NCBI RefSeq assembly: GCF_010993965.1
Contig: NZ_WIXM01000013.1
Coordinates: 1-64,000 of the forward strand
From: Gracilibacillus sp. YIM 98692
Lineage (GTDB): Bacteria; Bacillota; Bacilli; Bacillales; Amphibacillaceae
Length of the DNA: 64,000 bases
Direction: 5' to 3'
Shown: positions 1 through 64,000 of the stretch, piece by piece
How the letters are laid out: each line of letters begins with the position of its first letter
Numbering within the stretch: the first letter of the stretch is position 1
Position numbers and translations under genes: made by a program
The notes under the pieces: generated by a model
The model's input: only the letters and a program-made list of their open reading frames with translations
Databases searched by the model: none
Told to the model about the DNA's origin: nothing

Positions 1-100
1 TGAAGCGTTGCCCGCGGAAAGCGAAGTATATTTCCGAAGCGTCATTTAAACTCTCACCCTACAGTATTGCGCAGTTTGGTTCTACTACGCAGTTTTATGC
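1..100. repeat. Intergenic repeat family A, copy 1 (cut by window edge)
   Basis: The first 35 bases are identical to positions 47389-47423 apart from the outermost bases. They contain the CCCGCGGAAAGCGAAG core followed by TATATTTCC. The following stretch, with GCGCAGTTTGGTTCTA near 70-85, resembles the tail of the copy at 62750-62990. The left half of the element lies outside the window. Elements of this kind, a long imperfect inverted repeat between genes, are familiar from halotolerant Bacillaceae. No coding function is seen. Confidence 0.7.
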
Positions 101-105
101 AATTC

Positions 106-180
106 ATAAAAATGCTCCCCTCAAGTATCAGATTTTTATTTTTCAATCTGCCTACTTTGAGGGGAGCCTCTATTTTTTAT
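106..180. terminator. Bidirectional terminator after cysI
   Basis: A long stem pairs GCTCCCCTCAAGTA (114-127) with TACTTTGAGGGGAGC (153-167), with an inner CAGATT/AATCTG helix. T-rich tracts follow on both strands. It would end the cysHJI transcript coming from the right and block read-through from the left. Confidence 0.75.
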
Positions 181-244
181 TATTTTTATATAATAGATCA
201 GTTTCTTATAGATCGGGTGCTTCACAATTAAATCATTACACTCA

Positions 245-1954
245 TTATTTAGTAACGCTGCCTGGTTCTTTATGAAAATCAAGTCCAGAATATACGGCAT
301 CTACATACCCTTTGCGAACGACAAAATCCCCAAAATACTCATTTTCTTGACGTTCTTTTGCATAATGTTTAAAAATATCTTTCAAAATACTGAGGATCTC
401 ATCTTCTCCAATATTTTCACGATAAAGCTGATTGAGTCGGTCACCGACAAAGCTGCCACCTAAATAAAAATTATATTTACCCGGTGCTTTACCAATAAAA
501 CCAATTTCAGCTAGAGCTGGTCTTGCACAACCATTTGGGCAACCGGTCATACGGATAACAATCTCTTGATCTCTCAACCCTTCTTCCGCTAATGCATCCT
601 CAATTTTGTCGATTAAGGACGGTAAATATCTTTCTGACTCTGCCATAGCAAGAGCACAAGTAGGCATTGCTACACAAGCCATTGAATTGCGACGTAGTCC
701 CGAATAATGCTTTCCTTCTGTTAAGCCATATTCATCAATAATAGCTTGTACTTTTTTCTTCTTTTGTGCACTGACATTTGCGATAATAAGGTTTTGATTT
801 GGCGTTAACCGAAAATCACCTGTATGAATTTTAGCGATTTCTCGTAAACCAGTCATTAATTGATAATCCTCTGTATCTTTAACACGTCCATTTTGAACGA
901 ATAATGTAAAATGCCATCTATTTTTCCCTTTGACCCATCCATAGCGATCACCATTATGATCAAAATGGTAATCTTTTTCTTCTTCTAGCTCCCATCCTAG
1001 GCGTTTGTTTAATTCTTCTTTGAACCAATCAAGGCCGTAGCGGTCAATCGTATATTTAAAACGAGCATTCTTACGATCAGAACGGTTTCCGTAATCACGC
1101 TGAATAGTTACTACTTTTTCTGCAACATCAATGACATCTTCTTTCGCACAATAACCAGCTATACGACCTAGCTGTGGGTACGTGTTTGTATTTCCATGGG
1201 TAGAACCCATACCACCACCAACAACAACATTAAAGCCCTTCACTTCATTTTCTTCGATAATGGCAATAAAACCTAAATCTTGTGAGAAGATATCTACATC
1301 ATTAGATGGCGGTGCAGCAATTCCAATTTTAAATTTACGCGGTAAGTAAGTAGGCCCATATATTGGTTCCTCTTCTTTTGTATCCACGATTTTTTCATTA
1401 TCCAGCCAAATTTCATGATACGCACCTGTTTTTGGTGATAAGTGATCACTAATGTTTTGTGCCCAATCTTGAATCTCCTGGTGGACGTCCGATTGATAAG
1501 GGTTCGGATTACACATTACGTTACGGTTTACGTCACCGCACGCAGCAATGGTAGTCATTAATTGATCATTAATAGTTTTAATCGTATCTTTTAAATTCCA
1601 TTTTAAAATGCCATGTAATTGAAATGCTTGCCTAGTCGTTAATTTAATCGTATCATCACCGTATTTTTGGGAAAGTTCATCTACTGCCAGCCATTGGTTT
1701 GGTGTCGCAACACCACCAGGAATAGCGACACGTAACATGAATTGATAAGCAGGCTCAAGTTTTTGCTTACGTCTTTCATCTCGAATGTCACGGTCATCTT
1801 GTTGGTAACTACCATGGAACTTTAATAGCTTGGTATCCTCTTCTGATATAGATGCAGTTATTGGGTCTTGCAACCCTTCTTGTATGGTCCCTCTCAGGAA
1901 TTCACTATTTGCTTTTATGGCTTCCATTGGATCTAATTTCTTCTTATCTGTCAT
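245..1954 (-). CDS. cysI: Sulfite reductase [NADPH] hemoprotein beta component
   Basis: This 569-residue protein is the siroheme/[4Fe-4S] subunit of assimilatory sulfite reductase. It reduces sulfite to sulfide with electrons passed from the CysJ flavoprotein. The two ferredoxin-like half domains and the C-terminal cluster-binding cysteines are visible: ACVAMPTC near residue 430 and [10 protein letters not shown] near 470. Together these make the four-Cys set that holds the cluster and bridges to siroheme. Length is normal for the family. The ATG start has a strong upstream GAGGGGGG-type site and lies 17 bases after cysJ, so the two are co-transcribed. Expression should follow the SAM riboswitch at 4661-4830. 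The large bidirectional terminator at 106-180 closes the operon. Confidence 0.96.
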
Positions 1955-1971
1955 AACCGTTTCCCCCCTCT

Positions 1972-3774
1972 TTAGTAGACATCACGCTGATAACGTTTTT
2001 CTGTTTTTAATCGATTGATAAAATCTTCTGCTTCCGTACTTGTCATATTGCCTTCTGTTTCTATAATAGTTAAGAGTGTTTGATGAACATCTTTCGCCAT
2101 TCTTTTTTCATCACCACATACATAGATATGAGCGCCTTGTTCAATCCAACTGTATAGTTCTTTGGCTTTTTCTAACATACGGTGTTGTACATATACTTTC
2201 TCTTCACTATCTCGTGAGAAAGCCACATCCATTTTAGTTAATACGCCTTCTTTTAGCCACTTTTGGAAGTCTACTTGATATAAGAAGTCTGTTCGGAAGT
2301 GTTGATCACCAAAGAATAACCATGTTTTCCCTTCTAACTCAAGTTCTTCGCGTTCCTCTAAATATCCTCTGAATGGAGCAACTCCTGTACCTGGACCAAT
2401 CATAATCACTGGTGTCTCATCCGTTGGGAATTTAAAATTCGGGTTTTTATGCACATACACATTTAATTGATCACCAGGCTTAATTCGTTCTGCAATTTCT
2501 CCTGAGCATACTCCAGTTCGATCACGGCCGTGTGTATGGTATCGAACTGTTGCAATTGTTAAGTGGACCTCATCAGGATTTGCTTGGTAACTGCTGGAGA
2601 TAGAGTATTGCCTAGCTGGTATTTTGCGTAAAATTTGAACTAGCTTAGTAGGATCTAAATCTTTTGGTTGATAATCCGTAATTAAGTCTAAAAAGTCACG
2701 ACCATCGATATATTCTTTCACCTTGTCTGTGTCTTGAATCAGTTTGTTCAACTCTTCATTCTCAAAGTGTTCGCTTGCTTTTTCTAATAAGCTTTTGGTA
2801 AGAACGGTTATTTCAAAAATGGAAGTGAGTGCTTCCGTTATCGAGCGTATTTCCCCCTGCTTATTAATAGGTATAGACTGTTCAGGGTCCCATGAAAGTT
2901 TTTTAATGATATTTGTCACAATAGTTGGCTCGTTTTTAGGATAAATAGCTAAGCAGTCTCCTGGTTCATAGCTAAGGTTAGAGCCTTCTAAAGAGATTTC
3001 AATATGTCTAGTTTCCTTTGCAGATCCTCGACCGCTCAGCTGAATATTTTCTAAAACTTCTGCTGAAAATGGATTTGTTCTTGAAAAGATTGGTTGTTCA
3101 GCAGGGCTAGGTGTTACATCACCGGTTTCTGCTGAATTACTTACACTTCCTTGTTCCTCTAAGATATCAATCACTTGGTTGATCCATTCTTCTGCTGGTT
3201 CATCAAAATCAACATCACAATCCACTCTCGGGTGGATGCGATTTGCTCCTAATTCTTCTAATCTTTTGTCAAAATCTTTGCCCGTTTGGCAGAAAAATTC
3301 ATAAGATTCATCCCCCAAAGCGAGTACAGAGAAATTCACATCATTAAGTTTTGGCGCCTTTCGGCTGTGAAGAAATTCATGAAATTGAATTGCGTTATCT
3401 GGAGGATCTCCCTCACCATGTGTAGCACTCACAATAAATAGGTCTTCAACTTCTTTTAATTTCTTTGGCTTAAAGTCATCCATGCTGGAAACATTTGTTT
3501 CTCTGTTTAGTCCTTTTGCCTTTTCTGCTAATTGTTCTGCCACAGATTGGCTATTTCCTGTTTCGGATCCATAAAGGATGGTAACAGTCCTTAATTTTAC
3601 GGGTTCTTTTTCTGTTTTCTTTGGCTGAGTAACAGTCCCTTCATTGTTTGCCTGAGAGGCAGCTAAGTACCCCGATAACCAATTCTTTTGTGCGTCTGTC
3701 AGAGTTGGTAATAGTTGGTTTAACATTTCTGTTTGTTTTTCATCAAAAGGGCTGTTCATTACTTGTAACGCCAA
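1972..3774 (-). CDS. cysJ: Sulfite reductase [NADPH] flavoprotein alpha component
   Basis: This is the FMN/FAD flavoprotein of sulfite reductase, moving electrons from NADPH to CysI. It has an N-terminal flavodoxin domain ([13 protein letters not shown] about residues 65-77, [10 protein letters not shown] near 150). A cytochrome P450 reductase-like FAD domain follows ([13 protein letters not shown]). The C-terminal NADPH domain shows [16 protein letters not shown] and ends in RYQRDVY, as usual for the family. A GTG at 3783 is in frame, but it overlaps the AGAGAGGTGA ribosome binding site. The TTG at 3774 is correctly spaced and gives [10 protein letters not shown], which matches Bacillus CysJ N-termini, so TTG is preferred (600 residues). 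A small GC-rich hairpin (3822-3843) lies in the 109-base gap after cysH. Confidence 0.95.
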
Positions 3775-3892
3775 TAGAATCACCTCTCTTTTGTATTTAA
3801 AAATAAGGTTTAGCGCCTTGAAATATAGGCGCTGTTCTTTTTCTTTATTATTCCGATAAGTTTACTTTGTTAAGGGTATAAAAATAAACCTT

Positions 3893-4636
3893 CTAATCAG
3901 ATGATTGGGTTGCAGCGACATGTAATCCACATTCAGTTTTGTTAAAAGATGCCCATCTTCCAGCGCGTTCATCATCTGAATCAGAAACTGGAGATGTACA
4001 TGGGATACAACCGATACTTGGGAAACCTTGGTCATGCAGTTCATTATATGGCAACTGCTTTTCCTCAATATAGTCCCAAACGTCGTCCCAAGACCAATAA
4101 ATCAGTGGACAAACCTTTACGGACTTGAATCGTTCATCCTTATTGATGAAGTTTGTATTGGCTCGACTTGGTGATTGTTCCCGTCTTAAACCAGAAATCC
4201 ATGCTGTCGCACCAGATAAAACTTCTTCAAGTGGCTTTATCTTACGAAGGTAACAACATTTATCAGGGTCTCGGCTCCATAGTGCTGATCCATGTTTTTT
4301 AGCCTGTTCATCCACCGTCAGTGATGGTTTCTTCATCGTTATTTGTAATGAAGGATATCTATTTTTTACTTCGTCAATTAAGTCATAGGTTTCTTGAAAA
4401 TGTAAACCGGTATCTAAAAAAGCAAGCTTTGCATCAGGTTTAATATCAGCGATTAAGTCAATTAATACCATGCTCTCTGCACCAAAGCTGCATGCATAGA
4501 CTAAGGAATCTTGGTACATTTCATATGCCCATTTTAATATAGTGTGAGCACCTTTTGTTGGATCGTTGTCATCTGGCTGAAAATCTTTCCACTGTGTATC
4601 TGTAAAATGGCTATAGGTAACGATTTGGTCTGACAT
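3893..4636 (-). CDS. cysH: Adenylylsulfate/phosphoadenylylsulfate reductase
   Basis: CysH reduces activated sulfate (APS or PAPS) to sulfite, with thioredoxin as electron donor. The 247-residue protein has the ATP-PPase-like fold signature [15 protein letters not shown] near residue 48. The Cys-Cys pair DKCCYLRK is near 127 and the CIPC pair near 212; together these mark the [4Fe-4S]-containing bacterial type, which usually prefers APS. The catalytic ECGLH motif is at about 236. An arginine-rich ISGLRREQS loop lies between them. Start ATG 4636 follows AAGGAGGGGG. It is the first gene of cysH-cysJ-cysI. No sulfate adenylyltransferase or APS kinase is present here, so those must be elsewhere. 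Confidence 0.95.
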
Positions 4637-4660
4637 ACTCCCCCTCCTTGGTCAGGTCAA

Positions 4661-4692
4661 TAAAAAAACTTCTTATCTAATTGATAAGAAGG
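4661..4692 (-). terminator. Riboswitch-controlled terminator of cysHJI
   Basis: On the minus strand CTTCTTATC pairs with GATAAGAAG across an AATTA loop, and seven T residues follow. The stem strand is nearly the same sequence as the 3' arm of aptamer helix P1 (4709-4720). The two can therefore compete for the same partner, the layout expected of a SAM-off transcription switch. Confidence 0.88.
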
Positions 4693-4708
4693 TGTACTTG
4701 TATCTTCC

Positions 4709-4830
4709 ACTTCTTATCTTCCGGGATATATTATATGATATCCCGCAGGAATTGGCACAGTGTCTAGTGAAATAGTACCTGTTGCCGAGGATTCACCGGG
4801 CCTGCCCCCTCCACCTCTCTGGATAAGAAC
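4709..4830 (-). promoter_or_regulatory. SAM-I riboswitch (S-box) aptamer
   Basis: Read on the minus strand the leader shows the S-box landmarks in order. The P1 5' arm is TTCTTATCC, followed by AGAGAGGTGGAGGG. Next come GGCCCGGTGAA and CCTCGGCAAC, a further hairpin built on GGGATAT, and the P1 3' arm GATAAGAA. A Rho-independent terminator follows directly. S-adenosylmethionine binding to this fold is known to stabilise P1 and let the terminator form. cysHJI should therefore be expressed when SAM, and hence methionine/cysteine supply, is low. Confidence 0.93.
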
Positions 4831-4852
4831 TCTCGCTTATGAACTTAATATA

Positions 4853-4881
4853 ATAGTATAACTATAAAATGGAAATGTCAA
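4853..4881 (-). promoter_or_regulatory. SigA-type promoter of cysHJI
   Basis: On the minus strand a perfect TTGACA (4881-4876) is separated by 17 bases from TACTAT (4858-4853). It lies about 25 bases upstream of the first S-box helix, as expected for a riboswitch leader that starts almost immediately. Confidence 0.8.
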
Positions 4882-4930
4882 CATCTAGGATAGAAAAATA
4901 TATTAACTTAACATTTTATTAACATCAAGA

Positions 4931-5215
4931 ATCACAAACTATTATTTTGTTTTCCCATTTGATTATAAGCGGTGAGCTCTTTCTCTTCAATGTTTGATTA
5001 TTTAATTGGTTGTTATCTATACTATGAAACTCAAGTGCTTCATGTGCTTTATGCCATATTATTTATGGACTAATTTCACCAGCAGCTAGATGAGGAGAAA
5101 GTTTGGAAGTGGCATCCATTTATAAAAAGTTTCGATGAGGGTAGTAATCTATTATTCTTTCTTTCAAATACTGCCACTTCTTTAGTGCTGCAAGTTCACC
5201 TGTTTCCCAATACTA
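4931..5215 (-). pseudogene. Decayed deoxyribodipyrimidine photolyase fragment
   Basis: One minus-strand frame through this stretch without an intact gene reads YWETGELAALKKW, then a Tyr-rich segment ending YYPHRNFL. A stop follows, then MDATSKLSPHLAAGEISP, another stop, then IIWHKAHEALEF. This order matches the photolyase/cryptochrome core, where a PGE.AA..L..F segment is followed by TSRLSPHL.FGEISPR. At least three in-frame stops interrupt it and no start is present, so it is a remnant. The photolyase similarity fades after HEALEF, so the left boundary is approximate. Recognition is by motif order; no alignment was run. Confidence 0.72.
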
Positions 5216-5234
5216 TTTTTGAACAGTTCTACAG

Positions 5235-6599
<1,365 letters not shown>

Positions 6600-6673
6600 T
6601 CATCATTCGCTCCTTTGTCATGATTAGTCTTATAATATTTATAGTATGCCAATATTAGAAAGTTTGATTTATG

Positions 6674-7936
6674 TTACATGGACTCATTTAATTTTTTGTC
6701 AGAGGGAACAAAGGATAAAACGATCATACCTATAACGAAGAGCAAAATTAGACTTAGTATACCAGCATTCGATCTGCCAGTTATTTGAGCTGTAGCACCT
6801 AGTAAGAGTGGACCTGTAATGGAAGCGAATTTACCAAAAATATTATAAAAGCCAAAGAATTCATTCGATTGTTGTTTAGGAATAAGTTTGGCAAAATAAG
6901 ATCTGCTAAGTGCTTGGATACCACCTTGAGAAGAAGCTACTAGCATAGCGATAATCCAAAAGTCGACAGCACTCTCTAAAAAATATCCATAAACACAAAC
7001 TATAATATAGACTATAATTCCTATAAAAAGCATCGTTTTTGCTGAATATATATCCGCTAATTTACCATAAACAATGGAGAATGGAGCAGCAACTATTTGT
7101 GTTGCAAATAGAACGATTAAAATTGTAGAAGAGCTAAGCCCAACATCATCTCCATATGCAGAAGACATGGAGATAATAGTCCCAACACCATCAATATAAA
7201 AGAAGTAAGCAATAAGGAAAATCGATAAGTACTTGTATTGCTTCATGTTTTGTACGGTATGAAAAAGTCTTTTGAAGCTTGTTTTTATCGGATTAAGTTC
7301 TGGTTCGATAAAATGAACTTGGGAAACATTTTTAATGATTGGAATAGAAAAAGTTGCCCACCACAAACATGTGATGGCGAATGCTATCCTGCTTGCTGTT
7401 ACACTTGATATCGGAATGATTTGTTTTTGTGCTAACAAAATAATGACAATACTGATAAGAAAAGGAATGGTGCTCCCAATATACCCAAATCCAAACCCAC
7501 GGGCAGAAACATGATTCATTCGTTTATCGTTGGTTACATCCACCAAAAACGCGTCATAGAAAATGTTTGCCCCAGTAGAGCCAAGTGAAGCGAAGGTATA
7601 AAAAATTAAAAGAAGCAGCCATTCTCCTTCAGGTATAAATATAAGAACAGTAGTAGAAAAAATACCGAAAGCCATAAAGCTGAGGAAAAATTTCTTTTTA
7701 AACCCTTTGTAATCGGCAATCGCTCCTAGAATAGGGCCTAGCAGGGCCAATATAAAAGTAAAGGTAGCAATCGTATAGCCAAGGTACGCTGTGGAAGTTG
7801 CCCCAGAAATCCCTTGATTAGTAGCTTGAGCTTTATAATATAACGGAAATACAGCGGTGGTGATAATAATGGTAAAAGCGGAACTGGCCCAATCATAAAA
7901 TACCCAGCTATTTTCCTTTTTAGAGTACCGTTTCAT
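6674..7936 (-). CDS. MFS transporter, UMF1/Atg22-like family
   Basis: This 420-residue, roughly 12-helix membrane protein belongs to the UMF1 branch of the major facilitator superfamily. The diagnostic N-terminus SWVFYDWASSAFTIIITTAV is present. So is the GPILGAIADYKGFKKKFF loop between helices 2 and 3, and ASSQGGIQALSRSYFAKLIP, the equivalent signature in the second half. Yeast Atg22 exports amino acids from the vacuole; bacterial members are largely uncharacterised, so the substrate is unknown. Start ATG follows AAAGGAG with 9-base spacing. It lies directly upstream of gdhA on the same strand. A link to amino acid or ammonium handling is only suggested by that position. Confidence 0.88.
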   Translation of the reverse strand: MKRYSKKENSWVFYDWASSAFTIIITTAVFPLYYKAQATNQGISGATSTAYLGYTIATFTFILALLGPILGAIADYKGFKKKFFLSFMAFGIFSTTVLIFIPEGEWLLLLIFYTFASLGSTGANIFYDAFLVDVTNDKRMNHVSARGFGFGYIGSTIPFLISIVIILLAQKQIIPISSVTASRIAFAITCLWWATFSIPIIKNVSQVHFIEPELNPIKTSFKRLFHTVQNMKQYKYLSIFLIAYFFYIDGVGTIISMSSAYGDDVGLSSSTILIVLFATQIVAAPFSIVYGKLADIYSAKTMLFIGIIVYIIVCVYGYFLESAVDFWIIAMLVASSQGGIQALSRSYFAKLIPKQQSNEFFGFYNIFGKFASITGPLLLGATAQITGRSNAGILSLILLFVIGMIVLSFVPSDKKLNESM

Positions 7937-8090
7937 GACTTCTCAACTCCTTTACAAACATTGTACTAAATTAAAAGAGAAAATCTTACAATACGAAAAA
8001 AATTTAATAAATATTTAGTTTAATCATCGTTTATCATTTATCTATATGGGTAAATTAAAAATAAATATGATTTTGGGAGGATATGAAATA

Positions 8091-8441
8091 ATGTATAAAC
8101 CCTTACAAGCTTTCTTTAAAACCGAAGATGATGCCGAAACTGTAAAAGCATTATTAAATAAGTTAAAAGCAAACGATATAGTGATTGATCAGTTGCCTGA
8201 TGGTGATGAGGGTGTCTTTTTGGTTCCGCTTGCATACTCTGGCAGTTCTACCAATGGAGTTGGAGCCGGTTCGGGAGGAGGTGTTCTCCCTCTTATCTCA
8301 AGGGATGAGATAGGTGGAGACGAAGAGTCAAGAGAATTTGTACTAGAGTGTGAAGTTGCTGAAGAAGACTATCAGGAGTCTTTGAAAATAGTCATGGAGA
8401 ACGATGGTTATGTGGATAAAAAGCAAATAGATAACCACTAG
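8091..8441 (+). CDS. Small acidic protein of unknown function
   Basis: A 116-residue acidic protein. I do not recognise a named family. The first two thirds look like a small alpha/beta fold (FKTEDDAETVKALLNKL, then IDQLPDGDEGVFLVPLAY), followed by a Gly/Ser-rich loop GAGSGGGVLP and an acidic C-terminal part. The layout recalls small Bacillus stress or YflT-like proteins, but that is a weak resemblance. An upstream in-frame ATG at 8046 has no ribosome binding site. The ATG at 8091 is preceded by GGGAGG at the right distance and is preferred. It stands alone between the divergent MFS gene and the trehalose operon. Confidence 0.7.
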   Translation: MYKPLQAFFKTEDDAETVKALLNKLKANDIVIDQLPDGDEGVFLVPLAYSGSSTNGVGAGSGGGVLPLISRDEIGGDEESREFVLECEVAEEDYQESLKIVMENDGYVDKKQIDNH

Positions 8442-8508
8442 TATTAGTTTCCCCCCTAAGTTTTTTCCAGGTGGGTAAATACCTTTTGCCCTCTTCTGGA
8501 TTTTTTTG

Positions 8509-8537
8509 TTGACACACTTGTATATACAAGTTAAAAT
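8509..8537 (+). promoter_or_regulatory. Promoter of treP-treA-treR
   Basis: TTGACA (8509-8514) and TAAAAT (8532-8537) are spaced by exactly 17 bases. The first TreR operator fills the spacer, so repressor and RNA polymerase binding would exclude each other. Confidence 0.85.
8516..8531 (+). promoter_or_regulatory. TreR operator 1
   Basis: A 16-base perfect palindrome ACTTGTATATACAAGT, matching the known Bacillus TreR box. It sits between the -35 and -10 elements. TreR with trehalose-6-phosphate as inducer is the established control. Confidence 0.9.
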
Positions 8538-8555
8538 GTGAAAATGTATTCGGTT

Positions 8556-8571
8556 TCCTGTATATACAAGT
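8556..8571 (+). promoter_or_regulatory. TreR operator 2
   Basis: TCCTGTATATACAAGT, a second TreR box with one degenerate arm. It is centred 40 bases downstream of the first and upstream of the treP ribosome binding site. Paired operators are also known in the B. subtilis tre promoter. Confidence 0.85.
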
Positions 8572-8603
8572 ACATGGATCCATAAAGAAAAGGAGGAAGC
8601 AGT

Positions 8604-10037
8604 ATGAGTAAATATACAGAGCCTGCTAAAGATCTATTAGAAAAAGTTGGTGGAAGTGACAATATTTCAGTTGTAACACATTGTGCGACAAGAATGCGTT
8701 TTGTTCTAAATGATTCTAATAAAGCAGATGTAAACGCTATAGAAGATATAGATGTCGTGAAAGGAACTTTTACACAAGCTGGTCAATTCCAAGTTATTAT
8801 CGGTAATGAAGTGGCAACCTTTTATAATGAATTTACGAAAATAGCAGGTGTAGATGATACATCAAAGGATGACGCCAAAGAAGCAGCTAAACAAAATATG
8901 AATATCATACAAAGACTTGTTTCTCACTTGGCAGATATTTTTACACCGATCATTCCTGCATTAGTTGTTGGTGGTCTTATATTAGGTTTTCGTAATGTTA
9001 TCGGTGACGTTGAAATGATGAACAATGGAACGCAAACGTTAGCGGGTTCTTCCCAATTCTGGAGAGGGTTATATGATTTTCTTTGGTTAATCGGGGAAGC
9101 AATCTTTCACTTCCTGCCGGTCGCCATTACATGGGCGATATCAAGGAAGATGGGTACTACTCAAGTGCTAGGTATTGTGTTAGGTATTACATTAGTTTCA
9201 CCTCAGCTACTTAATGCTTATGGTGTAGCTGGAGCTGAAGAAATCCCTGTTTGGGACTTTGGATTTGCACAAATCGACATGATTGGGTATCAAGCGCAAG
9301 TCATTCCCGCTATTTTAGCTGGTTTTGTCTTAGCTTACTTAGAAATTTGGTTACGTAAAATCATTCCGCAAGTAGTTTCGATGATTTTTGTTCCGTTTTT
9401 CTCATTAATCCCTGCCGTTTTGGTAGCACATGTTGTATTAGGGCCAATTGGCTGGGAGATTGGTTCATGGATCTCTAACATTGTATATTCGGGCTTAACT
9501 TCTGCTTTCGGTTGGCTATTTGCAGCTGTATTTGGTTTTGCCTATGCTCCACTTGTTATTACCGGACTGCATCATATGACAAATGCAATTGATTTACAGT
9601 TGATGAGTGAATTTAATGGGACGAACCTTTGGCCAATGATTGCGCTATCTAACATAGCACAAGGTTCAGCTGTTGTAGCGATCATTTATTTAAACCGCAA
9701 AGATAAGAAAGAGCAACAAGTTTCCGTCCCTGCTGCTATCTCTTGTTATCTAGGCGTAACAGAACCTGCATTGTTTGGTATTAATTTGAGATATTTATTT
9801 CCATTCATAGCAGGTATGTGTGGTTCTGCTATTGCAGCTGTTATTTCCGTAGGTTCTGGTGTGATGGCCAACTCTATTGGTGTTGGCGGTATACCAGGTA
9901 TTCTTTCGATTCAAGTGCCGCATATGTTAATGTTTACGGTTGCTATGGTTATTGCTATTGTAGTTCCATTTATTTTAACAGTATTCTTATCCAAGACAAA
10001 AATGGGGAAAGATGCTTATGAACGTTTAGGGAAATAA
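8604..10037 (+). CDS. treP: Trehalose-specific PTS enzyme IIBC
   Basis: This 477-residue protein takes up trehalose and phosphorylates it to trehalose-6-phosphate. The IIB domain is N-terminal, with its phosphorylated cysteine in VTHCATRMRF at about residue 27. A linker near 90-105 leads into a IIC membrane domain of about ten helices, with GLHHMTNAIDLQLM and the GVTEPALFGINLRY loop typical of the glucose/sucrose-type IIC family. There is no IIA domain, so a IIA from another system must donate phosphate, as in B. subtilis. Start ATG has AAGGAGG upstream. It is the first gene of the trehalose operon, behind two TreR operators. A 10-bp stem-loop follows it at 10045-10067. Confidence 0.95.
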   Translation: MSKYTEPAKDLLEKVGGSDNISVVTHCATRMRFVLNDSNKADVNAIEDIDVVKGTFTQAGQFQVIIGNEVATFYNEFTKIAGVDDTSKDDAKEAAKQNMNIIQRLVSHLADIFTPIIPALVVGGLILGFRNVIGDVEMMNNGTQTLAGSSQFWRGLYDFLWLIGEAIFHFLPVAITWAISRKMGTTQVLGIVLGITLVSPQLLNAYGVAGAEEIPVWDFGFAQIDMIGYQAQVIPAILAGFVLAYLEIWLRKIIPQVVSMIFVPFFSLIPAVLVAHVVLGPIGWEIGSWISNIVYSGLTSAFGWLFAAVFGFAYAPLVITGLHHMTNAIDLQLMSEFNGTNLWPMIALSNIAQGSAVVAIIYLNRKDKKEQQVSVPAAISCYLGVTEPALFGINLRYLFPFIAGMCGSAIAAVISVGSGVMANSIGVGGIPGILSIQVPHMLMFTVAMVIAIVVPFILTVFLSKTKMGKDAYERLGK

Positions 10038-10044
10038 GATGATG

Positions 10045-10067
10045 AAAGAGGAGACATCTCCTCTTTT
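10045..10067 (+). terminator. Intercistronic stem-loop between treP and treA
   Basis: AAAGAGGAGA pairs perfectly with TCTCCTCTTT across a two-base loop; four T residues end it. The T run is short, so it may act as a partial terminator or as a 3' mRNA stabiliser that sets the treP:treA ratio. Function is inferred. Confidence 0.6.
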
Positions 10068-10103
10068 TCCTATGTAAATAACTTTTTAAGGAAGGTGAGT
10101 AAA

Positions 10104-11774
10104 ATGCGAGAAAAATGGTGGCAAAAATCAGTTGTTTATCAAATATATCCAAAAAGTTTTAATGATACAACTGGAAATGGAGTTGGGGATATACCAGGTA
10201 TTATTCAAAAATTAGATTATTTAAAGACTTTAGGGGTTGATGTGATTTGGTTAACACCGATTTATGCGTCTCCACAAAGAGATAATGGGTACGACATTTC
10301 GGATTATTTTGCAATCCATGAAGAATATGGAACAATGGGAGATTTTGATCAGCTATTGAATGAAGCTCACCAACGTGGGCTGAAAATTATTATGGATATT
10401 GTGGTGAATCATACATCTACAGAGCACCATTGGTTTAAGGAGGCAAGAAAATCGGTCGACAATCCTTACCGTGACTACTATATCTGGAAGGGAGGAGATC
10501 CAAGTGAACCTCCAACGAATTGGCAATCCAAATTTGGTGGTTCTGCGTGGGAGTATGAGAAATCCACAGAGCAATATTACTTGCATTTATTTGATGTCAC
10601 GCAAGCAGACTTGAATTGGGAAAAAGACCAAGTCCGCCGAGATGTTTATGAAATGATGCGATTTTGGTTAGATAAAGGGGTGGACGGTTTTCGGTTAGAC
10701 GTCATAAATCTTATATCAAAAGATCAACGTTTCCCGAATGATGATGGTTCGCTGCCGCCAGGAGATGGACGAAGATTTTATACAGACGGGCCTCGAGTTC
10801 ACGAATTTCTCCATGAAATGAACCAAGAAGTATTTAAAGGACGTCAAACGATGACAGTAGGTGAAATGTCTTCCACAACAATGGAAGATTGTATAAAATA
10901 TACAAACCCAGAACGAGAAGAGTTAGATATGACATTTAATTTTCACCATCTCAAAGTGGATTATCCTAATGGAGAAAAGTGGACAAAGGCGCTATTTGAT
11001 TTTCAAGAGTTAAAACAAATTTTGTCCAAATGGCAAGAGGGAATGCATGAGGGTGGTGGCTGGAATGCCTTATTCTGGTGTAATCATGACCAGCCTCGCA
11101 TTGTTTCTAGGTTTGGCGATGATCAGAATTATCATCAAGAATCTGCAAAGATGCTGGCAACGACGATACATTTGATGCAAGGAACTCCTTACATTTATCA
11201 AGGAGAAGAGTTCGGGATGACCAACCCTGGTTTTGATGCTATCGAGCAATATCGAGATGTAGAATCTAAAAATATGTATGATTTAAAAAAAGAAGAGGGA
11301 ATGTCTGAACAAGAAATTATAGACATCCTAAAAGAGAAATCGAGGGATAATTCGAGAACACCTGTACAATGGAGTGATGAACCGAATGCAGGATTCACAA
11401 CAGGGACGCCGTGGATAGATATACCGCATAATTATCAACAAATTAATGCAAGCAAAGCCCTTCAAGAAGAAGGTTCTATATTTCAACATTACAGGAAACT
11501 GATTAGGCTAAGAAAGCAATATCAAGTTATTACAGATGGAACATATAGCTTGATTTCCCCTGAGCATCATGCTATTTTTGCCTATATTAGGGAAAATGAC
11601 GTAGAACAATTAATGGTTATTAATAACTTTTATGGACAAAAAGTAGAGTTCTCTTTACCCGAAGAAATAAGCGGCGGTAACATCATCATTTCCAATTATT
11701 TAGACTCCCGTTGGGATCCGCAAATGCTGACTTTACGTCCATATGAATCAATAGCTTACTACAGAAAGAAGTAA
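10104..11774 (+). CDS. treA: Alpha,alpha-phosphotrehalase (trehalose-6-phosphate hydrolase)
   Basis: This cytoplasmic GH13 enzyme splits trehalose-6-phosphate into glucose and glucose-6-phosphate. The (beta/alpha)8 catalytic domain starts with WWQKSVVYQIYPKSF. It carries the GH13 triad: Asp in GFRLDVIN near residue 199, Glu in VGEMSS near 254 and Asp in WCNHDQPR near 329. Region I is DIVVNHTS. A small beta domain closes the C-terminus. Length (556 residues) is normal. A GTG at 10095 is in frame but falls inside the GGAAGGTGA ribosome binding site, so the ATG at 10104 is chosen. It lies between the transporter and treR. Confidence 0.95.
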   Translation: MREKWWQKSVVYQIYPKSFNDTTGNGVGDIPGIIQKLDYLKTLGVDVIWLTPIYASPQRDNGYDISDYFAIHEEYGTMGDFDQLLNEAHQRGLKIIMDIVVNHTSTEHHWFKEARKSVDNPYRDYYIWKGGDPSEPPTNWQSKFGGSAWEYEKSTEQYYLHLFDVTQADLNWEKDQVRRDVYEMMRFWLDKGVDGFRLDVINLISKDQRFPNDDGSLPPGDGRRFYTDGPRVHEFLHEMNQEVFKGRQTMTVGEMSSTTMEDCIKYTNPEREELDMTFNFHHLKVDYPNGEKWTKALFDFQELKQILSKWQEGMHEGGGWNALFWCNHDQPRIVSRFGDDQNYHQESAKMLATTIHLMQGTPYIYQGEEFGMTNPGFDAIEQYRDVESKNMYDLKKEEGMSEQEIIDILKEKSRDNSRTPVQWSDEPNAGFTTGTPWIDIPHNYQQINASKALQEEGSIFQHYRKLIRLRKQYQVITDGTYSLISPEHHAIFAYIRENDVEQLMVINNFYGQKVEFSLPEEISGGNIIISNYLDSRWDPQMLTLRPYESIAYYRKK

Positions 11775-11788
11775 ATGAGGCAGATGAT

Positions 11789-12502
11789 ATGGAAAATAAG
11801 TACTTTGTTATCTATAAAGATATGGCAAAGAAAATGGACCACGGCCAATATAAACCAAAACAATTTTTACCATCGGAACATGAATTAAAAGAGCACTATG
11901 ATACATCGAGAGAAACGATTCGAAAAGCCCTAACATTGCTAGCGCAAAACGGATATATACAAAAGATTCGAGGTAAGGGTTCTATTGTGATTGATCGCAG
12001 TAAATATGACTTTCCTGTGTCGGGATTAGTGAGTTTTAAAGAACTCACCAAAAAGCTGGGCCAAAAATCGGAGACGATTGTGCATACGTGTCAATTGGTG
12101 CATGCTTTTGGTTTTATAAGGGATCAATTAAACTTATCTGCCAAACACAAAGTGTGGGAAGTCATTCGGTCTAGAAACCTAGACAATTGTCGAGTTATCT
12201 TAGATAAGGATTACTTTGTGGAAAAGTATGTACCGTATTTAACAGAAGAGATTGCGAAGGATTCTATTTATGAATATATTGAAAACCATTTAGGCTTAAC
12301 GATTAGTTTTGCTAAAAAAGAGATTGTGGTAGAAGAACCTACAGATGAGGATCGTTCTTTATTAGATTTAGAGGGTTACCATAATATTGTCGTAATTAAA
12401 AATTATGTGTATTTGGAAGATGCTAGCTTATTTCAATATACCGAATCACGCCATCGGCCAGATAAATTTCGTTTCGTTGATTTTGCAAGGCGAAACTCTT
12501 AA
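11789..12502 (+). CDS. treR: Trehalose operon repressor, GntR family
   Basis: A 237-residue HutC-subfamily GntR regulator. The N-terminal winged helix reads LPSEHELKEHYDTSRETIRKA with the wing IRGKGSIV, residues 30-70. The C-terminal UTRA-type domain, from about residue 80, binds the inducer, trehalose-6-phosphate in characterised TreR proteins. It is the last gene of the operon, 14 bases after treA. Its likely targets are the two palindromic operators upstream of treP, so it represses its own transcription too. Start ATG is preceded by a modest GAGG. Confidence 0.93.
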   Translation: MENKYFVIYKDMAKKMDHGQYKPKQFLPSEHELKEHYDTSRETIRKALTLLAQNGYIQKIRGKGSIVIDRSKYDFPVSGLVSFKELTKKLGQKSETIVHTCQLVHAFGFIRDQLNLSAKHKVWEVIRSRNLDNCRVILDKDYFVEKYVPYLTEEIAKDSIYEYIENHLGLTISFAKKEIVVEEPTDEDRSLLDLEGYHNIVVIKNYVYLEDASLFQYTESRHRPDKFRFVDFARRNS

Positions 12503-12531
12503 AAGCTTGGTAAGCACTTTTCCTTCCATTT

Positions 12532-12575
12532 TAAAAAAGCGCAGTATAGGTGTTTATACTGCGCTTTTTTTTATC
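12532..12575. terminator. Bidirectional terminator treR / small Gly-rich gene
   Basis: GCGCAGTATA (12539-12548) pairs with TATACTGCGC (12555-12564). Eight T residues follow on the plus strand and an A-run precedes it, so it serves both converging genes. Confidence 0.92.
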
Positions 12576-12578
12576 TTT

Positions 12579-12833
12579 TTACCAAAAGAAAAATGGCGAA
12601 AAAGCAATGGTTGCAATAGCACCTAATGCAATACCAATACCTAAACCAGCACCATACCCGAAAAAGCCAATTCCATAACCACCTAAGTTTCTGCGGCCTC
12701 CTATTGGCTCTAAAAATACACGTGAAGGGCTAACACGGCGAATAATTCCTCTATGCACTTGCCCATCATGTGTTACAATTTTGGCGGGTCTCCCAATGTT
12801 TCTACAACATAAATCATAATGATGTCTGGACAT
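12579..12833 (-). CDS. Small Gly-rich protein with RNA/DNA-binding-like N-terminus, unknown function
   Basis: An 84-residue protein. Residues 8-40 (CCRNIGRPAKIVTHDGQVHRGIIRRV) look like a small beta-barrel of the type seen in Bacillus spore or hypothetical proteins. The C-terminal half is a Gly/aromatic-rich hydrophobic stretch that could cross or associate with a membrane. No named family is claimed. Earlier in-frame starts up to 12884 exist, but AGGAAAGGAG sits just before the ATG at 12833, which settles the start. It converges on treR. Confidence 0.65.
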   Translation of the reverse strand: MSRHHYDLCCRNIGRPAKIVTHDGQVHRGIIRRVSPSRVFLEPIGGRRNLGGYGIGFFGYGAGLGIGIALGAIATIAFSPFFFW

Positions 12834-12920
12834 ACCTATACTCCTTTCCTGCATGCATAATACAATATATGCGGAATAAACCAAGTTGTATGGTTATGTG
12901 GAAGGTGGTATGCGCACATC

Positions 12921-13754
12921 TTATTCGTGTCCCCTGATGTCATTGATTACATCAAGGAATGTCGCATTAGGTAAGTATAGTAATTTAGATATAGGATAAG
13001 TGTTTCGTTTGATAAATTGTTTGATTAAGTTGTAACCAATTAAATACCCTAAGTTTTTTGGTATACCGCGTCCGCCATACATAATATGATCGTGGATGGC
13101 ATCATTTCGAGTAATAGATAGATGAGGGGAGATCAGATCTTCCCAATAGGAACAAAAAGTTTCCGGAGGTATTATTTCGAGTCGTTGGTTGCCATAAGCA
13201 TTGCCTAAAAGTTTACGAACAGCGTATTCTGCAATTCCCTCTAAAATGATCGCATCTAATAATTGATATTCTTGCTCCTCTTTCGGGAAGTGTTTTAAGC
13301 GACATGCATGACTATATTCATGAACAAACACAGCAGCTACTTGCTTTGCGGTAGCATTGCTATTGATAAATAAAAAAAGCTTATCAGGATAGCAGAGACC
13401 TGCATTTCCTCCATACCATTTACTTAATTCAAGGCTTCGCTCATTGGATGGTAATACAAAAATAGGTATATCCGGTCCATTCCACTTTTGGCGGAATTTT
13501 TGATACAGCTTTTCAGTGATCGTCAAAAATCGTTTCTTTAACCATGCTTGAATATAGGGGGGATCATTTTTTACTGGTACAAATAGGCCGTTTTGGATGA
13601 GATAATCTTGTATTATATCTGCCTCTGCATTTTGAAAAAATCCCATTAATGGCTCACAGATTTTGTTCTGTTGCTTACGAAAAGCTTCAGCATTTGATGT
13701 AGCTTCTAATTGAGTATAAGCTTTCAGCCACTGATTGGTTGGCTTCAACCCCAT
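12921..13754 (-). CDS. DUF2268 (YjaZ-like) putative zinc metalloprotease
   Basis: A 277-residue protein with the metalloprotease motif VHEYSHACR near residue 145. A likely third zinc ligand is in ILEGIAEYAV about 25 residues later. This arrangement and the overall length match the DUF2268/YjaZ family of predicted Zn-dependent proteases in Bacillaceae, whose substrate is not established. No signal peptide or membrane segment is seen, so it is probably cytoplasmic. It is divergent from the Lrp-type regulator that follows. A weak GCAGGTGA precedes the ATG start. Confidence 0.8.
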   Translation of the reverse strand: MGLKPTNQWLKAYTQLEATSNAEAFRKQQNKICEPLMGFFQNAEADIIQDYLIQNGLFVPVKNDPPYIQAWLKKRFLTITEKLYQKFRQKWNGPDIPIFVLPSNERSLELSKWYGGNAGLCYPDKLFLFINSNATAKQVAAVFVHEYSHACRLKHFPKEEQEYQLLDAIILEGIAEYAVRKLLGNAYGNQRLEIIPPETFCSYWEDLISPHLSITRNDAIHDHIMYGGRGIPKNLGYLIGYNLIKQFIKRNTYPISKLLYLPNATFLDVINDIRGHE

Positions 13755-13952
13755 GCCAATTCACCTGCCTTCTAAATAATAAAAAAAGGGGCTATGTAAG
13801 GTCGATACCAAAGATTCTGTAGAAAATAACTTTTAAAAGTTCTATAGGCTGTCTTTCCAGCTATGCGGTTTATCTTTGAAATAAATTGTAGTAAGATTAG
13901 ATATAATTGTTATTAAGTAGTGTATACTGAATGTTTAAAGAAGGTGAATAAA

Positions 13953-14450
13953 ATGGAACAAAAAGAGATTGAATTATTGAAATTGTTAGAAAAAAACGGT
14001 CGTTTAGACACGGTTACGATAAGTAAAATGATTGATATCAGTCCAGAAGAAGTAGAACAAATGATTGCAAAGCTAGAAAAGGAAAATGCGATACTCGGAT
14101 ATTCAACACTGGTGGATTGGTCTAACGTGTATGAATATGAAGGGGTTGCTGCATTAATAGATGTCAAAGTAACGCCGGTAAGAGGGGTTGGCTTTGACAA
14201 AATTGCTTCTAGAATTTATAGGTTCCCCGAAGTAAAAGCTGTGTATTTAATGTCAGGCTCTTATGATTTAAGTGTGTCTGTTGAGGGACGTACCATGATG
14301 GAAGTTAGTCGATTTGTATCGGAAAAATTATCTACTTTAGATACGGTAATCTCCACCACTACTCATTTTATTTTGAAGAAATATAAGCACGATGGCATTA
14401 TTTTTGATGAAGATAATGACGATGATAAAAGGATTATGGTGACACCATGA
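13953..14450 (+). CDS. alaR: Lrp/AsnC-family regulator (AlaR-like)
   Basis: A 165-residue Lrp/AsnC-type regulator. The N-terminal helix-turn-helix is LDTVTISKMIDISPEEVEQMIAKLEKE, about residues 19-45. A C-terminal RAM/effector domain begins with VAALIDVKVTP and includes YLMSGSYDLSVSVEG. Length and pairing with the next gene match B. subtilis AlaR (YugG), the activator of alaT. The in-frame start at 13920 lacks a binding site; AAGAAGGTGA before 13953 fixes the start. Its stop codon overlaps the aminotransferase start (ATGA), so the pair is translationally coupled. Confidence 0.85.
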   Translation: MEQKEIELLKLLEKNGRLDTVTISKMIDISPEEVEQMIAKLEKENAILGYSTLVDWSNVYEYEGVAALIDVKVTPVRGVGFDKIASRIYRFPEVKAVYLMSGSYDLSVSVEGRTMMEVSRFVSEKLSTLDTVISTTTHFILKKYKHDGIIFDEDNDDDKRIMVTP

Positions 14451-15610
14451 GCACTTCTTATTTAGCAAAAAATGTGGAAAATCTAAAGCCATCAGGTATT
14501 CGGAAATTTTTTGATCTCGCATCAAAGATGGACAATGTTATCTCATTAGGGGTTGGAGAACCAGATTTTGTGACACCTTGGAATGTAATTGAAGCAAGCT
14601 ATCACTCCTTAGAAAAAGGATATACCGCATATACAGCAAATGCAGGGTTAATGGAGTTAAGAGAAGCGATTAGCGATTACTTAAATAAGACCTTTTCCAT
14701 TTCCTACGAACCAGAGTCTCAAGTGCTTGTCACGGTAGGAGCTAGTCAAGCGATCGATTTAGCTTTACGAGCCGTCGTTGACCCAGAGGACGAGGTACTT
14801 ATTGTAGAACCGTGCTTTGTATCCTACGGCCCAGCTATTAGTCTGGCAGGAGGGATCCCTGTACCTATAAGTGCCCAGGCTAAGAATGAATTTAAAATAA
14901 CACCAGAACAAATAGAGGAAGCCGTCACAGAAAAAACAAAAGCCATTGTGTTATGCAGCCCTAACAACCCTACCGGGACAGTCTTAAATCAGTCAGAACT
15001 AGAAGAAGTTTCAAGCGTCATATGTAAACATGACCTTTTAGTGATTTCTGATGAAATTTATGCAGAATTATCTTATGATGACCAAGCGGCAAGTATTGCG
15101 TCCATTAACGGTATGACAGACCGTACTGTTGTCATTTCAGGTTTTTCCAAATCATTTGCCATGACAGGTTGGAGACTTGGTTATGCAGTGGGACCGACCG
15201 ATATTATTCGAGCAATGACCAAAATTCATCAATATACGATGATGTGTGCTCCAACAATGGCACAACATGGTGCATTAGAAGCTTTGAGAAATGGTAATGA
15301 TAGTGTAATGGAAATGAAAACAAGTTACCGGCAAAGAAGAAATTTGGTAGTCAAAGCATTAAATGAAATGGGATTATCCTGTCATTTGCCAGGTGGTGCT
15401 TTTTATGTTTTTCCTTCGATTCGAGAAACAGGCCTAAGCTCAGAGACGTTTGCTCAAAAGTTATTAGAAGAAGAAGGAGTTGCTGTTGTACCAGGACATG
15501 TATTTGGGGAAAGCGGGGAAGGATATATTCGTTGTTCCTATGCTACATCGATTAAACAATTAGATGAAGCAATGAAGCGAATGAATAGATTTGTTGAGAA
15601 GCACACATAA
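14447..15610 (+). CDS. alaT: Class I/II aminotransferase, probable alanine transaminase
   Basis: A 387-residue PLP-dependent aminotransferase. It shows GVGEPDFVTP at the N-terminus and SPNNPTGT near 175. The PLP lysine is in SGFSKSFAMTGWRLGY near residue 237. The C-terminal arginine region is EGYIRCSYA. The gene order (Lrp regulator followed by aminotransferase with a 4-base overlap) and the length match B. subtilis AlaR-AlaT, so an alanine/pyruvate reaction is the best guess. A PatA-like role in acetyl-diaminopimelate transamination is the main alternative. A clear terminator follows. Confidence 0.85.
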   Translation: MSTSYLAKNVENLKPSGIRKFFDLASKMDNVISLGVGEPDFVTPWNVIEASYHSLEKGYTAYTANAGLMELREAISDYLNKTFSISYEPESQVLVTVGASQAIDLALRAVVDPEDEVLIVEPCFVSYGPAISLAGGIPVPISAQAKNEFKITPEQIEEAVTEKTKAIVLCSPNNPTGTVLNQSELEEVSSVICKHDLLVISDEIYAELSYDDQAASIASINGMTDRTVVISGFSKSFAMTGWRLGYAVGPTDIIRAMTKIHQYTMMCAPTMAQHGALEALRNGNDSVMEMKTSYRQRRNLVVKALNEMGLSCHLPGGAFYVFPSIRETGLSSETFAQKLLEEEGVAVVPGHVFGESGEGYIRCSYATSIKQLDEAMKRMNRFVEKHT

Positions 15611-15636
15611 GTTATCGCCAAGTTGTAAGACACTTT

Positions 15637-15667
15637 AAACCAGAACCGGTATCAGGTTCTGGTTTTT
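15637..15667 (+). terminator. Terminator after alaT
   Basis: AACCAGAACC pairs with GGTTCTGGTT over a seven-base loop, followed by T residues. Confidence 0.88.
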
Positions 15668-15808
15668 ATATGTTAAAAAACAAGAAATAGTATAAGCAGG
15701 CGTCACCATTTATGGCATAAGACTATCAGCTAGCGTAATATGCGAGATTTTATTAGCATCCTTTTATAGTTGTAGGTATAAGTTTGATTAAGGAAACTAA
15801 AAAATAAT

Positions 15809-15840
15809 ATTTGTACTTACAAGTTGAAGTATATTATAAT
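15809..15840 (+). promoter_or_regulatory. Promoter with AraR-like operator upstream of GH43 gene
   Basis: TTGTAC (15811-15816) and TATAAT (15835-15840) are 18 bases apart. Over the -35 lies ATTTGTACTTACAAGT (15809-15824), which differs from an ideal AraR palindrome mainly by T instead of G at the centre. This would place the isolated GH43 gene in the arabinose regulon encoded about 16 kb downstream. Confidence 0.6.
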
Positions 15841-15877
15841 AAGAGTTATAGAAAGACAGAGAGAGAGGATGGCATAA

Positions 15878-17038
15878 ATGGAAATAAAGCGCATACACAA
15901 TGTGGAGCTGACAACGAAGATAGGGGAAAAAGTTGAGCTTCCTGAAAGAGTATTAGCAGACATTAATGAAAATATTACAGCAGAATTTAAAGTTTCATGG
16001 ACTGATATTCCTGCTGAACAATGGAATCAACCGGGAACCATTGAAGTCGAGGGGGAAATTGAACATAAAGAATATCCAAAACCTTTTATCGAACAACGAG
16101 CAGATCCATATTTGTATAAGCACTCAGATGGATATTATTACTTTACAGGATCGTACCCATTATATGACAGAATCGTTTTAAGACGCGCTAAAACGATTGA
16201 TGAACTGCCAAACGCGGAAGAAAAAGTCATTTGGTGGAAACATGAATCCGGTATCATGTCTGAACATATTTGGGCACCGGAAATCCACTATATAGATGGA
16301 AAATGGTACATTCATGTTGCGGCAGGAGATAAAGATGACGTATGGGCGATTCGACCGTATGTGCTGGAATGCAATGCAGAAAACCCTTTAGAAGGGGATT
16401 GGGTGGAAAAAGGGCAAATCAACACTGAATTCCAGAGTTTTTCATTAGATGCTACAACATTCGAGCATCAAGGAAAGCGGTATTTAGTTTGGGCACAAAA
16501 AGTAGAAAACAATACGATTTCGAATTTATATATTGCCGAAATGGAGAACCCTTGGACCATCAAAAAGCAAGTATTTTTATCTACGCCTGAGTACAATTGG
16601 GAAACGATTGGGTTTGATGTCAATGAAGGACCTGCCATGATAAAGAATGGCCATAAAATATTTATTGCTTTTTCTGCTAGTGCTACGGATGAAAACTATG
16701 CAATGGGGCTATTGCAAGCAGACATCGACAGTGATTTATTAGATCCTGATTCATGGACAAAGGAAAAAGAGCCTGTGCTTGTATCCAGTGACCAAACAGG
16801 TGAATATGGACCTGGACATAATAGCTTTACAACGGATGAGGATGGATTTGATTTACTTGTTTATCATGCCAGACCATATAAAGGATTTAACACAGAGAAT
16901 CCTCTTTATGACCATAATCGTCATGCACGAATTCAACGTTTATTTTGGACGAAAGATGGTTTTCCATACTTTGGGGAACCTGGCTACCAATTAAACTATC
17001 AGGGTATGAAAGCAAAAGCCATTATTACAGTAAAATAA
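15878..17038 (+). CDS. GH43 family enzyme with N-terminal Ig-like domain (arabinan-active, putative)
   Basis: A 386-residue glycoside hydrolase. Residues 1-60 resemble a bacterial Ig-like (BIg_4) domain, with IGEKVELPERV and QPGTIEVEGEI. From about 70 a five-bladed GH43 propeller starts with QRADPYLYKHSDGYYYFTGS, where Asp76 is the predicted base. SLDATTF holds the second Asp and NEGPAMIKNG the predicted acid Glu. The sequence is closest in feel to alpha-L-arabinofuranosidase/arabinanase-type GH43 proteins. No signal peptide is present, so it should act inside the cell, which is unusual for an Ig-domain fusion. Its promoter carries an AraR-like site. The exact substrate is not determined. Confidence 0.85.
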   Translation: MEIKRIHNVELTTKIGEKVELPERVLADINENITAEFKVSWTDIPAEQWNQPGTIEVEGEIEHKEYPKPFIEQRADPYLYKHSDGYYYFTGSYPLYDRIVLRRAKTIDELPNAEEKVIWWKHESGIMSEHIWAPEIHYIDGKWYIHVAAGDKDDVWAIRPYVLECNAENPLEGDWVEKGQINTEFQSFSLDATTFEHQGKRYLVWAQKVENNTISNLYIAEMENPWTIKKQVFLSTPEYNWETIGFDVNEGPAMIKNGHKIFIAFSASATDENYAMGLLQADIDSDLLDPDSWTKEKEPVLVSSDQTGEYGPGHNSFTTDEDGFDLLVYHARPYKGFNTENPLYDHNRHARIQRLFWTKDGFPYFGEPGYQLNYQGMKAKAIITVK

Positions 17039-17041
17039 GAA

Positions 17042-17071
17042 ATGCCGAGCCACTATGCTCGGCATTTTTTC
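17042..17071 (+). terminator. Terminator after GH43 gene
   Basis: ATGCCGAGC pairs with GCTCGGCAT over a CACTAT loop, followed by a T tract. Confidence 0.92.
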
Positions 17072-17120
17072 TCTTATCATAACAGAAGTATAAAATTTGT
17101 TCGTAATATCCATAAACTAC

Positions 17121-17215
17121 GCAATAACTTTGGAAAGTTTTCCTCCCACTTTGCTCACGATGAGTGCTTAATCTAAGCTGCGGAAAATCGAAGTATATTT
17201 CAGAAGCTGTATTTA
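17121..17215. repeat. Intergenic repeat family A, copy 2 (diverged)
   Basis: It contains TCCTCCCACT, then ACGATGAGTG, TTAATCT and TCGAAGTATATTTC. The same blocks occur in the same order in the copy at 62750-62990. It lies between the GH43 terminator and the HesB-like gene. No gene is supported within it. Confidence 0.6.
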
Positions 17216-17249
17216 TATACCACTCTCTCCAACCTTTGCACAATCGAAT

Positions 17250-17537
17250 TTATTGGATGATATATTCAATTTCATCAAGCTTTCTTGAATATTTGATGTG
17301 AAAATCTTTTTGGTCAAAATACCACATATCTGATTCTTCTACAAAAAAGTAGATGCCCTCTTCTTCAATTCCCGCACCAGGATCTTGTGGCTCTGTTTTT
17401 TCAATGGCTAGAGAAAATCCTTTATGTACACCGCCAAAGCCACCGTACCTTGCTAAGAACCGCAAAGAGTCATTTTCTTTTAATTCTAATTCTTTAATAA
17501 ACCACTTTGCAGCTGGTTTTGTGATAGACATTTCCAA
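17250..17537 (-). CDS. HesB/YneR-like family protein
   Basis: A 95-residue protein of the HesB/YadR/YfhF (YneR) group, a branch of the iron-sulfur biosynthesis fold. It has ITKPAAKWFIKELEL, then RFLARYGGFGGVHKGFSLAI, and a C-terminal strand-rich part with DMWYFDQKDFHIKYSRKLDEIEY. The cysteines that bind clusters in true IscA-type carriers are missing, as in other YneR-type proteins, so an iron-sulfur role is not assured. An AAGGGGG site lies 8 bases before the TTG at 17537 but 14 before the ATG at 17531, which favours the TTG start. Confidence 0.82.
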   Translation of the reverse strand: MEMSITKPAAKWFIKELELKENDSLRFLARYGGFGGVHKGFSLAIEKTEPQDPGAGIEEEGIYFFVEESDMWYFDQKDFHIKYSRKLDEIEYIIQ

Positions 17538-17625
17538 TGTTCTTCCCCCTTTTCGTTTAATATACCAAAAGGATGGGATGGATTACTACCTTTTGTATTT
17601 AAGTTACATTGGCTAAAATAAATAC

Positions 17626-17642
17626 TGTTAGATTTTCTTACA
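17626..17642 (+). promoter_or_regulatory. TnrA/GlnR box upstream of tnrA
   Basis: TGTTAGATTTTCTTACA matches the TGTNANATTTTNTNACA consensus at every position. With the -10 TATACT at 17672-17677 and a start near 17684, the box is centred about 50 bases upstream. That is the position from which TnrA activates transcription in B. subtilis. Confidence 0.88.
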
Positions 17643-17671
17643 TTTAAATAGGAATGCTTTTTCATATTTTG

Positions 17672-17677
17672 TATACT
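17672..17677 (+). promoter_or_regulatory. -10 element of tnrA promoter
   Basis: TATACT with no recognisable -35 at the expected distance, as is common for promoters that need an activator; the TnrA box would supply it. Confidence 0.55.
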
Positions 17678-17727
17678 GTAAACAAGAAGTTACGACGAAT
17701 GCATAAGTGAAATAGGTGGTGTTACGA

Positions 17728-18051
17728 ATGTCAGATAATCCGTCCTATAAGCAGAGAAAAGTGATCACCATAGGTGTAGTAAGTGAGTTGACGGGATTAT
17801 CGGAACGTCAAATCCGATATTATGAGGAACGGAAGCTAGTTTTTCCGCAGAGATCACCGAAGGGAAATCGAAAGTATTCCTTTGCCGATGTGGAGTTATT
17901 AATAGATATTGCAAATAAGCGTGAAGAAGGCGTACAAACTTTTGAGATTAGACAAGACATGTTAAGGGAAGAAAGAAAAAAGGAAAAGAAATTGCGTAAA
18001 CAACTATTACGTGGTGAAATTAATGCGCGATTTGGAGTGCAAAAAGAATAG
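17728..18051 (+). CDS. tnrA: MerR-family nitrogen regulator TnrA
   Basis: A 107-residue MerR-type regulator. The N-terminal winged helix is VVSELTGLSERQIRYYEERKLVFPQRSPKGNRKYSFADVELL, split here only for description. It is close to TnrA/GlnR throughout, including GVQTFEIRQDM. The C-terminal tail GEINARFG corresponds to the short region through which TnrA senses feedback-inhibited glutamine synthetase. The tail is TnrA-like rather than the longer GlnR type, and no glnA follows, which supports tnrA. The upstream GTG at 17716 overlaps the AGGTGG ribosome binding site, so ATG 17728 is used. A perfect TnrA box upstream predicts positive autoregulation during nitrogen limitation. Confidence 0.92.
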   Translation: MSDNPSYKQRKVITIGVVSELTGLSERQIRYYEERKLVFPQRSPKGNRKYSFADVELLIDIANKREEGVQTFEIRQDMLREERKKEKKLRKQLLRGEINARFGVQKE

Positions 18052-18060
18052 ACTGCAAAA

Positions 18061-18100
18061 AAAGGGAAGCCTAGTGTAAACGAGGCTTCTCTTCTTTTTG
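18061..18100. terminator. Shared terminator of tnrA and the FbpA-like gene
   Basis: GAAGCCT pairs with AGGCTTC across a ten-base loop. T-rich sequence follows on both strands. The minus-strand gene's stop codon lies inside the stem. Confidence 0.6.
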
Positions 18101-18301
18101 ATATGGATTGTATCTAGTAAGTTTTATGGCATATTGACTGTCTCTTTCAAACTCCTGGCAATACCTTTCATAGTCCTGAACAATTTCACTTATCGGCTTT
18201 TTATACAGATCTTGATCATTCACATCGACTACACCTTTAGCCATCAACTGCTCGATTACATACGCTTTTTGCCTTTCGACCGCTTCACGTAAAAACGCCA
18301 T
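18071..18301 (-). CDS. FbpA-like small protein (Fur-regulated basic protein family)
   Basis: A 76-residue protein beginning FLREAVERQKAYVIEQLMAKGV and DQDLYKKPISEIVQDYERY. This pattern matches the FbpA family of short Bacillus proteins produced under iron control and thought to work with the FsrA iron-sparing response. The ending here is longer than usual. A strong AGGAGG precedes the ATG. I looked for a Fur box in the 280 bases upstream and saw no good match, so iron regulation is not shown by the sequence. Confidence 0.68.
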   Translation of the reverse strand: MAFLREAVERQKAYVIEQLMAKGVVDVNDQDLYKKPISEIVQDYERYCQEFERDSQYAIKLTRYNPYQKEEKPRLH

Positions 18302-18496
18302 GGCATAAGCCTCCTATAATTTAATTATGTGAGATTGCTTATTGTAAGTATTACCATGTTTGCTATATGTTATACTATCTGAACATATGCGATTATAGCG
18401 GAAATGTGACAGTGTAGTAGTCATGTCGTGTGCATGATTTTACTGTATCAATAGTTCGTGTCGAGTGTAGAATTACTATATAATATTGGTAGAAGT

Positions 18497-18583
18497 ATGG
18501 AAAATCTAACTTTAGTATATGTTATTATCTTACCTTTGTATTGGCTTTTGTCAAGTAACTTAACATACAATTTAATAAAATAA
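18497..18583 (+). CDS. Possible 28-residue hydrophobic leader peptide
   Basis: An ATG preceded by GGTAGAAG opens a short frame, MENLTLVYVIILPLYWLLSS and eight more residues. It forms one likely membrane helix. The stop codon directly abuts the in-frame ATG at 18584 upstream of the glycosyltransferase. It may be chance; no homologue is known to me. Confidence 0.25.
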   Translation: MENLTLVYVIILPLYWLLSSNLTYNLIK

Positions 18584-18598
18584 ATGAGGTGTTTACAA

Positions 18599-19408
18599 AT
18601 GGGTAATCTACAGGTATCTGTGATTATTCCTACATATAATCGGCCCGTGGCACTAGCGGAGTTGCTAGGAGCTCTTGTTGAACAAACATTCCAGCATTTT
18701 GAAGTCATCATAGTGAATGATGCTGGTCAAGAGGTGGATTCTGTTGCGGCTTTGTATCCAGAATTAGATATAAGGGTGATTGATTTACAGGAAAATCATT
18801 ACCATGTCTATGCCCGGAATCAAGGGATAAAGGCTGCTAAGGGGTCCTATATTATGTTTATGGATGATGATGATCTGCCATTGCCTTCTCATATGGAGCG
18901 GATGGTGAATGGTTTAAAAAGTGCTGAGCTTGTATATAGTGATGTAGAAATTGTAGATTATGAAGAAACGGAAACAAAGCGGATTCCGTTAAACCATTAT
19001 TTATTTGCTTATGAGTACGATTTACAAGCTATGCGCCAATTTTCTACATATGTTCCATCTGGAAGTATGTATAAAAAAGAGATTCATGATCAGGTGGGAA
19101 GGCTTGATGAGGAGATGCGTAATTACTGGGATTGGGATTTCTTCTTAAGAGTGGCGGAGGGTTTCCGTGTGGAAAGAATCCCTGTTGCTAGTGTATTATA
19201 TGGATTTTCTTTAGAAGGAAATAACCAATCCAAAAATTTAGATAACATGCGGTTTTATTTGAACCGTCTTAGTAAAAAGCATGATTTAGGATATCTACCG
19301 ACGAAAAATTTTTATTTGTTATTGGAAGAACCTAGTGTTAAGCAAAGGGAATCGGAAAGCGAACGGATTTGGGATGGTGAGATGCCCCCATCTCGTTATG
19401 TAAGGTAG
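18599..19408 (+). CDS. Family 2 glycosyltransferase
   Basis: A 269-residue GT-A fold enzyme transferring a sugar from a nucleotide donor to an unknown acceptor. The N-terminal VSVIIPTYNRPVALAELL nucleotide-binding segment is present. The metal-binding acidic motif FMDDDDLPLP is near residue 95, and a WDWDFFLRV motif near 180 corresponds to the catalytic ED/WD region. No membrane helix is seen. The ATG at 18584 overlaps the GAGGTG ribosome binding site of the ATG at 18599, so the latter is chosen. The MATE gene starts nine bases after the stop, suggesting an operon, though no functional link is obvious. Confidence 0.85.
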   Translation: MGNLQVSVIIPTYNRPVALAELLGALVEQTFQHFEVIIVNDAGQEVDSVAALYPELDIRVIDLQENHYHVYARNQGIKAAKGSYIMFMDDDDLPLPSHMERMVNGLKSAELVYSDVEIVDYEETETKRIPLNHYLFAYEYDLQAMRQFSTYVPSGSMYKKEIHDQVGRLDEEMRNYWDWDFFLRVAEGFRVERIPVASVLYGFSLEGNNQSKNLDNMRFYLNRLSKKHDLGYLPTKNFYLLLEEPSVKQRESESERIWDGEMPPSRYVR

Positions 19409-19417
19409 GGGATACTT

Positions 19418-20767
19418 TTGAGTCGACAACGTGACTTTACTAACGGAAATTTATGGGTAGATTTATTTTATTTTTCTGCGCCCATAATGTTTGCCAACCT
19501 TTTGCAGGTATCTTATCAATTTATTGATAGCCTTTGGGTTGGTAATTTGCTTGGTGCGAATGCTTTAGGAGCAGTGGCTGTTTCAGGTACTGTTATCTTT
19601 ACCGTTCTTTCCTTTATTATTGGTATGAATAACACGACATTAACGATATTGTCTCAGCAAAAGGGCAAAGGAAATGAAGAAGGATTAAAAAATTATTTGA
19701 ATGCTTTTGTTGTCACATTATCTTGTTTAGCTCTATTGATGGGTACATTTGGATTCATTTTTGCAAAGCCAATTCTACAGTTGTTAGGTACACCAATTAA
19801 TATGCTGGCTGATGCTACCATTTATTTCCGAATTAATGCAATGGGAATCTTTTTTTTAGTTGGATATAATTTTATTAGTACCGTATTAAGGGCAGTTGGT
19901 GATAGTAAAACACCGTTAAAATTCGTAGCTATAGCTGTTTTACTTAATATTGTATTAGATCCTTTATTTATCTCTGTATTTGGATGGGGGATAGAAGGTG
20001 CAGCTCTTGCCACTATCTTTTCTCAAGGTTTTTCTTTCATCTATGGTGTGATTTATGTGTTAAGACAGAAGCTAGTCCCATTTCAGTGGCCAGATATTCC
20101 AAAATGGAAAGAAGTTCGTCTCATTCTGCATCTAGGTATTCCGTCTGGTCTGCAAATGGCAGTTATCTCAGCAGGATCTGCTGCTATTATGAGTGTTGTT
20201 ACATCACATGGAGAAGCTGTAGTAGCAGGATATGGTGCAGCTCAAAGACTGGATAGCTTATTTTTATTACCTGCACATGCCTTAAGTGCAACAGTCAACA
20301 GCATGGCTGGTCAAAATATTGGTGTTGGAAAATGGGATCGAGTGAAAAAAATCTCTTTATATGGTGTGGTTTATAATACGTTTATTATGCTTTTTTTCGC
20401 TTGTTTAATTGTATTTTTTGCCCCGTTTGGTATCCAATTATTTATACAAGAAGATCAAGCGATAGCATTTGGTGCTCAATATTTAACGATTATTGCCTTT
20501 TTTTATCCGTTTTTAGGGATTAATTTTGTTTTAAATGGGATTGTACGGGCATCTGGAGCAATGTATCAAGTGTTAATATTGAACCTTTTATCTTTTTGGG
20601 CATTACGTTTTCCTTTAGCATATCTCTTCTCTAAATGGATGGGGGAAGATGGGATTGGTTATGGTATTGGTGTCAGCTTTATGGTCAGCAGTATGATTGC
20701 TTTTTTATATTATCGATTCGGGAAATGGCGTATGAAACAAATTTTCCCTAGCGATGAAAGAGAATAG
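19418..20767 (+). CDS. MATE family multidrug/Na+ antiporter
   Basis: A 449-residue, 12-helix membrane protein of the MATE (DinF/NorM-like) efflux family. Typical segments are the first helix region DLFYFSAPIMFANLLQVSYQ and DSLWVGNLLGANALGAVAV. The second repeat includes GIPSGLQMAVISAG and GYGAAQRLDSLFLLPAHALSA. Members export cationic drugs or metabolites in exchange for sodium or protons; the substrate here is unknown. It starts at TTG 19418 behind TAGGGGAT, nine bases after the glycosyltransferase gene. Confidence 0.9.
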   Translation: MSRQRDFTNGNLWVDLFYFSAPIMFANLLQVSYQFIDSLWVGNLLGANALGAVAVSGTVIFTVLSFIIGMNNTTLTILSQQKGKGNEEGLKNYLNAFVVTLSCLALLMGTFGFIFAKPILQLLGTPINMLADATIYFRINAMGIFFLVGYNFISTVLRAVGDSKTPLKFVAIAVLLNIVLDPLFISVFGWGIEGAALATIFSQGFSFIYGVIYVLRQKLVPFQWPDIPKWKEVRLILHLGIPSGLQMAVISAGSAAIMSVVTSHGEAVVAGYGAAQRLDSLFLLPAHALSATVNSMAGQNIGVGKWDRVKKISLYGVVYNTFIMLFFACLIVFFAPFGIQLFIQEDQAIAFGAQYLTIIAFFYPFLGINFVLNGIVRASGAMYQVLILNLLSFWALRFPLAYLFSKWMGEDGIGYGIGVSFMVSSMIAFLYYRFGKWRMKQIFPSDERE

Positions 20768-20845
20768 TAAAAGCTGGATGGAATAAAAACGTAACGATTG
20801 AACAAAGTAAGAATACACGTCAAAAAATGAACAGGAGGAATCCTT

Positions 20846-21595
20846 ATGAATAAACGTGTGTTTTTACTATTTAGTATTTTATGTTTGTTTTTGATTGTCG
20901 CTTGTAACCAACAATCATTAGAGCCTGAAAATGAAGAAGGAACAAATCCAGAGTATGTTGGCTTTGGTGGTGATCAGGGTGGGGGAGATAATCCGCAAAT
21001 AACGGAAAGACGTTTCAGAGTACCGATCACTCCAGGTAAAGAGCAAAACATATTTGGTGACGAAGATAGATATACCCAACGCTATCAAGATGGGGAAAGA
21101 AATGATGAGAATAATCAACAGCAACAACAAAATCTACAACAAAATCAGCAACAAAATCAGCAACAAGAGCAAGCAGACCAAGGAAATGAGCCACAAGGTA
21201 ACACAAATCAAGGTAAATTAGGTGATTTTAGGCAAAAAGTGATTGATTTAACAAATCAAAGAAGAAGTGAAAATGGAGCAGGAAATGTTTCGCTAGATCA
21301 AGAATTAGCGGAAGTGGCACAAAAAAAGTCGCAAGATATGGCAGAAAATAATTACTTTTCCCATACCTCTCCAACTTATGGCTCTCCATTTAATATGCTG
21401 GATCAATTTGGAGTAGACTATACAAAAGCATCCGAAAACATAGCAGCTGGTCAAACCTCCCCTGAACAGGTTGTTGAAAGTTGGATGAACAGCGAAGGGC
21501 ACCGCAAAAATTTATTAGATCCGGCTGTTACACATATTGGTGTAGGATATGCATCAGATGGTGATTACTGGACACAACTGTTTATTAAAAAATAA
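20846..21595 (+). CDS. CAP/SCP-domain lipoprotein (YkwD-like)
   Basis: A 249-residue secreted lipoprotein. The signal peptide ends in the lipobox IVAC with Cys20. A Glu/Asp/Gly-rich linker leads to a strongly Gln-rich stretch about residues 90-115. The C-terminal CAP domain starts near 130 (FRQKVIDLTNQRRSENG) and contains MAENNYFSHTSP, SENIAAGQ and SWMNSEGHRKNLLDP, the standard SCP/YkwD motifs. Function in Bacillus relatives (YkwD, SafA-neighbour types) is unsettled; cell-envelope or spore-coat roles are possible. AGGAGG precedes the ATG, and a strong terminator follows. Confidence 0.88.
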   Translation: MNKRVFLLFSILCLFLIVACNQQSLEPENEEGTNPEYVGFGGDQGGGDNPQITERRFRVPITPGKEQNIFGDEDRYTQRYQDGERNDENNQQQQQNLQQNQQQNQQQEQADQGNEPQGNTNQGKLGDFRQKVIDLTNQRRSENGAGNVSLDQELAEVAQKKSQDMAENNYFSHTSPTYGSPFNMLDQFGVDYTKASENIAAGQTSPEQVVESWMNSEGHRKNLLDPAVTHIGVGYASDGDYWTQLFIKK

Positions 21596-21598
21596 AGT

Positions 21599-21636
21599 AA
21601 AAGGAGCTGTTTCATTTTGGAAATAGCTCCTTTTTT
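21599..21636 (+). terminator. Terminator after CAP-domain gene
   Basis: AAGGAGCTGTTT pairs with AAATAGCTCCTT (one mismatch), followed by a six-T tract. Confidence 0.88.
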
Positions 21637-21725
21637 ATGACGCTATCCTTTTCATTCATTATTTTTAGACGTATAATATCCATTTGGAACTTTATAATAG
21701 CTGGAATAAGAAGGGAGCCATTTTT

Positions 21726-22877
21726 ATGGCACGTCATGAATCTACATTACCATTAAAGATGTTATTGTTTTGCTTTCATGGGGCAAATACCATTATTGTT
21801 AGTTTTTTACCATTATATCTTCAATATAGAGGATTAAGCGGTACCGAAATTGGCTGGGTAATGGCAATAGGACCATTAATTGCTATTTTTTCGCAGCCGT
21901 TTTGGGGTTACCTTAGTGATAAATATCAAACCGTTAAACGAATCTTAATGTTATGTTTAATCGGTTTATTGATAAGTAGTTCGGTTTTTCTTCAATTGGC
22001 CTCTTTGCCATTATTGCTCACTTTAGGAGCTTTATTTTTCTTTTTTGCAGCACCTGTTGGGGCATTGGGTGATAGCCTGTCACAACGTCGGGCTGATCAG
22101 CTTGGTATCTCGTTTGGATCGATTAGAACATGGGGATCGATAGGTTTTGCTGTGTCTACTTTAACCATTGGAGAATTATTGTCGGTTATAGGCATTCAGT
22201 ATATTGTTTGGCCATATCTTTGTTTAGCTTTTGCTTGTTTTATAGTAAGTACAAGGCTTGTCGATGTGAAAGTCGAGACTGCTCCAGTTCAGCTGAAAGA
22301 TGTACGTTTATTAATAAAAAAGAAACCGTTTGTCATATTTCTTGTACTTATTACTTTCATTACAATATCTCATCGTGCGAATGATAGTTTTATTGGCATT
22401 TATATTGCGTCATTAGGCGGTGGAGAAGATTTAGTAGGTATTGCTTGGTTTGCTGGTGTAGCCAGTGAGGCGATCATTTTTGCAACGGCAGGCTATTGGT
22501 TTAAGAAATTCCATCCTTTAATATTTATTATCGGTGCGGGTTTATTGTATTCGATCCGTTGGTATTTTTATGCAATATTTGAGGATCCGATGTTTATTGT
22601 GGGATTACAGTTTTTACATGGGCTGACTTTTGGAGTGTTTTACTTAACCGCCTTTCAGTATGTTACAAGAGTAATACCTAATATACTGCAATCGACAGGT
22701 CATTTAGTTTTTGTATCAGTATTCTTTGGTTTTTCAGGTATAATTGGTTCACTATTTGGAGGTATGGTGATAGACAGCTTGGGTGGCGGGTCGTTATACT
22801 TCTTTATGGGTCTATTAACAACCATTGGCACCATTTTGATGCTTATATATCATTGGCTGCCGTTTGGAAAATCATAA
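21726..22877 (+). CDS. MFS transporter (LacY/nucleoside-like group)
   Basis: A 383-residue, 12-helix MFS protein. It resembles the MFS_1-like/YwbF group related to LacY and NupG: STLPLKMLLFCFHGANTIIV at the start, YLSDKYQTVKRIL between helices 2 and 3, and GALGDSLSQRRAD before helix 4. Residues around GFSGIIGSLFGGMVID form the last helices. The substrate is not known. An upstream in-frame ATG at 21684 has no binding site; GAAGGGAG precedes ATG 21726. The AEC carrier starts 17 bases downstream, so the two may share a transcript. Confidence 0.85.
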   Translation: MARHESTLPLKMLLFCFHGANTIIVSFLPLYLQYRGLSGTEIGWVMAIGPLIAIFSQPFWGYLSDKYQTVKRILMLCLIGLLISSSVFLQLASLPLLLTLGALFFFFAAPVGALGDSLSQRRADQLGISFGSIRTWGSIGFAVSTLTIGELLSVIGIQYIVWPYLCLAFACFIVSTRLVDVKVETAPVQLKDVRLLIKKKPFVIFLVLITFITISHRANDSFIGIYIASLGGGEDLVGIAWFAGVASEAIIFATAGYWFKKFHPLIFIIGAGLLYSIRWYFYAIFEDPMFIVGLQFLHGLTFGVFYLTAFQYVTRVIPNILQSTGHLVFVSVFFGFSGIIGSLFGGMVIDSLGGGSLYFFMGLLTTIGTILMLIYHWLPFGKS

Positions 22878-22894
22878 ATGTTAGGTGATGAATA

Positions 22895-23800
22895 ATGAGT
22901 TTTGTTGGTGTTTTAATTCCGATTTTCGGTATTTTTGCAATTGGTTATATAGGGATGAAATTACTAAAAATTGATATTAAACCAATTTCAACATTAACGT
23001 TGTATTTAATGTCGCCATTTTTGGCGTTTCGAACCTTTTATCAAAATCAGTTGAATATGGATTATTTATATTTTGGGGGCTTTTTATTAGCGTTATGCTT
23101 TGTCAGCTTACTATTTTGCTATGTAGCGGGAGCTATAAAAAAATGGGATACATCGCGCAGAAGTGGTTTTATCCTTTCCTCCGTTTTTATGAATAATGGA
23201 AATTATGGAGCACCGCTTGTTTTACTTGTATTTGGGGAAGAAGGCTTTCATTATGCGATTATTCTAATGGTGCTTCAAACTTTAATTATGTGTACGATTG
23301 GAATTTACGTAGCGGCACAAGGTGGTGCTGGCAATCGGCCGATCAAAGTTTCGCCAATGAAAGATGTGCTAAAGGTGCCTATTATTTATGGCGCCATTTT
23401 GGGTGTTTTATTCAATTTATTAAACATTCATATTGATAGCCAAACGATGACGGCGGTTGACATGGTGGCTGATGCAACAATTCCAACGATTATGATTGTG
23501 TTAGGGATGCAACTTGCGCAAATACGTTTAGGAGACATAGAAGTGGGAAGGTTATCTGTCGCTGTTGGCTTTCGTTTAATTTTAGCCCCGGTTATTGCTT
23601 TTCTAATTACTTTGCCACTTCCTTTAGATGAAATGGTCAAAGATATTCTAATTTTAATGGCAGCTATGCCAACTGCTGCTAATACGACGATGTATGCTTT
23701 GCAATTCAATGCAACACCTGGTTTTGTTTCAAGTGCCACATTAGTAAGTACGATATTGAGTATTGTAACATTACCTATTCTGTTAATGATTATTTTATAA
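22895..23800 (+). CDS. AEC-family (auxin efflux carrier-like) permease
   Basis: A 301-residue protein with about ten membrane helices arranged as two repeats. It belongs to the AEC family, related to bacterial malate or malonate permeases and plant PIN proteins. Recognisable segments are FMNNGNYGAPLVLLVFGEEG near residue 90, the broken-helix Asn/Gly motif, and the second-repeat LVSTILSIVTLPILLMII ending. AEC carriers export or import small carboxylates; the ligand cannot be read from sequence. It directly follows the MFS gene. Confidence 0.85.
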   Translation: MSFVGVLIPIFGIFAIGYIGMKLLKIDIKPISTLTLYLMSPFLAFRTFYQNQLNMDYLYFGGFLLALCFVSLLFCYVAGAIKKWDTSRRSGFILSSVFMNNGNYGAPLVLLVFGEEGFHYAIILMVLQTLIMCTIGIYVAAQGGAGNRPIKVSPMKDVLKVPIIYGAILGVLFNLLNIHIDSQTMTAVDMVADATIPTIMIVLGMQLAQIRLGDIEVGRLSVAVGFRLILAPVIAFLITLPLPLDEMVKDILILMAAMPTAANTTMYALQFNATPGFVSSATLVSTILSIVTLPILLMIIL

Positions 23801-23970
23801 GTATTATTCAAAATACACAAAATTAGGAAGTCTCTCTTTATCTTGAATCTTTGTACGGTGGCTCTAGAAATTATGTGCTTTTTCACCTAATTGTACTGGA
23901 CATAAAACTCATTCGTTCTAAATAGATTTTTTTCATGGTAAGATAGTGGTAAAAGCAGGGAGGGATTCCA

Positions 23971-24891
23971 TTGAAGTTAGTGACGTATCAACTAAAGCAC
24001 TTATTTGCAAAACAACGAATAGGAATATTTTTTAATGACCAAGTTATTGATATCGAAGAAACCTACAAGGAAATGGAAAAGAACCAAAAGGCAGAAAATA
24101 TAGGTTTTGATATACCATCATATCCCAATGACTTTTATGCTTTAGGACAAGCAGGATTGCATTATGCCAAAAAGGTTTTGGAGTATGCCCAAACAAAATC
24201 TCCTGCTTTTACCTTTAGTCGAGAGGAAGTGATTTTAGGCCCCCCAGTTCCGAACCCTTCTAAAATTATTTGTGTGGGTATTAATTATGCAGATCATGTC
24301 GCAGAGATGGGTGCGGAATTACCGGAATATCCTGTACTATTTTCAAAGTTTCGTAATGCATTAATCGGGCCGGAAGATGATATTTATAAATCTAGTGAAA
24401 CAAACAAGTTAGATTATGAAGTGGAGCTAGCAGTTGTGATAGGTGAGAAAGCATCTAAAGTACCACAAGAGCTTGCCATGGATTATATTGCTGGTTATAC
24501 AATTGGAAATGACACTTCTGCTCGAGATTTGCAAAAACGTACTGTACAATGGCTTCAGGGGAAGTCATTAGATCATACGACACCTATTGGCCCATGGTTA
24601 GTAACAGCAGATGAACTAACAGATCCAAGCCAATTAAAAATCCAATCTTATGTAAATGGAGAGTTGCGCCAATCATCTAATACAAAACATTTGATCTTTA
24701 ATATTCCTCATTTAATCAGCTTTATCTCCAACCTTATGACATTAGAGCCAGGTGATATTATTTTAACAGGAACGCCTGATGGGGTGGGAATGGCAATGGA
24801 TCCACCTCAATTTCTGCAAGACGGTGATAAAGTAACGATGGAAATTGAGCAAATAGGGAAATTAGAAAATAACGTACGAAGCCAAAACTAA
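23971..24891 (+). CDS. Fumarylacetoacetate hydrolase family protein
   Basis: A 306-residue FAH-superfamily enzyme. The C-terminal catalytic domain starts at KIICVGINYADHVAEMG near residue 100. It keeps the metal ligands in DYEVELAVVIGEK (Glu and Asp), GYTIGNDTSARDLQ and GDIILTGTPDGVG. Family members hydrolyse or isomerise 2-oxo-acids (fumarylpyruvate, acylpyruvate, homoprotocatechuate products) or decarboxylate oxaloacetate. No aromatic catabolic genes are nearby, so acylpyruvase-like housekeeping activity is the cautious assignment. It starts at TTG 23971 with GGGAGGGA eight bases before. A terminator follows. Confidence 0.87.
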   Translation: MKLVTYQLKHLFAKQRIGIFFNDQVIDIEETYKEMEKNQKAENIGFDIPSYPNDFYALGQAGLHYAKKVLEYAQTKSPAFTFSREEVILGPPVPNPSKIICVGINYADHVAEMGAELPEYPVLFSKFRNALIGPEDDIYKSSETNKLDYEVELAVVIGEKASKVPQELAMDYIAGYTIGNDTSARDLQKRTVQWLQGKSLDHTTPIGPWLVTADELTDPSQLKIQSYVNGELRQSSNTKHLIFNIPHLISFISNLMTLEPGDIILTGTPDGVGMAMDPPQFLQDGDKVTMEIEQIGKLENNVRSQN

Positions 24892-24897
24892 TACCGA

Positions 24898-24937
24898 AAC
24901 ACTTATGCAGAAAAAAAGCTGTGTAAGTGTTTTTTAT
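24898..24937 (+). terminator. Terminator after FAH-family gene
   Basis: AACACTTATGCAG pairs with CTGTGTAAGTGTT (two mismatches) and runs into a seven-T tract. Confidence 0.85.
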
Positions 24938-25060
24938 TAGGAAAGAGTGTATATATTGAATTCTAGTTATTCTCCTGAGTTAAAAAGCTGATGGAATTTT
25001 AGGGCACTTCCAAGACATAAAAACGCCATGTTAAGCATATAATGATAATAAATCAACTAA

Positions 25061-25086
25061 TGTATAAATAAGTGGATATTTATACA
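25061..25086. repeat. Perfect 10-bp inverted repeat in the argC upstream region
   Basis: TGTATAAATA and TATTTATACA are separated by AGTGGA, about 140 bases upstream of the argC promoter. It could be an operator or a hairpin. It is not followed by a T tract, so it is not a standard terminator. Confidence 0.5.
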
Positions 25087-25202
25087 TTTAAAAAAAGAGG
25101 AGTACGGAAATTACTTAATCAAAACAGATAGACATACATTCCAACTATAATATATTTTATGCGGAAATTTTAAATTATAACTATGTTTTTTTATAAACAA
25201 TA

Positions 25203-25231
25203 TTGCATGAAAATACAAAATGCAGTATAAT
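25203..25231 (+). promoter_or_regulatory. argCJBD promoter with ARG-box-like spacer
   Basis: TTGCAT (25203-25208) and TATAAT (25226-25231) are 17 bases apart. The spacer region 25206-25224, CATGAAAATACAAAATGCA, resembles the Bacillus ARG box (CATGAATAAAAATTCAAG). Repression by an AhrC/ArgR protein with arginine is therefore likely. The operator is inferred from resemblance. Confidence 0.65.
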
Positions 25232-25271
25232 TATAAATCAATCACATACGGAATTTTTAGGGGGAACTATC

Positions 25272-26309
25272 GTGAACGTAGCAATTATAGGAGGCACAGG
25301 ATACGGTGCCGTAGAGTTACTGCGATTTTTATATAATCATCCATACGTCGAAGTAAAGAAAATTATCTCGCATTCGAATAGTGGCACATCTTTTTCTGAT
25401 GTATATCCACACCTTACAGATTTAGTAGAAACAAAGATGGAATCACTAGATATAGAAGAGCTAGCGAAAGAGGTGGATACAGTCTTTTTTGCTACACCGT
25501 CTAATGTCAGCAAAAACTTTATCCCCTCTTTTATGGACAAAGGGATTCGTTGTATTGATTTATCAGGAGATTTTAGATTACGTGACAAAGAGGTATATCA
25601 ACAATATTATGGTGAAGAATTAGCAGAAGGAACATATATCAAGCAAGCAGTATACGGATTATCTGAGATTCATAAAGAAGAGATTCAAAAAGCAAAACTT
25701 ATTGCTAATCCAGGATGTTACCCAACTGCTACAACATTAGGTCTAATTCCTGCATTAGAGAACGATCTAGTAGATCGCAATCATATAATTATTGATGCCA
25801 AAACAGGGGTATCTGGTGCAGGTAGAAGCCTTTCGTTAAACGTTCATTTTTCAGAGATGAATGAAAATTTTAAAGCGTATAAAGTTGGTGTTCATAAACA
25901 TATACCTGAAATAGAACAAATGTTATCTGAAACAGCAGATGAGCCAATTCAGGTCACTTTCACTCCGCATATAGTGCCGATGACTAGAGGGATTTTGAGC
26001 ACGATTTATGTGGACTTAAAAGACAAGAAATCTACCACAGAGTTAGTAGAAACGTATAAAGCATTTTATCAAGAGCATCCATTTGTACGTGTGCGTGATG
26101 AAGGGGTTATACCTGCTACAAAAGAAGTTTATGGCAGCAATTATTGTGATATTGGTTTATATGCAGATGAACGAACAGGCAAGTTGATTATTGTATCGGT
26201 TATCGATAATTTAGTTAAAGGTGCTTCTGGCCAGGCTATACAAAATATGAATTTGATGAACGGATGGAAAGAAACTACCGGCTTAAACCAATTACCTATA
26301 TTTCCTTAA
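25272..26309 (+). CDS. argC: N-acetyl-gamma-glutamyl-phosphate reductase
   Basis: ArgC reduces N-acetylglutamyl-5-phosphate to the semialdehyde with NADPH, the third step of arginine synthesis. It starts MNVAIIGGTGYGAVELLRFL, the nucleotide-binding loop. The catalytic cysteine is in LIANPGCYPTATTLGL near residue 149. GVSGAGRSLS and the HKHIPEIEQ segment complete the family pattern. At 345 residues the length is normal. A longer frame opens at 25203, but that is promoter sequence. GTG 25272 after TAGGGGGAA is the correct start. First of four contiguous arg genes. Confidence 0.95.
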   Translation: MNVAIIGGTGYGAVELLRFLYNHPYVEVKKIISHSNSGTSFSDVYPHLTDLVETKMESLDIEELAKEVDTVFFATPSNVSKNFIPSFMDKGIRCIDLSGDFRLRDKEVYQQYYGEELAEGTYIKQAVYGLSEIHKEEIQKAKLIANPGCYPTATTLGLIPALENDLVDRNHIIIDAKTGVSGAGRSLSLNVHFSEMNENFKAYKVGVHKHIPEIEQMLSETADEPIQVTFTPHIVPMTRGILSTIYVDLKDKKSTTELVETYKAFYQEHPFVRVRDEGVIPATKEVYGSNYCDIGLYADERTGKLIIVSVIDNLVKGASGQAIQNMNLMNGWKETTGLNQLPIFP

Positions 26310-26324
26310 GGAGTGAAACGGAAC

Positions 26325-27563
26325 ATGTTATCGTCACAAAACGAAGACAGTCAAAAACATTTTACATTAATAGATAATGGCAATGTGGCCTCTGCAAAAG
26401 GCTTTAAAGCAGGCGGGCTGCATTGCGGTATTCGTAAGAAAAAAATAGATTTTGGATGGTTTTATTCAGATGTACCTGCCCAAGTAGCAGGTGTATATAC
26501 AACAAATGTTTTCCAAGCAGCGCCATTAAAAGTGACTCAGGAAAGTATTGCAACAGAAGAAGTTCTTCAGGCAGTTGTTGTCAACTCTGGTATTGCCAAT
26601 GCATGTACTGGAGAGCAAGGACTGCAGGATGCTTATGATATGCGAAAAATATTTGCGGAAACGATTGGTGTGAAGGAGCATTTAGCTGCCGTTGCTTCCA
26701 CCGGCTTAATCGGAGAGCCTTTGCCAATGGATAAGATCCAATATGGAATGGAGCAAATTCCAAATAAAGAGCATGATGGTGCAAATAAGTTTGAAACAGC
26801 TATCCTCACAACAGACACGAAAGAAAAAGGGATTGCAATAGAATTGGAAATTGACGGGCAAGTTGTCACCATTGGAGGTGCGGCAAAAGGTTCTGGAATG
26901 ATCCATCCTAATATGGCAACAATGCTCGCGTTTATTACAACAGATGCAAACATTCCATCTAAATATCTATCTGCTGCTTTAAAGGATATTACGAATAAAT
27001 CCTTTAACATGATAACAGTGGATGGAGATACAAGTACAAATGACATGGTACTTGTACTTGCGAATGGCGAAGCAGGAAATGAATCACTATCTCCGGAACA
27101 TAAGGAATGGCAAAAATTCTATCAGGCACTTAAGTTTGTTAGTGAATACTTAGCAAAAGAGATTGCTAGAGACGGTGAAGGTGCTAGTAAACTAGTAGAA
27201 GTTAATGTAAAAGGTGCCTTTACAGATGAATCGGCTCAAGCCATTGCGAAATCTATTATATCTTCTAATTTGGTGAAAACAGCTGTGCATGGTGCTGACG
27301 CCAACTGGGGACGTATTATTACAGCAATTGGATATAGCGGTGTTTCATTAGATCCTGATAGTGTCAGCATTTATTTGGGAGATATTTTAGTAGTGGAAAA
27401 TGGTATTCCACACCCTTTTGATGAAGAGGAAGCAAAACAATACTTATTACAAGATGAAATCAAAATATTAGCGCAACTAGGAGATGCGAATGGGAAAGCA
27501 ACGGCTTGGGGTTGTGACCTTTCGTATGAATATGTAAGAATTAATGCTTCTTATCGAACGTAA
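26325..27563 (+). CDS. argJ: Bifunctional ornithine acetyltransferase / N-acetylglutamate synthase
   Basis: ArgJ moves the acetyl group from N-acetylornithine to glutamate, making the pathway cyclic. The precursor cleaves itself before the threonine in GSGMIHPNMATMLAF, near residue 195, to give alpha and beta chains; the nucleophile is that Thr. The C-terminal half carries GADANWGRIITAIGYSGV. Bacillus-type ArgJ is normally bifunctional, so no separate argA is needed. A GTG at 26313 overlaps the AAGGAG site, so ATG 26325 is preferred (412 residues). Tight spacing to argC and argB indicates one operon. Confidence 0.95.
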   Translation: MLSSQNEDSQKHFTLIDNGNVASAKGFKAGGLHCGIRKKKIDFGWFYSDVPAQVAGVYTTNVFQAAPLKVTQESIATEEVLQAVVVNSGIANACTGEQGLQDAYDMRKIFAETIGVKEHLAAVASTGLIGEPLPMDKIQYGMEQIPNKEHDGANKFETAILTTDTKEKGIAIELEIDGQVVTIGGAAKGSGMIHPNMATMLAFITTDANIPSKYLSAALKDITNKSFNMITVDGDTSTNDMVLVLANGEAGNESLSPEHKEWQKFYQALKFVSEYLAKEIARDGEGASKLVEVNVKGAFTDESAQAIAKSIISSNLVKTAVHGADANWGRIITAIGYSGVSLDPDSVSIYLGDILVVENGIPHPFDEEEAKQYLLQDEIKILAQLGDANGKATAWGCDLSYEYVRINASYRT

Positions 27564-27575
27564 GGAGGAAGTCAC

Positions 27576-28379
27576 TTGAATTATGTAGTCATTAAATGTG
27601 GAGGCAGTGTCTTTGAACAACTGCCCCCATCTTTTTATCAAAATATAGTGGATATTCAAAAGCAAGGGGAATGGCAGCCAATTATTGTACACGGGGGCGG
27701 CCCGCTTATTTCCCAGTTATTAGAGCAAGTAAACGTTCAGACAACCTTTGTAAATGGTTTGCGCGTAACGACGAATGAAGTATTAGATGTAGTCGAGATG
27801 GCCTTAAGTGGAGCAATGAACAAACAAATAGTCCGCCATATCACACAATCAGATGGAGCGGCATTCGGGGTCAGTGGCATTGATGGCAAGTTGTTAGAAG
27901 CAGTTCCTGTAGAGGATAGCGACAAGTTAGGTTTTGTTGGTGACGTCAAAAAAGTAAACACGGATATTATTACTTCTATCGCTGAACAAGGGTCTGTGCC
28001 TGTTATTTCCCCAATTGGGATAGATGCAAAAGGACAAAGGTATAATATTAATGCAGATATGGCTGCTTCAGCTGTGGCACAAGCATTAGAAGCAAAGCTA
28101 TGCTTTATTAGTGATATTCCTGGTATTTACCAAGAAAGAGACGGCAAAAAAGAGGTTTATCATCAATTGAACGAAGAACGTATTCAGCAGTTAATGGATG
28201 AGGAAGTCATTTTCGGTGGGATGATACCGAAAGTTCAATCCGCCTTGCATGCCTTGCATCAAAATGTATTAGAAGTTTCGATCGTGAATGGTACCGATGA
28301 GAACGGGTTATGGCATTTCATGCAAGGAAAAGAAGTGGGAACAAGAATTACTTTAGATAAGGAGATGCCAAATGTCTGA
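27576..28379 (+). CDS. argB: Acetylglutamate kinase
   Basis: ArgB phosphorylates N-acetylglutamate. The 267-residue amino-acid kinase has YVVIKCGGSVFEQ at the N-terminus, IIVHGGGPLISQLL near 40 and INADMAASAVAQAL near 160. Family-typical FGGMIPKVQSALHAL lies near 215. It lacks the long N-terminal helix of hexameric, arginine-inhibited kinases, suggesting the E. coli-like dimeric type. It starts at TTG 27576 after AAGGAGG. The last eight bases overlap argD, so the two are translationally coupled. Confidence 0.94.
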   Translation: MNYVVIKCGGSVFEQLPPSFYQNIVDIQKQGEWQPIIVHGGGPLISQLLEQVNVQTTFVNGLRVTTNEVLDVVEMALSGAMNKQIVRHITQSDGAAFGVSGIDGKLLEAVPVEDSDKLGFVGDVKKVNTDIITSIAEQGSVPVISPIGIDAKGQRYNINADMAASAVAQALEAKLCFISDIPGIYQERDGKKEVYHQLNEERIQQLMDEEVIFGGMIPKVQSALHALHQNVLEVSIVNGTDENGLWHFMQGKEVGTRITLDKEMPNV

Positions 28380-29544
28380 ATTACAGTACTCTCAAAAAGT
28401 TAATCCAATTATGGCAACATATGGTCGGTTTCCTATTGCTCTTGTAGAAGGGAAAGGAAGCTATGTATGGGATGATAAAGGAACTAAATACTTAGATTAC
28501 TCATCAGGACTTGCGACATGTAATCTTGGGCATGTACCAGATGTCGTAAAAAATGCCATGGATCAACAGTTAAGCAAGCTGTGGCATTGCTCTAATTTAT
28601 ATCATATCCCTTCTCAGGAAAAATTGGCACAGGTATTAGTGGAAAATAGTTGTGGAGATCAAGTTTTCTTTTGTAATAGTGGGGCAGAAGCAAATGAAGC
28701 TGCTATTAAGATTGCTAGAAAATATTCTCAACAGGGAGATCCGACGATTGTTTCCTTTCAAAATTCTTTCCACGGAAGAACGATGGCGACACTTTCAGCA
28801 ACAGGGCAAGAGAAAATTCAACAAGGGTTTGCTCCATTAACACCTGGTTTTGAGTATCTGTCATATAATAATGTGGATGATCTAAATAAATTAAAAGAAA
28901 TCAAGCCGTGTGCAGTCATTTTAGAGGTCGTGCAAGGAGAAGGCGGTGTGATTCCTGCAGATCCTCAATGGTTAAAAATGCTGGATCAAGTGTGTAAAGA
29001 GCACGATATTTTATTAATGATCGATGAAATACAAACAGGAATGGGGAGAACAGGAAGCTTATTTGCTTATCAAGATTATGACCTAGAACCAGATGTGATT
29101 AGTGTTGCTAAAGGTTTAGGTTCAGGTATCCCTATTGGTGCAATTATTGCTAAAGAGCATGTTGCTAAACATTTTTCAGCAGGAACACATGGGAGTACTT
29201 TCGGTGGTAACCCAATTGCTACAACAGCAGGACTAGCTACTGTGCAACATTTAGTAGAATCTAATGTTTTAGACGAAGCTCAAAGCCTCTCTTCCTATTT
29301 ATGGAATGAATTGAAACAATTAGCAGAAGGAGATAATAGTATTCAGTCCGTAAGGGGAAAAGGGATGTTGATTGGTTTACAAGTAAATGAACCGGCGATT
29401 GATATTGTTCATAAAGCAAGAGAAGAACATCAACTGCTTCTTGTAGTAGCTGGTCCAAATGTGGTTCGGGTTCTTCCGCCATTAACAACCAATCAAGAAG
29501 AAGCCGATCAATTTTTAGAAATAATGAAAAAAATATTTGCTTAA
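28372..29544 (+). CDS. argD: Acetylornithine aminotransferase
   Basis: A 390-residue class III PLP-dependent aminotransferase that makes N-acetylornithine from the semialdehyde. NSGAEANEAAIKIARK lies near residue 105. LLMIDEIQTGMGRTG near 220 contains the PLP-contacting Asp. ISVAKGLGSGIPIGA near 245 contains the Schiff-base Lys. The pathway stops here within the window: argF, argG, argH and carAB are not present, although many Bacillus operons place carAB and argF directly after argD. No clear terminator follows before purU. Confidence 0.94.
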   Translation: MSELQYSQKVNPIMATYGRFPIALVEGKGSYVWDDKGTKYLDYSSGLATCNLGHVPDVVKNAMDQQLSKLWHCSNLYHIPSQEKLAQVLVENSCGDQVFFCNSGAEANEAAIKIARKYSQQGDPTIVSFQNSFHGRTMATLSATGQEKIQQGFAPLTPGFEYLSYNNVDDLNKLKEIKPCAVILEVVQGEGGVIPADPQWLKMLDQVCKEHDILLMIDEIQTGMGRTGSLFAYQDYDLEPDVISVAKGLGSGIPIGAIIAKEHVAKHFSAGTHGSTFGGNPIATTAGLATVQHLVESNVLDEAQSLSSYLWNELKQLAEGDNSIQSVRGKGMLIGLQVNEPAIDIVHKAREEHQLLLVVAGPNVVRVLPPLTTNQEEADQFLEIMKKIFA

Positions 29545-29631
29545 GAAAAAATTTTTAGCGGAATACTTGATAATCTTTCTTAACATGATAAAGTATTATA
29601 GGAATGATACAAGTAGTAAAGAGGGATTAAG

Positions 29632-30531
29632 ATGAGAAGCTATATAAAAGAAAAAGTCGATGCATTTCGCTATGAAAATAAAAATCGTGCGAGACTATTA
29701 ATAAATTGCGCCGACCAACCTGGTATCGTGGCAGCTGTTTCGCAATTTTTATATGAGCATGATGCCAATATTATTGAGTCGAACCAATATTCTACAGATC
29801 CTGAGGGTGGAGAATTCTTTATCCGTGTAGAATTCGAACTTCCAGGATTAAAGGACAAAGTAGAAAAATTAGAGTCAGACTTCCAAGAAATACGTGAGCA
29901 ATTTGGTATGCAAGCCACTTTTAAATATGTGGACCAAATTAAAAAGATGGCTATTTTTGTATCAAAAGAGCCACATTGTTTATTGGAATTATTGTGGGAA
30001 TGGCAAAGTGGTGATTTGTTGGCAGATATAAGCATGGTAATTAGTAACCATGAGACTTCCCGAGAAATGGTGGAGTCCCTAGGTATTCCATATTATTATA
30101 TTCCGGCTAACAAGGATATTCGTAAGGAAGTAGAAGAAAAGCAAATCCAGCTGTTAAAAGAACATGGTATTGACATTATTGTACTAGCCAGATATATGCA
30201 AATTTTAACACCACATTTTGTAGAAACCTTTAAAAATCAAATCATTAATATACATCATTCTTTCTTACCTGCTTTTATTGGCGCAAAACCTTATGAGCGT
30301 GCTTATAATAGAGGGGTGAAATTAATTGGGGCAACATCTCACTATGTTACCAATGATTTAGATGAAGGGCCAATCATCGAGCAGGATATAAGCCGTGTAG
30401 ATCACAGAGATAATGCGGAAGCGATGAAGAAAATTGGTCAATCCGTAGAACGGAGTGTATTATCTCGTGCTGTAAAATGGCATTTAGAAGATCGGATTAT
30501 TGTATATGGCAATAAGACTATTGTATTTTAA
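29632..30531 (+). CDS. purU: Formyltetrahydrofolate deformylase
   Basis: PurU hydrolyses 10-formyl-tetrahydrofolate to formate and tetrahydrofolate, balancing one-carbon pools. The N-terminal ACT domain begins RARLLINCADQPGIVAAVSQF. The C-terminal formyltransferase-like domain contains MAIFVSKEPHCLLELLW, ARYMQILTPHFV, and the catalytic NIHHSFLPAFIGAKPY region with Asn/His, followed by Asp in DLDEGPIIEQD. Length 299 is normal. GAGGGAT precedes the ATG, and it is probably its own unit. A copy of repeat family B starts at its stop codon. Confidence 0.94.
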   Translation: MRSYIKEKVDAFRYENKNRARLLINCADQPGIVAAVSQFLYEHDANIIESNQYSTDPEGGEFFIRVEFELPGLKDKVEKLESDFQEIREQFGMQATFKYVDQIKKMAIFVSKEPHCLLELLWEWQSGDLLADISMVISNHETSREMVESLGIPYYYIPANKDIRKEVEEKQIQLLKEHGIDIIVLARYMQILTPHFVETFKNQIINIHHSFLPAFIGAKPYERAYNRGVKLIGATSHYVTNDLDEGPIIEQDISRVDHRDNAEAMKKIGQSVERSVLSRAVKWHLEDRIIVYGNKTIVF

Positions 30532-30590
30532 AGAAAACTCGGTGACTGCCGAGCCTTTAGGCGACAGCAGAGCCGTAGTTGCACTTATAC
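30530..30590 (+). repeat. Intergenic repeat family B, copy 1
   Basis: It begins AAAGAAAACTCGGTGACTGC, continues GAGCCTTTAGGCGACAGC and ends AGCCGTAGTTGC, then CTTATA. The start overlaps the purU stop codon. The same element recurs at 30659 and, inverted, at 34294-34355. Confidence 0.8.
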
Positions 30591-30644
30591 TTCATTCCTA
30601 AACCTGGCTTCTACGCCGACTTTCTTCTCCGCTGCCAGGTTACA

Positions 30645-30664
30645 CGTTCTTAACGTGTAAAGAA
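30645..30664. repeat. Short palindrome between two repeat B copies
   Basis: The TTACACGTT and AACGTGTAA arms around a CTT loop form a near-perfect hairpin. With the CCTGGC/GCCAGG pair at about 30603-30638 it gives this stretch a highly folded appearance. Confidence 0.55.
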
Positions 30665-30716
30665 AACTCGGTGATTGCTGAGTGCTTGGCGAAGTTAAAG
30701 ACGTAGTGGCCCTTAT
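30659..30716 (+). repeat. Intergenic repeat family B, copy 2
   Basis: AAAGAAAACTCGGTGATTGC, TGAGTGCTTGGCGAAG and GACGTAGTGGCCCTTAT follow the order of copy 1 with several substitutions. It lies in the same orientation as copy 1, about 70 bases after it. Confidence 0.75.
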
Positions 30717-30792
30717 CTATTTTTCTAATCGTGGTACTACGTCGAATTCACTTCATCTGTAACACGAAATAAATTCTAATAAGGTAAATGAG

Positions 30793-30824
30793 ACACTCAA
30801 GTTTTAACTTGGGTGCTTTTTTAT
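30793..30824 (+). terminator. Terminator-like hairpin downstream of purU
   Basis: CACTCAAGTT pairs with AACTTGGGTG (one wobble) followed by CTTTTTTA. It would end the purU transcript after the repeat block. A second imperfect hairpin (AAAAGAAGTAGA with TCTACTTCTTTT) lies at about 30847-30895. Apart from these hairpins and the repeats, the 470-base stretch between purU and the next gene holds nothing I can identify. Confidence 0.6.
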
Positions 30825-31004
30825 TTCTCGGGAAATAATAGAGTAATAAAAGAAGTAGAAGTGGGGCTTTTCATCCCCTACATCTACTTCTTTTATTATT
30901 CTAAGTCTTGAAGTGGGGGGCTTACGGACGATTGTTCACCGTGATAAATTTTTGGGTTACCTGACCCCATCTTACCGCATAGGATGAGGTGAGGTGATCT
31001 CATA

Positions 31005-31754
31005 ATGATGCGTTTTTTTGAAGTGGTACGGGACGGGCGAAGTGTTCATATCAATCCTTCATATCCGTTACGTTTCTATCAAATTCATATGGATAACTAT
31101 TTCCTGGGAATACAGAATGGTGGACCAACAACTATTACATTTTATGACAGAGGCTCTTTTTCATCTCTCACTTTAATAGGAGCAATGGCAGGTTCAAAAA
31201 GGATAGAAGAAACTTATACATTACATCCCAATACTGCAATAAGAGAGCGTAACTTTCAACCAGGAGATATTTTAGTAGCAAGTGATAATGTTAAATCAGA
31301 GATGACAGGATATATGGGGCATTCTGCTATTGTGGTAGATGATGAGACATTAGTTGAATCACCTGGAAGGTATCCAGCGATCGTAAAGTCAACGATCCAA
31401 CAATTCTTAGATAAACACCCAGAACATGCTCAGTTTAGACCGAAAGACCATGAGATAGGAGTTGACGCTGCTGCCTATGCTTTAGACTATTACAACAGCT
31501 ATAAGAAAAACTTAGAGGAAGGCATTAATGAGCCTATTTTTTCATTTGATTTGTCACAGTCACTAGACGATCCTTGGGAAAAAGTATATTGCTCTAAGCT
31601 AGTATGGTTAAGCTACCATTATGGAGCAAATTATACGTTTGAAAACGACTACCTGTGGTTTTCGCCAGAAGATCTTTACACACAGTTAAAAGATAATCCG
31701 GATTTTGAGCAAGTTTACAAACATCCTAATGTTAAATTTATTATTAACACATAA
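31005..31754 (+). CDS. Permuted NlpC/P60 (YiiX/YebB-like) hydrolase, putative
   Basis: A 249-residue protein with the circularly permuted papain-like NlpC/P60 pattern. FQPGDILVASDN comes first, then TGYMGHSAIVVDDETLVESPG, which contains the predicted His. VYCSKLVWLSYHYG, containing the nucleophilic Cys, comes near residue 195, late in the chain. This order (His before Cys) is typical of YiiX/YebB-like enzymes (peptidases, amidases or acyltransferases). No signal peptide is seen. The start could be either of two adjacent ATGs (31005 or 31008) after GAGGTGATC. The function in Bacillaceae is not established. Confidence 0.78.
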   Translation: MMRFFEVVRDGRSVHINPSYPLRFYQIHMDNYFLGIQNGGPTTITFYDRGSFSSLTLIGAMAGSKRIEETYTLHPNTAIRERNFQPGDILVASDNVKSEMTGYMGHSAIVVDDETLVESPGRYPAIVKSTIQQFLDKHPEHAQFRPKDHEIGVDAAAYALDYYNSYKKNLEEGINEPIFSFDLSQSLDDPWEKVYCSKLVWLSYHYGANYTFENDYLWFSPEDLYTQLKDNPDFEQVYKHPNVKFIINT

Positions 31755-31771
31755 TACAGCAGAGCAAATTG

Positions 31772-31806
31772 TACAGTGGGATAAGTACTCACTGTATTTT
31801 TTTTAT
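31772..31806 (+). terminator. Terminator after permuted NlpC/P60-like gene
   Basis: TACAGTG pairs with CACTGTA, followed by eight or more T residues. The araD promoter begins 20 bases further on. Confidence 0.8.
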
Positions 31807-31824
31807 AAAATTATGCTTTTTATA

Positions 31825-31853
31825 TTGAATGTACGTACGAATTATATTATTAT
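31825..31853 (+). promoter_or_regulatory. araD promoter
   Basis: TTGAAT (31825-31830) and TATTAT (31848-31853) are 17 bases apart. The AraR operator at 31828-31843 covers the -35 and spacer. Confidence 0.75.
31828..31843 (+). promoter_or_regulatory. AraR operator, araD site 1
   Basis: AATGTACGTACGAATT, a palindrome centred on ACGT like the B. subtilis AraR box. It overlaps the araD promoter. Confidence 0.82.
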
Positions 31854-31871
31854 AAGAGTAAATCTTCACAC

Positions 31872-31885
31872 ACATACGTACAAGG
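31872..31885 (+). promoter_or_regulatory. AraR operator, araD site 2
   Basis: ACATACGTACAAGG lies about 43 bases, roughly four helical turns, from site 1. This spacing suits cooperative AraR binding as known for B. subtilis ara promoters. Confidence 0.75.
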
Positions 31886-31920
31886 ATAGAGGGAAATAGA
31901 AGAAAGAAAGGTGGATATAA

Positions 31921-32616
31921 ATGCTGGAAAGGTTGAAACAGCAAGTGTTAGAAGCAAATCTTGATTTACCTAAACACGACTTAGTAACGTTTACTTGGGG
32001 TAATGTAAGCGGTTTCGATAGAGATTCAGGATTGATGGTTATTAAACCAAGTGGTGTGCCGTATGAAGATCTAAAAGCAGAAGATCTGGTTGTGTTGGAC
32101 TTAGATGGAAATATTGTAGAAGGTGATTTAAAGCCTTCATCAGACACGCCGACCCATCGATTGTTATATCAAAAGTTCCCAGGAATTGGCGGTATTGTAC
32201 ACACTCATTCACCATGGGCTACGAGTTGGGCTCAAGCAGGAAAAGGTATTCCTGCGCTTGGAACAACACAGGCTGATTATTTTTATGGAACAATTCCTTG
32301 TACTAGAAGGATGACAGAGGAAGAAGTAGCTGGCGAATACGAATGGGAAACAGGAAATGTGATTGCCGAAACGTTTCAAGACATCGACCCATTACAAATT
32401 CCAAGTGTGCTGGTGCATAGCCATGCACCATTTAATTGGGGGAAAGATCCGCAAGAGGCACTGCATAATGCGGTCGTATTAGAGGAAGTAGCTAAAATGG
32501 CTTTACACACTTATCAATTAAATCCAGATGTGGGATCGATGGATCAATATTTATTGGATAAGCATTATCTAAGAAAGCATGGTGCAAATGCTTATTATGG
32601 ACAAGATAAAAACTAA
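31921..32616 (+). CDS. araD: L-ribulose-5-phosphate 4-epimerase
   Basis: A 231-residue class II aldolase-fold epimerase that converts L-ribulose-5-phosphate to D-xylulose-5-phosphate. [22 protein letters not shown] is at the N-terminus. The zinc-binding [15 protein letters not shown] lies near residue 92, and [14 protein letters not shown] near 160 supplies the third His. [10 protein letters not shown] is typical of AraD rather than fuculose aldolases. AAAGGTGG precedes the ATG. It heads the arabinose locus and is followed by araA after 120 bases, with no terminator between them. Confidence 0.95.
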
Positions 32617-32736
32617 GCAATTTTTTATATCAAATTATGCGGTTAATGGCTGGTGATATTTTACTCGTATTCTATCGCTGTCTAATCGATTAGTGATCTA
32701 GTTTATCAATCTATAGAACAATGAGGAGGAGAAAGT

Positions 32737-34221
32737 ATGTTAGAAATTAGACCATATACGTTTTGGTTTGTAACAGGAAGTCAACATTTGTATGGAGAAG
32801 AGACATTAAAGGAAGTAGAAGATAATTCGCGTGGAGTAGTAAAAGGACTGAACGCTGAAGGTCATCTGCCTTTTTCAGTAGAATTTAAAGAAGTACTAAC
32901 AACTGCTGATGATATTCACCAATTAGTATTAAAAGCAAATGCAGATGAAAATTGTGCAGGTATTATTACATGGATGCATACTTTTTCACCTGCAAAAATG
33001 TGGATTGCTGGATTAAAAGCCTTACAGAAACCTTTATTGCATTTGCATACACAATATAACCGTGATATTCCATGGGATAGCATTGATATGGACTTTATGA
33101 ATTTAAATCAAGCAGCTCATGGTGATCGTGAATATGGATTTATTGGAACGAGAATGGATGTTTCCAGGAAAGTTGTAGTCGGACATTGGCAAAGTAAAGA
33201 AGTAACAAGGAAAGTAGCCGATTGGATGAAAACAGCGGTAGCAGTAGCTGAAGGTTCTAATATCCGTGTTGCTCGTTTTGGTGATAACATGCGTAATGTT
33301 GCTGTTACGGATGGTGATAAAATTGAAGCACAAATTAAGTTTGGTTGGACAGTAGATTACTTTGGCATTGGTGATCTAGTGGAAGAAATGGACAAGGTAA
33401 CGGAAGAGGAATTAAATGCACTTTATCAAGAATATGAAGAGTTATATGATTTGCCGGAAGAAGCTGGGCAACCTGGTCCTGTAAGAGATTCTATTTTAGA
33501 GCAAGGGAAGATTGAGCTAGGGCTGAAGGCTTTCTTATCGAAGGGAAATTACACAGCATTTACGACAAATTTTGAGGATTTACATGGTATGAAGCAACTG
33601 CCTGGTCTAGCCGCGCAACGTTTAATGGCAGAAGGATACGGCTTTGCTGGTGAAGGGGACTGGCGTACAGCTGCACTATTACGCTTTATGAAGATTATTT
33701 CAAATAATCAAGGTACATCGTTTATGGAAGATTATACGTATCACTTAGAGCCAGGAAATGAAATGGTACTTGGTTCACACATGCTTGAGATATGTCCAAC
33801 GGTAAAGGCAACAAAACCGAAAATTGTTGTACACCCATTAGGAATTGGCGGGAAAGAAGACCCAGCCCGTCTTGTGTTCGACGGTAGAGGCGGAGATGCA
33901 GTAAATGCTTCTCTTGTTGAGATGGGAGGGCGTTACCGCCTAGTAATTAATGAGGTAAAAGCAGAGCAACCAGAAATAGAAACACCAAACCTTCCTGTTG
34001 CAAAGGTGCTATGGAAGCCGCAGCCATCTTTAAGTGAAGCAACAGAGGCTTGGATTTATGCAGGTGGTGCACATCATACCGTATTCTCTTTTGATGTAAC
34101 GACAGAGCAGCTATATGATTTTGCTAATATGGCTAAGATCGAATGTGTGGTTATCGATGAAGATACGAAATTACGTCAATTTAGAAATGAATTAAAATGG
34201 AATGAAGCCATTTACCGTTAA
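32737..34221 (+). CDS. araA: L-arabinose isomerase
   Basis: A 494-residue enzyme converting L-arabinose to L-ribulose, Mn2+ dependent. It starts with the family-typical LEIRPYTFWFVTGSQHLYGEE. Metal and substrate ligands are visible in the Glu of AEGYGFAGEGDWRTAALLR near 305, the Glu in SFMEDYTYHLEP near 330 and His in LGSHMLEICP near 347. A final His lies in VHPLGIGGKEDPARLVF. AGGAGGAG precedes the ATG. A strong terminator follows, so the transcript probably covers araD-araA only. The kinase araB, usually adjacent in Bacillus, is missing from this window. Confidence 0.96.
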   Translation: MLEIRPYTFWFVTGSQHLYGEETLKEVEDNSRGVVKGLNAEGHLPFSVEFKEVLTTADDIHQLVLKANADENCAGIITWMHTFSPAKMWIAGLKALQKPLLHLHTQYNRDIPWDSIDMDFMNLNQAAHGDREYGFIGTRMDVSRKVVVGHWQSKEVTRKVADWMKTAVAVAEGSNIRVARFGDNMRNVAVTDGDKIEAQIKFGWTVDYFGIGDLVEEMDKVTEEELNALYQEYEELYDLPEEAGQPGPVRDSILEQGKIELGLKAFLSKGNYTAFTTNFEDLHGMKQLPGLAAQRLMAEGYGFAGEGDWRTAALLRFMKIISNNQGTSFMEDYTYHLEPGNEMVLGSHMLEICPTVKATKPKIVVHPLGIGGKEDPARLVFDGRGGDAVNASLVEMGGRYRLVINEVKAEQPEIETPNLPVAKVLWKPQPSLSEATEAWIYAGGAHHTVFSFDVTTEQLYDFANMAKIECVVIDEDTKLRQFRNELKWNEAIYR

Positions 34222-34232
34222 ACTACAACTGA

Positions 34233-34270
34233 GCAGAGATTTACCTTTGTAAATCTCTGCATTATTTTTT
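34233..34270 (+). terminator. Terminator after araA
   Basis: GCAGAGATTTA pairs perfectly with TAAATCTCTGC, followed by an A/T tract ending in six T residues. Confidence 0.9.
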
Positions 34271-34293
34271 ACACTTAGAAAAGGTATAGAATT

Positions 34294-34355
34294 TTATAAG
34301 GGCAACTAAGGCTATTGCTGTCGCCAAAGGCTCGTTTATCAACGAGTTTTTCTTT
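34294..34355 (-). repeat. Intergenic repeat family B, copy 3 (inverted)
   Basis: On the minus strand it reads AAAGAAAAACTCGTTGATAA, then ACGAGCCTTTGGCGACAGC and TAGCCTTAGTTGCCCTTATA. This is the same element as at 30530-30590 in opposite orientation. It lies between the araA terminator and the first araR promoter. Confidence 0.8.
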
Positions 34356-34400
34356 AAGGAGCATAAACTATATAAGTAATAAAGAAATACACTTCGAACC

Positions 34401-34428
34401 TTGACAGTGGTTGTTTATGCTATATGCT
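34401..34428 (+). promoter_or_regulatory. Promoter of first araR
   Basis: TTGACA (34401-34406) with TATGCT (34423-34428) at 16-base spacing. No TACGTAC operator is seen here, unlike the second araR gene. Confidence 0.5.
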
Positions 34429-34486
34429 TATAATTAGGAAACATATTGCTTAGAATACTAACTGGCTTTTTACTGGGGTGTAATAG

Positions 34487-35605
34487 ATGCAGACAAAATA
34501 TAATATCGTAAAACAAGCGATTAAATCGAAAATATTAGATGGTACTTTCCAGCCGCATCAAAAAATTAGTTCAGAAAGTGAATTAATGAAACAATTTAAC
34601 GTGAGCCGTCACACTGTTCGATTAGCGATTGGCGACCTTGTTAATCAAGGCTGGTTATATCGTGAGCAAGGAGCGGGTACATTCTGTGCAGATCGCTCTA
34701 AAGAAGATAAGAGTTCATTTATAAAACAAAACAATATAGCGATTATTACAACATATATATCGGATTATATTTTTCCATCAATTATTCGTGGAGCAGAGTC
34801 CTATTTAAGTGATCATGGTTATCAGGTAAGTTTGTTTAGCACAAATAATGATCATGGAAATGAACGGCGTTTTTTGGAAAGCATTTTAACCCAACATTTC
34901 GATGGCGTTATTATTGAACCGACAAGAAGTGCTTTAACGAATCCAAACATTAACTATTATTTAAATTTAGAAAGACAGAATATTCCATACTTAATGATCA
35001 ATGCTTATTACGATGAATTAGAGCCCTTCCACCTTGTCATGGATGATGAAAAAGGCGGCTTCATACAAACAGAACATTTAATTGAACTTGGGCATCAAAA
35101 TATTGTTGGATTTTTTAAAAATGATGATATCCAAGGGACGAAACGTATGAAGGGATATTTAAAAGCACATCGAAAGCACGGTATTGAGTTATCGCCAAAT
35201 AATATTGTGACATACAATACAGAAGAAAAATCAACAAAGCCAGTGGAATTATTAGAGAAATTTTTAGAAGAGCCTCAAGAAAAACGTCCGACAGCTATTG
35301 TTTGCTATAATGATGAACTAGCGATCAAATTACTAGACATTATTCGTAAATTCCATTTACGAGTGCCGCAAGATATTTCGATAGTGGGCTTTGATGATTC
35401 TTTTATGGCGGAAGTAACAGAGGTAAAACTGACAACAGTGAAGCATCCGCAAAGTGAAATGGGAGAGCTTGCGGCAAAGGCTGTTTTAGATATGATAAAG
35501 CGGTCGAGAGGTCCTCGGAGCAATACAGAAAAGGATATGGTTCTATTTGAACCTGAATTAGTGGTAAGACATTCAACAGCACGATTAGAAGCAAATAACC
35601 GCTAA
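34487..35605 (+). CDS. araR: AraR-type arabinose repressor, first copy
   Basis: A 372-residue chimeric regulator. The GntR-type winged helix occupies residues 1-70 (KISSESELM, FNVSRHTVRLA, REQGAGTFCADRS). The LacI/GalR-type sugar-binding domain follows (IAIITTYISDYIFPSIIRGAE, then VGFFKNDDIQGTKRMKGYLKAH, then GFDDSFMAEV). It matches AraR, which leaves its operators when L-arabinose binds. It is monocistronic with its own terminator. The DNA-contact segments are identical to those of the next gene. Having no operator in its own promoter, this copy may be expressed constitutively. Confidence 0.93.
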   Translation: MQTKYNIVKQAIKSKILDGTFQPHQKISSESELMKQFNVSRHTVRLAIGDLVNQGWLYREQGAGTFCADRSKEDKSSFIKQNNIAIITTYISDYIFPSIIRGAESYLSDHGYQVSLFSTNNDHGNERRFLESILTQHFDGVIIEPTRSALTNPNINYYLNLERQNIPYLMINAYYDELEPFHLVMDDEKGGFIQTEHLIELGHQNIVGFFKNDDIQGTKRMKGYLKAHRKHGIELSPNNIVTYNTEEKSTKPVELLEKFLEEPQEKRPTAIVCYNDELAIKLLDIIRKFHLRVPQDISIVGFDDSFMAEVTEVKLTTVKHPQSEMGELAAKAVLDMIKRSRGPRSNTEKDMVLFEPELVVRHSTARLEANNR

Positions 35606-35638
35606 AAACCACTATGAATAATAAGATTAATTAGAATG

Positions 35639-35678
35639 CTGAATGATCTACTAGGGTAGATGATTCAGTATTTTTTTG
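35639..35678 (+). terminator. Terminator after first araR
   Basis: CTGAATGATCTAC pairs with GTAGATGATTCAG (one mismatch), followed by seven T residues. Confidence 0.88.
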
Positions 35679-35814
35679 TTACTTAAAAGCTGTTAGCTGT
35701 AAAACAAACCTTCCCTTAATTAACTTATTTATTAATGAAAAACTGAAATGTAATAACTTTCTTAAGGATAAAATAACTTATTGATTGATAACTAACAAAA
35801 TAATGTAAAAGGTA

Positions 35815-35842
35815 TTGTAAATTAGAGGGTGTTTGGTATACT
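35815..35842 (+). promoter_or_regulatory. Promoter of second araR
   Basis: TTGTAA (35815-35820) and TATACT (35837-35842) with 16-base spacing. A TGG just upstream resembles an extended -10. The AraR operator begins at the next base. Confidence 0.65.
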
Positions 35843-35858
35843 ATTAGTACGTACAAAT
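35843..35858 (+). promoter_or_regulatory. AraR operator at second araR
   Basis: ATTAGTACGTACAAAT overlaps the expected transcription start, so this gene should be autorepressed or repressed by the first AraR. Confidence 0.82.
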
Positions 35859-35889
35859 TGTAAATATTCCATTTTATTTTCCAACCATT

Positions 35890-35903
35890 TGTAATCGTTC
35901 ACA
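35890..35903 (+). promoter_or_regulatory. CcpA cre site, second araR leader
   Basis: TGTAATCGTTCACA fits TGWNANCGNTNWCA at all positions. Lying just downstream of the promoter, it would act as a roadblock under catabolite repression. Confidence 0.72.
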
Positions 35904-36010
35904 TGTAAAGTTTGTTTTAATTTAGGGCGGATTGCCCAGACAAAAGGTAATAATAAATACTTAGTTAGATAGATAGTTTTTTTCGGTATATAAAATTGGG
36001 GGTATGAAGG

Positions 36011-37132
36011 ATGGAGGCAAAATATAAAAAAATTAAACAATCGATTAAATCAAGAATTTTAGAAGGTTTAATCTCACCAAATGAGAAAATAAGCTCCGAA
36101 AGTGAATTAATGAGGGAATTTAATGTAAGTCGTCATACGGTGCGACTAGCATTAGGTGAACTAGTAAATGAAGGGTGGCTATACCGTGAACAAGGAGCAG
36201 GGACATTTTGTGCGGACAGGTCGAATATAGACAAAAAAAAGTCAGCTGACAAGCCTCATAAAAATATTGCGATTGTGACGACTTATATATCAGAATATAT
36301 TTTTCCAAGTATTATTCGAGGAGCAGAATCTTACCTAAGCCAGCAAGGTTATCATGTTAGCATATTCAACACACACAATCGATATGAGGAAGAAAAGGAT
36401 ATACTAAGCAAAATATTATTAGGCAATTATGATGGTGTCATCATTGAACCAACGAACAGTGCATCTTCTAATCCTAATTTAAAATATTATCTAAACTTAG
36501 AAAAGGAAAATATCCCTTATGTTATGATCAATGCTAGATATGAGGAGTTAGAGCCAATTAGCTTTATGATGAATGATGTACAAGGGGGATTTATTCAAAC
36601 GAAACACCTAATAGACCAAGGGCATAAAGAAATTGCATGTATGTATAAAACCGATGATGCACAAGGGCAAAAGAGATTAAAAGGATATATCAAAGCCCAT
36701 CGTGAGCTAAACTTACCTCTTAATCCAAAAAACATTGTCACATATGATACAGAAAATCAACACCAAAAGCCTGTTAACGCATTAAGAAAGTTATTATCTC
36801 AAAAAAGTGATAAACTTACAGGACTTGTTTGTTACAATGATCAACTTGTTTTAAGGCTGATGGATTTCTTGAGAAGTGAAGGCATTCAAATACCAAAGGA
36901 TATCTCTTTAGTCGGATATGATGATTCGATGCTAGCTGAAGTGTCGGAAGTAAAATTAACATCTGTTGCTCATCCTAAAAGTCAACTCGGCTTAGATGCA
37001 GCCAAAACAATTATTCAGATGATTAAAAGAAATAATACTATTAACGGTAAGGAAAACTGGTCAAAACTTTATGAACCAGAATTGAAAATAAGACAATCCA
37101 CTAGTGATTTAAAAAAAGGCGTGGTGATTTAA
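36011..37132 (+). CDS. araR: AraR-type arabinose repressor, second copy
   Basis: A 373-residue paralogue of the preceding gene with the same GntR plus LacI-type layout. Of the first 74 residues, 54 are identical, including all of KISSESELM, FNVSRHTVRLA and GWLYREQGAGTFCADRS, so both should read the same operator. The effector domain is more diverged (MMNDVQGGFIQTKHL against MDDEKGGFIQTEHL, and MYKTDDAQGQKRL against FFKNDDIQGTKRM). A different ligand affinity or specificity is therefore possible. Its promoter carries an AraR operator and a cre site. A GGGGGT site sits seven or more bases before the ATG. A terminator follows. Confidence 0.92.
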   Translation: MEAKYKKIKQSIKSRILEGLISPNEKISSESELMREFNVSRHTVRLALGELVNEGWLYREQGAGTFCADRSNIDKKKSADKPHKNIAIVTTYISEYIFPSIIRGAESYLSQQGYHVSIFNTHNRYEEEKDILSKILLGNYDGVIIEPTNSASSNPNLKYYLNLEKENIPYVMINARYEELEPISFMMNDVQGGFIQTKHLIDQGHKEIACMYKTDDAQGQKRLKGYIKAHRELNLPLNPKNIVTYDTENQHQKPVNALRKLLSQKSDKLTGLVCYNDQLVLRLMDFLRSEGIQIPKDISLVGYDDSMLAEVSEVKLTSVAHPKSQLGLDAAKTIIQMIKRNNTINGKENWSKLYEPELKIRQSTSDLKKGVVI

Positions 37133-37145
37133 TACGAAAGAAATT

Positions 37146-37178
37146 AAACACTGTATACAAAGTATACGGTGTTTTTTT
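37146..37178 (+). terminator. Terminator after second araR
   Basis: AAACACTGTATAC pairs with GTATACGGTGTTT (one mismatch/wobble), continuing into a T tract. Confidence 0.88.
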
Positions 37179-37364
37179 ATGTGATTTTTAGGATTATCAA
37201 AAAACAAAAATAAGATATGGGTTCAAAAATAGGATACATGAAATAACAAGGATAAGCATAAATGAGGGAACTTATACGATCAAAAATGTTATTCTGACAC
37301 ACATTTTTAGAAAAGATGTCTTCCGATTTTTTATTTTGAAATTCTATAAATCTATTGAATCCAC

Positions 37365-37393
37365 TTGACAAACTAACTAATATTTCATAATCT
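37365..37393 (+). promoter_or_regulatory. Promoter of abfA operon
   Basis: TTGACA (37365-37370) and TAATCT (37388-37393), 17 bases apart; the araN promoter uses the same -35, spacing and -10. The 190 bases between the araR terminator and this promoter show nothing else. Confidence 0.82.
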
Positions 37394-37397
37394 TAGT

Positions 37398-37413
37398 AAT
37401 ATACGTACAAATT
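37398..37413 (+). promoter_or_regulatory. AraR operator, abfA site 1
   Basis: AATATACGTACAAATT overlaps the predicted transcription start. Confidence 0.82.
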
Positions 37414-37438
37414 ATACAAAAGGGACAATTTTTTATTA

Positions 37439-37454
37439 AATGTACGTTCGAGTT
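37439..37454 (+). promoter_or_regulatory. AraR operator, abfA site 2 (degenerate)
   Basis: AATGTACGTTCGAGTT lies 41 bases after site 1, about four helical turns. A weak GAGTTT/AAACTC hairpin follows in the leader at about 37459-37477. Confidence 0.65.
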
Positions 37455-37493
37455 AAGGGAGTTTCTATGAAAACTCTTTTTATTTAAACTATT

Positions 37494-39079
<1,586 letters not shown>

Positions 39080-39211
39080 CCAATGGGAATTTACCGTCAA
39101 ATGAAAGGAAGCCATTCATTTGGAACACCATCAATATACACTAACCCACTAAAGCTCCTATTGTCAAAAGGTAACATTATTAAATCTATAAAATTATAAT
39201 GAGGTGAAAAA

Positions 39212-40699
39212 ATGAGTCAACATAAAGTAGTCGTCAATACGGATGTGAAACAGGGGACGATTAATAAGAATATTTATGGACACTTTGCTGAGCATTTAGG
39301 CCGTTGTATTTATGAAGGTTTTTGGGTAGGAGAAGATTCCTCCATCCCAAATACAAATGGAATTCGTAACGATGTGGTAGAAGCATTGAAAAATATTAAT
39401 ATTCCTGTACTACGTTGGCCTGGGGGTTGTTTTGCAGATGAATACCATTGGAAAGACGGTGTGGGGCCAAGAGAAAATCGGAAGCGTATGGTGAACACCC
39501 ACTGGGGCGGTGTCATCGAGAATAATCACTTTGGTACACATGAATTTATGATGCTATGTGACATGCTAGAGACCGAACCATATATTTGCGGTAACGTTGG
39601 AAGCGGTACTATTCAAGAGATGTCCGAATGGGTAGAGTATATGACATTTGACGGGGAATCTCCTATGGCTAATTGGCGCCAAGAAAATGGCAGAGAAGAA
39701 TCATGGCCACTCACTTATTTCGGAGTTGGGAACGAGAATTGGGGATGTGGCGGTAATATGCGCCCGCAATATTATGCTGATCTATATCGCAGGTTTCAAA
39801 CATATGTAAGAAACTATGGTGATAACAAGATTTATCGTATTGCAGGGGGTCCAAATGTTGATGATTACAATTGGACAGAAGTATTAATGAGAGAAGCAAC
39901 TGACTTCATGGATGGCTTAAGTCTGCATTATTACACGATTCCAGGTGATTTCTGGCTAGGAAAAGGATCTGCCACTGATTTCCCTGAAGATGAATGGGCT
40001 ATTACAATGCAAAAGGCCTACCATATTCAAGAATTAATTGAAAAACACAGTACGATTATGGATAAGTATGACCCAGAAAAACGAGTAGGATTAATTATTG
40101 ATGAATGGGGCACTTGGTTCGATGTAGAAGAAGGAACAAATCCAGGATTTCTTTATCAACAAAATACGATTCGTGATGCATTAGTTGCTGGTGTATCTTT
40201 GAATATTTTTAATGATCATAATGATCGAGTGCAAATGGCAAATATCGCACAAACTATTAATGTGCTTCAGTCCATGATTTTAACAGATGAAGAAAAAATG
40301 ATCCTAACGCCAACTTATCATGTGTTTGAAATGTATAAGGTACACCAAGATGCCGAAAAAGTTGCGCTTGATTTAGAAACAGATACGTTAAAAGCAGGCG
40401 ATAAAGAAATGCCGCAAATAACAGCATCTGCATCGCAAAACAAAGAAGGTAAATATCATATCTCACTATGTAACGTAGACAAAGATAACGAAGCAGAAGT
40501 CACCATAGATTGGAGAGGTGCAGGTCTAGCCAATGTCAATGGCCGTGTGTTAACGGCAGATGAAATCGATGCTCATAATACATTTGAAAACCCAGATAAC
40601 ATCAAGCCAGTAGAATATCAGGACTTTCAAGTTAACGACAATCAACTAACATTACAATTACCAGCTAAATCAGTAGTAGTATTATCAGTAGAAGAATAA
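39212..40699 (+). CDS. abf2: Intracellular GH51 alpha-L-arabinofuranosidase, second copy
   Basis: A 495-residue GH51 enzyme, clearly different from the first ([22 protein letters not shown] at the N-terminus). The acid/base Glu is in [14 protein letters not shown] near residue 175 and the nucleophile in [16 protein letters not shown] near 292. It carries the [20 protein letters not shown] segment of the AbfB/Abf2-type intracellular enzymes. The pair corresponds to AbfA and Abf2 of B. subtilis, which differ in preference for linear and branched arabino-oligosaccharides; which is which here is not certain. A 130-base gap from abfA holds no terminator; a strong one follows this gene. Confidence 0.92.
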
Positions 40700-40712
40700 C
40701 AGATACCTGTCT

Positions 40713-40746
40713 AAAAAGCCGATAAGTAAGTTATCGGCTTTTTTTA
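40713..40746 (+). terminator. Terminator after abf2
   Basis: AAAAAGCCGATAA pairs with TTATCGGCTTTTT over a five-base loop, within a T tract. Confidence 0.93.
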
Positions 40747-40841
40747 GCAGCCATATGATCTTTAATCGTGCTTCTTGTATGCATAAGTTGTTAAAGATTA
40801 TACATTGTTGATCAGGGTTTATAAAAGGAGGAGAGGAATTA

Positions 40842-41967
40842 ATGGACTTTTATAAGGAATTGTCCCTATTAATGGAGGAAGAGGGAGTTTCTGATATACC
40901 ATTGCCAGATATCATGGTAGGGAATAAGTTGAAAAAATTACTAAGTGAAGCTGATATTCAAGTAAAAGTGGTGTTGCTATCCCAAACAGAACATCAACAA
41001 GTTGTTGCAGATGAACAAACAATTGTAGAATTATTTTTAGAAACAACGGAAGAAACCGATATACTGATTGCAGCAGGGACAGGAACAATACATGATATCC
41101 GTACGTTTTGTAGGATATAAAATGGATGTACCATTTATATCAGTGCCTACAGCAGCATCTGTGGATGGATTTACATCCAAAGGAGCTCCATTAATTCTCA
41201 AAGGAACAAAAAAGACGATTCAAACGGCATCACCAATGGCTGTCTTTGCGGACATAGCGATATTGAAGGATGCACCAAAAGAATTAACTGCAGCAGGATT
41301 TGGAGACATTATGGGGAAGTATACCTCTTTAGTAGATTGGGAGATTTCTCGTTGGATAGGTGGCGAGCCATATAACGAACGAGCGGATAGAATGACCCGT
41401 TATGCACTAGATGTATGTGTAAATAATCTCGAAGATATTGCCGAACGAACGGAGTTTGGTATAGAATGTTTGATCCGTGCTTTAATAGAATCAGGACTTG
41501 TTATGCTAATTTTAGATTTTTCTAGACCTGCTTCAGGAGGGGAGCATCATTTATCCCACTATTGGGAAATGGATTTATTACAGAATAGTGCAAAACAACA
41601 TTTACACGGAGCGAAAGTCGGTGTAACCACGACGATTATTACAGACTTATATAAAAAACTATCGGATGAATGGGATGCTGTAAATAAGAGCCATACAGAA
41701 TATAAGGGGAAATTGAAAGAGCACTGGTCTAAAATAGAACAAGAAATCCTTGCTATTCCAGAAACAAATAAGTTGAAAGAATACCTTCGTAGAGTTGGAG
41801 GTCCTGATTCACCAGCAGCATTAGGAAGGGATTCAAATGTTGTACGTGCTAGTTTAAATGAAGCCTATTTAATACGTGATCGCTGTACTGGTCTAATGCT
41901 TCTAAGTAAGCATAAAAGAGGAGATATCTCGTATCCATTTATGAACCAACCATTACCGTTAACCTAA
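40842..41967 (+). pseudogene. araM: araM (glycerol-1-phosphate dehydrogenase) with one-base frameshift
   Basis: The first 92 codons end in ILIAAGTGTIHDI followed by an off-frame tail and stop at 41118-41120. The rest of AraM continues in the next frame from about 41101 (VRFVGYKMDVPFISVPTAAS) to 41967. Removing one C of the CC at 41099-41100 restores HDIVRFVGYKMDVPF and a continuous protein of about 374 residues. The downstream part keeps the predicted zinc ligands: Asp in AAGFGDIMGKYTSL, His in GGEHHLSHYWEMD and His in HLHGAKVGV. AraM is a Ni/Zn-type sn-glycerol-1-phosphate dehydrogenase. The break could be real or a sequencing error. AAAGGAGGAGAGG precedes the ATG; a terminator follows. Confidence 0.9.
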
Positions 41968-41983
41968 TTGATAGATTTATTTT

Positions 41984-42017
41984 AAGCACCTCTTCTTATT
42001 GTGAGAGGTGCTTTTGT
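41984..42017 (+). terminator. Terminator after araM
   Basis: AAGCACCTCT pairs with AGAGGTGCTT, followed by TT and G/T-rich sequence. Confidence 0.8.
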
Positions 42018-42128
42018 TATGTTTTTTGCAAGGATAAATGAATGAGGGATTTTGAAAAGTAAAAGCGAGAAAAAGTAATATAATATCAAAATATAGTTAA
42101 AAAATCGTATAAAAGTTTTAGAAAAAGA

Positions 42129-42157
42129 TTGAAAAAAGTTATACAGTTATATATAAT
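42129..42157 (+). promoter_or_regulatory. Promoter of araPQ operon
   Basis: TTGAAA (42129-42134) and TATAAT (42152-42157) spaced by 17 bases. The bases between the araM terminator and this promoter are AT-rich and otherwise featureless. Confidence 0.78.
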
Positions 42158-42172
42158 AGAATCAACCAATAC

Positions 42173-42188
42173 TTATACGTACGTTTAT
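42173..42188 (+). promoter_or_regulatory. AraR operator at araPQ
   Basis: TTATACGTACGTTTAT begins 16 bases after the -10 element and would block early elongation. Confidence 0.72.
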
Positions 42189-42257
42189 CATTTTTCTCGT
42201 ATTTGTATTGAACTTTATTTGAACGATATACAAATCTTAATCGTAACGCGCGTTGTT

Positions 42258-42271
42258 TGAAAGCGTATTCA
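42258..42271 (+). promoter_or_regulatory. CcpA cre site in araPQ leader
   Basis: TGAAAGCGTATTCA matches TGWNANCGNTNWCA with one mismatch. Confidence 0.65.
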
Positions 42272-42303
42272 GTTGTTAGGTTATTATATAAGGAGGGGTA
42301 AAA

Positions 42304-43236
42304 GTGGCTACTAATCAATCGATAGAAGTAACCAAAAAACGTTCTAATCCTATTATAGGGTTCCTTAATTCCAAAAAGGTTGTACCATATATTTTTGTAT
42401 CACCTTTTATTATTTCTTTTTTAATATTAACGTTATATCCAGCAATACGTGGTGTGATTATGAGTTTCCAAAGCGTATTGCCTGGACAAGTTGAATTTAT
42501 TGGATTAACGAATTATGAAAGGGTTTTTAATCCAACATTTTATAAAGCGCTAACAAACACGACTATTTATGTGATACTAACCGTTACGATTTTGACTATT
42601 TTACCAATTATTCTGGCTGTCATATTAGATTCACGGTTTGTAAAGTTAAAGACACTATTCCGTGCATCATTATTTATGCCAGCACTAGCATCTACTATTG
42701 TAGCTGGTATGATTTTTCGATTAATGTTTGGAGAGACAGATACAGCTGCTGCCAACCAAATACTTAATTGGTTAGGTATGGGATCGGTAGAATGGCGATT
42801 TAATGCATGGTCTGGAATGTTCTTGATGGTTATGTTATGTGTTTGGAGATGGCTAGGTGTTAATATATTGTATTTCTTAGCGGCATTACAGAATGTGCCA
42901 AGTGAGTTGTATGAAGCAGCGGATATTGATGGGGCATCTCTTTTTCAAAAATTCTGGTATGTGACACTGCCATTCTTAAAACCAGTAACCATTTTTGTTG
43001 TAACGATTTCGATTATTAATGGATTTAGAATGTTCGAGGAGAGCTTTGTGTTTTGGGAAGCAGGATCCCCAGGTAATATAGGTTTAACAGTGGTAGGCTA
43101 TATTTATCAACAAGGTATCCAGCAAAATGACATGGGCTTCGGTGCAGCCATTGGAGTCATATTAATGCTTATTATCTTTGTGATTAGCTTTATTCAGCTG
43201 ATTTTAACAGGTGCATTTAAGAGAGGTGACGCATAA
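42304..43236 (+). CDS. araP: Arabino-oligosaccharide ABC transporter permease AraP
   Basis: A 310-residue CUT1-type permease with six membrane helices. The ATPase-docking EAA loop reads ELYEAADIDGASLFQKFWYVTLP near residue 200. It corresponds to AraP (MalF-like) of B. subtilis, the first of two permeases for arabinose oligomers with binding protein AraN. It starts at GTG 42304 behind AAGGAGGGG. Its last base overlaps the araQ start (TAATG), so they are translationally coupled. No ATPase is encoded nearby; a shared MsmX-type ATPase is the normal partner. Confidence 0.93.
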   Translation: MATNQSIEVTKKRSNPIIGFLNSKKVVPYIFVSPFIISFLILTLYPAIRGVIMSFQSVLPGQVEFIGLTNYERVFNPTFYKALTNTTIYVILTVTILTILPIILAVILDSRFVKLKTLFRASLFMPALASTIVAGMIFRLMFGETDTAAANQILNWLGMGSVEWRFNAWSGMFLMVMLCVWRWLGVNILYFLAALQNVPSELYEAADIDGASLFQKFWYVTLPFLKPVTIFVVTISIINGFRMFEESFVFWEAGSPGNIGLTVVGYIYQQGIQQNDMGFGAAIGVILMLIIFVISFIQLILTGAFKRGDA

Positions 43237-44075
43237 TGAAAAAACAACAAAGCAGTACCTTAAAATGGGTAACAAATATAGGAATGGCTATTGTTTGTTT
43301 AACTGCATTGTTCCCAGTTTTAATGTTATTATTATCGTCTTTTCGGCCATCATCAGAATTAATGCGTACAGGAATTAGTTTGAAATTTGATTGGTCCTTA
43401 TTGAACTTAGATAACTATATCTATATATTCTCTCAAGCGGGTGAATATTGGACGTGGTATATGAATAGTTTAATTATTTCAGCTGTAACCATTGTATTAT
43501 CGTTGTTTTTTTCCGCAATGGTTGGCTATGCACTTGCTGTGTATGATTTTAAAGGTAAAAACCTTTTCTTTACATTCGTAGTATTTATATTAATGGTTCC
43601 ATTTGAGATTTTAATGCTGCCACTATTCCAAATGATGATTAATTTCCAATTAGTAAACTCATACCTTGGGGTAATATTACCAATGGTTGTAGCACCAATC
43701 GCTGTTTTCTTCTTTAGACAATATGCACTTGGATTACCAGTTCAGCTAATGGATGCAGCAAGAATAGATGGTGCTACTGAGTATGGAATCTATTTCAAAA
43801 TTATGCTGCCACTAATGGCTCCATCCTTAGGTGCCATGGCTATTTTACAAGGACTTGGAAGTTGGAATAACTTCTTATGGCCATTAATTGTACTTCGTTC
43901 CAATGATATGTTTACATTGCCGATTGGCTTGGCAACACTTCTAACACCGTATGGGAACAACTATGATGTTTTAATAGCAGGATCTGTTATGACAGTTATT
44001 CCGATTATCATTCTATTTATATTCTTCCAACGCTACTTCGTTGCAGGTTTAACCGTTGGTGGAGTGAAAGGATAA
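43236..44075 (+). CDS. araQ: Arabino-oligosaccharide ABC transporter permease AraQ
   Basis: A 279-residue MalG-type permease partnering AraP. It has six helices, MVGYALAVYDFKGKNLFF in the third-helix region, and the EAA loop LMDAARIDGATEYGIYFKIMLPLM near residue 175. The C-terminus ends in the MalG-like FFQRYFVAGLTVGGVKG. In B. subtilis AraQ is known to contact MsmX. It overlaps araP by one base and is followed after a 38-base gap by a YesL-family gene on the same transcript. Confidence 0.93.
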   Translation: MKKQQSSTLKWVTNIGMAIVCLTALFPVLMLLLSSFRPSSELMRTGISLKFDWSLLNLDNYIYIFSQAGEYWTWYMNSLIISAVTIVLSLFFSAMVGYALAVYDFKGKNLFFTFVVFILMVPFEILMLPLFQMMINFQLVNSYLGVILPMVVAPIAVFFFRQYALGLPVQLMDAARIDGATEYGIYFKIMLPLMAPSLGAMAILQGLGSWNNFLWPLIVLRSNDMFTLPIGLATLLTPYGNNYDVLIAGSVMTVIPIIILFIFFQRYFVAGLTVGGVKG

Positions 44076-44113
44076 ATTTACTTTTAAGTTGTTTTATTTA
44101 GGATGTGACACAG

Positions 44114-44740
44114 ATGTTTGGACAACAAATTGTAGAATCATTGGACCGATTTTTAAAAGCAATATTGAAGATTGCTTGGCTGAATGCTCTATGGTTCATA
44201 TTCTCGAGCATAGGGTTAGTTGTGGCAGGTGCTTTTCCAGCCACAACTGCTGCACTAGGTGTGGCTCGGAAGTGGGTGCAGCAAGAGTATCATATTTCTA
44301 TTTACGATACTTTTAGGCAAGTTTATAAGCGAGAATTTATTAAATCCAATGTGGTCGGCTGGGTGTTGACACTCATTGCTGGTGTGTTGTTTTTGAATTA
44401 TTATGCACTCCGCCAGTTAGGAGATCAGATACCAATACTTGTTGTATTTGCCTATTACTTTGTGATTTTCTTATATGGGATCATTGTACTATGGGTCTTT
44501 CCGTTAATGAGTCATTATCAAAATACTATTCGCCAATATTTTAAAAATGCTTTAATAATAGGGATTACGAAAATACACTTTACATTAGGTATAGGTTTTT
44601 CTGTCTTTTTCATCAGTTATGTGTCACTGGAGTTACCTAGTATGTTACTTTTTTGTACGATTAGTTTCATTGCTATGGCAACCATGTATTTTGCTACTAA
44701 AGCGTTTGCGAGTTTTGACACAGGAGATAACTATAATTAA
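44114..44740 (+). CDS. YesL family (DUF624) membrane protein, arabinose locus
   Basis: A 208-residue protein with about five membrane helices. The N-terminal LNALWFIFSSIGLVVAGAFPATTAALGVARKW contains the typical DUF624 FP-AT pattern. YesL-type proteins are regularly encoded beside CUT1 sugar transporters and glycan regulons, but their role is not established. A GTG at 44105 is in frame; ATG 44114 fits the AGGATG site slightly better, though neither signal is strong. A paralogue sits in the pectin locus (49819-50484). An AraR operator overlaps its stop codon region. Confidence 0.82.
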   Translation: MFGQQIVESLDRFLKAILKIAWLNALWFIFSSIGLVVAGAFPATTAALGVARKWVQQEYHISIYDTFRQVYKREFIKSNVVGWVLTLIAGVLFLNYYALRQLGDQIPILVVFAYYFVIFLYGIIVLWVFPLMSHYQNTIRQYFKNALIIGITKIHFTLGIGFSVFFISYVSLELPSMLLFCTISFIAMATMYFATKAFASFDTGDNYN

Positions 44741-44754
44741 TATACGTACAAATA
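44739..44754 (+). promoter_or_regulatory. AraR operator between yesL-type gene and araN, distal site
   Basis: AATATACGTACAAATA starts in the upstream gene's stop codon, about 80 bases before the araN -35. With the site at 44900 it could form a DNA loop across the promoter (about 161 bases between centres). Confidence 0.78.
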
Positions 44755-44816
44755 ACAAGATTATTAATTAAGTTTAATGAATACATTTAAAGTTATCTAA
44801 AATGTTAAATAACTTA

Positions 44817-44845
44817 TTGACAAGTTTGTTATCTAGTGATAATCT
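44817..44845 (+). promoter_or_regulatory. araN promoter
   Basis: TTGACA (44817-44822) and TAATCT (44840-44845), 17 bases apart, the same elements as the abfA promoter. Confidence 0.83.
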
Positions 44846-44899
44846 TTTATTGAACAACAAGATAGAATTAATGCGAAGCGGTCATAATGAAAGCGATAC

Positions 44900-44915
44900 A
44901 TTGTACGTACAACAA
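44900..44915 (+). promoter_or_regulatory. AraR operator, araN proximal site
   Basis: ATTGTACGTACAACAA, the best ATTGTACGTACAA-type match in the window, lies about 50 bases downstream of the transcription start. Confidence 0.85.
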
Positions 44916-44963
44916 TACTTTGTACCAATTAGTATGTAACTTCGCATAGAGTTGTTTTATTGT

Positions 44964-44977
44964 TGTAAGCGGTTTCT
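44964..44977 (+). promoter_or_regulatory. CcpA cre site in araN leader
   Basis: TGTAAGCGGTTTCT matches TGWNANCGNTNWCA except for the last base. It lies 25 bases upstream of the araN ribosome binding site. Confidence 0.68.
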
Positions 44978-45015
44978 ATTGAAGTGGAAAAATTTAAAAA
45001 TGGGGGTTTATAGAA

Positions 45016-46350
45016 ATGAAAAAACATAGTTTATTAGCAATCATGTTAGGACTTGTTATGTTAATTCTAGCTGCATGTGGCGGTGGAGGAGATCCCTCCG
45101 GGGATGCAGAGGAAGTATCAACGGTTGGCGATGATATTGAAGATGCAACCGAAATTTCTTTATGGACATTTGCTGGTCAACACGTAGATTTTTATGTAGA
45201 TGCTGCGGAAAATTGGAACGAAGAGAATCCGGATAGACCGATAAAATTAACAGCTGAAACATATCCGTTCGATCAAATGCACAATAACTTATTACTTTCC
45301 TTACAATCAGGTGATGGTGCACCGGATATAGCAGATATCGAAATTTCCCGTTTTCCCAACTATCTAGAAGGTGTACCGCAGTTAGAGCCAATGAATGAGT
45401 ATGTAGAACCAGTACTCGAAAACTTTATTGAGTCACGATTTGACATATATGCACAAGATGGAAACTACTACGGTTTGCCGACACACGTTGGTGCTTCTAT
45501 GATGTATTATAATACAGAAATCATGGAAGAGGCTGGAGTAGATATTGAATCTATCCAAACATGGGATGACTTTATGGAAGCAGGACAAAAGGTTGTTGAC
45601 AACACGGATGCCATGATGTTTAACACATTCCCTGGTGACTATCTGCCATATTTCCAAATGGTATCACAGCAAGGATCAGACTTTATTGATGAGAATGATA
45701 ACATTACTATTAATCGTCAAGAAAATGTCGATGCTCTTCAATTATTAGTAGATATGCAAGAAGCAGAGATTGCTGAGGTTGCTCCTGGCGGTGCTCCACA
45801 TGCAGAAGAATATTATTCATATTTCAATGATGGCGGTGCAGCAGCAGTATCGATGCCAATTTGGTACATGGGACGTTTTACAGATAATATGCCTGATCTA
45901 AAAGGAAAAATGGCCGTACGACCAATGCCTGCATTTGAACAAGGTGGAAACCGTTCAGCTGGTATGGGTGGTACAGGAACAGTTGTCACGAATCAATCTG
46001 AAAATACAGAGCTTGCCAAAGAATTTTTAGCATATGCGAAGTTATCAAAAGAGGGTAACGTTAAATTATGGACGATTTTAGGATTTGACCCAGTTCGTCA
46101 TGATGTATGGGATCACCCAGATGTTCTCGAAGAGAATAAATACTTCGAATATTTTGGGGATGATATCTTTGACGTTTTAACTGAAGTAAAAGACGAAATT
46201 AATGCGATAAATGTATCACCATACACGCCAGACGTAGCTACAGAAATTACTACTAATACTTTAAATAATGTATTAAGAGATGGATCACAAACACCACAAG
46301 AAGCATTAGACGCTGCGCAAGAGGCGGTAGAATCTCAAATAACAGAATAA
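45016..46350 (+). CDS. araN: Arabino-oligosaccharide-binding lipoprotein AraN
   Basis: A 444-residue family 1 solute-binding protein. The signal peptide ends in the lipobox LAAC, with lipidated Cys21, followed by an acidic Gly-rich linker. The binding domain begins EISLWTFAGQHVDFYVDAAENWNEENP and includes GAPDIADIEISRFP, YGLPTHVGASMMYYN and a C-terminal tail of helices. It resembles AraN of B. subtilis, which captures arabinotriose and related oligomers for AraPQ-MsmX. In B. subtilis araN precedes araP. Here it follows the permease operon with its own promoter, two operators and a cre site, allowing higher expression than the permeases. Confidence 0.92.
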   Translation: MKKHSLLAIMLGLVMLILAACGGGGDPSGDAEEVSTVGDDIEDATEISLWTFAGQHVDFYVDAAENWNEENPDRPIKLTAETYPFDQMHNNLLLSLQSGDGAPDIADIEISRFPNYLEGVPQLEPMNEYVEPVLENFIESRFDIYAQDGNYYGLPTHVGASMMYYNTEIMEEAGVDIESIQTWDDFMEAGQKVVDNTDAMMFNTFPGDYLPYFQMVSQQGSDFIDENDNITINRQENVDALQLLVDMQEAEIAEVAPGGAPHAEEYYSYFNDGGAAAVSMPIWYMGRFTDNMPDLKGKMAVRPMPAFEQGGNRSAGMGGTGTVVTNQSENTELAKEFLAYAKLSKEGNVKLWTILGFDPVRHDVWDHPDVLEENKYFEYFGDDIFDVLTEVKDEINAINVSPYTPDVATEITTNTLNNVLRDGSQTPQEALDAAQEAVESQITE

Positions 46351-46360
46351 CGCGGGTAGA

Positions 46361-46394
46361 AAAGGCTGTTCCATTAAGGGAGCGGCCTTTTTGG
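46361..46394 (+). terminator. Terminator after araN
   Basis: AAGGCTGTTCC pairs with GGAGCGGCCTT through two wobble pairs, followed by five T residues. Confidence 0.82.
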
Positions 46395-46407
46395 TTGAAA
46401 AAGCAAA

Positions 46408-46421
46408 TGTTAACGCTTAAT
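46408..46421 (+). promoter_or_regulatory. Weak cre-like sequence upstream of larC N-terminal gene
   Basis: TGTTAACGCTTAAT deviates from TGWNANCGNTNWCA at the last two positions. It is placed here because of position only. Confidence 0.3.
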
Positions 46422-46452
46422 ATATGGTTAATGATATAGGAAGAGGTGTATT

Positions 46453-47175
46453 ATGATGCGTACATTATATATAGATTGTTTTTCAGGTATAAGTGGAGAT
46501 ATGACCATTGCATCGTTATTGGATTTAGGGCTTGATTTTGATTATCTTAAAGAGCAGTTACAGAAGTTACGTTTAGAGCAAGAGTATGAATTGACATTAA
46601 GTAATGTTGTGAAAAATGGGATATCCAGTCTTAAATTTGATGTCCAATTTGAAGAGCATCATCACCACCGTACATATAAAGATATTGTAAAGATGATAGA
46701 TGATAGTACCTTAAATGACCAAATCAAAAAGCTATCTAAAGAGATGTTTCGAGTAATTGGAGAGGCAGAAGGAAAAATACATGGAGTAGAATTGGATCGA
46801 GTCCATTTTCATGAAGTTGGAGCTATAGATTCTATTATTGATATCGTTGGTACTGCTATTTTGATTGATCAACTGCAGTTAGATCAAATTATTTCATCGG
46901 CAGTTCCGGTTGGTTCTGGCAACATTCATATAGATCATGGAATTTACCCAGTACCTGCTCCAGCCACGTTAGAAGTGTTAAAGGATGTTCCATTGAAAAA
47001 CAGTGATGTTCAAGGGGAATTGACCACACCAACGGGGGCAGCCATTATAAAAGTTCTAGCACAAGAAATCAGCAATATTCCAAACATGACCGTACAAGAG
47101 GTTGGTTATGGGGCTGGTACTAAAACGTTTGACGATCATCCCAATGTATTACGCACCATGATAGGAACAATATAA
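46453..47175 (+). CDS. larC: LarC N-terminal half (LarC1), nickel-pincer cofactor biosynthesis
   Basis: This 240-residue protein covers only the N-terminal part of LarC, the CTP-dependent cyclometallase that inserts nickel into the pincer cofactor of lactate racemase. Family motifs are YIDCFSGISGDMTIASLLDLG at the start (split), a His cluster EEHHHHRTY, RVHFHEVGAIDSIIDIVG near 118, PVPAPATLEVL near 175 and EVGYGAGTKTFDDHPNVLR near the end. Full-length LarC is about 390-420 residues. This one ends at the natural linker, and the matching C-terminal half begins at 63850, 16.7 kb away. A terminator follows directly. Confidence 0.88.
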   Translation: MMRTLYIDCFSGISGDMTIASLLDLGLDFDYLKEQLQKLRLEQEYELTLSNVVKNGISSLKFDVQFEEHHHHRTYKDIVKMIDDSTLNDQIKKLSKEMFRVIGEAEGKIHGVELDRVHFHEVGAIDSIIDIVGTAILIDQLQLDQIISSAVPVGSGNIHIDHGIYPVPAPATLEVLKDVPLKNSDVQGELTTPTGAAIIKVLAQEISNIPNMTVQEVGYGAGTKTFDDHPNVLRTMIGTI

Positions 47176-47200
47176 TAAAAAGGAAATCTACGAGTTTATT

Positions 47201-47239
47201 AAAAAACCACGGAGAATAATATTTCTCCGTGGTTTTTAT
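47201..47239 (+). terminator. Terminator after larC N-terminal gene
   Basis: AAAACCACGGAGA pairs with TCTCCGTGGTTTT, followed by further T residues. Confidence 0.92.
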
Positions 47240-47342
47240 ATGCTAACCAGTAAAAGTGCTCACTATATTTTTGAAACGAGAAACAAGGCGTCTCTATGAT
47301 TTTTTAAAAAGGCTGTTTTCTAAAGTAGTACATACTAGTGTA

Positions 47343-47423
47343 GGAAATATACGTAGACTCCTGCGGGAAAAGCAACAGCTGAAGCGTTGCCCGCGGAAAG
47401 CGAAGTATATTTCCAAAGCGGTA
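47343..47423. repeat. Intergenic repeat family A, copy 3 (most complete)
   Basis: An imperfect inverted repeat. GGAAATATACGTAGACTCC and CTGCGGGAAAAG on the left face CCCGCGGAAAGCGAAG and TATATTTCC on the right, around AGCAACAGCTGAAGCG. It can fold into a long hairpin. It lies between the larC N-terminal terminator and the end of the AraC-type gene. The rest of the 310-base gap holds nothing else recognisable. Confidence 0.8.
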
Positions 47424-47485
47424 ACCTAACGCTTCAAATGTATGATAAAACCAAAAAAGAGTACGAAAAGTGCCTTTAAAAAACT

Positions 47486-49774
47486 CTAAGCTTGTTTACT
47501 TTTATATTGTGAACGGTATTTCCCTGGCGTGATACCTTCAAGCTTTCTAAATGATCGAATAAAGTTCTGAGAATTATTGTATTGCAATTGTTCCGCTATA
47601 TTTTTTACGGACATATCTGTCGTCGTTAACCACTCTTTTGCTTTATTTAATCGATAACGCAATAGATATTCACTAAAAGAGTATCCAGTCTCTTTTTGAA
47701 AGATACTGCTTAAATAGTTCGGGTTATAATGTAACTCAGCTGCTATCATATCTAGCGATAAATCTTGATTGAAATGGTCTTGAATAAACCGAATCATTTT
47801 ATCCGAAATTCGTTTGTTTTTCGAATCATCCCGTGCTTCGACGCTCTCAATAAGAGGTGAAATAATATCATTTAAGAGCCATGATTGGATTTCTTGTAGC
47901 GAATGAAAATCTTGATAATGTGTAATCATGTCGGTTGATTCCAGATTCTCAATATCTGCGCCTAATAGTTCTTTTAATTCAAATAGCTCATACAAAAACC
48001 TTGATAAAATAACTTCAAGTTGTTGATGGTGAATATCATTTCGATCAATATAATCAAAGAAGCGATTCAATTCATTTATTGCTTCTTCTTTATTACTTAA
48101 TTTAATAGCATCGAACATTTTGTTTTTAATAGCTGATGGATAAGGCGCGACACTAGAATATTTTCTGTTTAAGTTTTCGTAAAATATAATAGAGGAATCG
48201 CCCATTTTTAAGCGGTATTTCAAGGCTTCATTACTTTCTTTAAAAGCTTGTGGAGCCTGATTTAACGCTTCGTAGCGCTTGCTAATACCGATACTGACTG
48301 TTAAATGAAAAAGTTCATACACTTTCTGTTGAATTAATTCGACCTTTTGATTGATATAATGCGTATAATTCGCTTCATTATCACTTTCTGTAATAATAAT
48401 AGTTGATTGTACATCGTTTATGACAACAGGTGTAAATCGTTCAGATGGATCAATGAGATCTTCGATTAAATTATTAATAGCAAATAGAATAAGATCTTGA
48501 TCACTTTTGTTAAATTTATCTTGATCGATAGCATCAAGCTTTAAGGAAAAGATCGTGATCCATGTCCAATTTTGATTATAATGTAATGATTTGACTTTAA
48601 AATCTAATTCGCTATCTCCAACTTTCCCTTGCATTAGACGAATCATAAATAATTGCTTTAATTGTGTCACTTGATTTTGTACACGTTGTTCTAGTCGGTT
48701 ATTTTGACTAAGCAATTTATTAATATGTGTTTCAATAAGATCAAATTCATTTCCACTAACTGTGGATGAATTTTCCTCAATTGCTTGTTTAAGCTTTTTT
48801 ACAGGTTTATAAAGCACTTTACTTCCAATAAATGCAAAACAAATAGAAATCAATAAAAGAATGCCAACAATCCATACAGTAATCCAGCCTATAGAGCTAG
48901 ATCGCATATGCAAATCACTAAGCTTTACAAACGATAGGTAAGTCCAATCGTTGTAAGAAGATGTGTGATACGTTATTTTGTAGGAAGTTCCATTTAAGTC
49001 ATATTCAAATTGCCCTTCTTCTACACTTCTATCTATTTCTTGATAAAGAGCTTGCGGTATATATCCATCTTCACCGGTATAAGATGTGTTGCTGTGAGCG
49101 ATTGGCTGATTACGTTCATCTAAAATTAAAAAAGATTCACTATCATTGCTTTGGGCCATAATCTCTGTCAATTCACATGCAGGCACAAACACACTAATCA
49201 ATCCATAAGGATCGCTTGTAAGCAACGGAAGTTTTTTCACTAAAGTAATATAGTGAGAACAGCTTCGTTTCGTTGCATTTGGTAAGCTGATACGGTCTGC
49301 TTCCCCCATAATCCAATTGGACTTTCCTGGTAATTGAAGATAATTCTTATTAATGTCCTCTTGCATACTCCGCGTAACGGTTACTAATCCATCATTGTTT
49401 ACTAACCAGTTATGATTTAAATTGACAAACACAATATCTTCAATACCTGTCTCCAGTGTTTGTAGATGATTTAAATCCCGTCTAAGCTGATGAAAGTCTG
49501 TAAAGGTAGTTGCATTCAAATTAGTATTAAGGATCTGTTGTGTATGAGTAGATCGGACGAAATAGGTAGTAGATAAATCGATATATTGTAATACTTGTTC
49601 TACATTTGTTTGTATCTGGTAAATATTTTGCTTTTTTTCATCATTCGAATACTCGACAATTGCTTTAGAAGATTGCCAATAAGACAATGCTCCCGTAATA
49701 ATAACGGGAACAGTACTAAGAATGATAAGAAAAGCAATTAATTGAAAATAGTGTTTAGCAGAAAACCTTTTCAT
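47486..49774 (-). CDS. Membrane-anchored AraC-type regulator with extracytoplasmic sensor (YtdP-like)
   Basis: A 762-residue one-component regulator. A first membrane helix at about residues 8-30 and a second near 290-315 (ITVWIVGILLLISICFAFIG) flank an extracytoplasmic Cache-like sensor of about 260 residues. A cytoplasmic linker follows. The C-terminal AraC double helix-turn-helix contains LSLDMIAAELHYNPNYLSSIF and MSVKNIAEQLQYNNSQNFIRSFRKLEG. Size and layout match B. subtilis YtdP, encoded with a rhamnogalacturonan transporter. AAGGAAG lies too close to ATG 49780, so ATG 49774 is chosen. It probably controls the divergent pectin operon; ATAATNATTAT clusters in that control region are candidate sites. 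Confidence 0.88.
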   Translation of the reverse strand: MKRFSAKHYFQLIAFLIILSTVPVIITGALSYWQSSKAIVEYSNDEKKQNIYQIQTNVEQVLQYIDLSTTYFVRSTHTQQILNTNLNATTFTDFHQLRRDLNHLQTLETGIEDIVFVNLNHNWLVNNDGLVTVTRSMQEDINKNYLQLPGKSNWIMGEADRISLPNATKRSCSHYITLVKKLPLLTSDPYGLISVFVPACELTEIMAQSNDSESFLILDERNQPIAHSNTSYTGEDGYIPQALYQEIDRSVEEGQFEYDLNGTSYKITYHTSSYNDWTYLSFVKLSDLHMRSSSIGWITVWIVGILLLISICFAFIGSKVLYKPVKKLKQAIEENSSTVSGNEFDLIETHINKLLSQNNRLEQRVQNQVTQLKQLFMIRLMQGKVGDSELDFKVKSLHYNQNWTWITIFSLKLDAIDQDKFNKSDQDLILFAINNLIEDLIDPSERFTPVVINDVQSTIIITESDNEANYTHYINQKVELIQQKVYELFHLTVSIGISKRYEALNQAPQAFKESNEALKYRLKMGDSSIIFYENLNRKYSSVAPYPSAIKNKMFDAIKLSNKEEAINELNRFFDYIDRNDIHHQQLEVILSRFLYELFELKELLGADIENLESTDMITHYQDFHSLQEIQSWLLNDIISPLIESVEARDDSKNKRISDKMIRFIQDHFNQDLSLDMIAAELHYNPNYLSSIFQKETGYSFSEYLLRYRLNKAKEWLTTTDMSVKNIAEQLQYNNSQNFIRSFRKLEGITPGKYRSQYKSKQA

Positions 49775-49818
49775 AGACATACTTCCTTATCATATTATAT
49801 TCCAAATAATAAATGTAA

Positions 49819-50484
49819 CTAAAAGGATGATGTAGTTACTTGTTCTTGTTGCTCAAGTTGTTCTTGTTGTTTTTTCAACAATTGTTGGAAACCGAGGTGA
49901 GCTAAAAACATCACAACGTAAGCGCTAACACTAAAACTGAAAAATAAACCGATCCCAGGATATTTAAAAGACAGAAAGTAAATACCAGCTAATATTGTAA
50001 GTGCACAAATAGAATAATGCAGATTAACTGCACCAATAGTGACAGCATAACGGATATATTGCCAAAAGGTTAGTTCAAAATGCACAAAAACAGGTGCAAT
50101 ATACAAGATCAGCATAACGTAGAAAAATGAAGCTATGATAAATAGTCCTAGTAAAATAGGATAAAGTGAACTATTATGCATAAACCCAGTATATTGAAGA
50201 AATACAGATAAGAAATAACCTATTACATATACTATTATACCAAAAAGGTTGGCACGAACAAAGTAAACTTTAAATTGCTGGAAAAAAACATCAAATACCT
50301 GAAAATCCGTTTCTTTCAGTACCCATTTTCGAACAACGGTAAACATAGCGATTGTTGCAGGCATTAGACCGAAAAATACTAATCCTAATAAAGTAAAAAG
50401 CAACCATAATATATTGAGCCAAGCAAACCGTGTTACCCATAAACTGAAACGGTAAAGGTTTGCCCACATGCCTGTCATTTCCAT
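49819..50484 (-). CDS. YesL family (DUF624) membrane protein, pectin locus
   Basis: A 221-residue membrane protein with about five helices. It shows the DUF624 N-terminal pattern WLNILWLLFTLLGLVFFGLMPATIAMFTVVRKW, split here at the helix boundary, and a C-terminal Gln-rich tail KKQQEQLEQQEQ. It is paralogous to the YesL-type protein at 44114-44740. Its gene is co-directional with and 44 bases upstream of the AraC-type regulator, so they likely form one transcript. The divergent partner is the binding-protein gene. Start ATG follows GGGGGGC. The molecular role of the family is unknown. Confidence 0.83.
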   Translation of the reverse strand: MEMTGMWANLYRFSLWVTRFAWLNILWLLFTLLGLVFFGLMPATIAMFTVVRKWVLKETDFQVFDVFFQQFKVYFVRANLFGIIVYVIGYFLSVFLQYTGFMHNSSLYPILLGLFIIASFFYVMLILYIAPVFVHFELTFWQYIRYAVTIGAVNLHYSICALTILAGIYFLSFKYPGIGLFFSFSVSAYVVMFLAHLGFQQLLKKQQEQLEQQEQVTTSSF

Positions 50485-50558
50485 TATATATGCCCCCCAT
50501 TTTTTGAAATATTGCTATCCATAGGATACCTTTTTCCAATCTTTTAGTAAATATTTAA

Positions 50559-50572
50559 TTAAAGCGTTTTCA
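50559..50572 (-). promoter_or_regulatory. CcpA cre site upstream of pectin-locus yesL-type gene
   Basis: The plus strand reads TTAAAGCGTTTTCA, one mismatch from the cre consensus. It lies 75 bases before the minus-strand start codon. Confidence 0.6.
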
Positions 50573-50576
50573 CTGT

Positions 50577-50690
50577 ATAATCATTATGTGATATGCCTTC
50601 ACCCCTTGCCATAATAAGGTTTAAATCGATATGATTATTTGAAATAATCATTATATAACAACATGATAAGAGCTGGGTAATAATGATTAT
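50577..50690. promoter_or_regulatory. Cluster of three ATAATNATTAT palindromes
   Basis: Exact copies of the 11-base palindrome ATAATNATTAT lie at 50577-50587, 50644-50654 and 50680-50690, inside the divergent control region. Around the second, ATGATTATTT (50631-50640) and AAATAATCAT (50642-50651) form a perfect 10-bp inverted repeat with a single central base. A fourth copy precedes the permease genes (52569-52579). They are candidate binding sites for the local AraC-type regulator. This is an inference from clustering. The remainder of this 358-base region holds cre and promoter elements only. Confidence 0.6.
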
Positions 50691-50723
50691 TTTGCGAAAT
50701 TTTCAAAAAATTACGCTTTGTGC

Positions 50724-50737
50724 GGTAAGCGTTTACA
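50724..50737 (+). promoter_or_regulatory. CcpA cre site at pectin operon promoter
   Basis: GGTAAGCGTTTACA differs from TGTAAGCGTTTACA only in the first base. It overlaps a possible -35. Confidence 0.7.
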
Positions 50738-50761
50738 TAGTTTCTGAAAAAGTGATTATAT
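50733..50761 (+). promoter_or_regulatory. Possible promoter of the pectin operon
   Basis: TTACAT (50733-50738) and TTATAT (50756-50761), 17 bases apart. Both are weak matches, consistent with need for an activator, and the cre site overlaps the -35. Confidence 0.45.
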
Positions 50762-50842
50762 ACAAATATAAAAGTTTTCCTTACTATTAAAAGTGTACAA
50801 TTAATCTTGTGCAAACAAAAATATTTTTGGAGGGTGGTTAAT

Positions 50843-52399
50843 TTGAGTCATTTTAAAAAAGTAATCGCATTCATGTTATTTATGCTTCTATTAATAGTAG
50901 CAGTAGCATGTAACTCATCTGAAAGTGGAGGAGAAGAAGAAAATCAATCAGATGATAACAATTCTAATTCTAATGAAGAAACAGCGGATTCTGATGGAGG
51001 GGAGTCATCAGATGAACCATTTTCATTCTCCTTAATGGCAAATCTTCATACACCTGAAGTACCAGAGGAAAAGGTGTTAGAAGAAATCGAAGGAATTACG
51101 AATACAGATGTTGAAATTCAATGGGTTCCAGACAATAACTATGAAGATCGTCTGAACACGGCTTTTGCAACAAACTCATTGCCTGATGCAGTTTTCCTGA
51201 AAAATCAAACAACGTTTATTCAGTTCCGTGATGCCATTGAAGATGATCAATTCTGGGAAATCGGTCCGTACTTAGATGAGTTTGAAAACTTACAGAAACT
51301 TAAAGATAACGTATTAGATAACACAAGAGTAAATGGAAACTTATATACCTTGTATCAAGGACGTCCTTTATCTAGACAAGGGATGATTTATCGTAAAGAC
51401 TGGGCAGATAATCTAGGGTTAGAAGCACCAACAACAACAGAGGAATTTATGGAAATGGCACGTGCTTTTACAGAGGATGACCCAGATGGAAATGGGGAAA
51501 ATGATACATTTGGTGTAACAGATCGTAGTGATTTAATTTACGGTGCATTTAAAACGGTTTCATCTTGGTTCGGTACACCTAACTATTGGGGTGAAAAAGA
51601 CGGCCAGCTATTACCTGAATTCATGTTCGATGAGTATGTACAAACAATGGATTTCTTTAGAGAAATGCACGAAAATGGCTATATTAACCAAGATTTCCCT
51701 GTAACTAGTAAAGTAGATCAACAAGAATTTATTAAAAATGGATCTGCTGGTATTTATGTAGGTTCCATGGGGGATGTTATCAGTCTTTATAATGATGCAG
51801 TCGCTATTAATCCAGATGTAGAATATGATGTTCACAATTATGTAGAAGGACCAGATGGTGAATTTGGTGTTTGGGCAATCCCTGGCTTTGGTAACTTAGT
51901 TATGTTCCCTAAGAGCTCTGTTGAAACAGAAGAGGACTTAAAGAAAATTTTAGGATTCTTTGACAGTTTAATGGCGCCGGAAGTGGCAAACTTATCTTAC
52001 TGGGGCTTGGAAGGAGAGCATTACGAAGTAGTAGATGGAAGTGCTAAGGTGACAGACGATCAAGCGAAGTTTGACCGTGAAGTAAAACCTTACCAAGCAA
52101 TTGGAATTGGTGAACCTGAAACAAATGGCCGTTATGAAGGGTTCTTTGAGTATGAACCAAAAGCGAAATCAGAGGAACTGTTCAAAGATAACGAAAACTA
52201 TTTAATTGAAGATCCTACTGTTCCGCTTTACTCTGAGACATATGTTCAAGATGGTGCTCGTTTACAGCAAATCATTACTGACGCAACTTATCAATATATT
52301 TTAGGTCAAACAGATCTAGAAGGATTTGAGGCAGCAATTGAAGATTGGAAGTCTCAAGGTGGAGAAGACATTATCGAAGAATTTAACGCATCTGAATAA
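50843..52399 (+). CDS. LplA/YtcQ-type oligosaccharide-binding lipoprotein
   Basis: A 518-residue solute-binding lipoprotein for an LplABC-type transporter. The signal peptide ends IVAVAC, with Cys23 as lipid anchor, followed by a 40-residue Ser/Asn/Glu/Asp linker. The binding domain starts FSFSLMANLHTPEVPEEKV and includes RLNTAFATNSLPDAVFLKN, RKDWADNLGLEAPTTTEEF and DPDGNGENDTFGVTDRSD, a probable Ca2+-type loop of this family. The ligand is presumably unsaturated or acetylated (rhamno)galacturonan oligomers, judged from the enzymes downstream. TTG 50843 after GGAGGGTGG is chosen; the frame extends further upstream without a start signal. An unusually perfect hairpin follows the gene. Confidence 0.9.
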   Translation: MSHFKKVIAFMLFMLLLIVAVACNSSESGGEEENQSDDNNSNSNEETADSDGGESSDEPFSFSLMANLHTPEVPEEKVLEEIEGITNTDVEIQWVPDNNYEDRLNTAFATNSLPDAVFLKNQTTFIQFRDAIEDDQFWEIGPYLDEFENLQKLKDNVLDNTRVNGNLYTLYQGRPLSRQGMIYRKDWADNLGLEAPTTTEEFMEMARAFTEDDPDGNGENDTFGVTDRSDLIYGAFKTVSSWFGTPNYWGEKDGQLLPEFMFDEYVQTMDFFREMHENGYINQDFPVTSKVDQQEFIKNGSAGIYVGSMGDVISLYNDAVAINPDVEYDVHNYVEGPDGEFGVWAIPGFGNLVMFPKSSVETEEDLKKILGFFDSLMAPEVANLSYWGLEGEHYEVVDGSAKVTDDQAKFDREVKPYQAIGIGEPETNGRYEGFFEYEPKAKSEELFKDNENYLIEDPTVPLYSETYVQDGARLQQIITDATYQYILGQTDLEGFEAAIEDWKSQGGEDIIEEFNASE

Positions 52400-52419
52400 G
52401 GATTTGGATTAATGGCAGT

Positions 52420-52453
52420 TGGGCTCTTAAAATGACTAGATTTTAAGAGCCCA
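52420..52453 (+). terminator. Perfect 14-bp stem-loop between binding protein and permease genes
   Basis: TGGGCTCTTAAAAT pairs with ATTTTAAGAGCCCA without mismatch around GACTAG. No T tract follows, so it is more likely a 3' stabiliser of the binding-protein mRNA or a processing barrier than a full terminator. Confidence 0.65.
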
Positions 52454-52528
52454 TCCCATATCAAGAACAATTAACAAACGAAATGATCATTATGTTATGT
52501 TAGTTGCTTCAACTTTTATTCAAATTCT

Positions 52529-52542
52529 TGATAACGCTTTAA
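52529..52542 (+). promoter_or_regulatory. cre-like site upstream of permease genes
   Basis: TGATAACGCTTTAA matches TGWNANCGNTNWCA except at the 13th base. Confidence 0.5.
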
Positions 52543-52568
52543 CATCAGTCATGTCAGTAACTCGTAAG

Positions 52569-52579
52569 ATAATGATTAT
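52569..52579. promoter_or_regulatory. Fourth ATAATNATTAT palindrome
   Basis: ATAATGATTAT, the same 11-mer as the cluster at 50577-50690, 78 bases upstream of the permease start. Together with the cre-like site this suggests separate control of the permease-to-kduD transcript. Confidence 0.5.
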
Positions 52580-52656
52580 TTACGTTATGAAGGGGTTAGC
52601 GTACGATGTAATCAAACATAAAAAGACAATTATTTTAAAAAGAAAGGATACTGCTT

Positions 52657-53619
52657 ATGGAAACGACTACTTTAACACCACGGGAAGAAGCAAGACAGTT
52701 GAAGAAAATGAAGAAGGCTGAGACGTGGCGAAGAATTAAAAGAAATAAAATGATCTATCTAATGATTCTGCCTGGTTTGCTTTATTTCTTAATCTATAAG
52801 TATCTGCCAATGTACGGTTTAATTATCTCTTTTCAAGATTACAAACCTTACAAAGGGATTGCGGGAAGTGAATGGGTAGGATTAGAGCATTTCCACCGAT
52901 TAGTCACAAGTTCTGAGTTCTGGATGATCTTTAAAAACACATTAGTATTGTTCGGGCTGCAAATTTTCATTTTCTTCCCAATACCTATCATTATTTCATT
53001 GATGTTAAATGAAGTGCGTCATACGTTTTTTAAGAAAGGTGTACAGACGTTAATTTATATTCCACACTTTATGTCATGGGTGGTTATCGTCTCGATTTCG
53101 TATGTCATGTTAACACTTGATGGCGGTATCATTAACGCTATTATCGAATCATTAGGGTTTGAAAAAATTAATTTTTTACTAAATGATGATTGGTTCCGGC
53201 CAATGTATATTCTGCAGGTAATATGGAGAGAAGCTGGTTGGGGAACGATTATCTTCTTGGCAGCAATTACTGCTGTAGATCCACAGTTATATGAGGCTGC
53301 AAGAATGGACGGGGCCAACCGTTTCCGTCAAATGTGGCATATCACACTGCCGGCTATCCGTAACGTTATCATCGTTTTGTTAATTTTGAAAATTGGGGAT
53401 GTTTTAGAACTAGGTTTCGAGCATGTGTACCTATTATTAAATTCCTCGAACCGTAATGTCGCTGAAATTTTTGATACGTATGTATATGTTGCTGGTTTAC
53501 AACAAGGTCAGTTCAGCTACAGTACCGCAGTTGGTTTCTTTAAAGGGGCTGTCGGTTTGGTAATGGTTGTCTTTGCCAACTGGCTAGCGAAGAGATTTAA
53601 CGAAGAAGGTATTTATTAA
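52657..53619 (+). CDS. LplB/YteP-type ABC transporter permease
   Basis: A 320-residue permease of the LplB family. It has a positively charged N-terminus, then YLMILPGLLYFLIYKYLPMYG, ISFQDYKPYKGI, and the EAA loop LYEAARMDGANRFRQMWHITLP near residue 215. The LNSSNRNVAEIFDTYVYVAGL segment between the last helices is typical. It pairs with the next permease and the binding protein upstream. AAAGAAAGGA precedes the ATG. No ATPase gene is present; a shared MsmX-type ATPase is expected. Confidence 0.92.
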   Translation: METTTLTPREEARQLKKMKKAETWRRIKRNKMIYLMILPGLLYFLIYKYLPMYGLIISFQDYKPYKGIAGSEWVGLEHFHRLVTSSEFWMIFKNTLVLFGLQIFIFFPIPIIISLMLNEVRHTFFKKGVQTLIYIPHFMSWVVIVSISYVMLTLDGGIINAIIESLGFEKINFLLNDDWFRPMYILQVIWREAGWGTIIFLAAITAVDPQLYEAARMDGANRFRQMWHITLPAIRNVIIVLLILKIGDVLELGFEHVYLLLNSSNRNVAEIFDTYVYVAGLQQGQFSYSTAVGFFKGAVGLVMVVFANWLAKRFNEEGIY

Positions 53620-53646
53620 TTACAACGAATAGGAGAGGTGAACGAG

Positions 53647-54528
53647 ATGGCAAAACAACAAAGAATTTCGATGGGTAGCAGAGTCTTCGATTTCTTTAAT
53701 TACTTTTTACTAGCACTGCTTGCCATTATTACGGTTCTTCCCTTTATTCACGTAGTGGGAAGTTCATTTGCAACAAGTGCTGAAATTGCTAGAACAAAGT
53801 TTCTATTATTTCCAACAGAATTTTCATTAAATGCCTATAAATATATTTTTTCAACCGATACGATTTTTCGTGCATTAGGTGTATCGATCATTGTTACAGT
53901 TGGCGGGACACTTTGGAGTATGTTTTTCTCCACTTTGACTGCATATGGCCTGGCAAGAAGAGATTTAGTGGGACGTCGTGTTATTAACTTTTTAATCGTT
54001 TTCACCTTGTTATTTAATGGTGGGATGATCCCAACTTTCTTAGTTGTTCAACAAACAGGGTTATTAAACTCTTTATGGGCACTAGTTGTACCTGTAACCA
54101 TTAATGCATTTAATATGATTATTTTACGCAGTTTCTTTATGAATTTGCCGCAAGGTTTGGAAGAATCAGCAAAAATTGATGGAGCCAATGATTTTAGTAT
54201 TCTTTTCCGGATTGTGATCCCGATTTCGTTACCAGCTATCGCAACGATTTCTTTATTCTATGCGGTAACTTATTGGAATACGTATATGCACGCCATCCTT
54301 TATCTAAGTGATGCGGACAAATGGCCAGTACAAGTATTGTTAAGACAGATTGTTGTATTAGCAAGTGGTATTAACTATGACGGCCAAGCTTATACGGATG
54401 TGCCGCCACCAGAGGTAACCGTTAAAATGGCTACGATTGTTGTTGCAACGGTACCGGTATTATTAGTATATCCGTTCTTGCAGAAATACTTTGCTAAAGG
54501 TGCGCTGCTAGGTTCTGTAAAAGGTTAA
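53647..54528 (+). CDS. LplC/YtcP-type ABC transporter permease
   Basis: A 293-residue permease of the LplC/YtcP group with six helices: FLLALLAIITVLPFIHVVGSSFA at the start, FLIVFTLLFNGGMIPTFLVVQQTGL, and the EAA loop GLEESAKIDGANDFSILFRIVIP near residue 180. It ends with the characteristic FLQKYFAKGALLGSVKG. GTG 53638 falls inside the AGGAGAGGTG ribosome binding site, so ATG 53647 is preferred. It forms the heterodimeric channel with the preceding LplB-type protein. Confidence 0.92.
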   Translation: MAKQQRISMGSRVFDFFNYFLLALLAIITVLPFIHVVGSSFATSAEIARTKFLLFPTEFSLNAYKYIFSTDTIFRALGVSIIVTVGGTLWSMFFSTLTAYGLARRDLVGRRVINFLIVFTLLFNGGMIPTFLVVQQTGLLNSLWALVVPVTINAFNMIILRSFFMNLPQGLEESAKIDGANDFSILFRIVIPISLPAIATISLFYAVTYWNTYMHAILYLSDADKWPVQVLLRQIVVLASGINYDGQAYTDVPPPEVTVKMATIVVATVPVLLVYPFLQKYFAKGALLGSVKG

Positions 54529-54554
54529 TAGTTTATCGAGAGGAAGTCTGGTAG

Positions 54555-55664
54555 ATGGGATGGAAGGATGAACAAGTAATAGAGTTAGATTCACTTTATC
54601 AAGGGCTATTTGATTGGTTATGTAAGCAGCATGATTCTATCAGTGGCGGGTTCTATTATGCAAGGAGCTCTATAGCAGATCCAAATTTAACACCAGACAT
54701 AGAATCTACTGCTCAGGCTATCAATATCCTCAGGAGGCATCAGTTACTAGAAACATTACCTATGGAAATAAAAAAGGGCTTGATTCGTTTTTTTCAACTA
54801 AAACAGGATCCTCGAACAGGGTATTTTTATGATAGTAATCCTTATATGAAAATGGATGAGGTGATGGTGCATAGGGCATTGAATTATGCTTCCAATTCTT
54901 TAAAACGAATTGGTTCTAAACCTTTATACCCTATGCCTGTAGATTTAAATGTCGCCCCATCCTACACGAAGTCATTAGCATCGTATAAAAGAAAGTGGGA
55001 AAGTATTGATTTAAGTAATAGTTGGAGAGGCTGTGATATCTTGGCCTCTTCAACTGTGTATATGGGACAGTTAGAACCGTCTAAGCAAGAAGCTTACACA
55101 AAGGAAATGGCCGCATTTCTAGCAGATCTCCAAGATGAAGAAACCGGTCTTTGGGGAGAAGGATCTTATTATGTAAGGATATCGGGAACATTTAAGCTCC
55201 ATACTTTTTATCGAAAGTTTCAGATTCCGATGCCAAATCAGGATAAGATTTATCAAAGCATTTTGTACAGCTTAAGGAATGAAAAAGCATTAGACATGTG
55301 TTATGTCAGAAATCCAATTGATTTATTGTCCTATTTAGATATACCAATAGATGAAAGTGAATTGCGTGAAATTATGACAATTACGATCCAGAATTTAAGG
55401 CGTTTAAAACGAGAGGATGGAGCGTTTTCTAGAGAGGTAGACCATTCACCTAAAGCACCAAATGTAGCCCAAGTGAAGGGGCTGGGGGATTATCCAGATA
55501 TGCCAACACCTGTCATATTAAGTCATGGTTTATATGAAGGGGATATGAATGCAACGACGCAGGCAACGTTGATTAGAAATCAGCTTCATCGTTTTTTAAA
55601 CAAAGAACCACGACCTTTAGTAGATCGTGTTTCTTTTTATGAACTATTAAAACAACAAATATAA
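54555..55664 (+). CDS. Unrecognised helical-repeat (alpha/alpha-toroid-like) protein in pectin operon
   Basis: A 369-residue soluble protein I cannot name. The N-terminal 90 residues (DSISGGFYYARSS, DIESTAQAINILRRHQLL, FFQLKQDPRTGYFYD) recall prenyltransferase/squalene-cyclase-type alpha/alpha repeats. Related phrasing recurs near residue 200 (FLADLQDEETGLWGEGSYY) and near 290 (NLRRLKREDGAFSREVDHS). It ends with a conserved-looking GDMNATTQATLIRNQLH stretch. There is no signal peptide or membrane helix. The gene is tightly placed between permeases and an MFS carrier within the operon. A cytoplasmic carbohydrate-active or binding role is a guess from context. It might be a glycoside hydrolase or lyase with an (alpha/alpha)n barrel. 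Confidence 0.75.
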   Translation: MGWKDEQVIELDSLYQGLFDWLCKQHDSISGGFYYARSSIADPNLTPDIESTAQAINILRRHQLLETLPMEIKKGLIRFFQLKQDPRTGYFYDSNPYMKMDEVMVHRALNYASNSLKRIGSKPLYPMPVDLNVAPSYTKSLASYKRKWESIDLSNSWRGCDILASSTVYMGQLEPSKQEAYTKEMAAFLADLQDEETGLWGEGSYYVRISGTFKLHTFYRKFQIPMPNQDKIYQSILYSLRNEKALDMCYVRNPIDLLSYLDIPIDESELREIMTITIQNLRRLKREDGAFSREVDHSPKAPNVAQVKGLGDYPDMPTPVILSHGLYEGDMNATTQATLIRNQLHRFLNKEPRPLVDRVSFYELLKQQI

Positions 55665-55681
55665 AGAAAGAAGTGTAACGT

Positions 55682-56899
55682 TTGATACAATCTGTGAAGT
55701 TAGATAAGGAAAAGCGTCTATCGAAGGATGCAATAAATATTCTCATTAATCACGCTATTTTTCAATTTGGTGGATCCTTATCGATTATTTTTGTCAATTT
55801 ATATCTATGGCGGTTAACCAATAGTTTATGGGTTAATGGCATGTATAATTTAGTCGCACTTCTTGCTCAAGCAGCAACAACAATCATGATTGGAAAGATG
55901 TCCAAGAGAAAGGGCAGAACAACGATATATCGTTATGGTATTTTTATGACTGCTCTTTTTTATTTGCTCATTGTCCTGATACGTGAAGACATCGTCACCT
56001 ATTTTTATTTATTTGCATTACTAAGAGGGTTAGCACAAGGGTTATATTGGGTGGCTTATTTCACGATTGTACATGAAGTATCTTCAGATCAAAATCGCCA
56101 TCGATACTTAGGCTGGAATCAAATGGTGATGGGATCGAACAACCTTTTAGCACCTGCTCTAGCTGGGTTTGTCATCGGGCTGTTCACAGGGTTAACAGGG
56201 TATATGATTGTCTTTTCTATCGCATTTTGTATGTTTTTTATTGCAACGATTAGAAGTTTTCGTTTTAAAAAAGAGTCTATTCGACATCGCAATTACTATA
56301 TGAAGTATTTGGGACTAATTCTAAAAAAGGAAAAAGCATTTAAAAGTGCTTTAATCGGATGGTTTGTTATTGGGTTTCCGCAAGGGATATTGATGTATAT
56401 TCCGCCCATTTTAATTTATAGCATTTTCGAAAATGAAGGGGTTGTAGGATACTTGAATGCTGGTTTTTTAGCTGTATCGATCCTTTCCAGTTATGTGATA
56501 TCAAGATTCGCTAATATTGCACATACCAAAAGATATTTGTGGATTGCGGGTACAGGCTTCCTGTTAGCGGGTAGTTTTTTAACATGGGAAATTGCGATTT
56601 GGAGCGTTATTGTATTTATGGTTACCTTAAATATATTTAAACCATTGCAAGCGAATGCTTACGCAGCTTACTACTTCCAATGGATAAACCGAATTCCATT
56701 GGGTTCAGAGTTCCGTGTGGAATCAGTCGTTTTAAGAGAAACGATTATCAATATCGGGCGCGGGCTTGGGATTATATCATTTATGGTTTTTTCGGATGGC
56801 ATTAATACCAATACAGTCGCGTATGTCATTTTATTTGCCATGTTGATTCAATTATTATTACCAATTTTAATTAAAACGAAAGAGGGGAAGAAGTCATAA
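55682..56899 (+). CDS. MFS transporter in pectin operon
   Basis: A 405-residue major facilitator protein with about 12 helices. Notable segments are HAIFQFGGSLSIIFVNLYLW, MIGKMSKRKGRTTIYRYG between helices 2 and 3, and the motif ALLRGLAQGLYWVAYFTIVHE. A late WINRIPLGSEFRVESVVLRE cytoplasmic segment is present. The substrate could be a monosaccharide or uronate exported or imported during pectin use; this is not shown by sequence. It starts at TTG 55682 with a weak GAAAGAAG site. Its stop overlaps the kdgF start (TAATG), so the two are coupled. Having both an ABC and an MFS system in one operon suggests substrates of different size. Confidence 0.85.
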   Translation: MIQSVKLDKEKRLSKDAINILINHAIFQFGGSLSIIFVNLYLWRLTNSLWVNGMYNLVALLAQAATTIMIGKMSKRKGRTTIYRYGIFMTALFYLLIVLIREDIVTYFYLFALLRGLAQGLYWVAYFTIVHEVSSDQNRHRYLGWNQMVMGSNNLLAPALAGFVIGLFTGLTGYMIVFSIAFCMFFIATIRSFRFKKESIRHRNYYMKYLGLILKKEKAFKSALIGWFVIGFPQGILMYIPPILIYSIFENEGVVGYLNAGFLAVSILSSYVISRFANIAHTKRYLWIAGTGFLLAGSFLTWEIAIWSVIVFMVTLNIFKPLQANAYAAYYFQWINRIPLGSEFRVESVVLRETIINIGRGLGIISFMVFSDGINTNTVAYVILFAMLIQLLLPILIKTKEGKKS

Positions 56900-57210
56900 T
56901 GAGTATAAATCAATGGGAAAAGGCAGAACCAGGCGTACAGAGAAGAATCCATTCTCCTGGTAAAGAAGTAATGATGATGGAGGTTCTCTTTGAAGAAGGA
57001 GCAGAAGGTTCTTCTCATCATCATCCACATGAACAACTAACTTATTGTGTCGAAGGAAAATTAGCTTTTCATGTAAATGGAGAAGAAAAAGTGATCGAAG
57101 CAGGAGAATCCTTACATATCCCATCTAATGCGGAACATGGAGTCAAAGCATTAAAGAGAAGTAAAATAATCGATATGTTTACACCACTTCGAGAGGATTT
57201 ACTAGGTTAG
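56899..57210 (+). CDS. kdgF: KdgF-type cupin, unsaturated uronate ring-opening enzyme
   Basis: A 103-residue single-domain cupin. The metal-binding motif reads SSHHHPHEQLTYCVEGKLAF, with His and Glu ligands near residues 38-46. The second cupin motif is GESLHIPSNAEHGVKAL with a further His near 80. It ends FTPLREDLLG, a characteristic KdgF tail. KdgF speeds conversion of 4,5-unsaturated galacturonate to 5-keto-4-deoxyuronate, the substrate of KduI, which is encoded in the same operon. It is coupled to the MFS gene by a one-base overlap. Confidence 0.88.
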   Translation: MSINQWEKAEPGVQRRIHSPGKEVMMMEVLFEEGAEGSSHHHPHEQLTYCVEGKLAFHVNGEEKVIEAGESLHIPSNAEHGVKALKRSKIIDMFTPLREDLLG

Positions 57211-57221
57211 GAGGGAAATGG

Positions 57222-58736
57222 ATGAGTTTTAATACTATCACAGAATACGGGGCAGTCGGAGACGGTAAGGTCATGAATACAAACTTTATTCAAAAAGCCA
57301 TTGATAGCTGTGCTGAAAGTGGAGGTGGAACAGTCTATGTTCCAACGGGTGCCTTTTTAACAGGGCCTATTTCTTTAAAGAGTCATATCACGCTTTATTT
57401 AGAAGCGGGGGCGACGTTACGTTTTACGGATGATTTTGAAAAGTATCCAGTTGTAAAGACTCGCTGGTCAGGCTATGTTTGCCATGGTTTTATGCCGCTT
57501 ATTTTTGCAGAAAATGTATCAAACACCGCTATTAAGGGCGACGGGGTGATTGATGGAAATGGAGAAGCTTGGTGGAACATCAACCGTCGGTTAAGAAGAA
57601 AAGAAACTTATATATCGCAGAAAACAGAGGAAATAGCCCATGCGAATCGAGATTTTACAGAACCTGCGGATACTAATTTAGTAGAGTGGCCTTCACAATT
57701 TTTAAGGCCTCCATTAGTTCAATTTTATCAAGCCAAACATATTGAAATATCTGGTGTCACCGTGAAAAATTCGCCGTTTTGGAATACACACCTCGTCTTT
57801 TGTGATGATGTATCGATTCATCGGGTGAAATTTCAAAATCCTTCTGATACACCAAATGGGGATGGGTTGGATTTAGACTCTTGTCAAAATGTACGCTTAT
57901 CGGATTGCCACTTTGATGTTGGGGATGATTGTGTTGTATTGAAATCTGGTATCAATGCTGATGGCCGTCATTATGGAGTTCCGACGAAGAATGTTACTGT
58001 GACAAATTGTACGATGCATCACGGACATGGCGGTGTTGTTTTTGGCAGTGAAAACTCCGGTGGAATAGAAAATGTGACGGTCTCTAATTGTGTATTTGAA
58101 GGAACTGATCGGGGTATCAGAATCAAAACAAACCGAGAGAGAGGAAGCTATATCCGTAATATCTTAGTGAATAATATCCTGATGGAAGATGTTCTATGTC
58201 CAATTGCGATTAATTCTTTCTATCGGCATGGAGTCAGCAAAAGCAATCAAGAGTTGTTAGATGCTGCTAAAATTCCCGTAAGTGAAAAAACCCCAGTTGT
58301 TGAACAAATTCGTATCAGCCATATTACTGCCAAAAATTGCCGTGCAGCAGCAGGCTTTATTTATGGCTTACCCGAAATGCCTGTAAAAGAAGTAAGTTTA
58401 GAGCATGTAACATTGGAAATGACACAGGATGAAACGGTTCCTGGCGGAGAGCCGGATATGGTGCGAGAAGTGATTGAAATGGCTGGTGAAGGCATTTTTG
58501 CGAAATATGTAGAAGATTTAACTGTCCATCATGCGCGAGTCTTAACAAGAAAAGGACCTGCATTAACTGTAGAAGCGTCTGATCAGATTGTATTAGATCA
58601 AGTCTCCTTAAAAAATGAGCCGTTAAATACTCCGGTTGTGACTTATCAAGATACGAATAACATTCATGTGAATGGTCTTCAGTCTGATCAGTTAGGCGAG
58701 TCTTATTTAAAAGAAAAAACAGGGAAGTTGGTGTAA
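57222..58736 (+). CDS. GH28 polygalacturonase-family hydrolase, intracellular
   Basis: A 504-residue right-handed beta-helix enzyme of GH28. It starts NTITEYGAVGDGKVMNTNFIQ. It keeps the catalytic set: DTPNGDGLDLDSC near residue 212, VGDDCVVLKSG near 234, GHGGVVFGSE near 268 and RIKTNRERGSY near 300. No signal peptide is seen, so it acts on imported oligosaccharides, most likely as an exo-acting galacturonidase or rhamnogalacturonan oligomer hydrolase. GGAGGGAAATGG precedes the ATG. Pairing with KdgF/KduI/KduD is notable, because hydrolysis gives saturated galacturonate while these enzymes use unsaturated or keto sugars. Confidence 0.9.
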   Translation: MSFNTITEYGAVGDGKVMNTNFIQKAIDSCAESGGGTVYVPTGAFLTGPISLKSHITLYLEAGATLRFTDDFEKYPVVKTRWSGYVCHGFMPLIFAENVSNTAIKGDGVIDGNGEAWWNINRRLRRKETYISQKTEEIAHANRDFTEPADTNLVEWPSQFLRPPLVQFYQAKHIEISGVTVKNSPFWNTHLVFCDDVSIHRVKFQNPSDTPNGDGLDLDSCQNVRLSDCHFDVGDDCVVLKSGINADGRHYGVPTKNVTVTNCTMHHGHGGVVFGSENSGGIENVTVSNCVFEGTDRGIRIKTNRERGSYIRNILVNNILMEDVLCPIAINSFYRHGVSKSNQELLDAAKIPVSEKTPVVEQIRISHITAKNCRAAAGFIYGLPEMPVKEVSLEHVTLEMTQDETVPGGEPDMVREVIEMAGEGIFAKYVEDLTVHHARVLTRKGPALTVEASDQIVLDQVSLKNEPLNTPVVTYQDTNNIHVNGLQSDQLGESYLKEKTGKLV

Positions 58737-58738
58737 TA

Positions 58739-60307
58739 ATGAAAACATTTAAAAACCCTATCATTCCTGGTTTTTACCCAGATCCGTCTATTTGTCGTGT
58801 AGGTGAGGATTATTACTTAGTAACATCCAGCTTTGAATATTTTCCCGGCGTTCCGATTTTCCACAGCAAGGATTTAGTCCATTGGAAACAAATCGGACAT
58901 GTGTTGGACCGACCGGAACAATTGAACCTAGATCAAACCCCGAATTCCAGAGGTATTTATGCTCCAACGATTCGTTATCATGATGGCGTATTTTATATGA
59001 TTACAACCTTTGTGGTAAGTCAAACAGGAGCAAGGAAGAATTTTTATGTAACAGCAAGCGATCCAGCGGGACCTTGGTCAGAGCCTCATTGGTTAGAAGG
59101 AGCGCCTGGCATTGATCCATCTTTATTTTTTGATGATGATGGAAAGGTTTATTACACAGGAAATCGTAAGCCTCCTAGCGGTCGTCAATATAAGAAACAT
59201 AATGAGATCTGGCTTCAAGAATTGGACTTAGAGAAAAAACAGCTAGTTGGACCAACTTACAGCTTATGGGATGGGGCTTTAAAAAATGCACACGCACAAG
59301 AGGCTCCACATCTTTACAAGATAAATGGCTGGTATTATCTCATTATTGCAGAGGGAGGGACTGGTCATACACATGCGGTCACAATTGCGCGTAGTAAAGA
59401 GGTGACAGGCCCTTATGAAATGACCGAAACAAATCCCATTTTAACGCATCGTCATTTGGGAAATCACCATCCGATTGTCAATGTGGGGCATGCCGATATA
59501 GTAGAAACACAGCATGGAGATTGGTGGATGGTCTGTCTAGCGTCACGCCCATATGGAGGCTATTATAGAAACCTTGGAAGAGAAACCTTCCTTGTTCCTT
59601 TCATTTGGGAAGATGGCTGGCCGATCGTCAATCCAGGTAAGGGCCTGATTGAAGAAGAGATGGAGTTTCCGAATTTAGAAGAACATAAATGGCCAGAACT
59701 GCCGTATGCCGATTCTTTTGAAGCGGATCAATTAGATGACCGTTGGAATTTTTTGCGAACACCAAGAGGTGACTTTTGGTCCTTGACCGAACGTCCAGGC
59801 TATTTACGTTTAAAAGCAAAAAAAGAAACGATTATGGAAGAAGAAAATCCAGCATTTGTAGGACGAAGACAGCAACATATTAATTTTTTAGCACAAACAG
59901 TGATGGAGTTTACTCTTTCTTCTGCAAATGAGACAGCTGGCTTAGTGCTTTTACAAAACCATCAATATCAATTCCGTATGGAAGTGATATTAGAGAACGG
60001 ACAAACGTTTATTCAGCTTATAAGGCGAGAAGATGGAATAGACGAGGAGGTAGCGAAAGAAAAGGTAGCATCCTCAACATTGTATTTAAAAGTAGAAGCA
60101 AGAGGGCAAGCCTACAGCTTTTATTTTACGGAAAAAGCATTTGATTGGAAGGAATTGGCGGTTGGAGTAGATGGAACCATCTTAAGTACAGATAAAGCTG
60201 GAGGTTTTGTCGGAGCTTACCTTGGTATGTATTGTTCGGCAAACGGTTCGGAAAGTACCAATGCTGCTGACTTTGATTGGTTTGAATATCATGGAATAGA
60301 CAGTTAA
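58739..60307 (+). CDS. GH43 beta-xylosidase/alpha-L-arabinofuranosidase-type enzyme
   Basis: A 522-residue two-domain GH43 protein. The five-bladed propeller begins KNPIIPGFYPDPSICRVGEDYYLV with the base Asp15. PGIDPSLFFDDDGKVYYTG holds the second Asp near 128. AHAQEAPHLYKINGWYYLI holds the acid Glu near 190. A C-terminal beta-sandwich from about residue 330 (GDFWSLTERPGYLRLKAKKE) is the usual GH43_C2 domain of XynB-type enzymes. No signal peptide is present. In this pectin context removal of arabinose, xylose or galactose side-chain residues is likely; the specificity is not determined. The start lies two bases after the GH28 stop. Confidence 0.9.
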   Translation: MKTFKNPIIPGFYPDPSICRVGEDYYLVTSSFEYFPGVPIFHSKDLVHWKQIGHVLDRPEQLNLDQTPNSRGIYAPTIRYHDGVFYMITTFVVSQTGARKNFYVTASDPAGPWSEPHWLEGAPGIDPSLFFDDDGKVYYTGNRKPPSGRQYKKHNEIWLQELDLEKKQLVGPTYSLWDGALKNAHAQEAPHLYKINGWYYLIIAEGGTGHTHAVTIARSKEVTGPYEMTETNPILTHRHLGNHHPIVNVGHADIVETQHGDWWMVCLASRPYGGYYRNLGRETFLVPFIWEDGWPIVNPGKGLIEEEMEFPNLEEHKWPELPYADSFEADQLDDRWNFLRTPRGDFWSLTERPGYLRLKAKKETIMEEENPAFVGRRQQHINFLAQTVMEFTLSSANETAGLVLLQNHQYQFRMEVILENGQTFIQLIRREDGIDEEVAKEKVASSTLYLKVEARGQAYSFYFTEKAFDWKELAVGVDGTILSTDKAGGFVGAYLGMYCSANGSESTNAADFDWFEYHGIDS

Positions 60308-60327
60308 AAGGAAAAGAGGCAAAAAGC

Positions 60328-61005
60328 ATGAGTATACAGCTTTTTTTAGCAGGAGATTCCACCATGTCAGATTATGATTACACTCGATACCCGCGAATGG
60401 GGTGGGGACAAGTGTTATCAGATTATTTGGACGAGAGAGTGAATGTTCGAAATCATGCTGCATCAGGAAGAAGCAGCAAGTCTTTTATTGATGAAAAAAG
60501 ATGGACAGAAATGGAGAAACAGTTTCAAAAAGGCGATTACCTGGTTATCCAATTCGGCCATAATGATCAAAAGCCTGATGAGGAGAGGGCGACACAACCA
60601 TTTTCTAGCTATCAAGATAATTTACGTTTCTTTATTCGGCAAGGACGCTCTAACGGTGTGTGTCCAATCCTCTCCACATCGATTGCACGCCGACATTTTA
60701 ACAAAAAGGGTGAGCTTCAAGACACACATGGAGAGTATCTAAAAGCAGTAAGAGATTTGGCGAAAGAGGAAGAAGTTCCTTTGGTAGATATGGCGAAATT
60801 GACGGGCGCTGCTTTACAAGAGCTTGGCGATCAACGTTCCAAAGAATGGTTTATGTGGGCAGATCCTGGTGTTTATGAAGCTTACCTTAATGGAGAAAAA
60901 GACGATACGCATTTAAATGAAACGGGTGCTAGGGAGCATGCTAAATTATTTGTTAGAGAAATCGTGCGTATGGATCATCCGCTTAATGAATACGTCAAGT
61001 TATAA
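60328..61005 (+). CDS. SGNH-family rhamnogalacturonan acetylesterase
   Basis: A 225-residue GDSL/SGNH hydrolase. The block I nucleophile is in LFLAGDSTMSDYD (Ser near residue 11). Block II has ASGRSSKSFIDE, block III QFGHNDQKPDEE (Asn and Asp) and block V DDTHLNETGAREHA with the catalytic Asp and His near 196-199. These features match the CE12 RhgT/YesT group, which removes acetyl groups from rhamnogalacturonan fragments. Lack of a signal peptide indicates cytoplasmic action, like RhgT. AGGAAAAGAGG precedes the ATG. Confidence 0.9.
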   Translation: MSIQLFLAGDSTMSDYDYTRYPRMGWGQVLSDYLDERVNVRNHAASGRSSKSFIDEKRWTEMEKQFQKGDYLVIQFGHNDQKPDEERATQPFSSYQDNLRFFIRQGRSNGVCPILSTSIARRHFNKKGELQDTHGEYLKAVRDLAKEEEVPLVDMAKLTGAALQELGDQRSKEWFMWADPGVYEAYLNGEKDDTHLNETGAREHAKLFVREIVRMDHPLNEYVKL

Positions 61006-61020
61006 ATGGGGGAGTGTTTT

Positions 61021-61851
61021 ATGGAAATTCGTTATGCGAACCATCCGGAGGAAATAAAGCGATATAATACGGGAGAGTTGCGTGAGAAGTTTCTAGTGGA
61101 AAAGCTTTTTGAGCAGGGGAAGATAAGTCTTACATACTCCCATGTGGATCGTATGATTTTTGGCGGCGTGACACCTGCTTTGGAGGATTTAACCATTCAA
61201 TTGGATAAGCAAATTGGAGTGTCTTACTTCCTCGAACGACGTGAATTAGGCATTATTAATATCGGTAATGATGGGTATGTTCTGTTAGATGGAGAAAAGT
61301 ATGAGATGAATCGGCATGACGGGCTTTATGTTGGTCGAGGAACGAAAGAGGTATGGTTTGGTTCTCATGATCCGGCAAAACCGGCAAAGTTTTATATTAA
61401 TTCAGCGCCAGCACATCATACTTATCCAACGGTAAAAATTGATATAAAAGATATTCAGCCATTAGAATTAGGAAAATCAGGGACACTTAATGAACGAAAA
61501 ATTCATCGATATATTCACCCGAATGTGTGTGAAAGCTGCCAATTACAAATGGGACTGACCATGTTAATGCCAGGAAGTGTATGGAATACAATGCCAGCTC
61601 ATACACATGAGCGCCGAAGCGAGGTGTACTTGTATTTTGATATGGAAGAAGATACAAGAGCTTTTCACTTTATGGGAGAACCAAGTGAAACAAGGCATTT
61701 AGTATTAAAAAATGAGCAAGCTGTGATATCGCCGAGCTGGTCGATTCACTCTGGTGTAGCAACAAGTCATTACACGTTTATTTGGGGAATGTGCGGGGAA
61801 AACATTTCATACGATGATATGGATCATATTAAGATGAGTGAATTGCGTTAA
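61021..61851 (+). CDS. kduI: 5-dehydro-4-deoxy-D-glucuronate isomerase
   Basis: KduI converts 5-keto-4-deoxyuronate (DKI) to 2,5-diketo-3-deoxygluconate. The 276-residue protein starts MEIRYANHPEEIKRYNTGEL. Its zinc site is in MPAHTHERRSEVYLYFDME, with the His pair and Glu near residues 196-203, and a later His in SWSIHSGVATSHYTFIWGM near 245. ATG 61006 lies upstream and includes the GGGGGAG site; ATG 61021 gives the usual N-terminus and correct spacing. It lies between the acetylesterase and kduD. Confidence 0.94.
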   Translation: MEIRYANHPEEIKRYNTGELREKFLVEKLFEQGKISLTYSHVDRMIFGGVTPALEDLTIQLDKQIGVSYFLERRELGIINIGNDGYVLLDGEKYEMNRHDGLYVGRGTKEVWFGSHDPAKPAKFYINSAPAHHTYPTVKIDIKDIQPLELGKSGTLNERKIHRYIHPNVCESCQLQMGLTMLMPGSVWNTMPAHTHERRSEVYLYFDMEEDTRAFHFMGEPSETRHLVLKNEQAVISPSWSIHSGVATSHYTFIWGMCGENISYDDMDHIKMSELR

Positions 61852-61863
61852 GGAGGTTGCTGG

Positions 61864-62646
61864 ATGACAGTTGGAATAGAAGGTTTTTCGCTGGATTTTT
61901 TCTCGTTAAAAGGGAAGGTAGCAATCGTAACTGGCGGAAACACTGGATTAGGGCAAGCCTATACTGTTGCTTTAGCGAAAGCTGGGGCAAATGTCTATGT
62001 GGTGACACATGGGACAAATTGGGAGGAAACGAAGCAGTTAGTAGATACTGCTGAAGGAGACGTGGAGTTTTTACAAGCAGATTTGACCGATCGTAAGCAG
62101 ATAAGGGCAATTGTGCCATCGTGTCAAGATGTATTTGACACTGTTGATATTTTAGTGAATAATGCAGGAACAATAAGAAGAAATCCATTGCTGGAGTTTA
62201 AGGAGGAGGACTGGGATGATGTACTCTCCTTAAATTTGGATGCTGTCTATTTGTTAAGTCAAGAAGCAGCTAAAGTGATGGTGGAAAAAGGTTCAGGTAA
62301 AATCATTAACATTGCTTCGATGCTATCTTTTCAAGGAGGTAAGTTTATTCCGCCATACACAGCCAGTAAGCATGCCATTGCTGGATTAACGAAATCTTTC
62401 GCTAACGAACTAGCAGAGCACGGTGTGCAAGTAAATGCTATTGCGCCAGGGTATTTTAAAACAAAAAACACGGCACCAATACGGGAAGATGAAAAACGAA
62501 ATACTGAGATTTTATCACGGATACCAGCAAACAAATGGGGAGACCCAAGCGAATTAATGGGAACTGTCGTATACCTAGCAAGCAATGCTTCCGATTATAT
62601 GAATGGACATGTACTAGCCGTCGACGGAGGATGGTTAGCCAGATAA
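61864..62646 (+). CDS. kduD: 2-dehydro-3-deoxy-D-gluconate 5-dehydrogenase
   Basis: A 260-residue short-chain dehydrogenase that reduces 2,5-diketo-3-deoxygluconate to 2-keto-3-deoxygluconate with NADH. The cofactor loop is AIVTGGNTGLGQAYTVAL, followed by DILVNNAGTIRR. The catalytic Ser is in INIASMLSFQGG and Tyr/Lys are in PPYTASKHAIAGL. FSLDFFSLKGKVA and the C-terminal VLAVDGGWLAR are typical of KduD. AAGGAGG precedes the ATG. It is the last gene of the operon. KdgK and KdgA, needed to finish the pathway to pyruvate and glyceraldehyde-3-phosphate, are not in the window. Confidence 0.93.
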   Translation: MTVGIEGFSLDFFSLKGKVAIVTGGNTGLGQAYTVALAKAGANVYVVTHGTNWEETKQLVDTAEGDVEFLQADLTDRKQIRAIVPSCQDVFDTVDILVNNAGTIRRNPLLEFKEEDWDDVLSLNLDAVYLLSQEAAKVMVEKGSGKIINIASMLSFQGGKFIPPYTASKHAIAGLTKSFANELAEHGVQVNAIAPGYFKTKNTAPIREDEKRNTEILSRIPANKWGDPSELMGTVVYLASNASDYMNGHVLAVDGGWLAR

Positions 62647-62651
62647 AGAAG

Positions 62652-62685
62652 AATGACTAGCGGCCGTACGCTAGTCATTTTTTTA
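62652..62685 (+). terminator. Terminator of the pectin operon
   Basis: AATGACTAGCG pairs with CGCTAGTCATT over a GCCGTA loop, followed by T residues. Confidence 0.93.
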
Positions 62686-62749
62686 ATAAAGATATAGTAT
62701 AAAAATCATGCACAAAATCCATAAACTCCCTCAGTTAGATTCTATTTTC

Positions 62750-62990
62750 TCAAAAATGCTGCGCAGTAACTTATAAATATTATCCTCCCACTCATTTAAC
62801 GATGAGTGGTTAATCTCGCTTCGGAAAAACACTCGCTTTCACCTAAGGGCACAAGTGCGACATCTACTCAAGCTTCCTTTGGTCGCTTTCGCAGTGTCTT
62901 CTTTGCCGTGCTCCCGGAAAGCGAAGTATATTTCTGGAGCGGTCTTCAGAGCTTTTTTAAGACTTATGTCGCAGTTTTGTTCTAATGAGA
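62750..62990. repeat. Intergenic repeat family A, copy 4 (long form)
   Basis: It contains TCCTCCCACT, ACGATGAGTG and TTAATCT, also found at 17140-17180. CCCGGAAAGCGAAGTATATT is shared with copies 1 and 3, and GTCGCAGTTTTGTTCTA resembles copy 1. The centre (62830-62910) has extra sequence. The rest of the roughly 500-base gap between kduD and yyaC is AT-rich, with nothing else identified. Confidence 0.7.
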
Positions 62991-63140
62991 ATTAGTTTGA
63001 ATAAAGCAGATAGGAACGGGCGAGTTTTGGCTGTTTTTTTATTTTATTAGTTAATCTAGTTTTTCCTAATTTTTTTCATAGGTGTATAGAATGTGTATGA
63101 AATTCATATACTACTACTATGATAGATAGGAGGAGAAACT

Positions 63141-63722
63141 ATGAATTCACAGAGGTTGTCTGAAAATAAGCAATTTTACCACTATCAAGAACCTAAACTT
63201 ACAGAGTATTTAAGCGAAATGATTACTCGGTCCATTCCGTATGAGAATCATCACGTTGTTGTCATTTGTATCGGTACTGATCGATCTACAGGCGATTCTT
63301 TAGGCCCTCTCACCGGAACACTCCTTTCTGAAAATAACCATTCCAACATGACGATATACGGAACATTAGCTAACCCAGTCCACGCTGTTAACCTTCAAGA
63401 AAAAATAAAAGAGATTCATACTACTTACAAAAAACCTTACATTATTGCAATAGATGCTTGCCTGGGGAAAATGAAAAATGTCGGTTTCATTATGGCTGCG
63501 GCAGGCCCTTTAAGCCCGGGCAAGGCATTAAAAAAGGATCTATCAAAGGTAGGGGATATGCACATTACAGGTATAGTAAATGTAGGAGGGTTTATGGAGT
63601 ATCTTGTTTTACAAAATACAAGATTACATACAGTCATGGAAATGGCCAAAAAAATGGCGGAAATCTTACATCAAGTAGATATTCGGCTATCTAATAGAGA
63701 GAATAAAAAAGTTATAAATTAA
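63141..63722 (+). CDS. yyaC: Spore protein YyaC (DUF1256)
   Basis: A 193-residue protein of the YyaC/DUF1256 family, related to the germination protease GPR fold. Typical segments are VVICIGTDRSTGDSLGPLTGT near residue 40, YGTLANPVHAVNL, IAIDACLGKMKNVGFI near 105, and VGDMHITGIVNVGGFMEYLVLQ near 140. In B. subtilis yyaC is expressed in the forespore; a peptidase role is predicted. Its presence shows the organism is a spore former. AGGAGGAG precedes the ATG. It stands alone before the larC C-terminal gene. Confidence 0.92.
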   Translation: MNSQRLSENKQFYHYQEPKLTEYLSEMITRSIPYENHHVVVICIGTDRSTGDSLGPLTGTLLSENNHSNMTIYGTLANPVHAVNLQEKIKEIHTTYKKPYIIAIDACLGKMKNVGFIMAAAGPLSPGKALKKDLSKVGDMHITGIVNVGGFMEYLVLQNTRLHTVMEMAKKMAEILHQVDIRLSNRENKKVIN

Positions 63723-63849
63723 ATTTTACTTAATTGTTTAAAGATGCGAGTTATTGTAAAGCTACTGATTTATCTTCAGACGAGTGCATCCCCCATTAGG
63801 TTATGTTAAAATATTCACAAAAATGCGAGACGAGCTGAGGTGAATAGAG

Positions 63850-64000
63850 ATGGTGATGCATCCTCCAGATCAGGAGCATACAGATGATCAAATGATAAAG
63901 GTCGAAGTGAATTTAGATGATACACCTGGGGAATGGCTTGGTTATGTAATGGACAAGTTGTTTGAAGCTGGGGCAAATGATGTATATTATACACCGATTT
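63850..64000 (+). CDS. larC: LarC C-terminal half (LarC2), cut by window end
   Basis: An open frame runs to the window end: MVMHPPDQEHTDDQMIKVEV, then NLDDTPGEWLGYVMDKLFEA and GANDVYYTPI. The V-NLDD-TGE-LGYVMD-LFEAGA-DV-YTPI pattern is the start of the C-terminal domain of LarC, which binds CTP and metal. GAGGTG seven bases before the ATG indicates independent translation. The N-terminal half is a separate gene 16.7 kb upstream (46453-47175). Only about 50 of an expected 150 residues are visible. Confidence 0.85.
   Translation, partial: MVMHPPDQEHTDDQMIKVEVNLDDTPGEWLGYVMDKLFEAGANDVYYTPI

Follow-up and report, generated by a model that had tools for sequence, protein, structure and literature searches.

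The LarC enzyme of Gracilibacillus sp. YIM 98692 is very probably composed of two polypeptides that work in trans, encoded by larC1 and larC2, two genes that lie far apart with a pectin-type locus between them. As described in PMC11796402, the insertion of nickel into P2TMN by LarC depends on CTP. Because related species keep the same arrangement, a genuine two-part enzyme is most likely, rather than a broken gene. A naturally two-subunit LarC had already been raised as a possibility in the initial annotation, and it is the best reading of two halves that are conserved, under selection and found throughout the genus.

Two LarC genes on either side of a pectin locus

The window (the whole 64,000-nucleotide stretch analysed) corresponds to C5:1-64000 of a 69-contig, 4.37 Mb draft assembly, and only the first 151 bases of larC2 fall inside it, with the remainder beyond its right edge (Table 1). 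A profile search of the whole assembly with PF01969 matched exactly two places, C5:46465-47181 and C5:63847-64287, and no other LarC, including the second intact larC considered in the initial annotation, was present on any of the 69 contigs. Both proteins score well above the cut-offs of curated models, with 225.2 bits for LarC1 (TIGR00299, nickel_LarC1; cut-off 90) and 156 bits for LarC2 (NF052512, nickel_LarC2; cut-off 50), so that the latter is a true LarC2 and not an unrelated DUF. Judged by these profile matches, larC1 and larC2 are complementary halves of LarC.

Table 1. Positions of the LarC genes, their putative signals and associated loci (window coordinates unless a locus is named).
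Feature	Position	Strand	Basis or remarks
larC1, N-terminal half of LarC	46453..47175	+	240 aa; PF01969 positions 1-235, 321.7 bits; TIGR00299
larC2, C-terminal half of LarC	63850..64000 in window, end at contig position 64323	+	157 aa; PF01969 positions 234-375, 171.8 bits; NF052512
Ribosome-binding-like sequence of larC1	46439..46448	+	By eye from sequence
Ribosome-binding-like sequence of larC2	63835..63842	+	By eye from sequence
Hairpin 3′ of larC1, possible terminator	47202..47237	+	36-base inverted self-match, 89%
E-H-T-D of the free-standing-LarC2 leader	63874..63885	+	[EQ]HxD motif
Pectin-type locus between the halves: AraC-type regulator, ABC sugar-uptake genes, GH28-type, GH43, GDSL esterase, kduI, kduD	47486..62646	.	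Family matches
yyaC, spore protease gene directly before larC2	63141..63722	+	TIGR02841, 213.4 bits, cut-off 84.9
Repeat copy 3′ of larC1	47380..47422	+	Self-comparison
Repeat copy between the pectin genes and yyaC	62909..62943	+	Self-comparison
larB-FGGY kinase-larE-SDR-LarA group 22 as one locus	L072:402-5705		Family matches

As the initial annotation had stated, the halves are separate genes, each preceded by its own ribosome-binding-like sequence, and their open reading frames are 16,674 bp apart. Because this distance and minus-strand genes separate them, joining by frameshift or by readthrough is impossible, and the genes are neither overlapping nor adjacent on one mRNA. In Lactiplantibacillus plantarum the same two halves are encoded by overlapping larC1 and larC2 genes that are joined by frameshifting, whereas here 16.7 kb with opposite-strand genes lies between them. 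The hairpin downstream of larC1 was absent from the output of a simple terminator scan; around larC2 the scan returned 3 terminator-like sites against 1.0 expected, and promoter scans gave no excess over shuffled sequences (5 vs 4.2 and 3 vs 6.2). The histidine-rich stretch of window LarC1 is very short (46651-46671); at the same place relatives such as G. timonensis carry a long histidine-rich insert (L032:8580-9443).

The stretch between the halves contains the pectin-type genes listed in Table 1, followed by yyaC. The GH28-type gene matches polygalacturonase models, all below the NCBIfam cut-offs, and given the gene content of the stretch as a whole the label "pectin locus" is fair. The position of yyaC between the pectin genes and larC2 is peculiar to the window, without a match in the 16 other genus regions compared. 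Extending the sequence to the right, as the initial annotation had advised, completed larC2, but larA, larB and larE did not follow: in the 15 kb examined larC2 stands alone, with opposite-strand genes and then a LacI-type regulator, uxaE and uxaC beyond it.

The partner genes are instead on contig C1, where larB, an FGGY kinase gene, larE and an SDR gene accompany the only LarA homologue of the genome, a member of nickel-pincer nucleotide (NPN) isomerase group 22 (545 bits, cut-off 400); LarB, LarE and a LarA homologue are therefore all encoded in the genome. All 17 Gracilibacillus genomes have one LarA-type protein, one LarB and one LarE above cut-off (LarB and LarE each in two pieces in G001), with genes that cluster in every genome except G008, a fragmented draft; where the genome is a single contig, >1.5 Mb separates this locus from larC. 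A gluconokinase model is the best match of the kinase, under its cut-off, and the SDR is mannonate-oxidoreductase-like, just under cut-off; together they suggest a sugar-acid substrate, which we consider likely for LarA group 22. D-gluconate 2-epimerases fall in groups 19 and 20 according to PMC7583248.

Separate and fused LarC in the order and class

In an even sample of the order, LarC2 was found in 91 of 397 genomes, each of which also has a LarC1 domain, either separate or fused. The 92 LarC2 places in these genomes fall into many arrangements. A single uninterrupted ORF accounts for 25 of them (including the half-degenerate gene that accompanies larC1 in G465), and in 9 the search ran across stops and merged the halves (the 6 examined are neighbouring ORFs). 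The halves are adjacent genes in 25 places and 0.8-0.9 kb apart in 5. In another 9 they share a strand at a distance of 3.7-23 kb, in 4 their order is reversed, in 6 their strands are opposite (with no more than 0.9 kb between them in 4 of the 6) and in 9 their contigs differ. Thus, in 28 of the 92 places the halves are >3 kb apart, reversed, or differ in strand or contig. Separate larC1 and larC2 genes are not new in themselves, since they occur commonly in the order and NCBIfam has a model for each; a description of distant LarC halves as a two-subunit enzyme was not found in titles and abstract openings of the open-licence literature.

Among 80 named loci, larC1 adjoins larC2 in 46, larB lies between them in 8 and gntK-larB in 5 (with larA22 in 4 of the 5), and in 21 the flank examined lacks larC1. 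Rows for G008, G109 and G153 were dropped, as the stretches examined contain no larC2. Proteins of the same split type are encoded in Bacillus, Neobacillus, Heyndrickxia and others, where many loci have the two genes after larA22-larE-gntK-larB, but there larC1 and larC2 are neighbours, unlike those of the window, and co-transcription is therefore possible. In Oceanobacillus and Aquibacillus (larC1-...-larB-larC2) the halves are parted by other genes, as in the window, although the intervening genes belong to the NPN system (larB, or larA22-gntK-larB) and not to a pectin locus; in several of these genomes the LarC halves bookend larA22-SDR-gntK-larB. Anaerobutyricum larC1 and larC2 are also named as two genes, with an encoding called "scattered" in PMC7702098, and their tags (EHLA_1342 and EHLA_1341) suggest that they are neighbours there.

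A tree of the LarC2 domain, built from 102 rows and few columns with the leader removed, divided the fused from the separate type at a branch with 98% SH-aLRT support, and G317, G389, G465 and L222 also fell on the fused side. In the LarC1 tree, which included 18 of the 20 fused LarC (two were lost through the domain-cutting rule), 62 split-type rows grouped at 90% and other two-gene lineages fell outside. As read from the sequences, separation of LarC arose more than once.

Five genomes (G465, G628, G572, G731 and G818) have genes that match the whole of PF01969 with a degenerate N-terminal half. The gene order in G465 is larE-larB-larC1-larC'. The 397 aa product of larC' retains 31 of the 67 residues conserved in LarC1 and 26 of the 28 conserved in LarC2; its score with the LarC1 profile is 146.6 bits, compared with 410.8 bits for the neighbouring larC1. 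G731 and G818 pair larC1 with a LarC2 whose N-terminal domain keeps 17 of 67. Because G628 and G572 have a complete LarC (split or fused) alongside the half-degenerate gene, the pair of larC1 and a half-degenerate larC occurs only in G465, G731 and G818. Duplication with reciprocal degeneration is thus one route to separate halves.

Other lineages, including family f68 of the class sample, have LarC2 with an N-terminal extension of 140-250 aa. Profile comparison of the extension with LarC1 put the probability at 2.4% for L215, L216, L217, L227, L240-L244 and L222, 3.0% for L089, L213 and L221, and 59% for L218, L219, L220, L234 and L235; the LarC1 HMM matched one extension weakly (L216, 9 bits, E 0.00064) and none of the rest. 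Therefore, a degenerate LarC1 origin is clear only for the genes that match the whole of PF01969. In the 2.4% and 3.0% groups LarC2 is the C-terminus of ORFs of ~290-400 aa, the N-terminal part of these ORFs belongs to no clear family, and that of the single ORF scanned (L089) had no Pfam match. In G742 (L214:3144-4271) an ORF of 375 aa begins with LarC2 and continues into a C-terminal part resembling DinB/YfiT. A LarC2-like protein of 186 residues from Methanopyrus kandleri has a solved structure (PDB 3c19, MK0293) and is uncharacterised. The presence in other lineages of LarC2 with a degenerate LarC1 domain is apparently new and suggests repeated division.

In the wider class, a LarC2-type match without a LarC1 half (PF01969) was found in G552, G607, G641 (a single contig) and G671, and LarC1 without LarC2 in G590 and G613, so the LarC1-LarC2 partnership is not universal outside the order and other functions for these lone halves are possible. 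One might extend this to Gracilibacillus and propose that the halves no longer cooperate, with LarC1 alone inserting nickel or LarC2 acting as an independent CTP-dependent enzyme on another substrate. The lone halves in 6 wider-class genomes, and the LarC2 proteins elsewhere whose second domain is degenerate or unrelated, would fit such a proposal, but we consider it unlikely given that a LarC1 domain is present in 91 of 91 order genomes with LarC2 and that both window halves retain the residues they have in common with fused LarC.

Arrangement and selection in Gracilibacillus

In the GTDB family to which the organism belongs, LarC was found in 50 of 159 genomes, in 49 of them as two or more pieces and in G008 as the N-terminal half alone; a one-piece LarC was present in none of the 50. 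Therefore, no one-piece larC was broken in this genome, contrary to the initial annotation's other suggestion that a rearrangement had disrupted an ancestral larC here, and what changed in this genome is what sits between the halves.

LarC is present in all 17 Gracilibacillus genomes and both halves in 16, the 17th being G008, a 73% complete draft with larC1 alone close to a contig end. The gap between the halves is about 11.5-24.5 kb in 15 of the 16 (slightly smaller in G001 and G004), and in G002 and G012 the halves are on opposite strands. These same 15 regions, the window included, have a matching block between the halves, as identified by BLAST to the window genes, and the comparison of relatives that the initial annotation had proposed thus finds the halves apart around the same pectin locus. 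The AraC regulator, SBP, lplB, lplC, MFS and GH43 genes are in all 15, and GH28 and the GDSL esterase in most; these labels come from BLAST, with family checks for some only, and names such as araP, lplB and MFS are presumptive. The outer flanks are equally constant, with arabinose genes upstream in 16 of 16 and LacI-uxaE beyond larC2 in 15 of 16 (missing in G014 within the stretch examined). The one exception in spacing is G. timonensis, in which the halves are adjacent, 145 bp apart, within the same outer flanks and the block is missing. Because G. timonensis is placed inside the genus in both gene trees (LarC1 and LarC2), loss of the block there is weakly favoured.

The initial annotation had also pointed to repeat copies as possible recombination points. 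The copies after larC1 and before yyaC are indeed there and are 86% identical over 35 bp, but recombination between them as the cause of the separation is unsupported. The core of this dispersed repeat has 75 copies in the genome (window 14-34, 47393-47413 and 62914-62934 among them), and among the 15 other Gracilibacillus regions a match to the repeat is present in 5 and absent from 10, so it fails to account for the shared arrangement; the halves are separated in the same manner in 9 of the 10 regions without it. Several copies of the core sit near contig starts.

Window LarC1 keeps all 67 conserved residues and window LarC2 all 28, conserved columns being those at least 95% identical among 81 LarC1 domains (split and fused) and 81 LarC2 rows, respectively. 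NG86 dN/dS for four close pairs of relatives was 0.093-0.178 for larC1 and 0.054-0.100 for larC2, compared with control values of 0.035-0.039 for uxaE (2 pairs), 0.043-0.103 for GH43 (4 pairs) and 0.038-0.135 for LacI (3 pairs); a fifth pair, the one with the window species, was saturated, leaving 4 of 5 usable. Although larC1 evolves faster than larC2 and most controls, these ratios indicate purifying selection on both genes, and we saw neither loss of conserved residues nor, in the pairs of relatives from which dN/dS derives, relaxed selection. The larC1 gene is in two frames in the drafts G001 and G004, and the LarC1 tree and conservation counts exclude these broken copies. The larB and larE genes of G001 are likewise in two pieces, which points to sequence errors in that draft.

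These results make it very improbable that a recent rearrangement broke larC and left the halves as decaying remnants. The wide separation, the foreign locus between the halves and the two-frame larC1 of the two drafts could be read in this way, but the arrangement recurs in 15 of 16 genus regions, every conserved residue is retained under purifying selection, and one-piece LarC is missing from the family genomes that have LarC. Still harder to credit is an assembly error that fused distant contigs or left a full-length larC concealed: the window comes from a draft of many contigs, but the halves are also separated in the single-contig genomes G002, G012 and G013 and the outer flanks are syntenic, so that this concern of the initial annotation is answered.

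A probable LarC enzyme of two parts acting in trans

Both halves of the window species match fused LarC (PF01969; PDB 12bi-12bl, 414 aa) along their length and keep the residues common to fused and split forms, but fused LarC is one polypeptide whereas the window LarC comes from two distant genes. A second difference is a short N-terminal leader on free-standing LarC2, typically PPN-EHID-xxMxK. Among sequences from profile searches, an [EQ]HxD leader was present in 58 of 62 split LarC2, the window protein having one, and in 0 of 20 fused LarC. The four split proteins that differ are those of G080, in which the start is called inside the leader, G356, with QHID further in on a longer ORF, and the fused-type splits G317 and G389. 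The leader was also found in 79 of the 80 named loci, a figure biased by retrieval patterns that included it. The [EQ]HxD leader on separate LarC2 is apparently new.

When LarC2 from G. dipsosauri was modelled as a single chain with AlphaFold2 (mean pLDDT 93.0; 68 for the first ten residues), the first strand comprised residues 10-23 and included the leader. The best PDB match of the model is 6bwo (TM 0.84/0.89), which, like 6bwq and 6bwr, is a structure of the LarC2 domain solved alone, titled LarC2 of lactate racemase cofactor cyclometallase. LarC2 of G. dipsosauri is thus predicted to fold alone, and the leader may have a role in docking or assembly. Post-translational joining of the polypeptides, for example by a split intein, is scarcely conceivable: no support for it was found, and LarC1 ends three residues past its domain and LarC2 starts ~18 residues before its core, which is too little for intein parts.

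From the structures of LarC2 and the histidine-rich character of LarC1, LarC2 would carry the CTP chemistry and LarC1 would handle nickel. For the preferred reading of a two-part enzyme, LarB and LarE, encoded with the LarA-group-22 isomerase elsewhere in the genome, would make the precursor P2TMN, and LarC1 (the nickel and substrate half) and LarC2 (the CTP half), made from separate genes, would act on it in trans. By analogy with fused LarC and from the literature, LarC2 would supply the site of CTP-dependent cytidinylylation and LarC1 that of nickel insertion. The two proteins presumably associate physically, perhaps via the strand that contains the conserved LarC2 leader, and NPN, once complete, would pass to the single LarA homologue, which is probably a sugar-acid epimerase. 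As for the history of the arrangement in Gracilibacillus, it is possible that bookend halves were inherited, that the operon between them moved off and that the pectin locus settled in its place.

We put forward only tentatively, as a doubtful extension of the two-part reading, that the halves form a relay of two enzymes. Here LarC2, as a free-standing cytidinylyltransferase, would activate P2TMN and pass the cytidinylylated intermediate to a separate LarC1 for nickel insertion, docking by the [EQ]HxD leader, and the division would have evolved more than once, partly by larC duplication and reciprocal loss, with one copy minus its C-terminal half and the other with a decaying N-terminal half (G465, G731 and G818).

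With the LarC domains supplied by distant genes, the CTP and nickel steps could be assayed, titrated and swapped singly. Many Bacilli would be misjudged by surveys that require a one-piece LarC or one encoded next to LarA. In other lineages, the half-degenerate genes offer a case of one enzyme repeatedly splitting into two genes.
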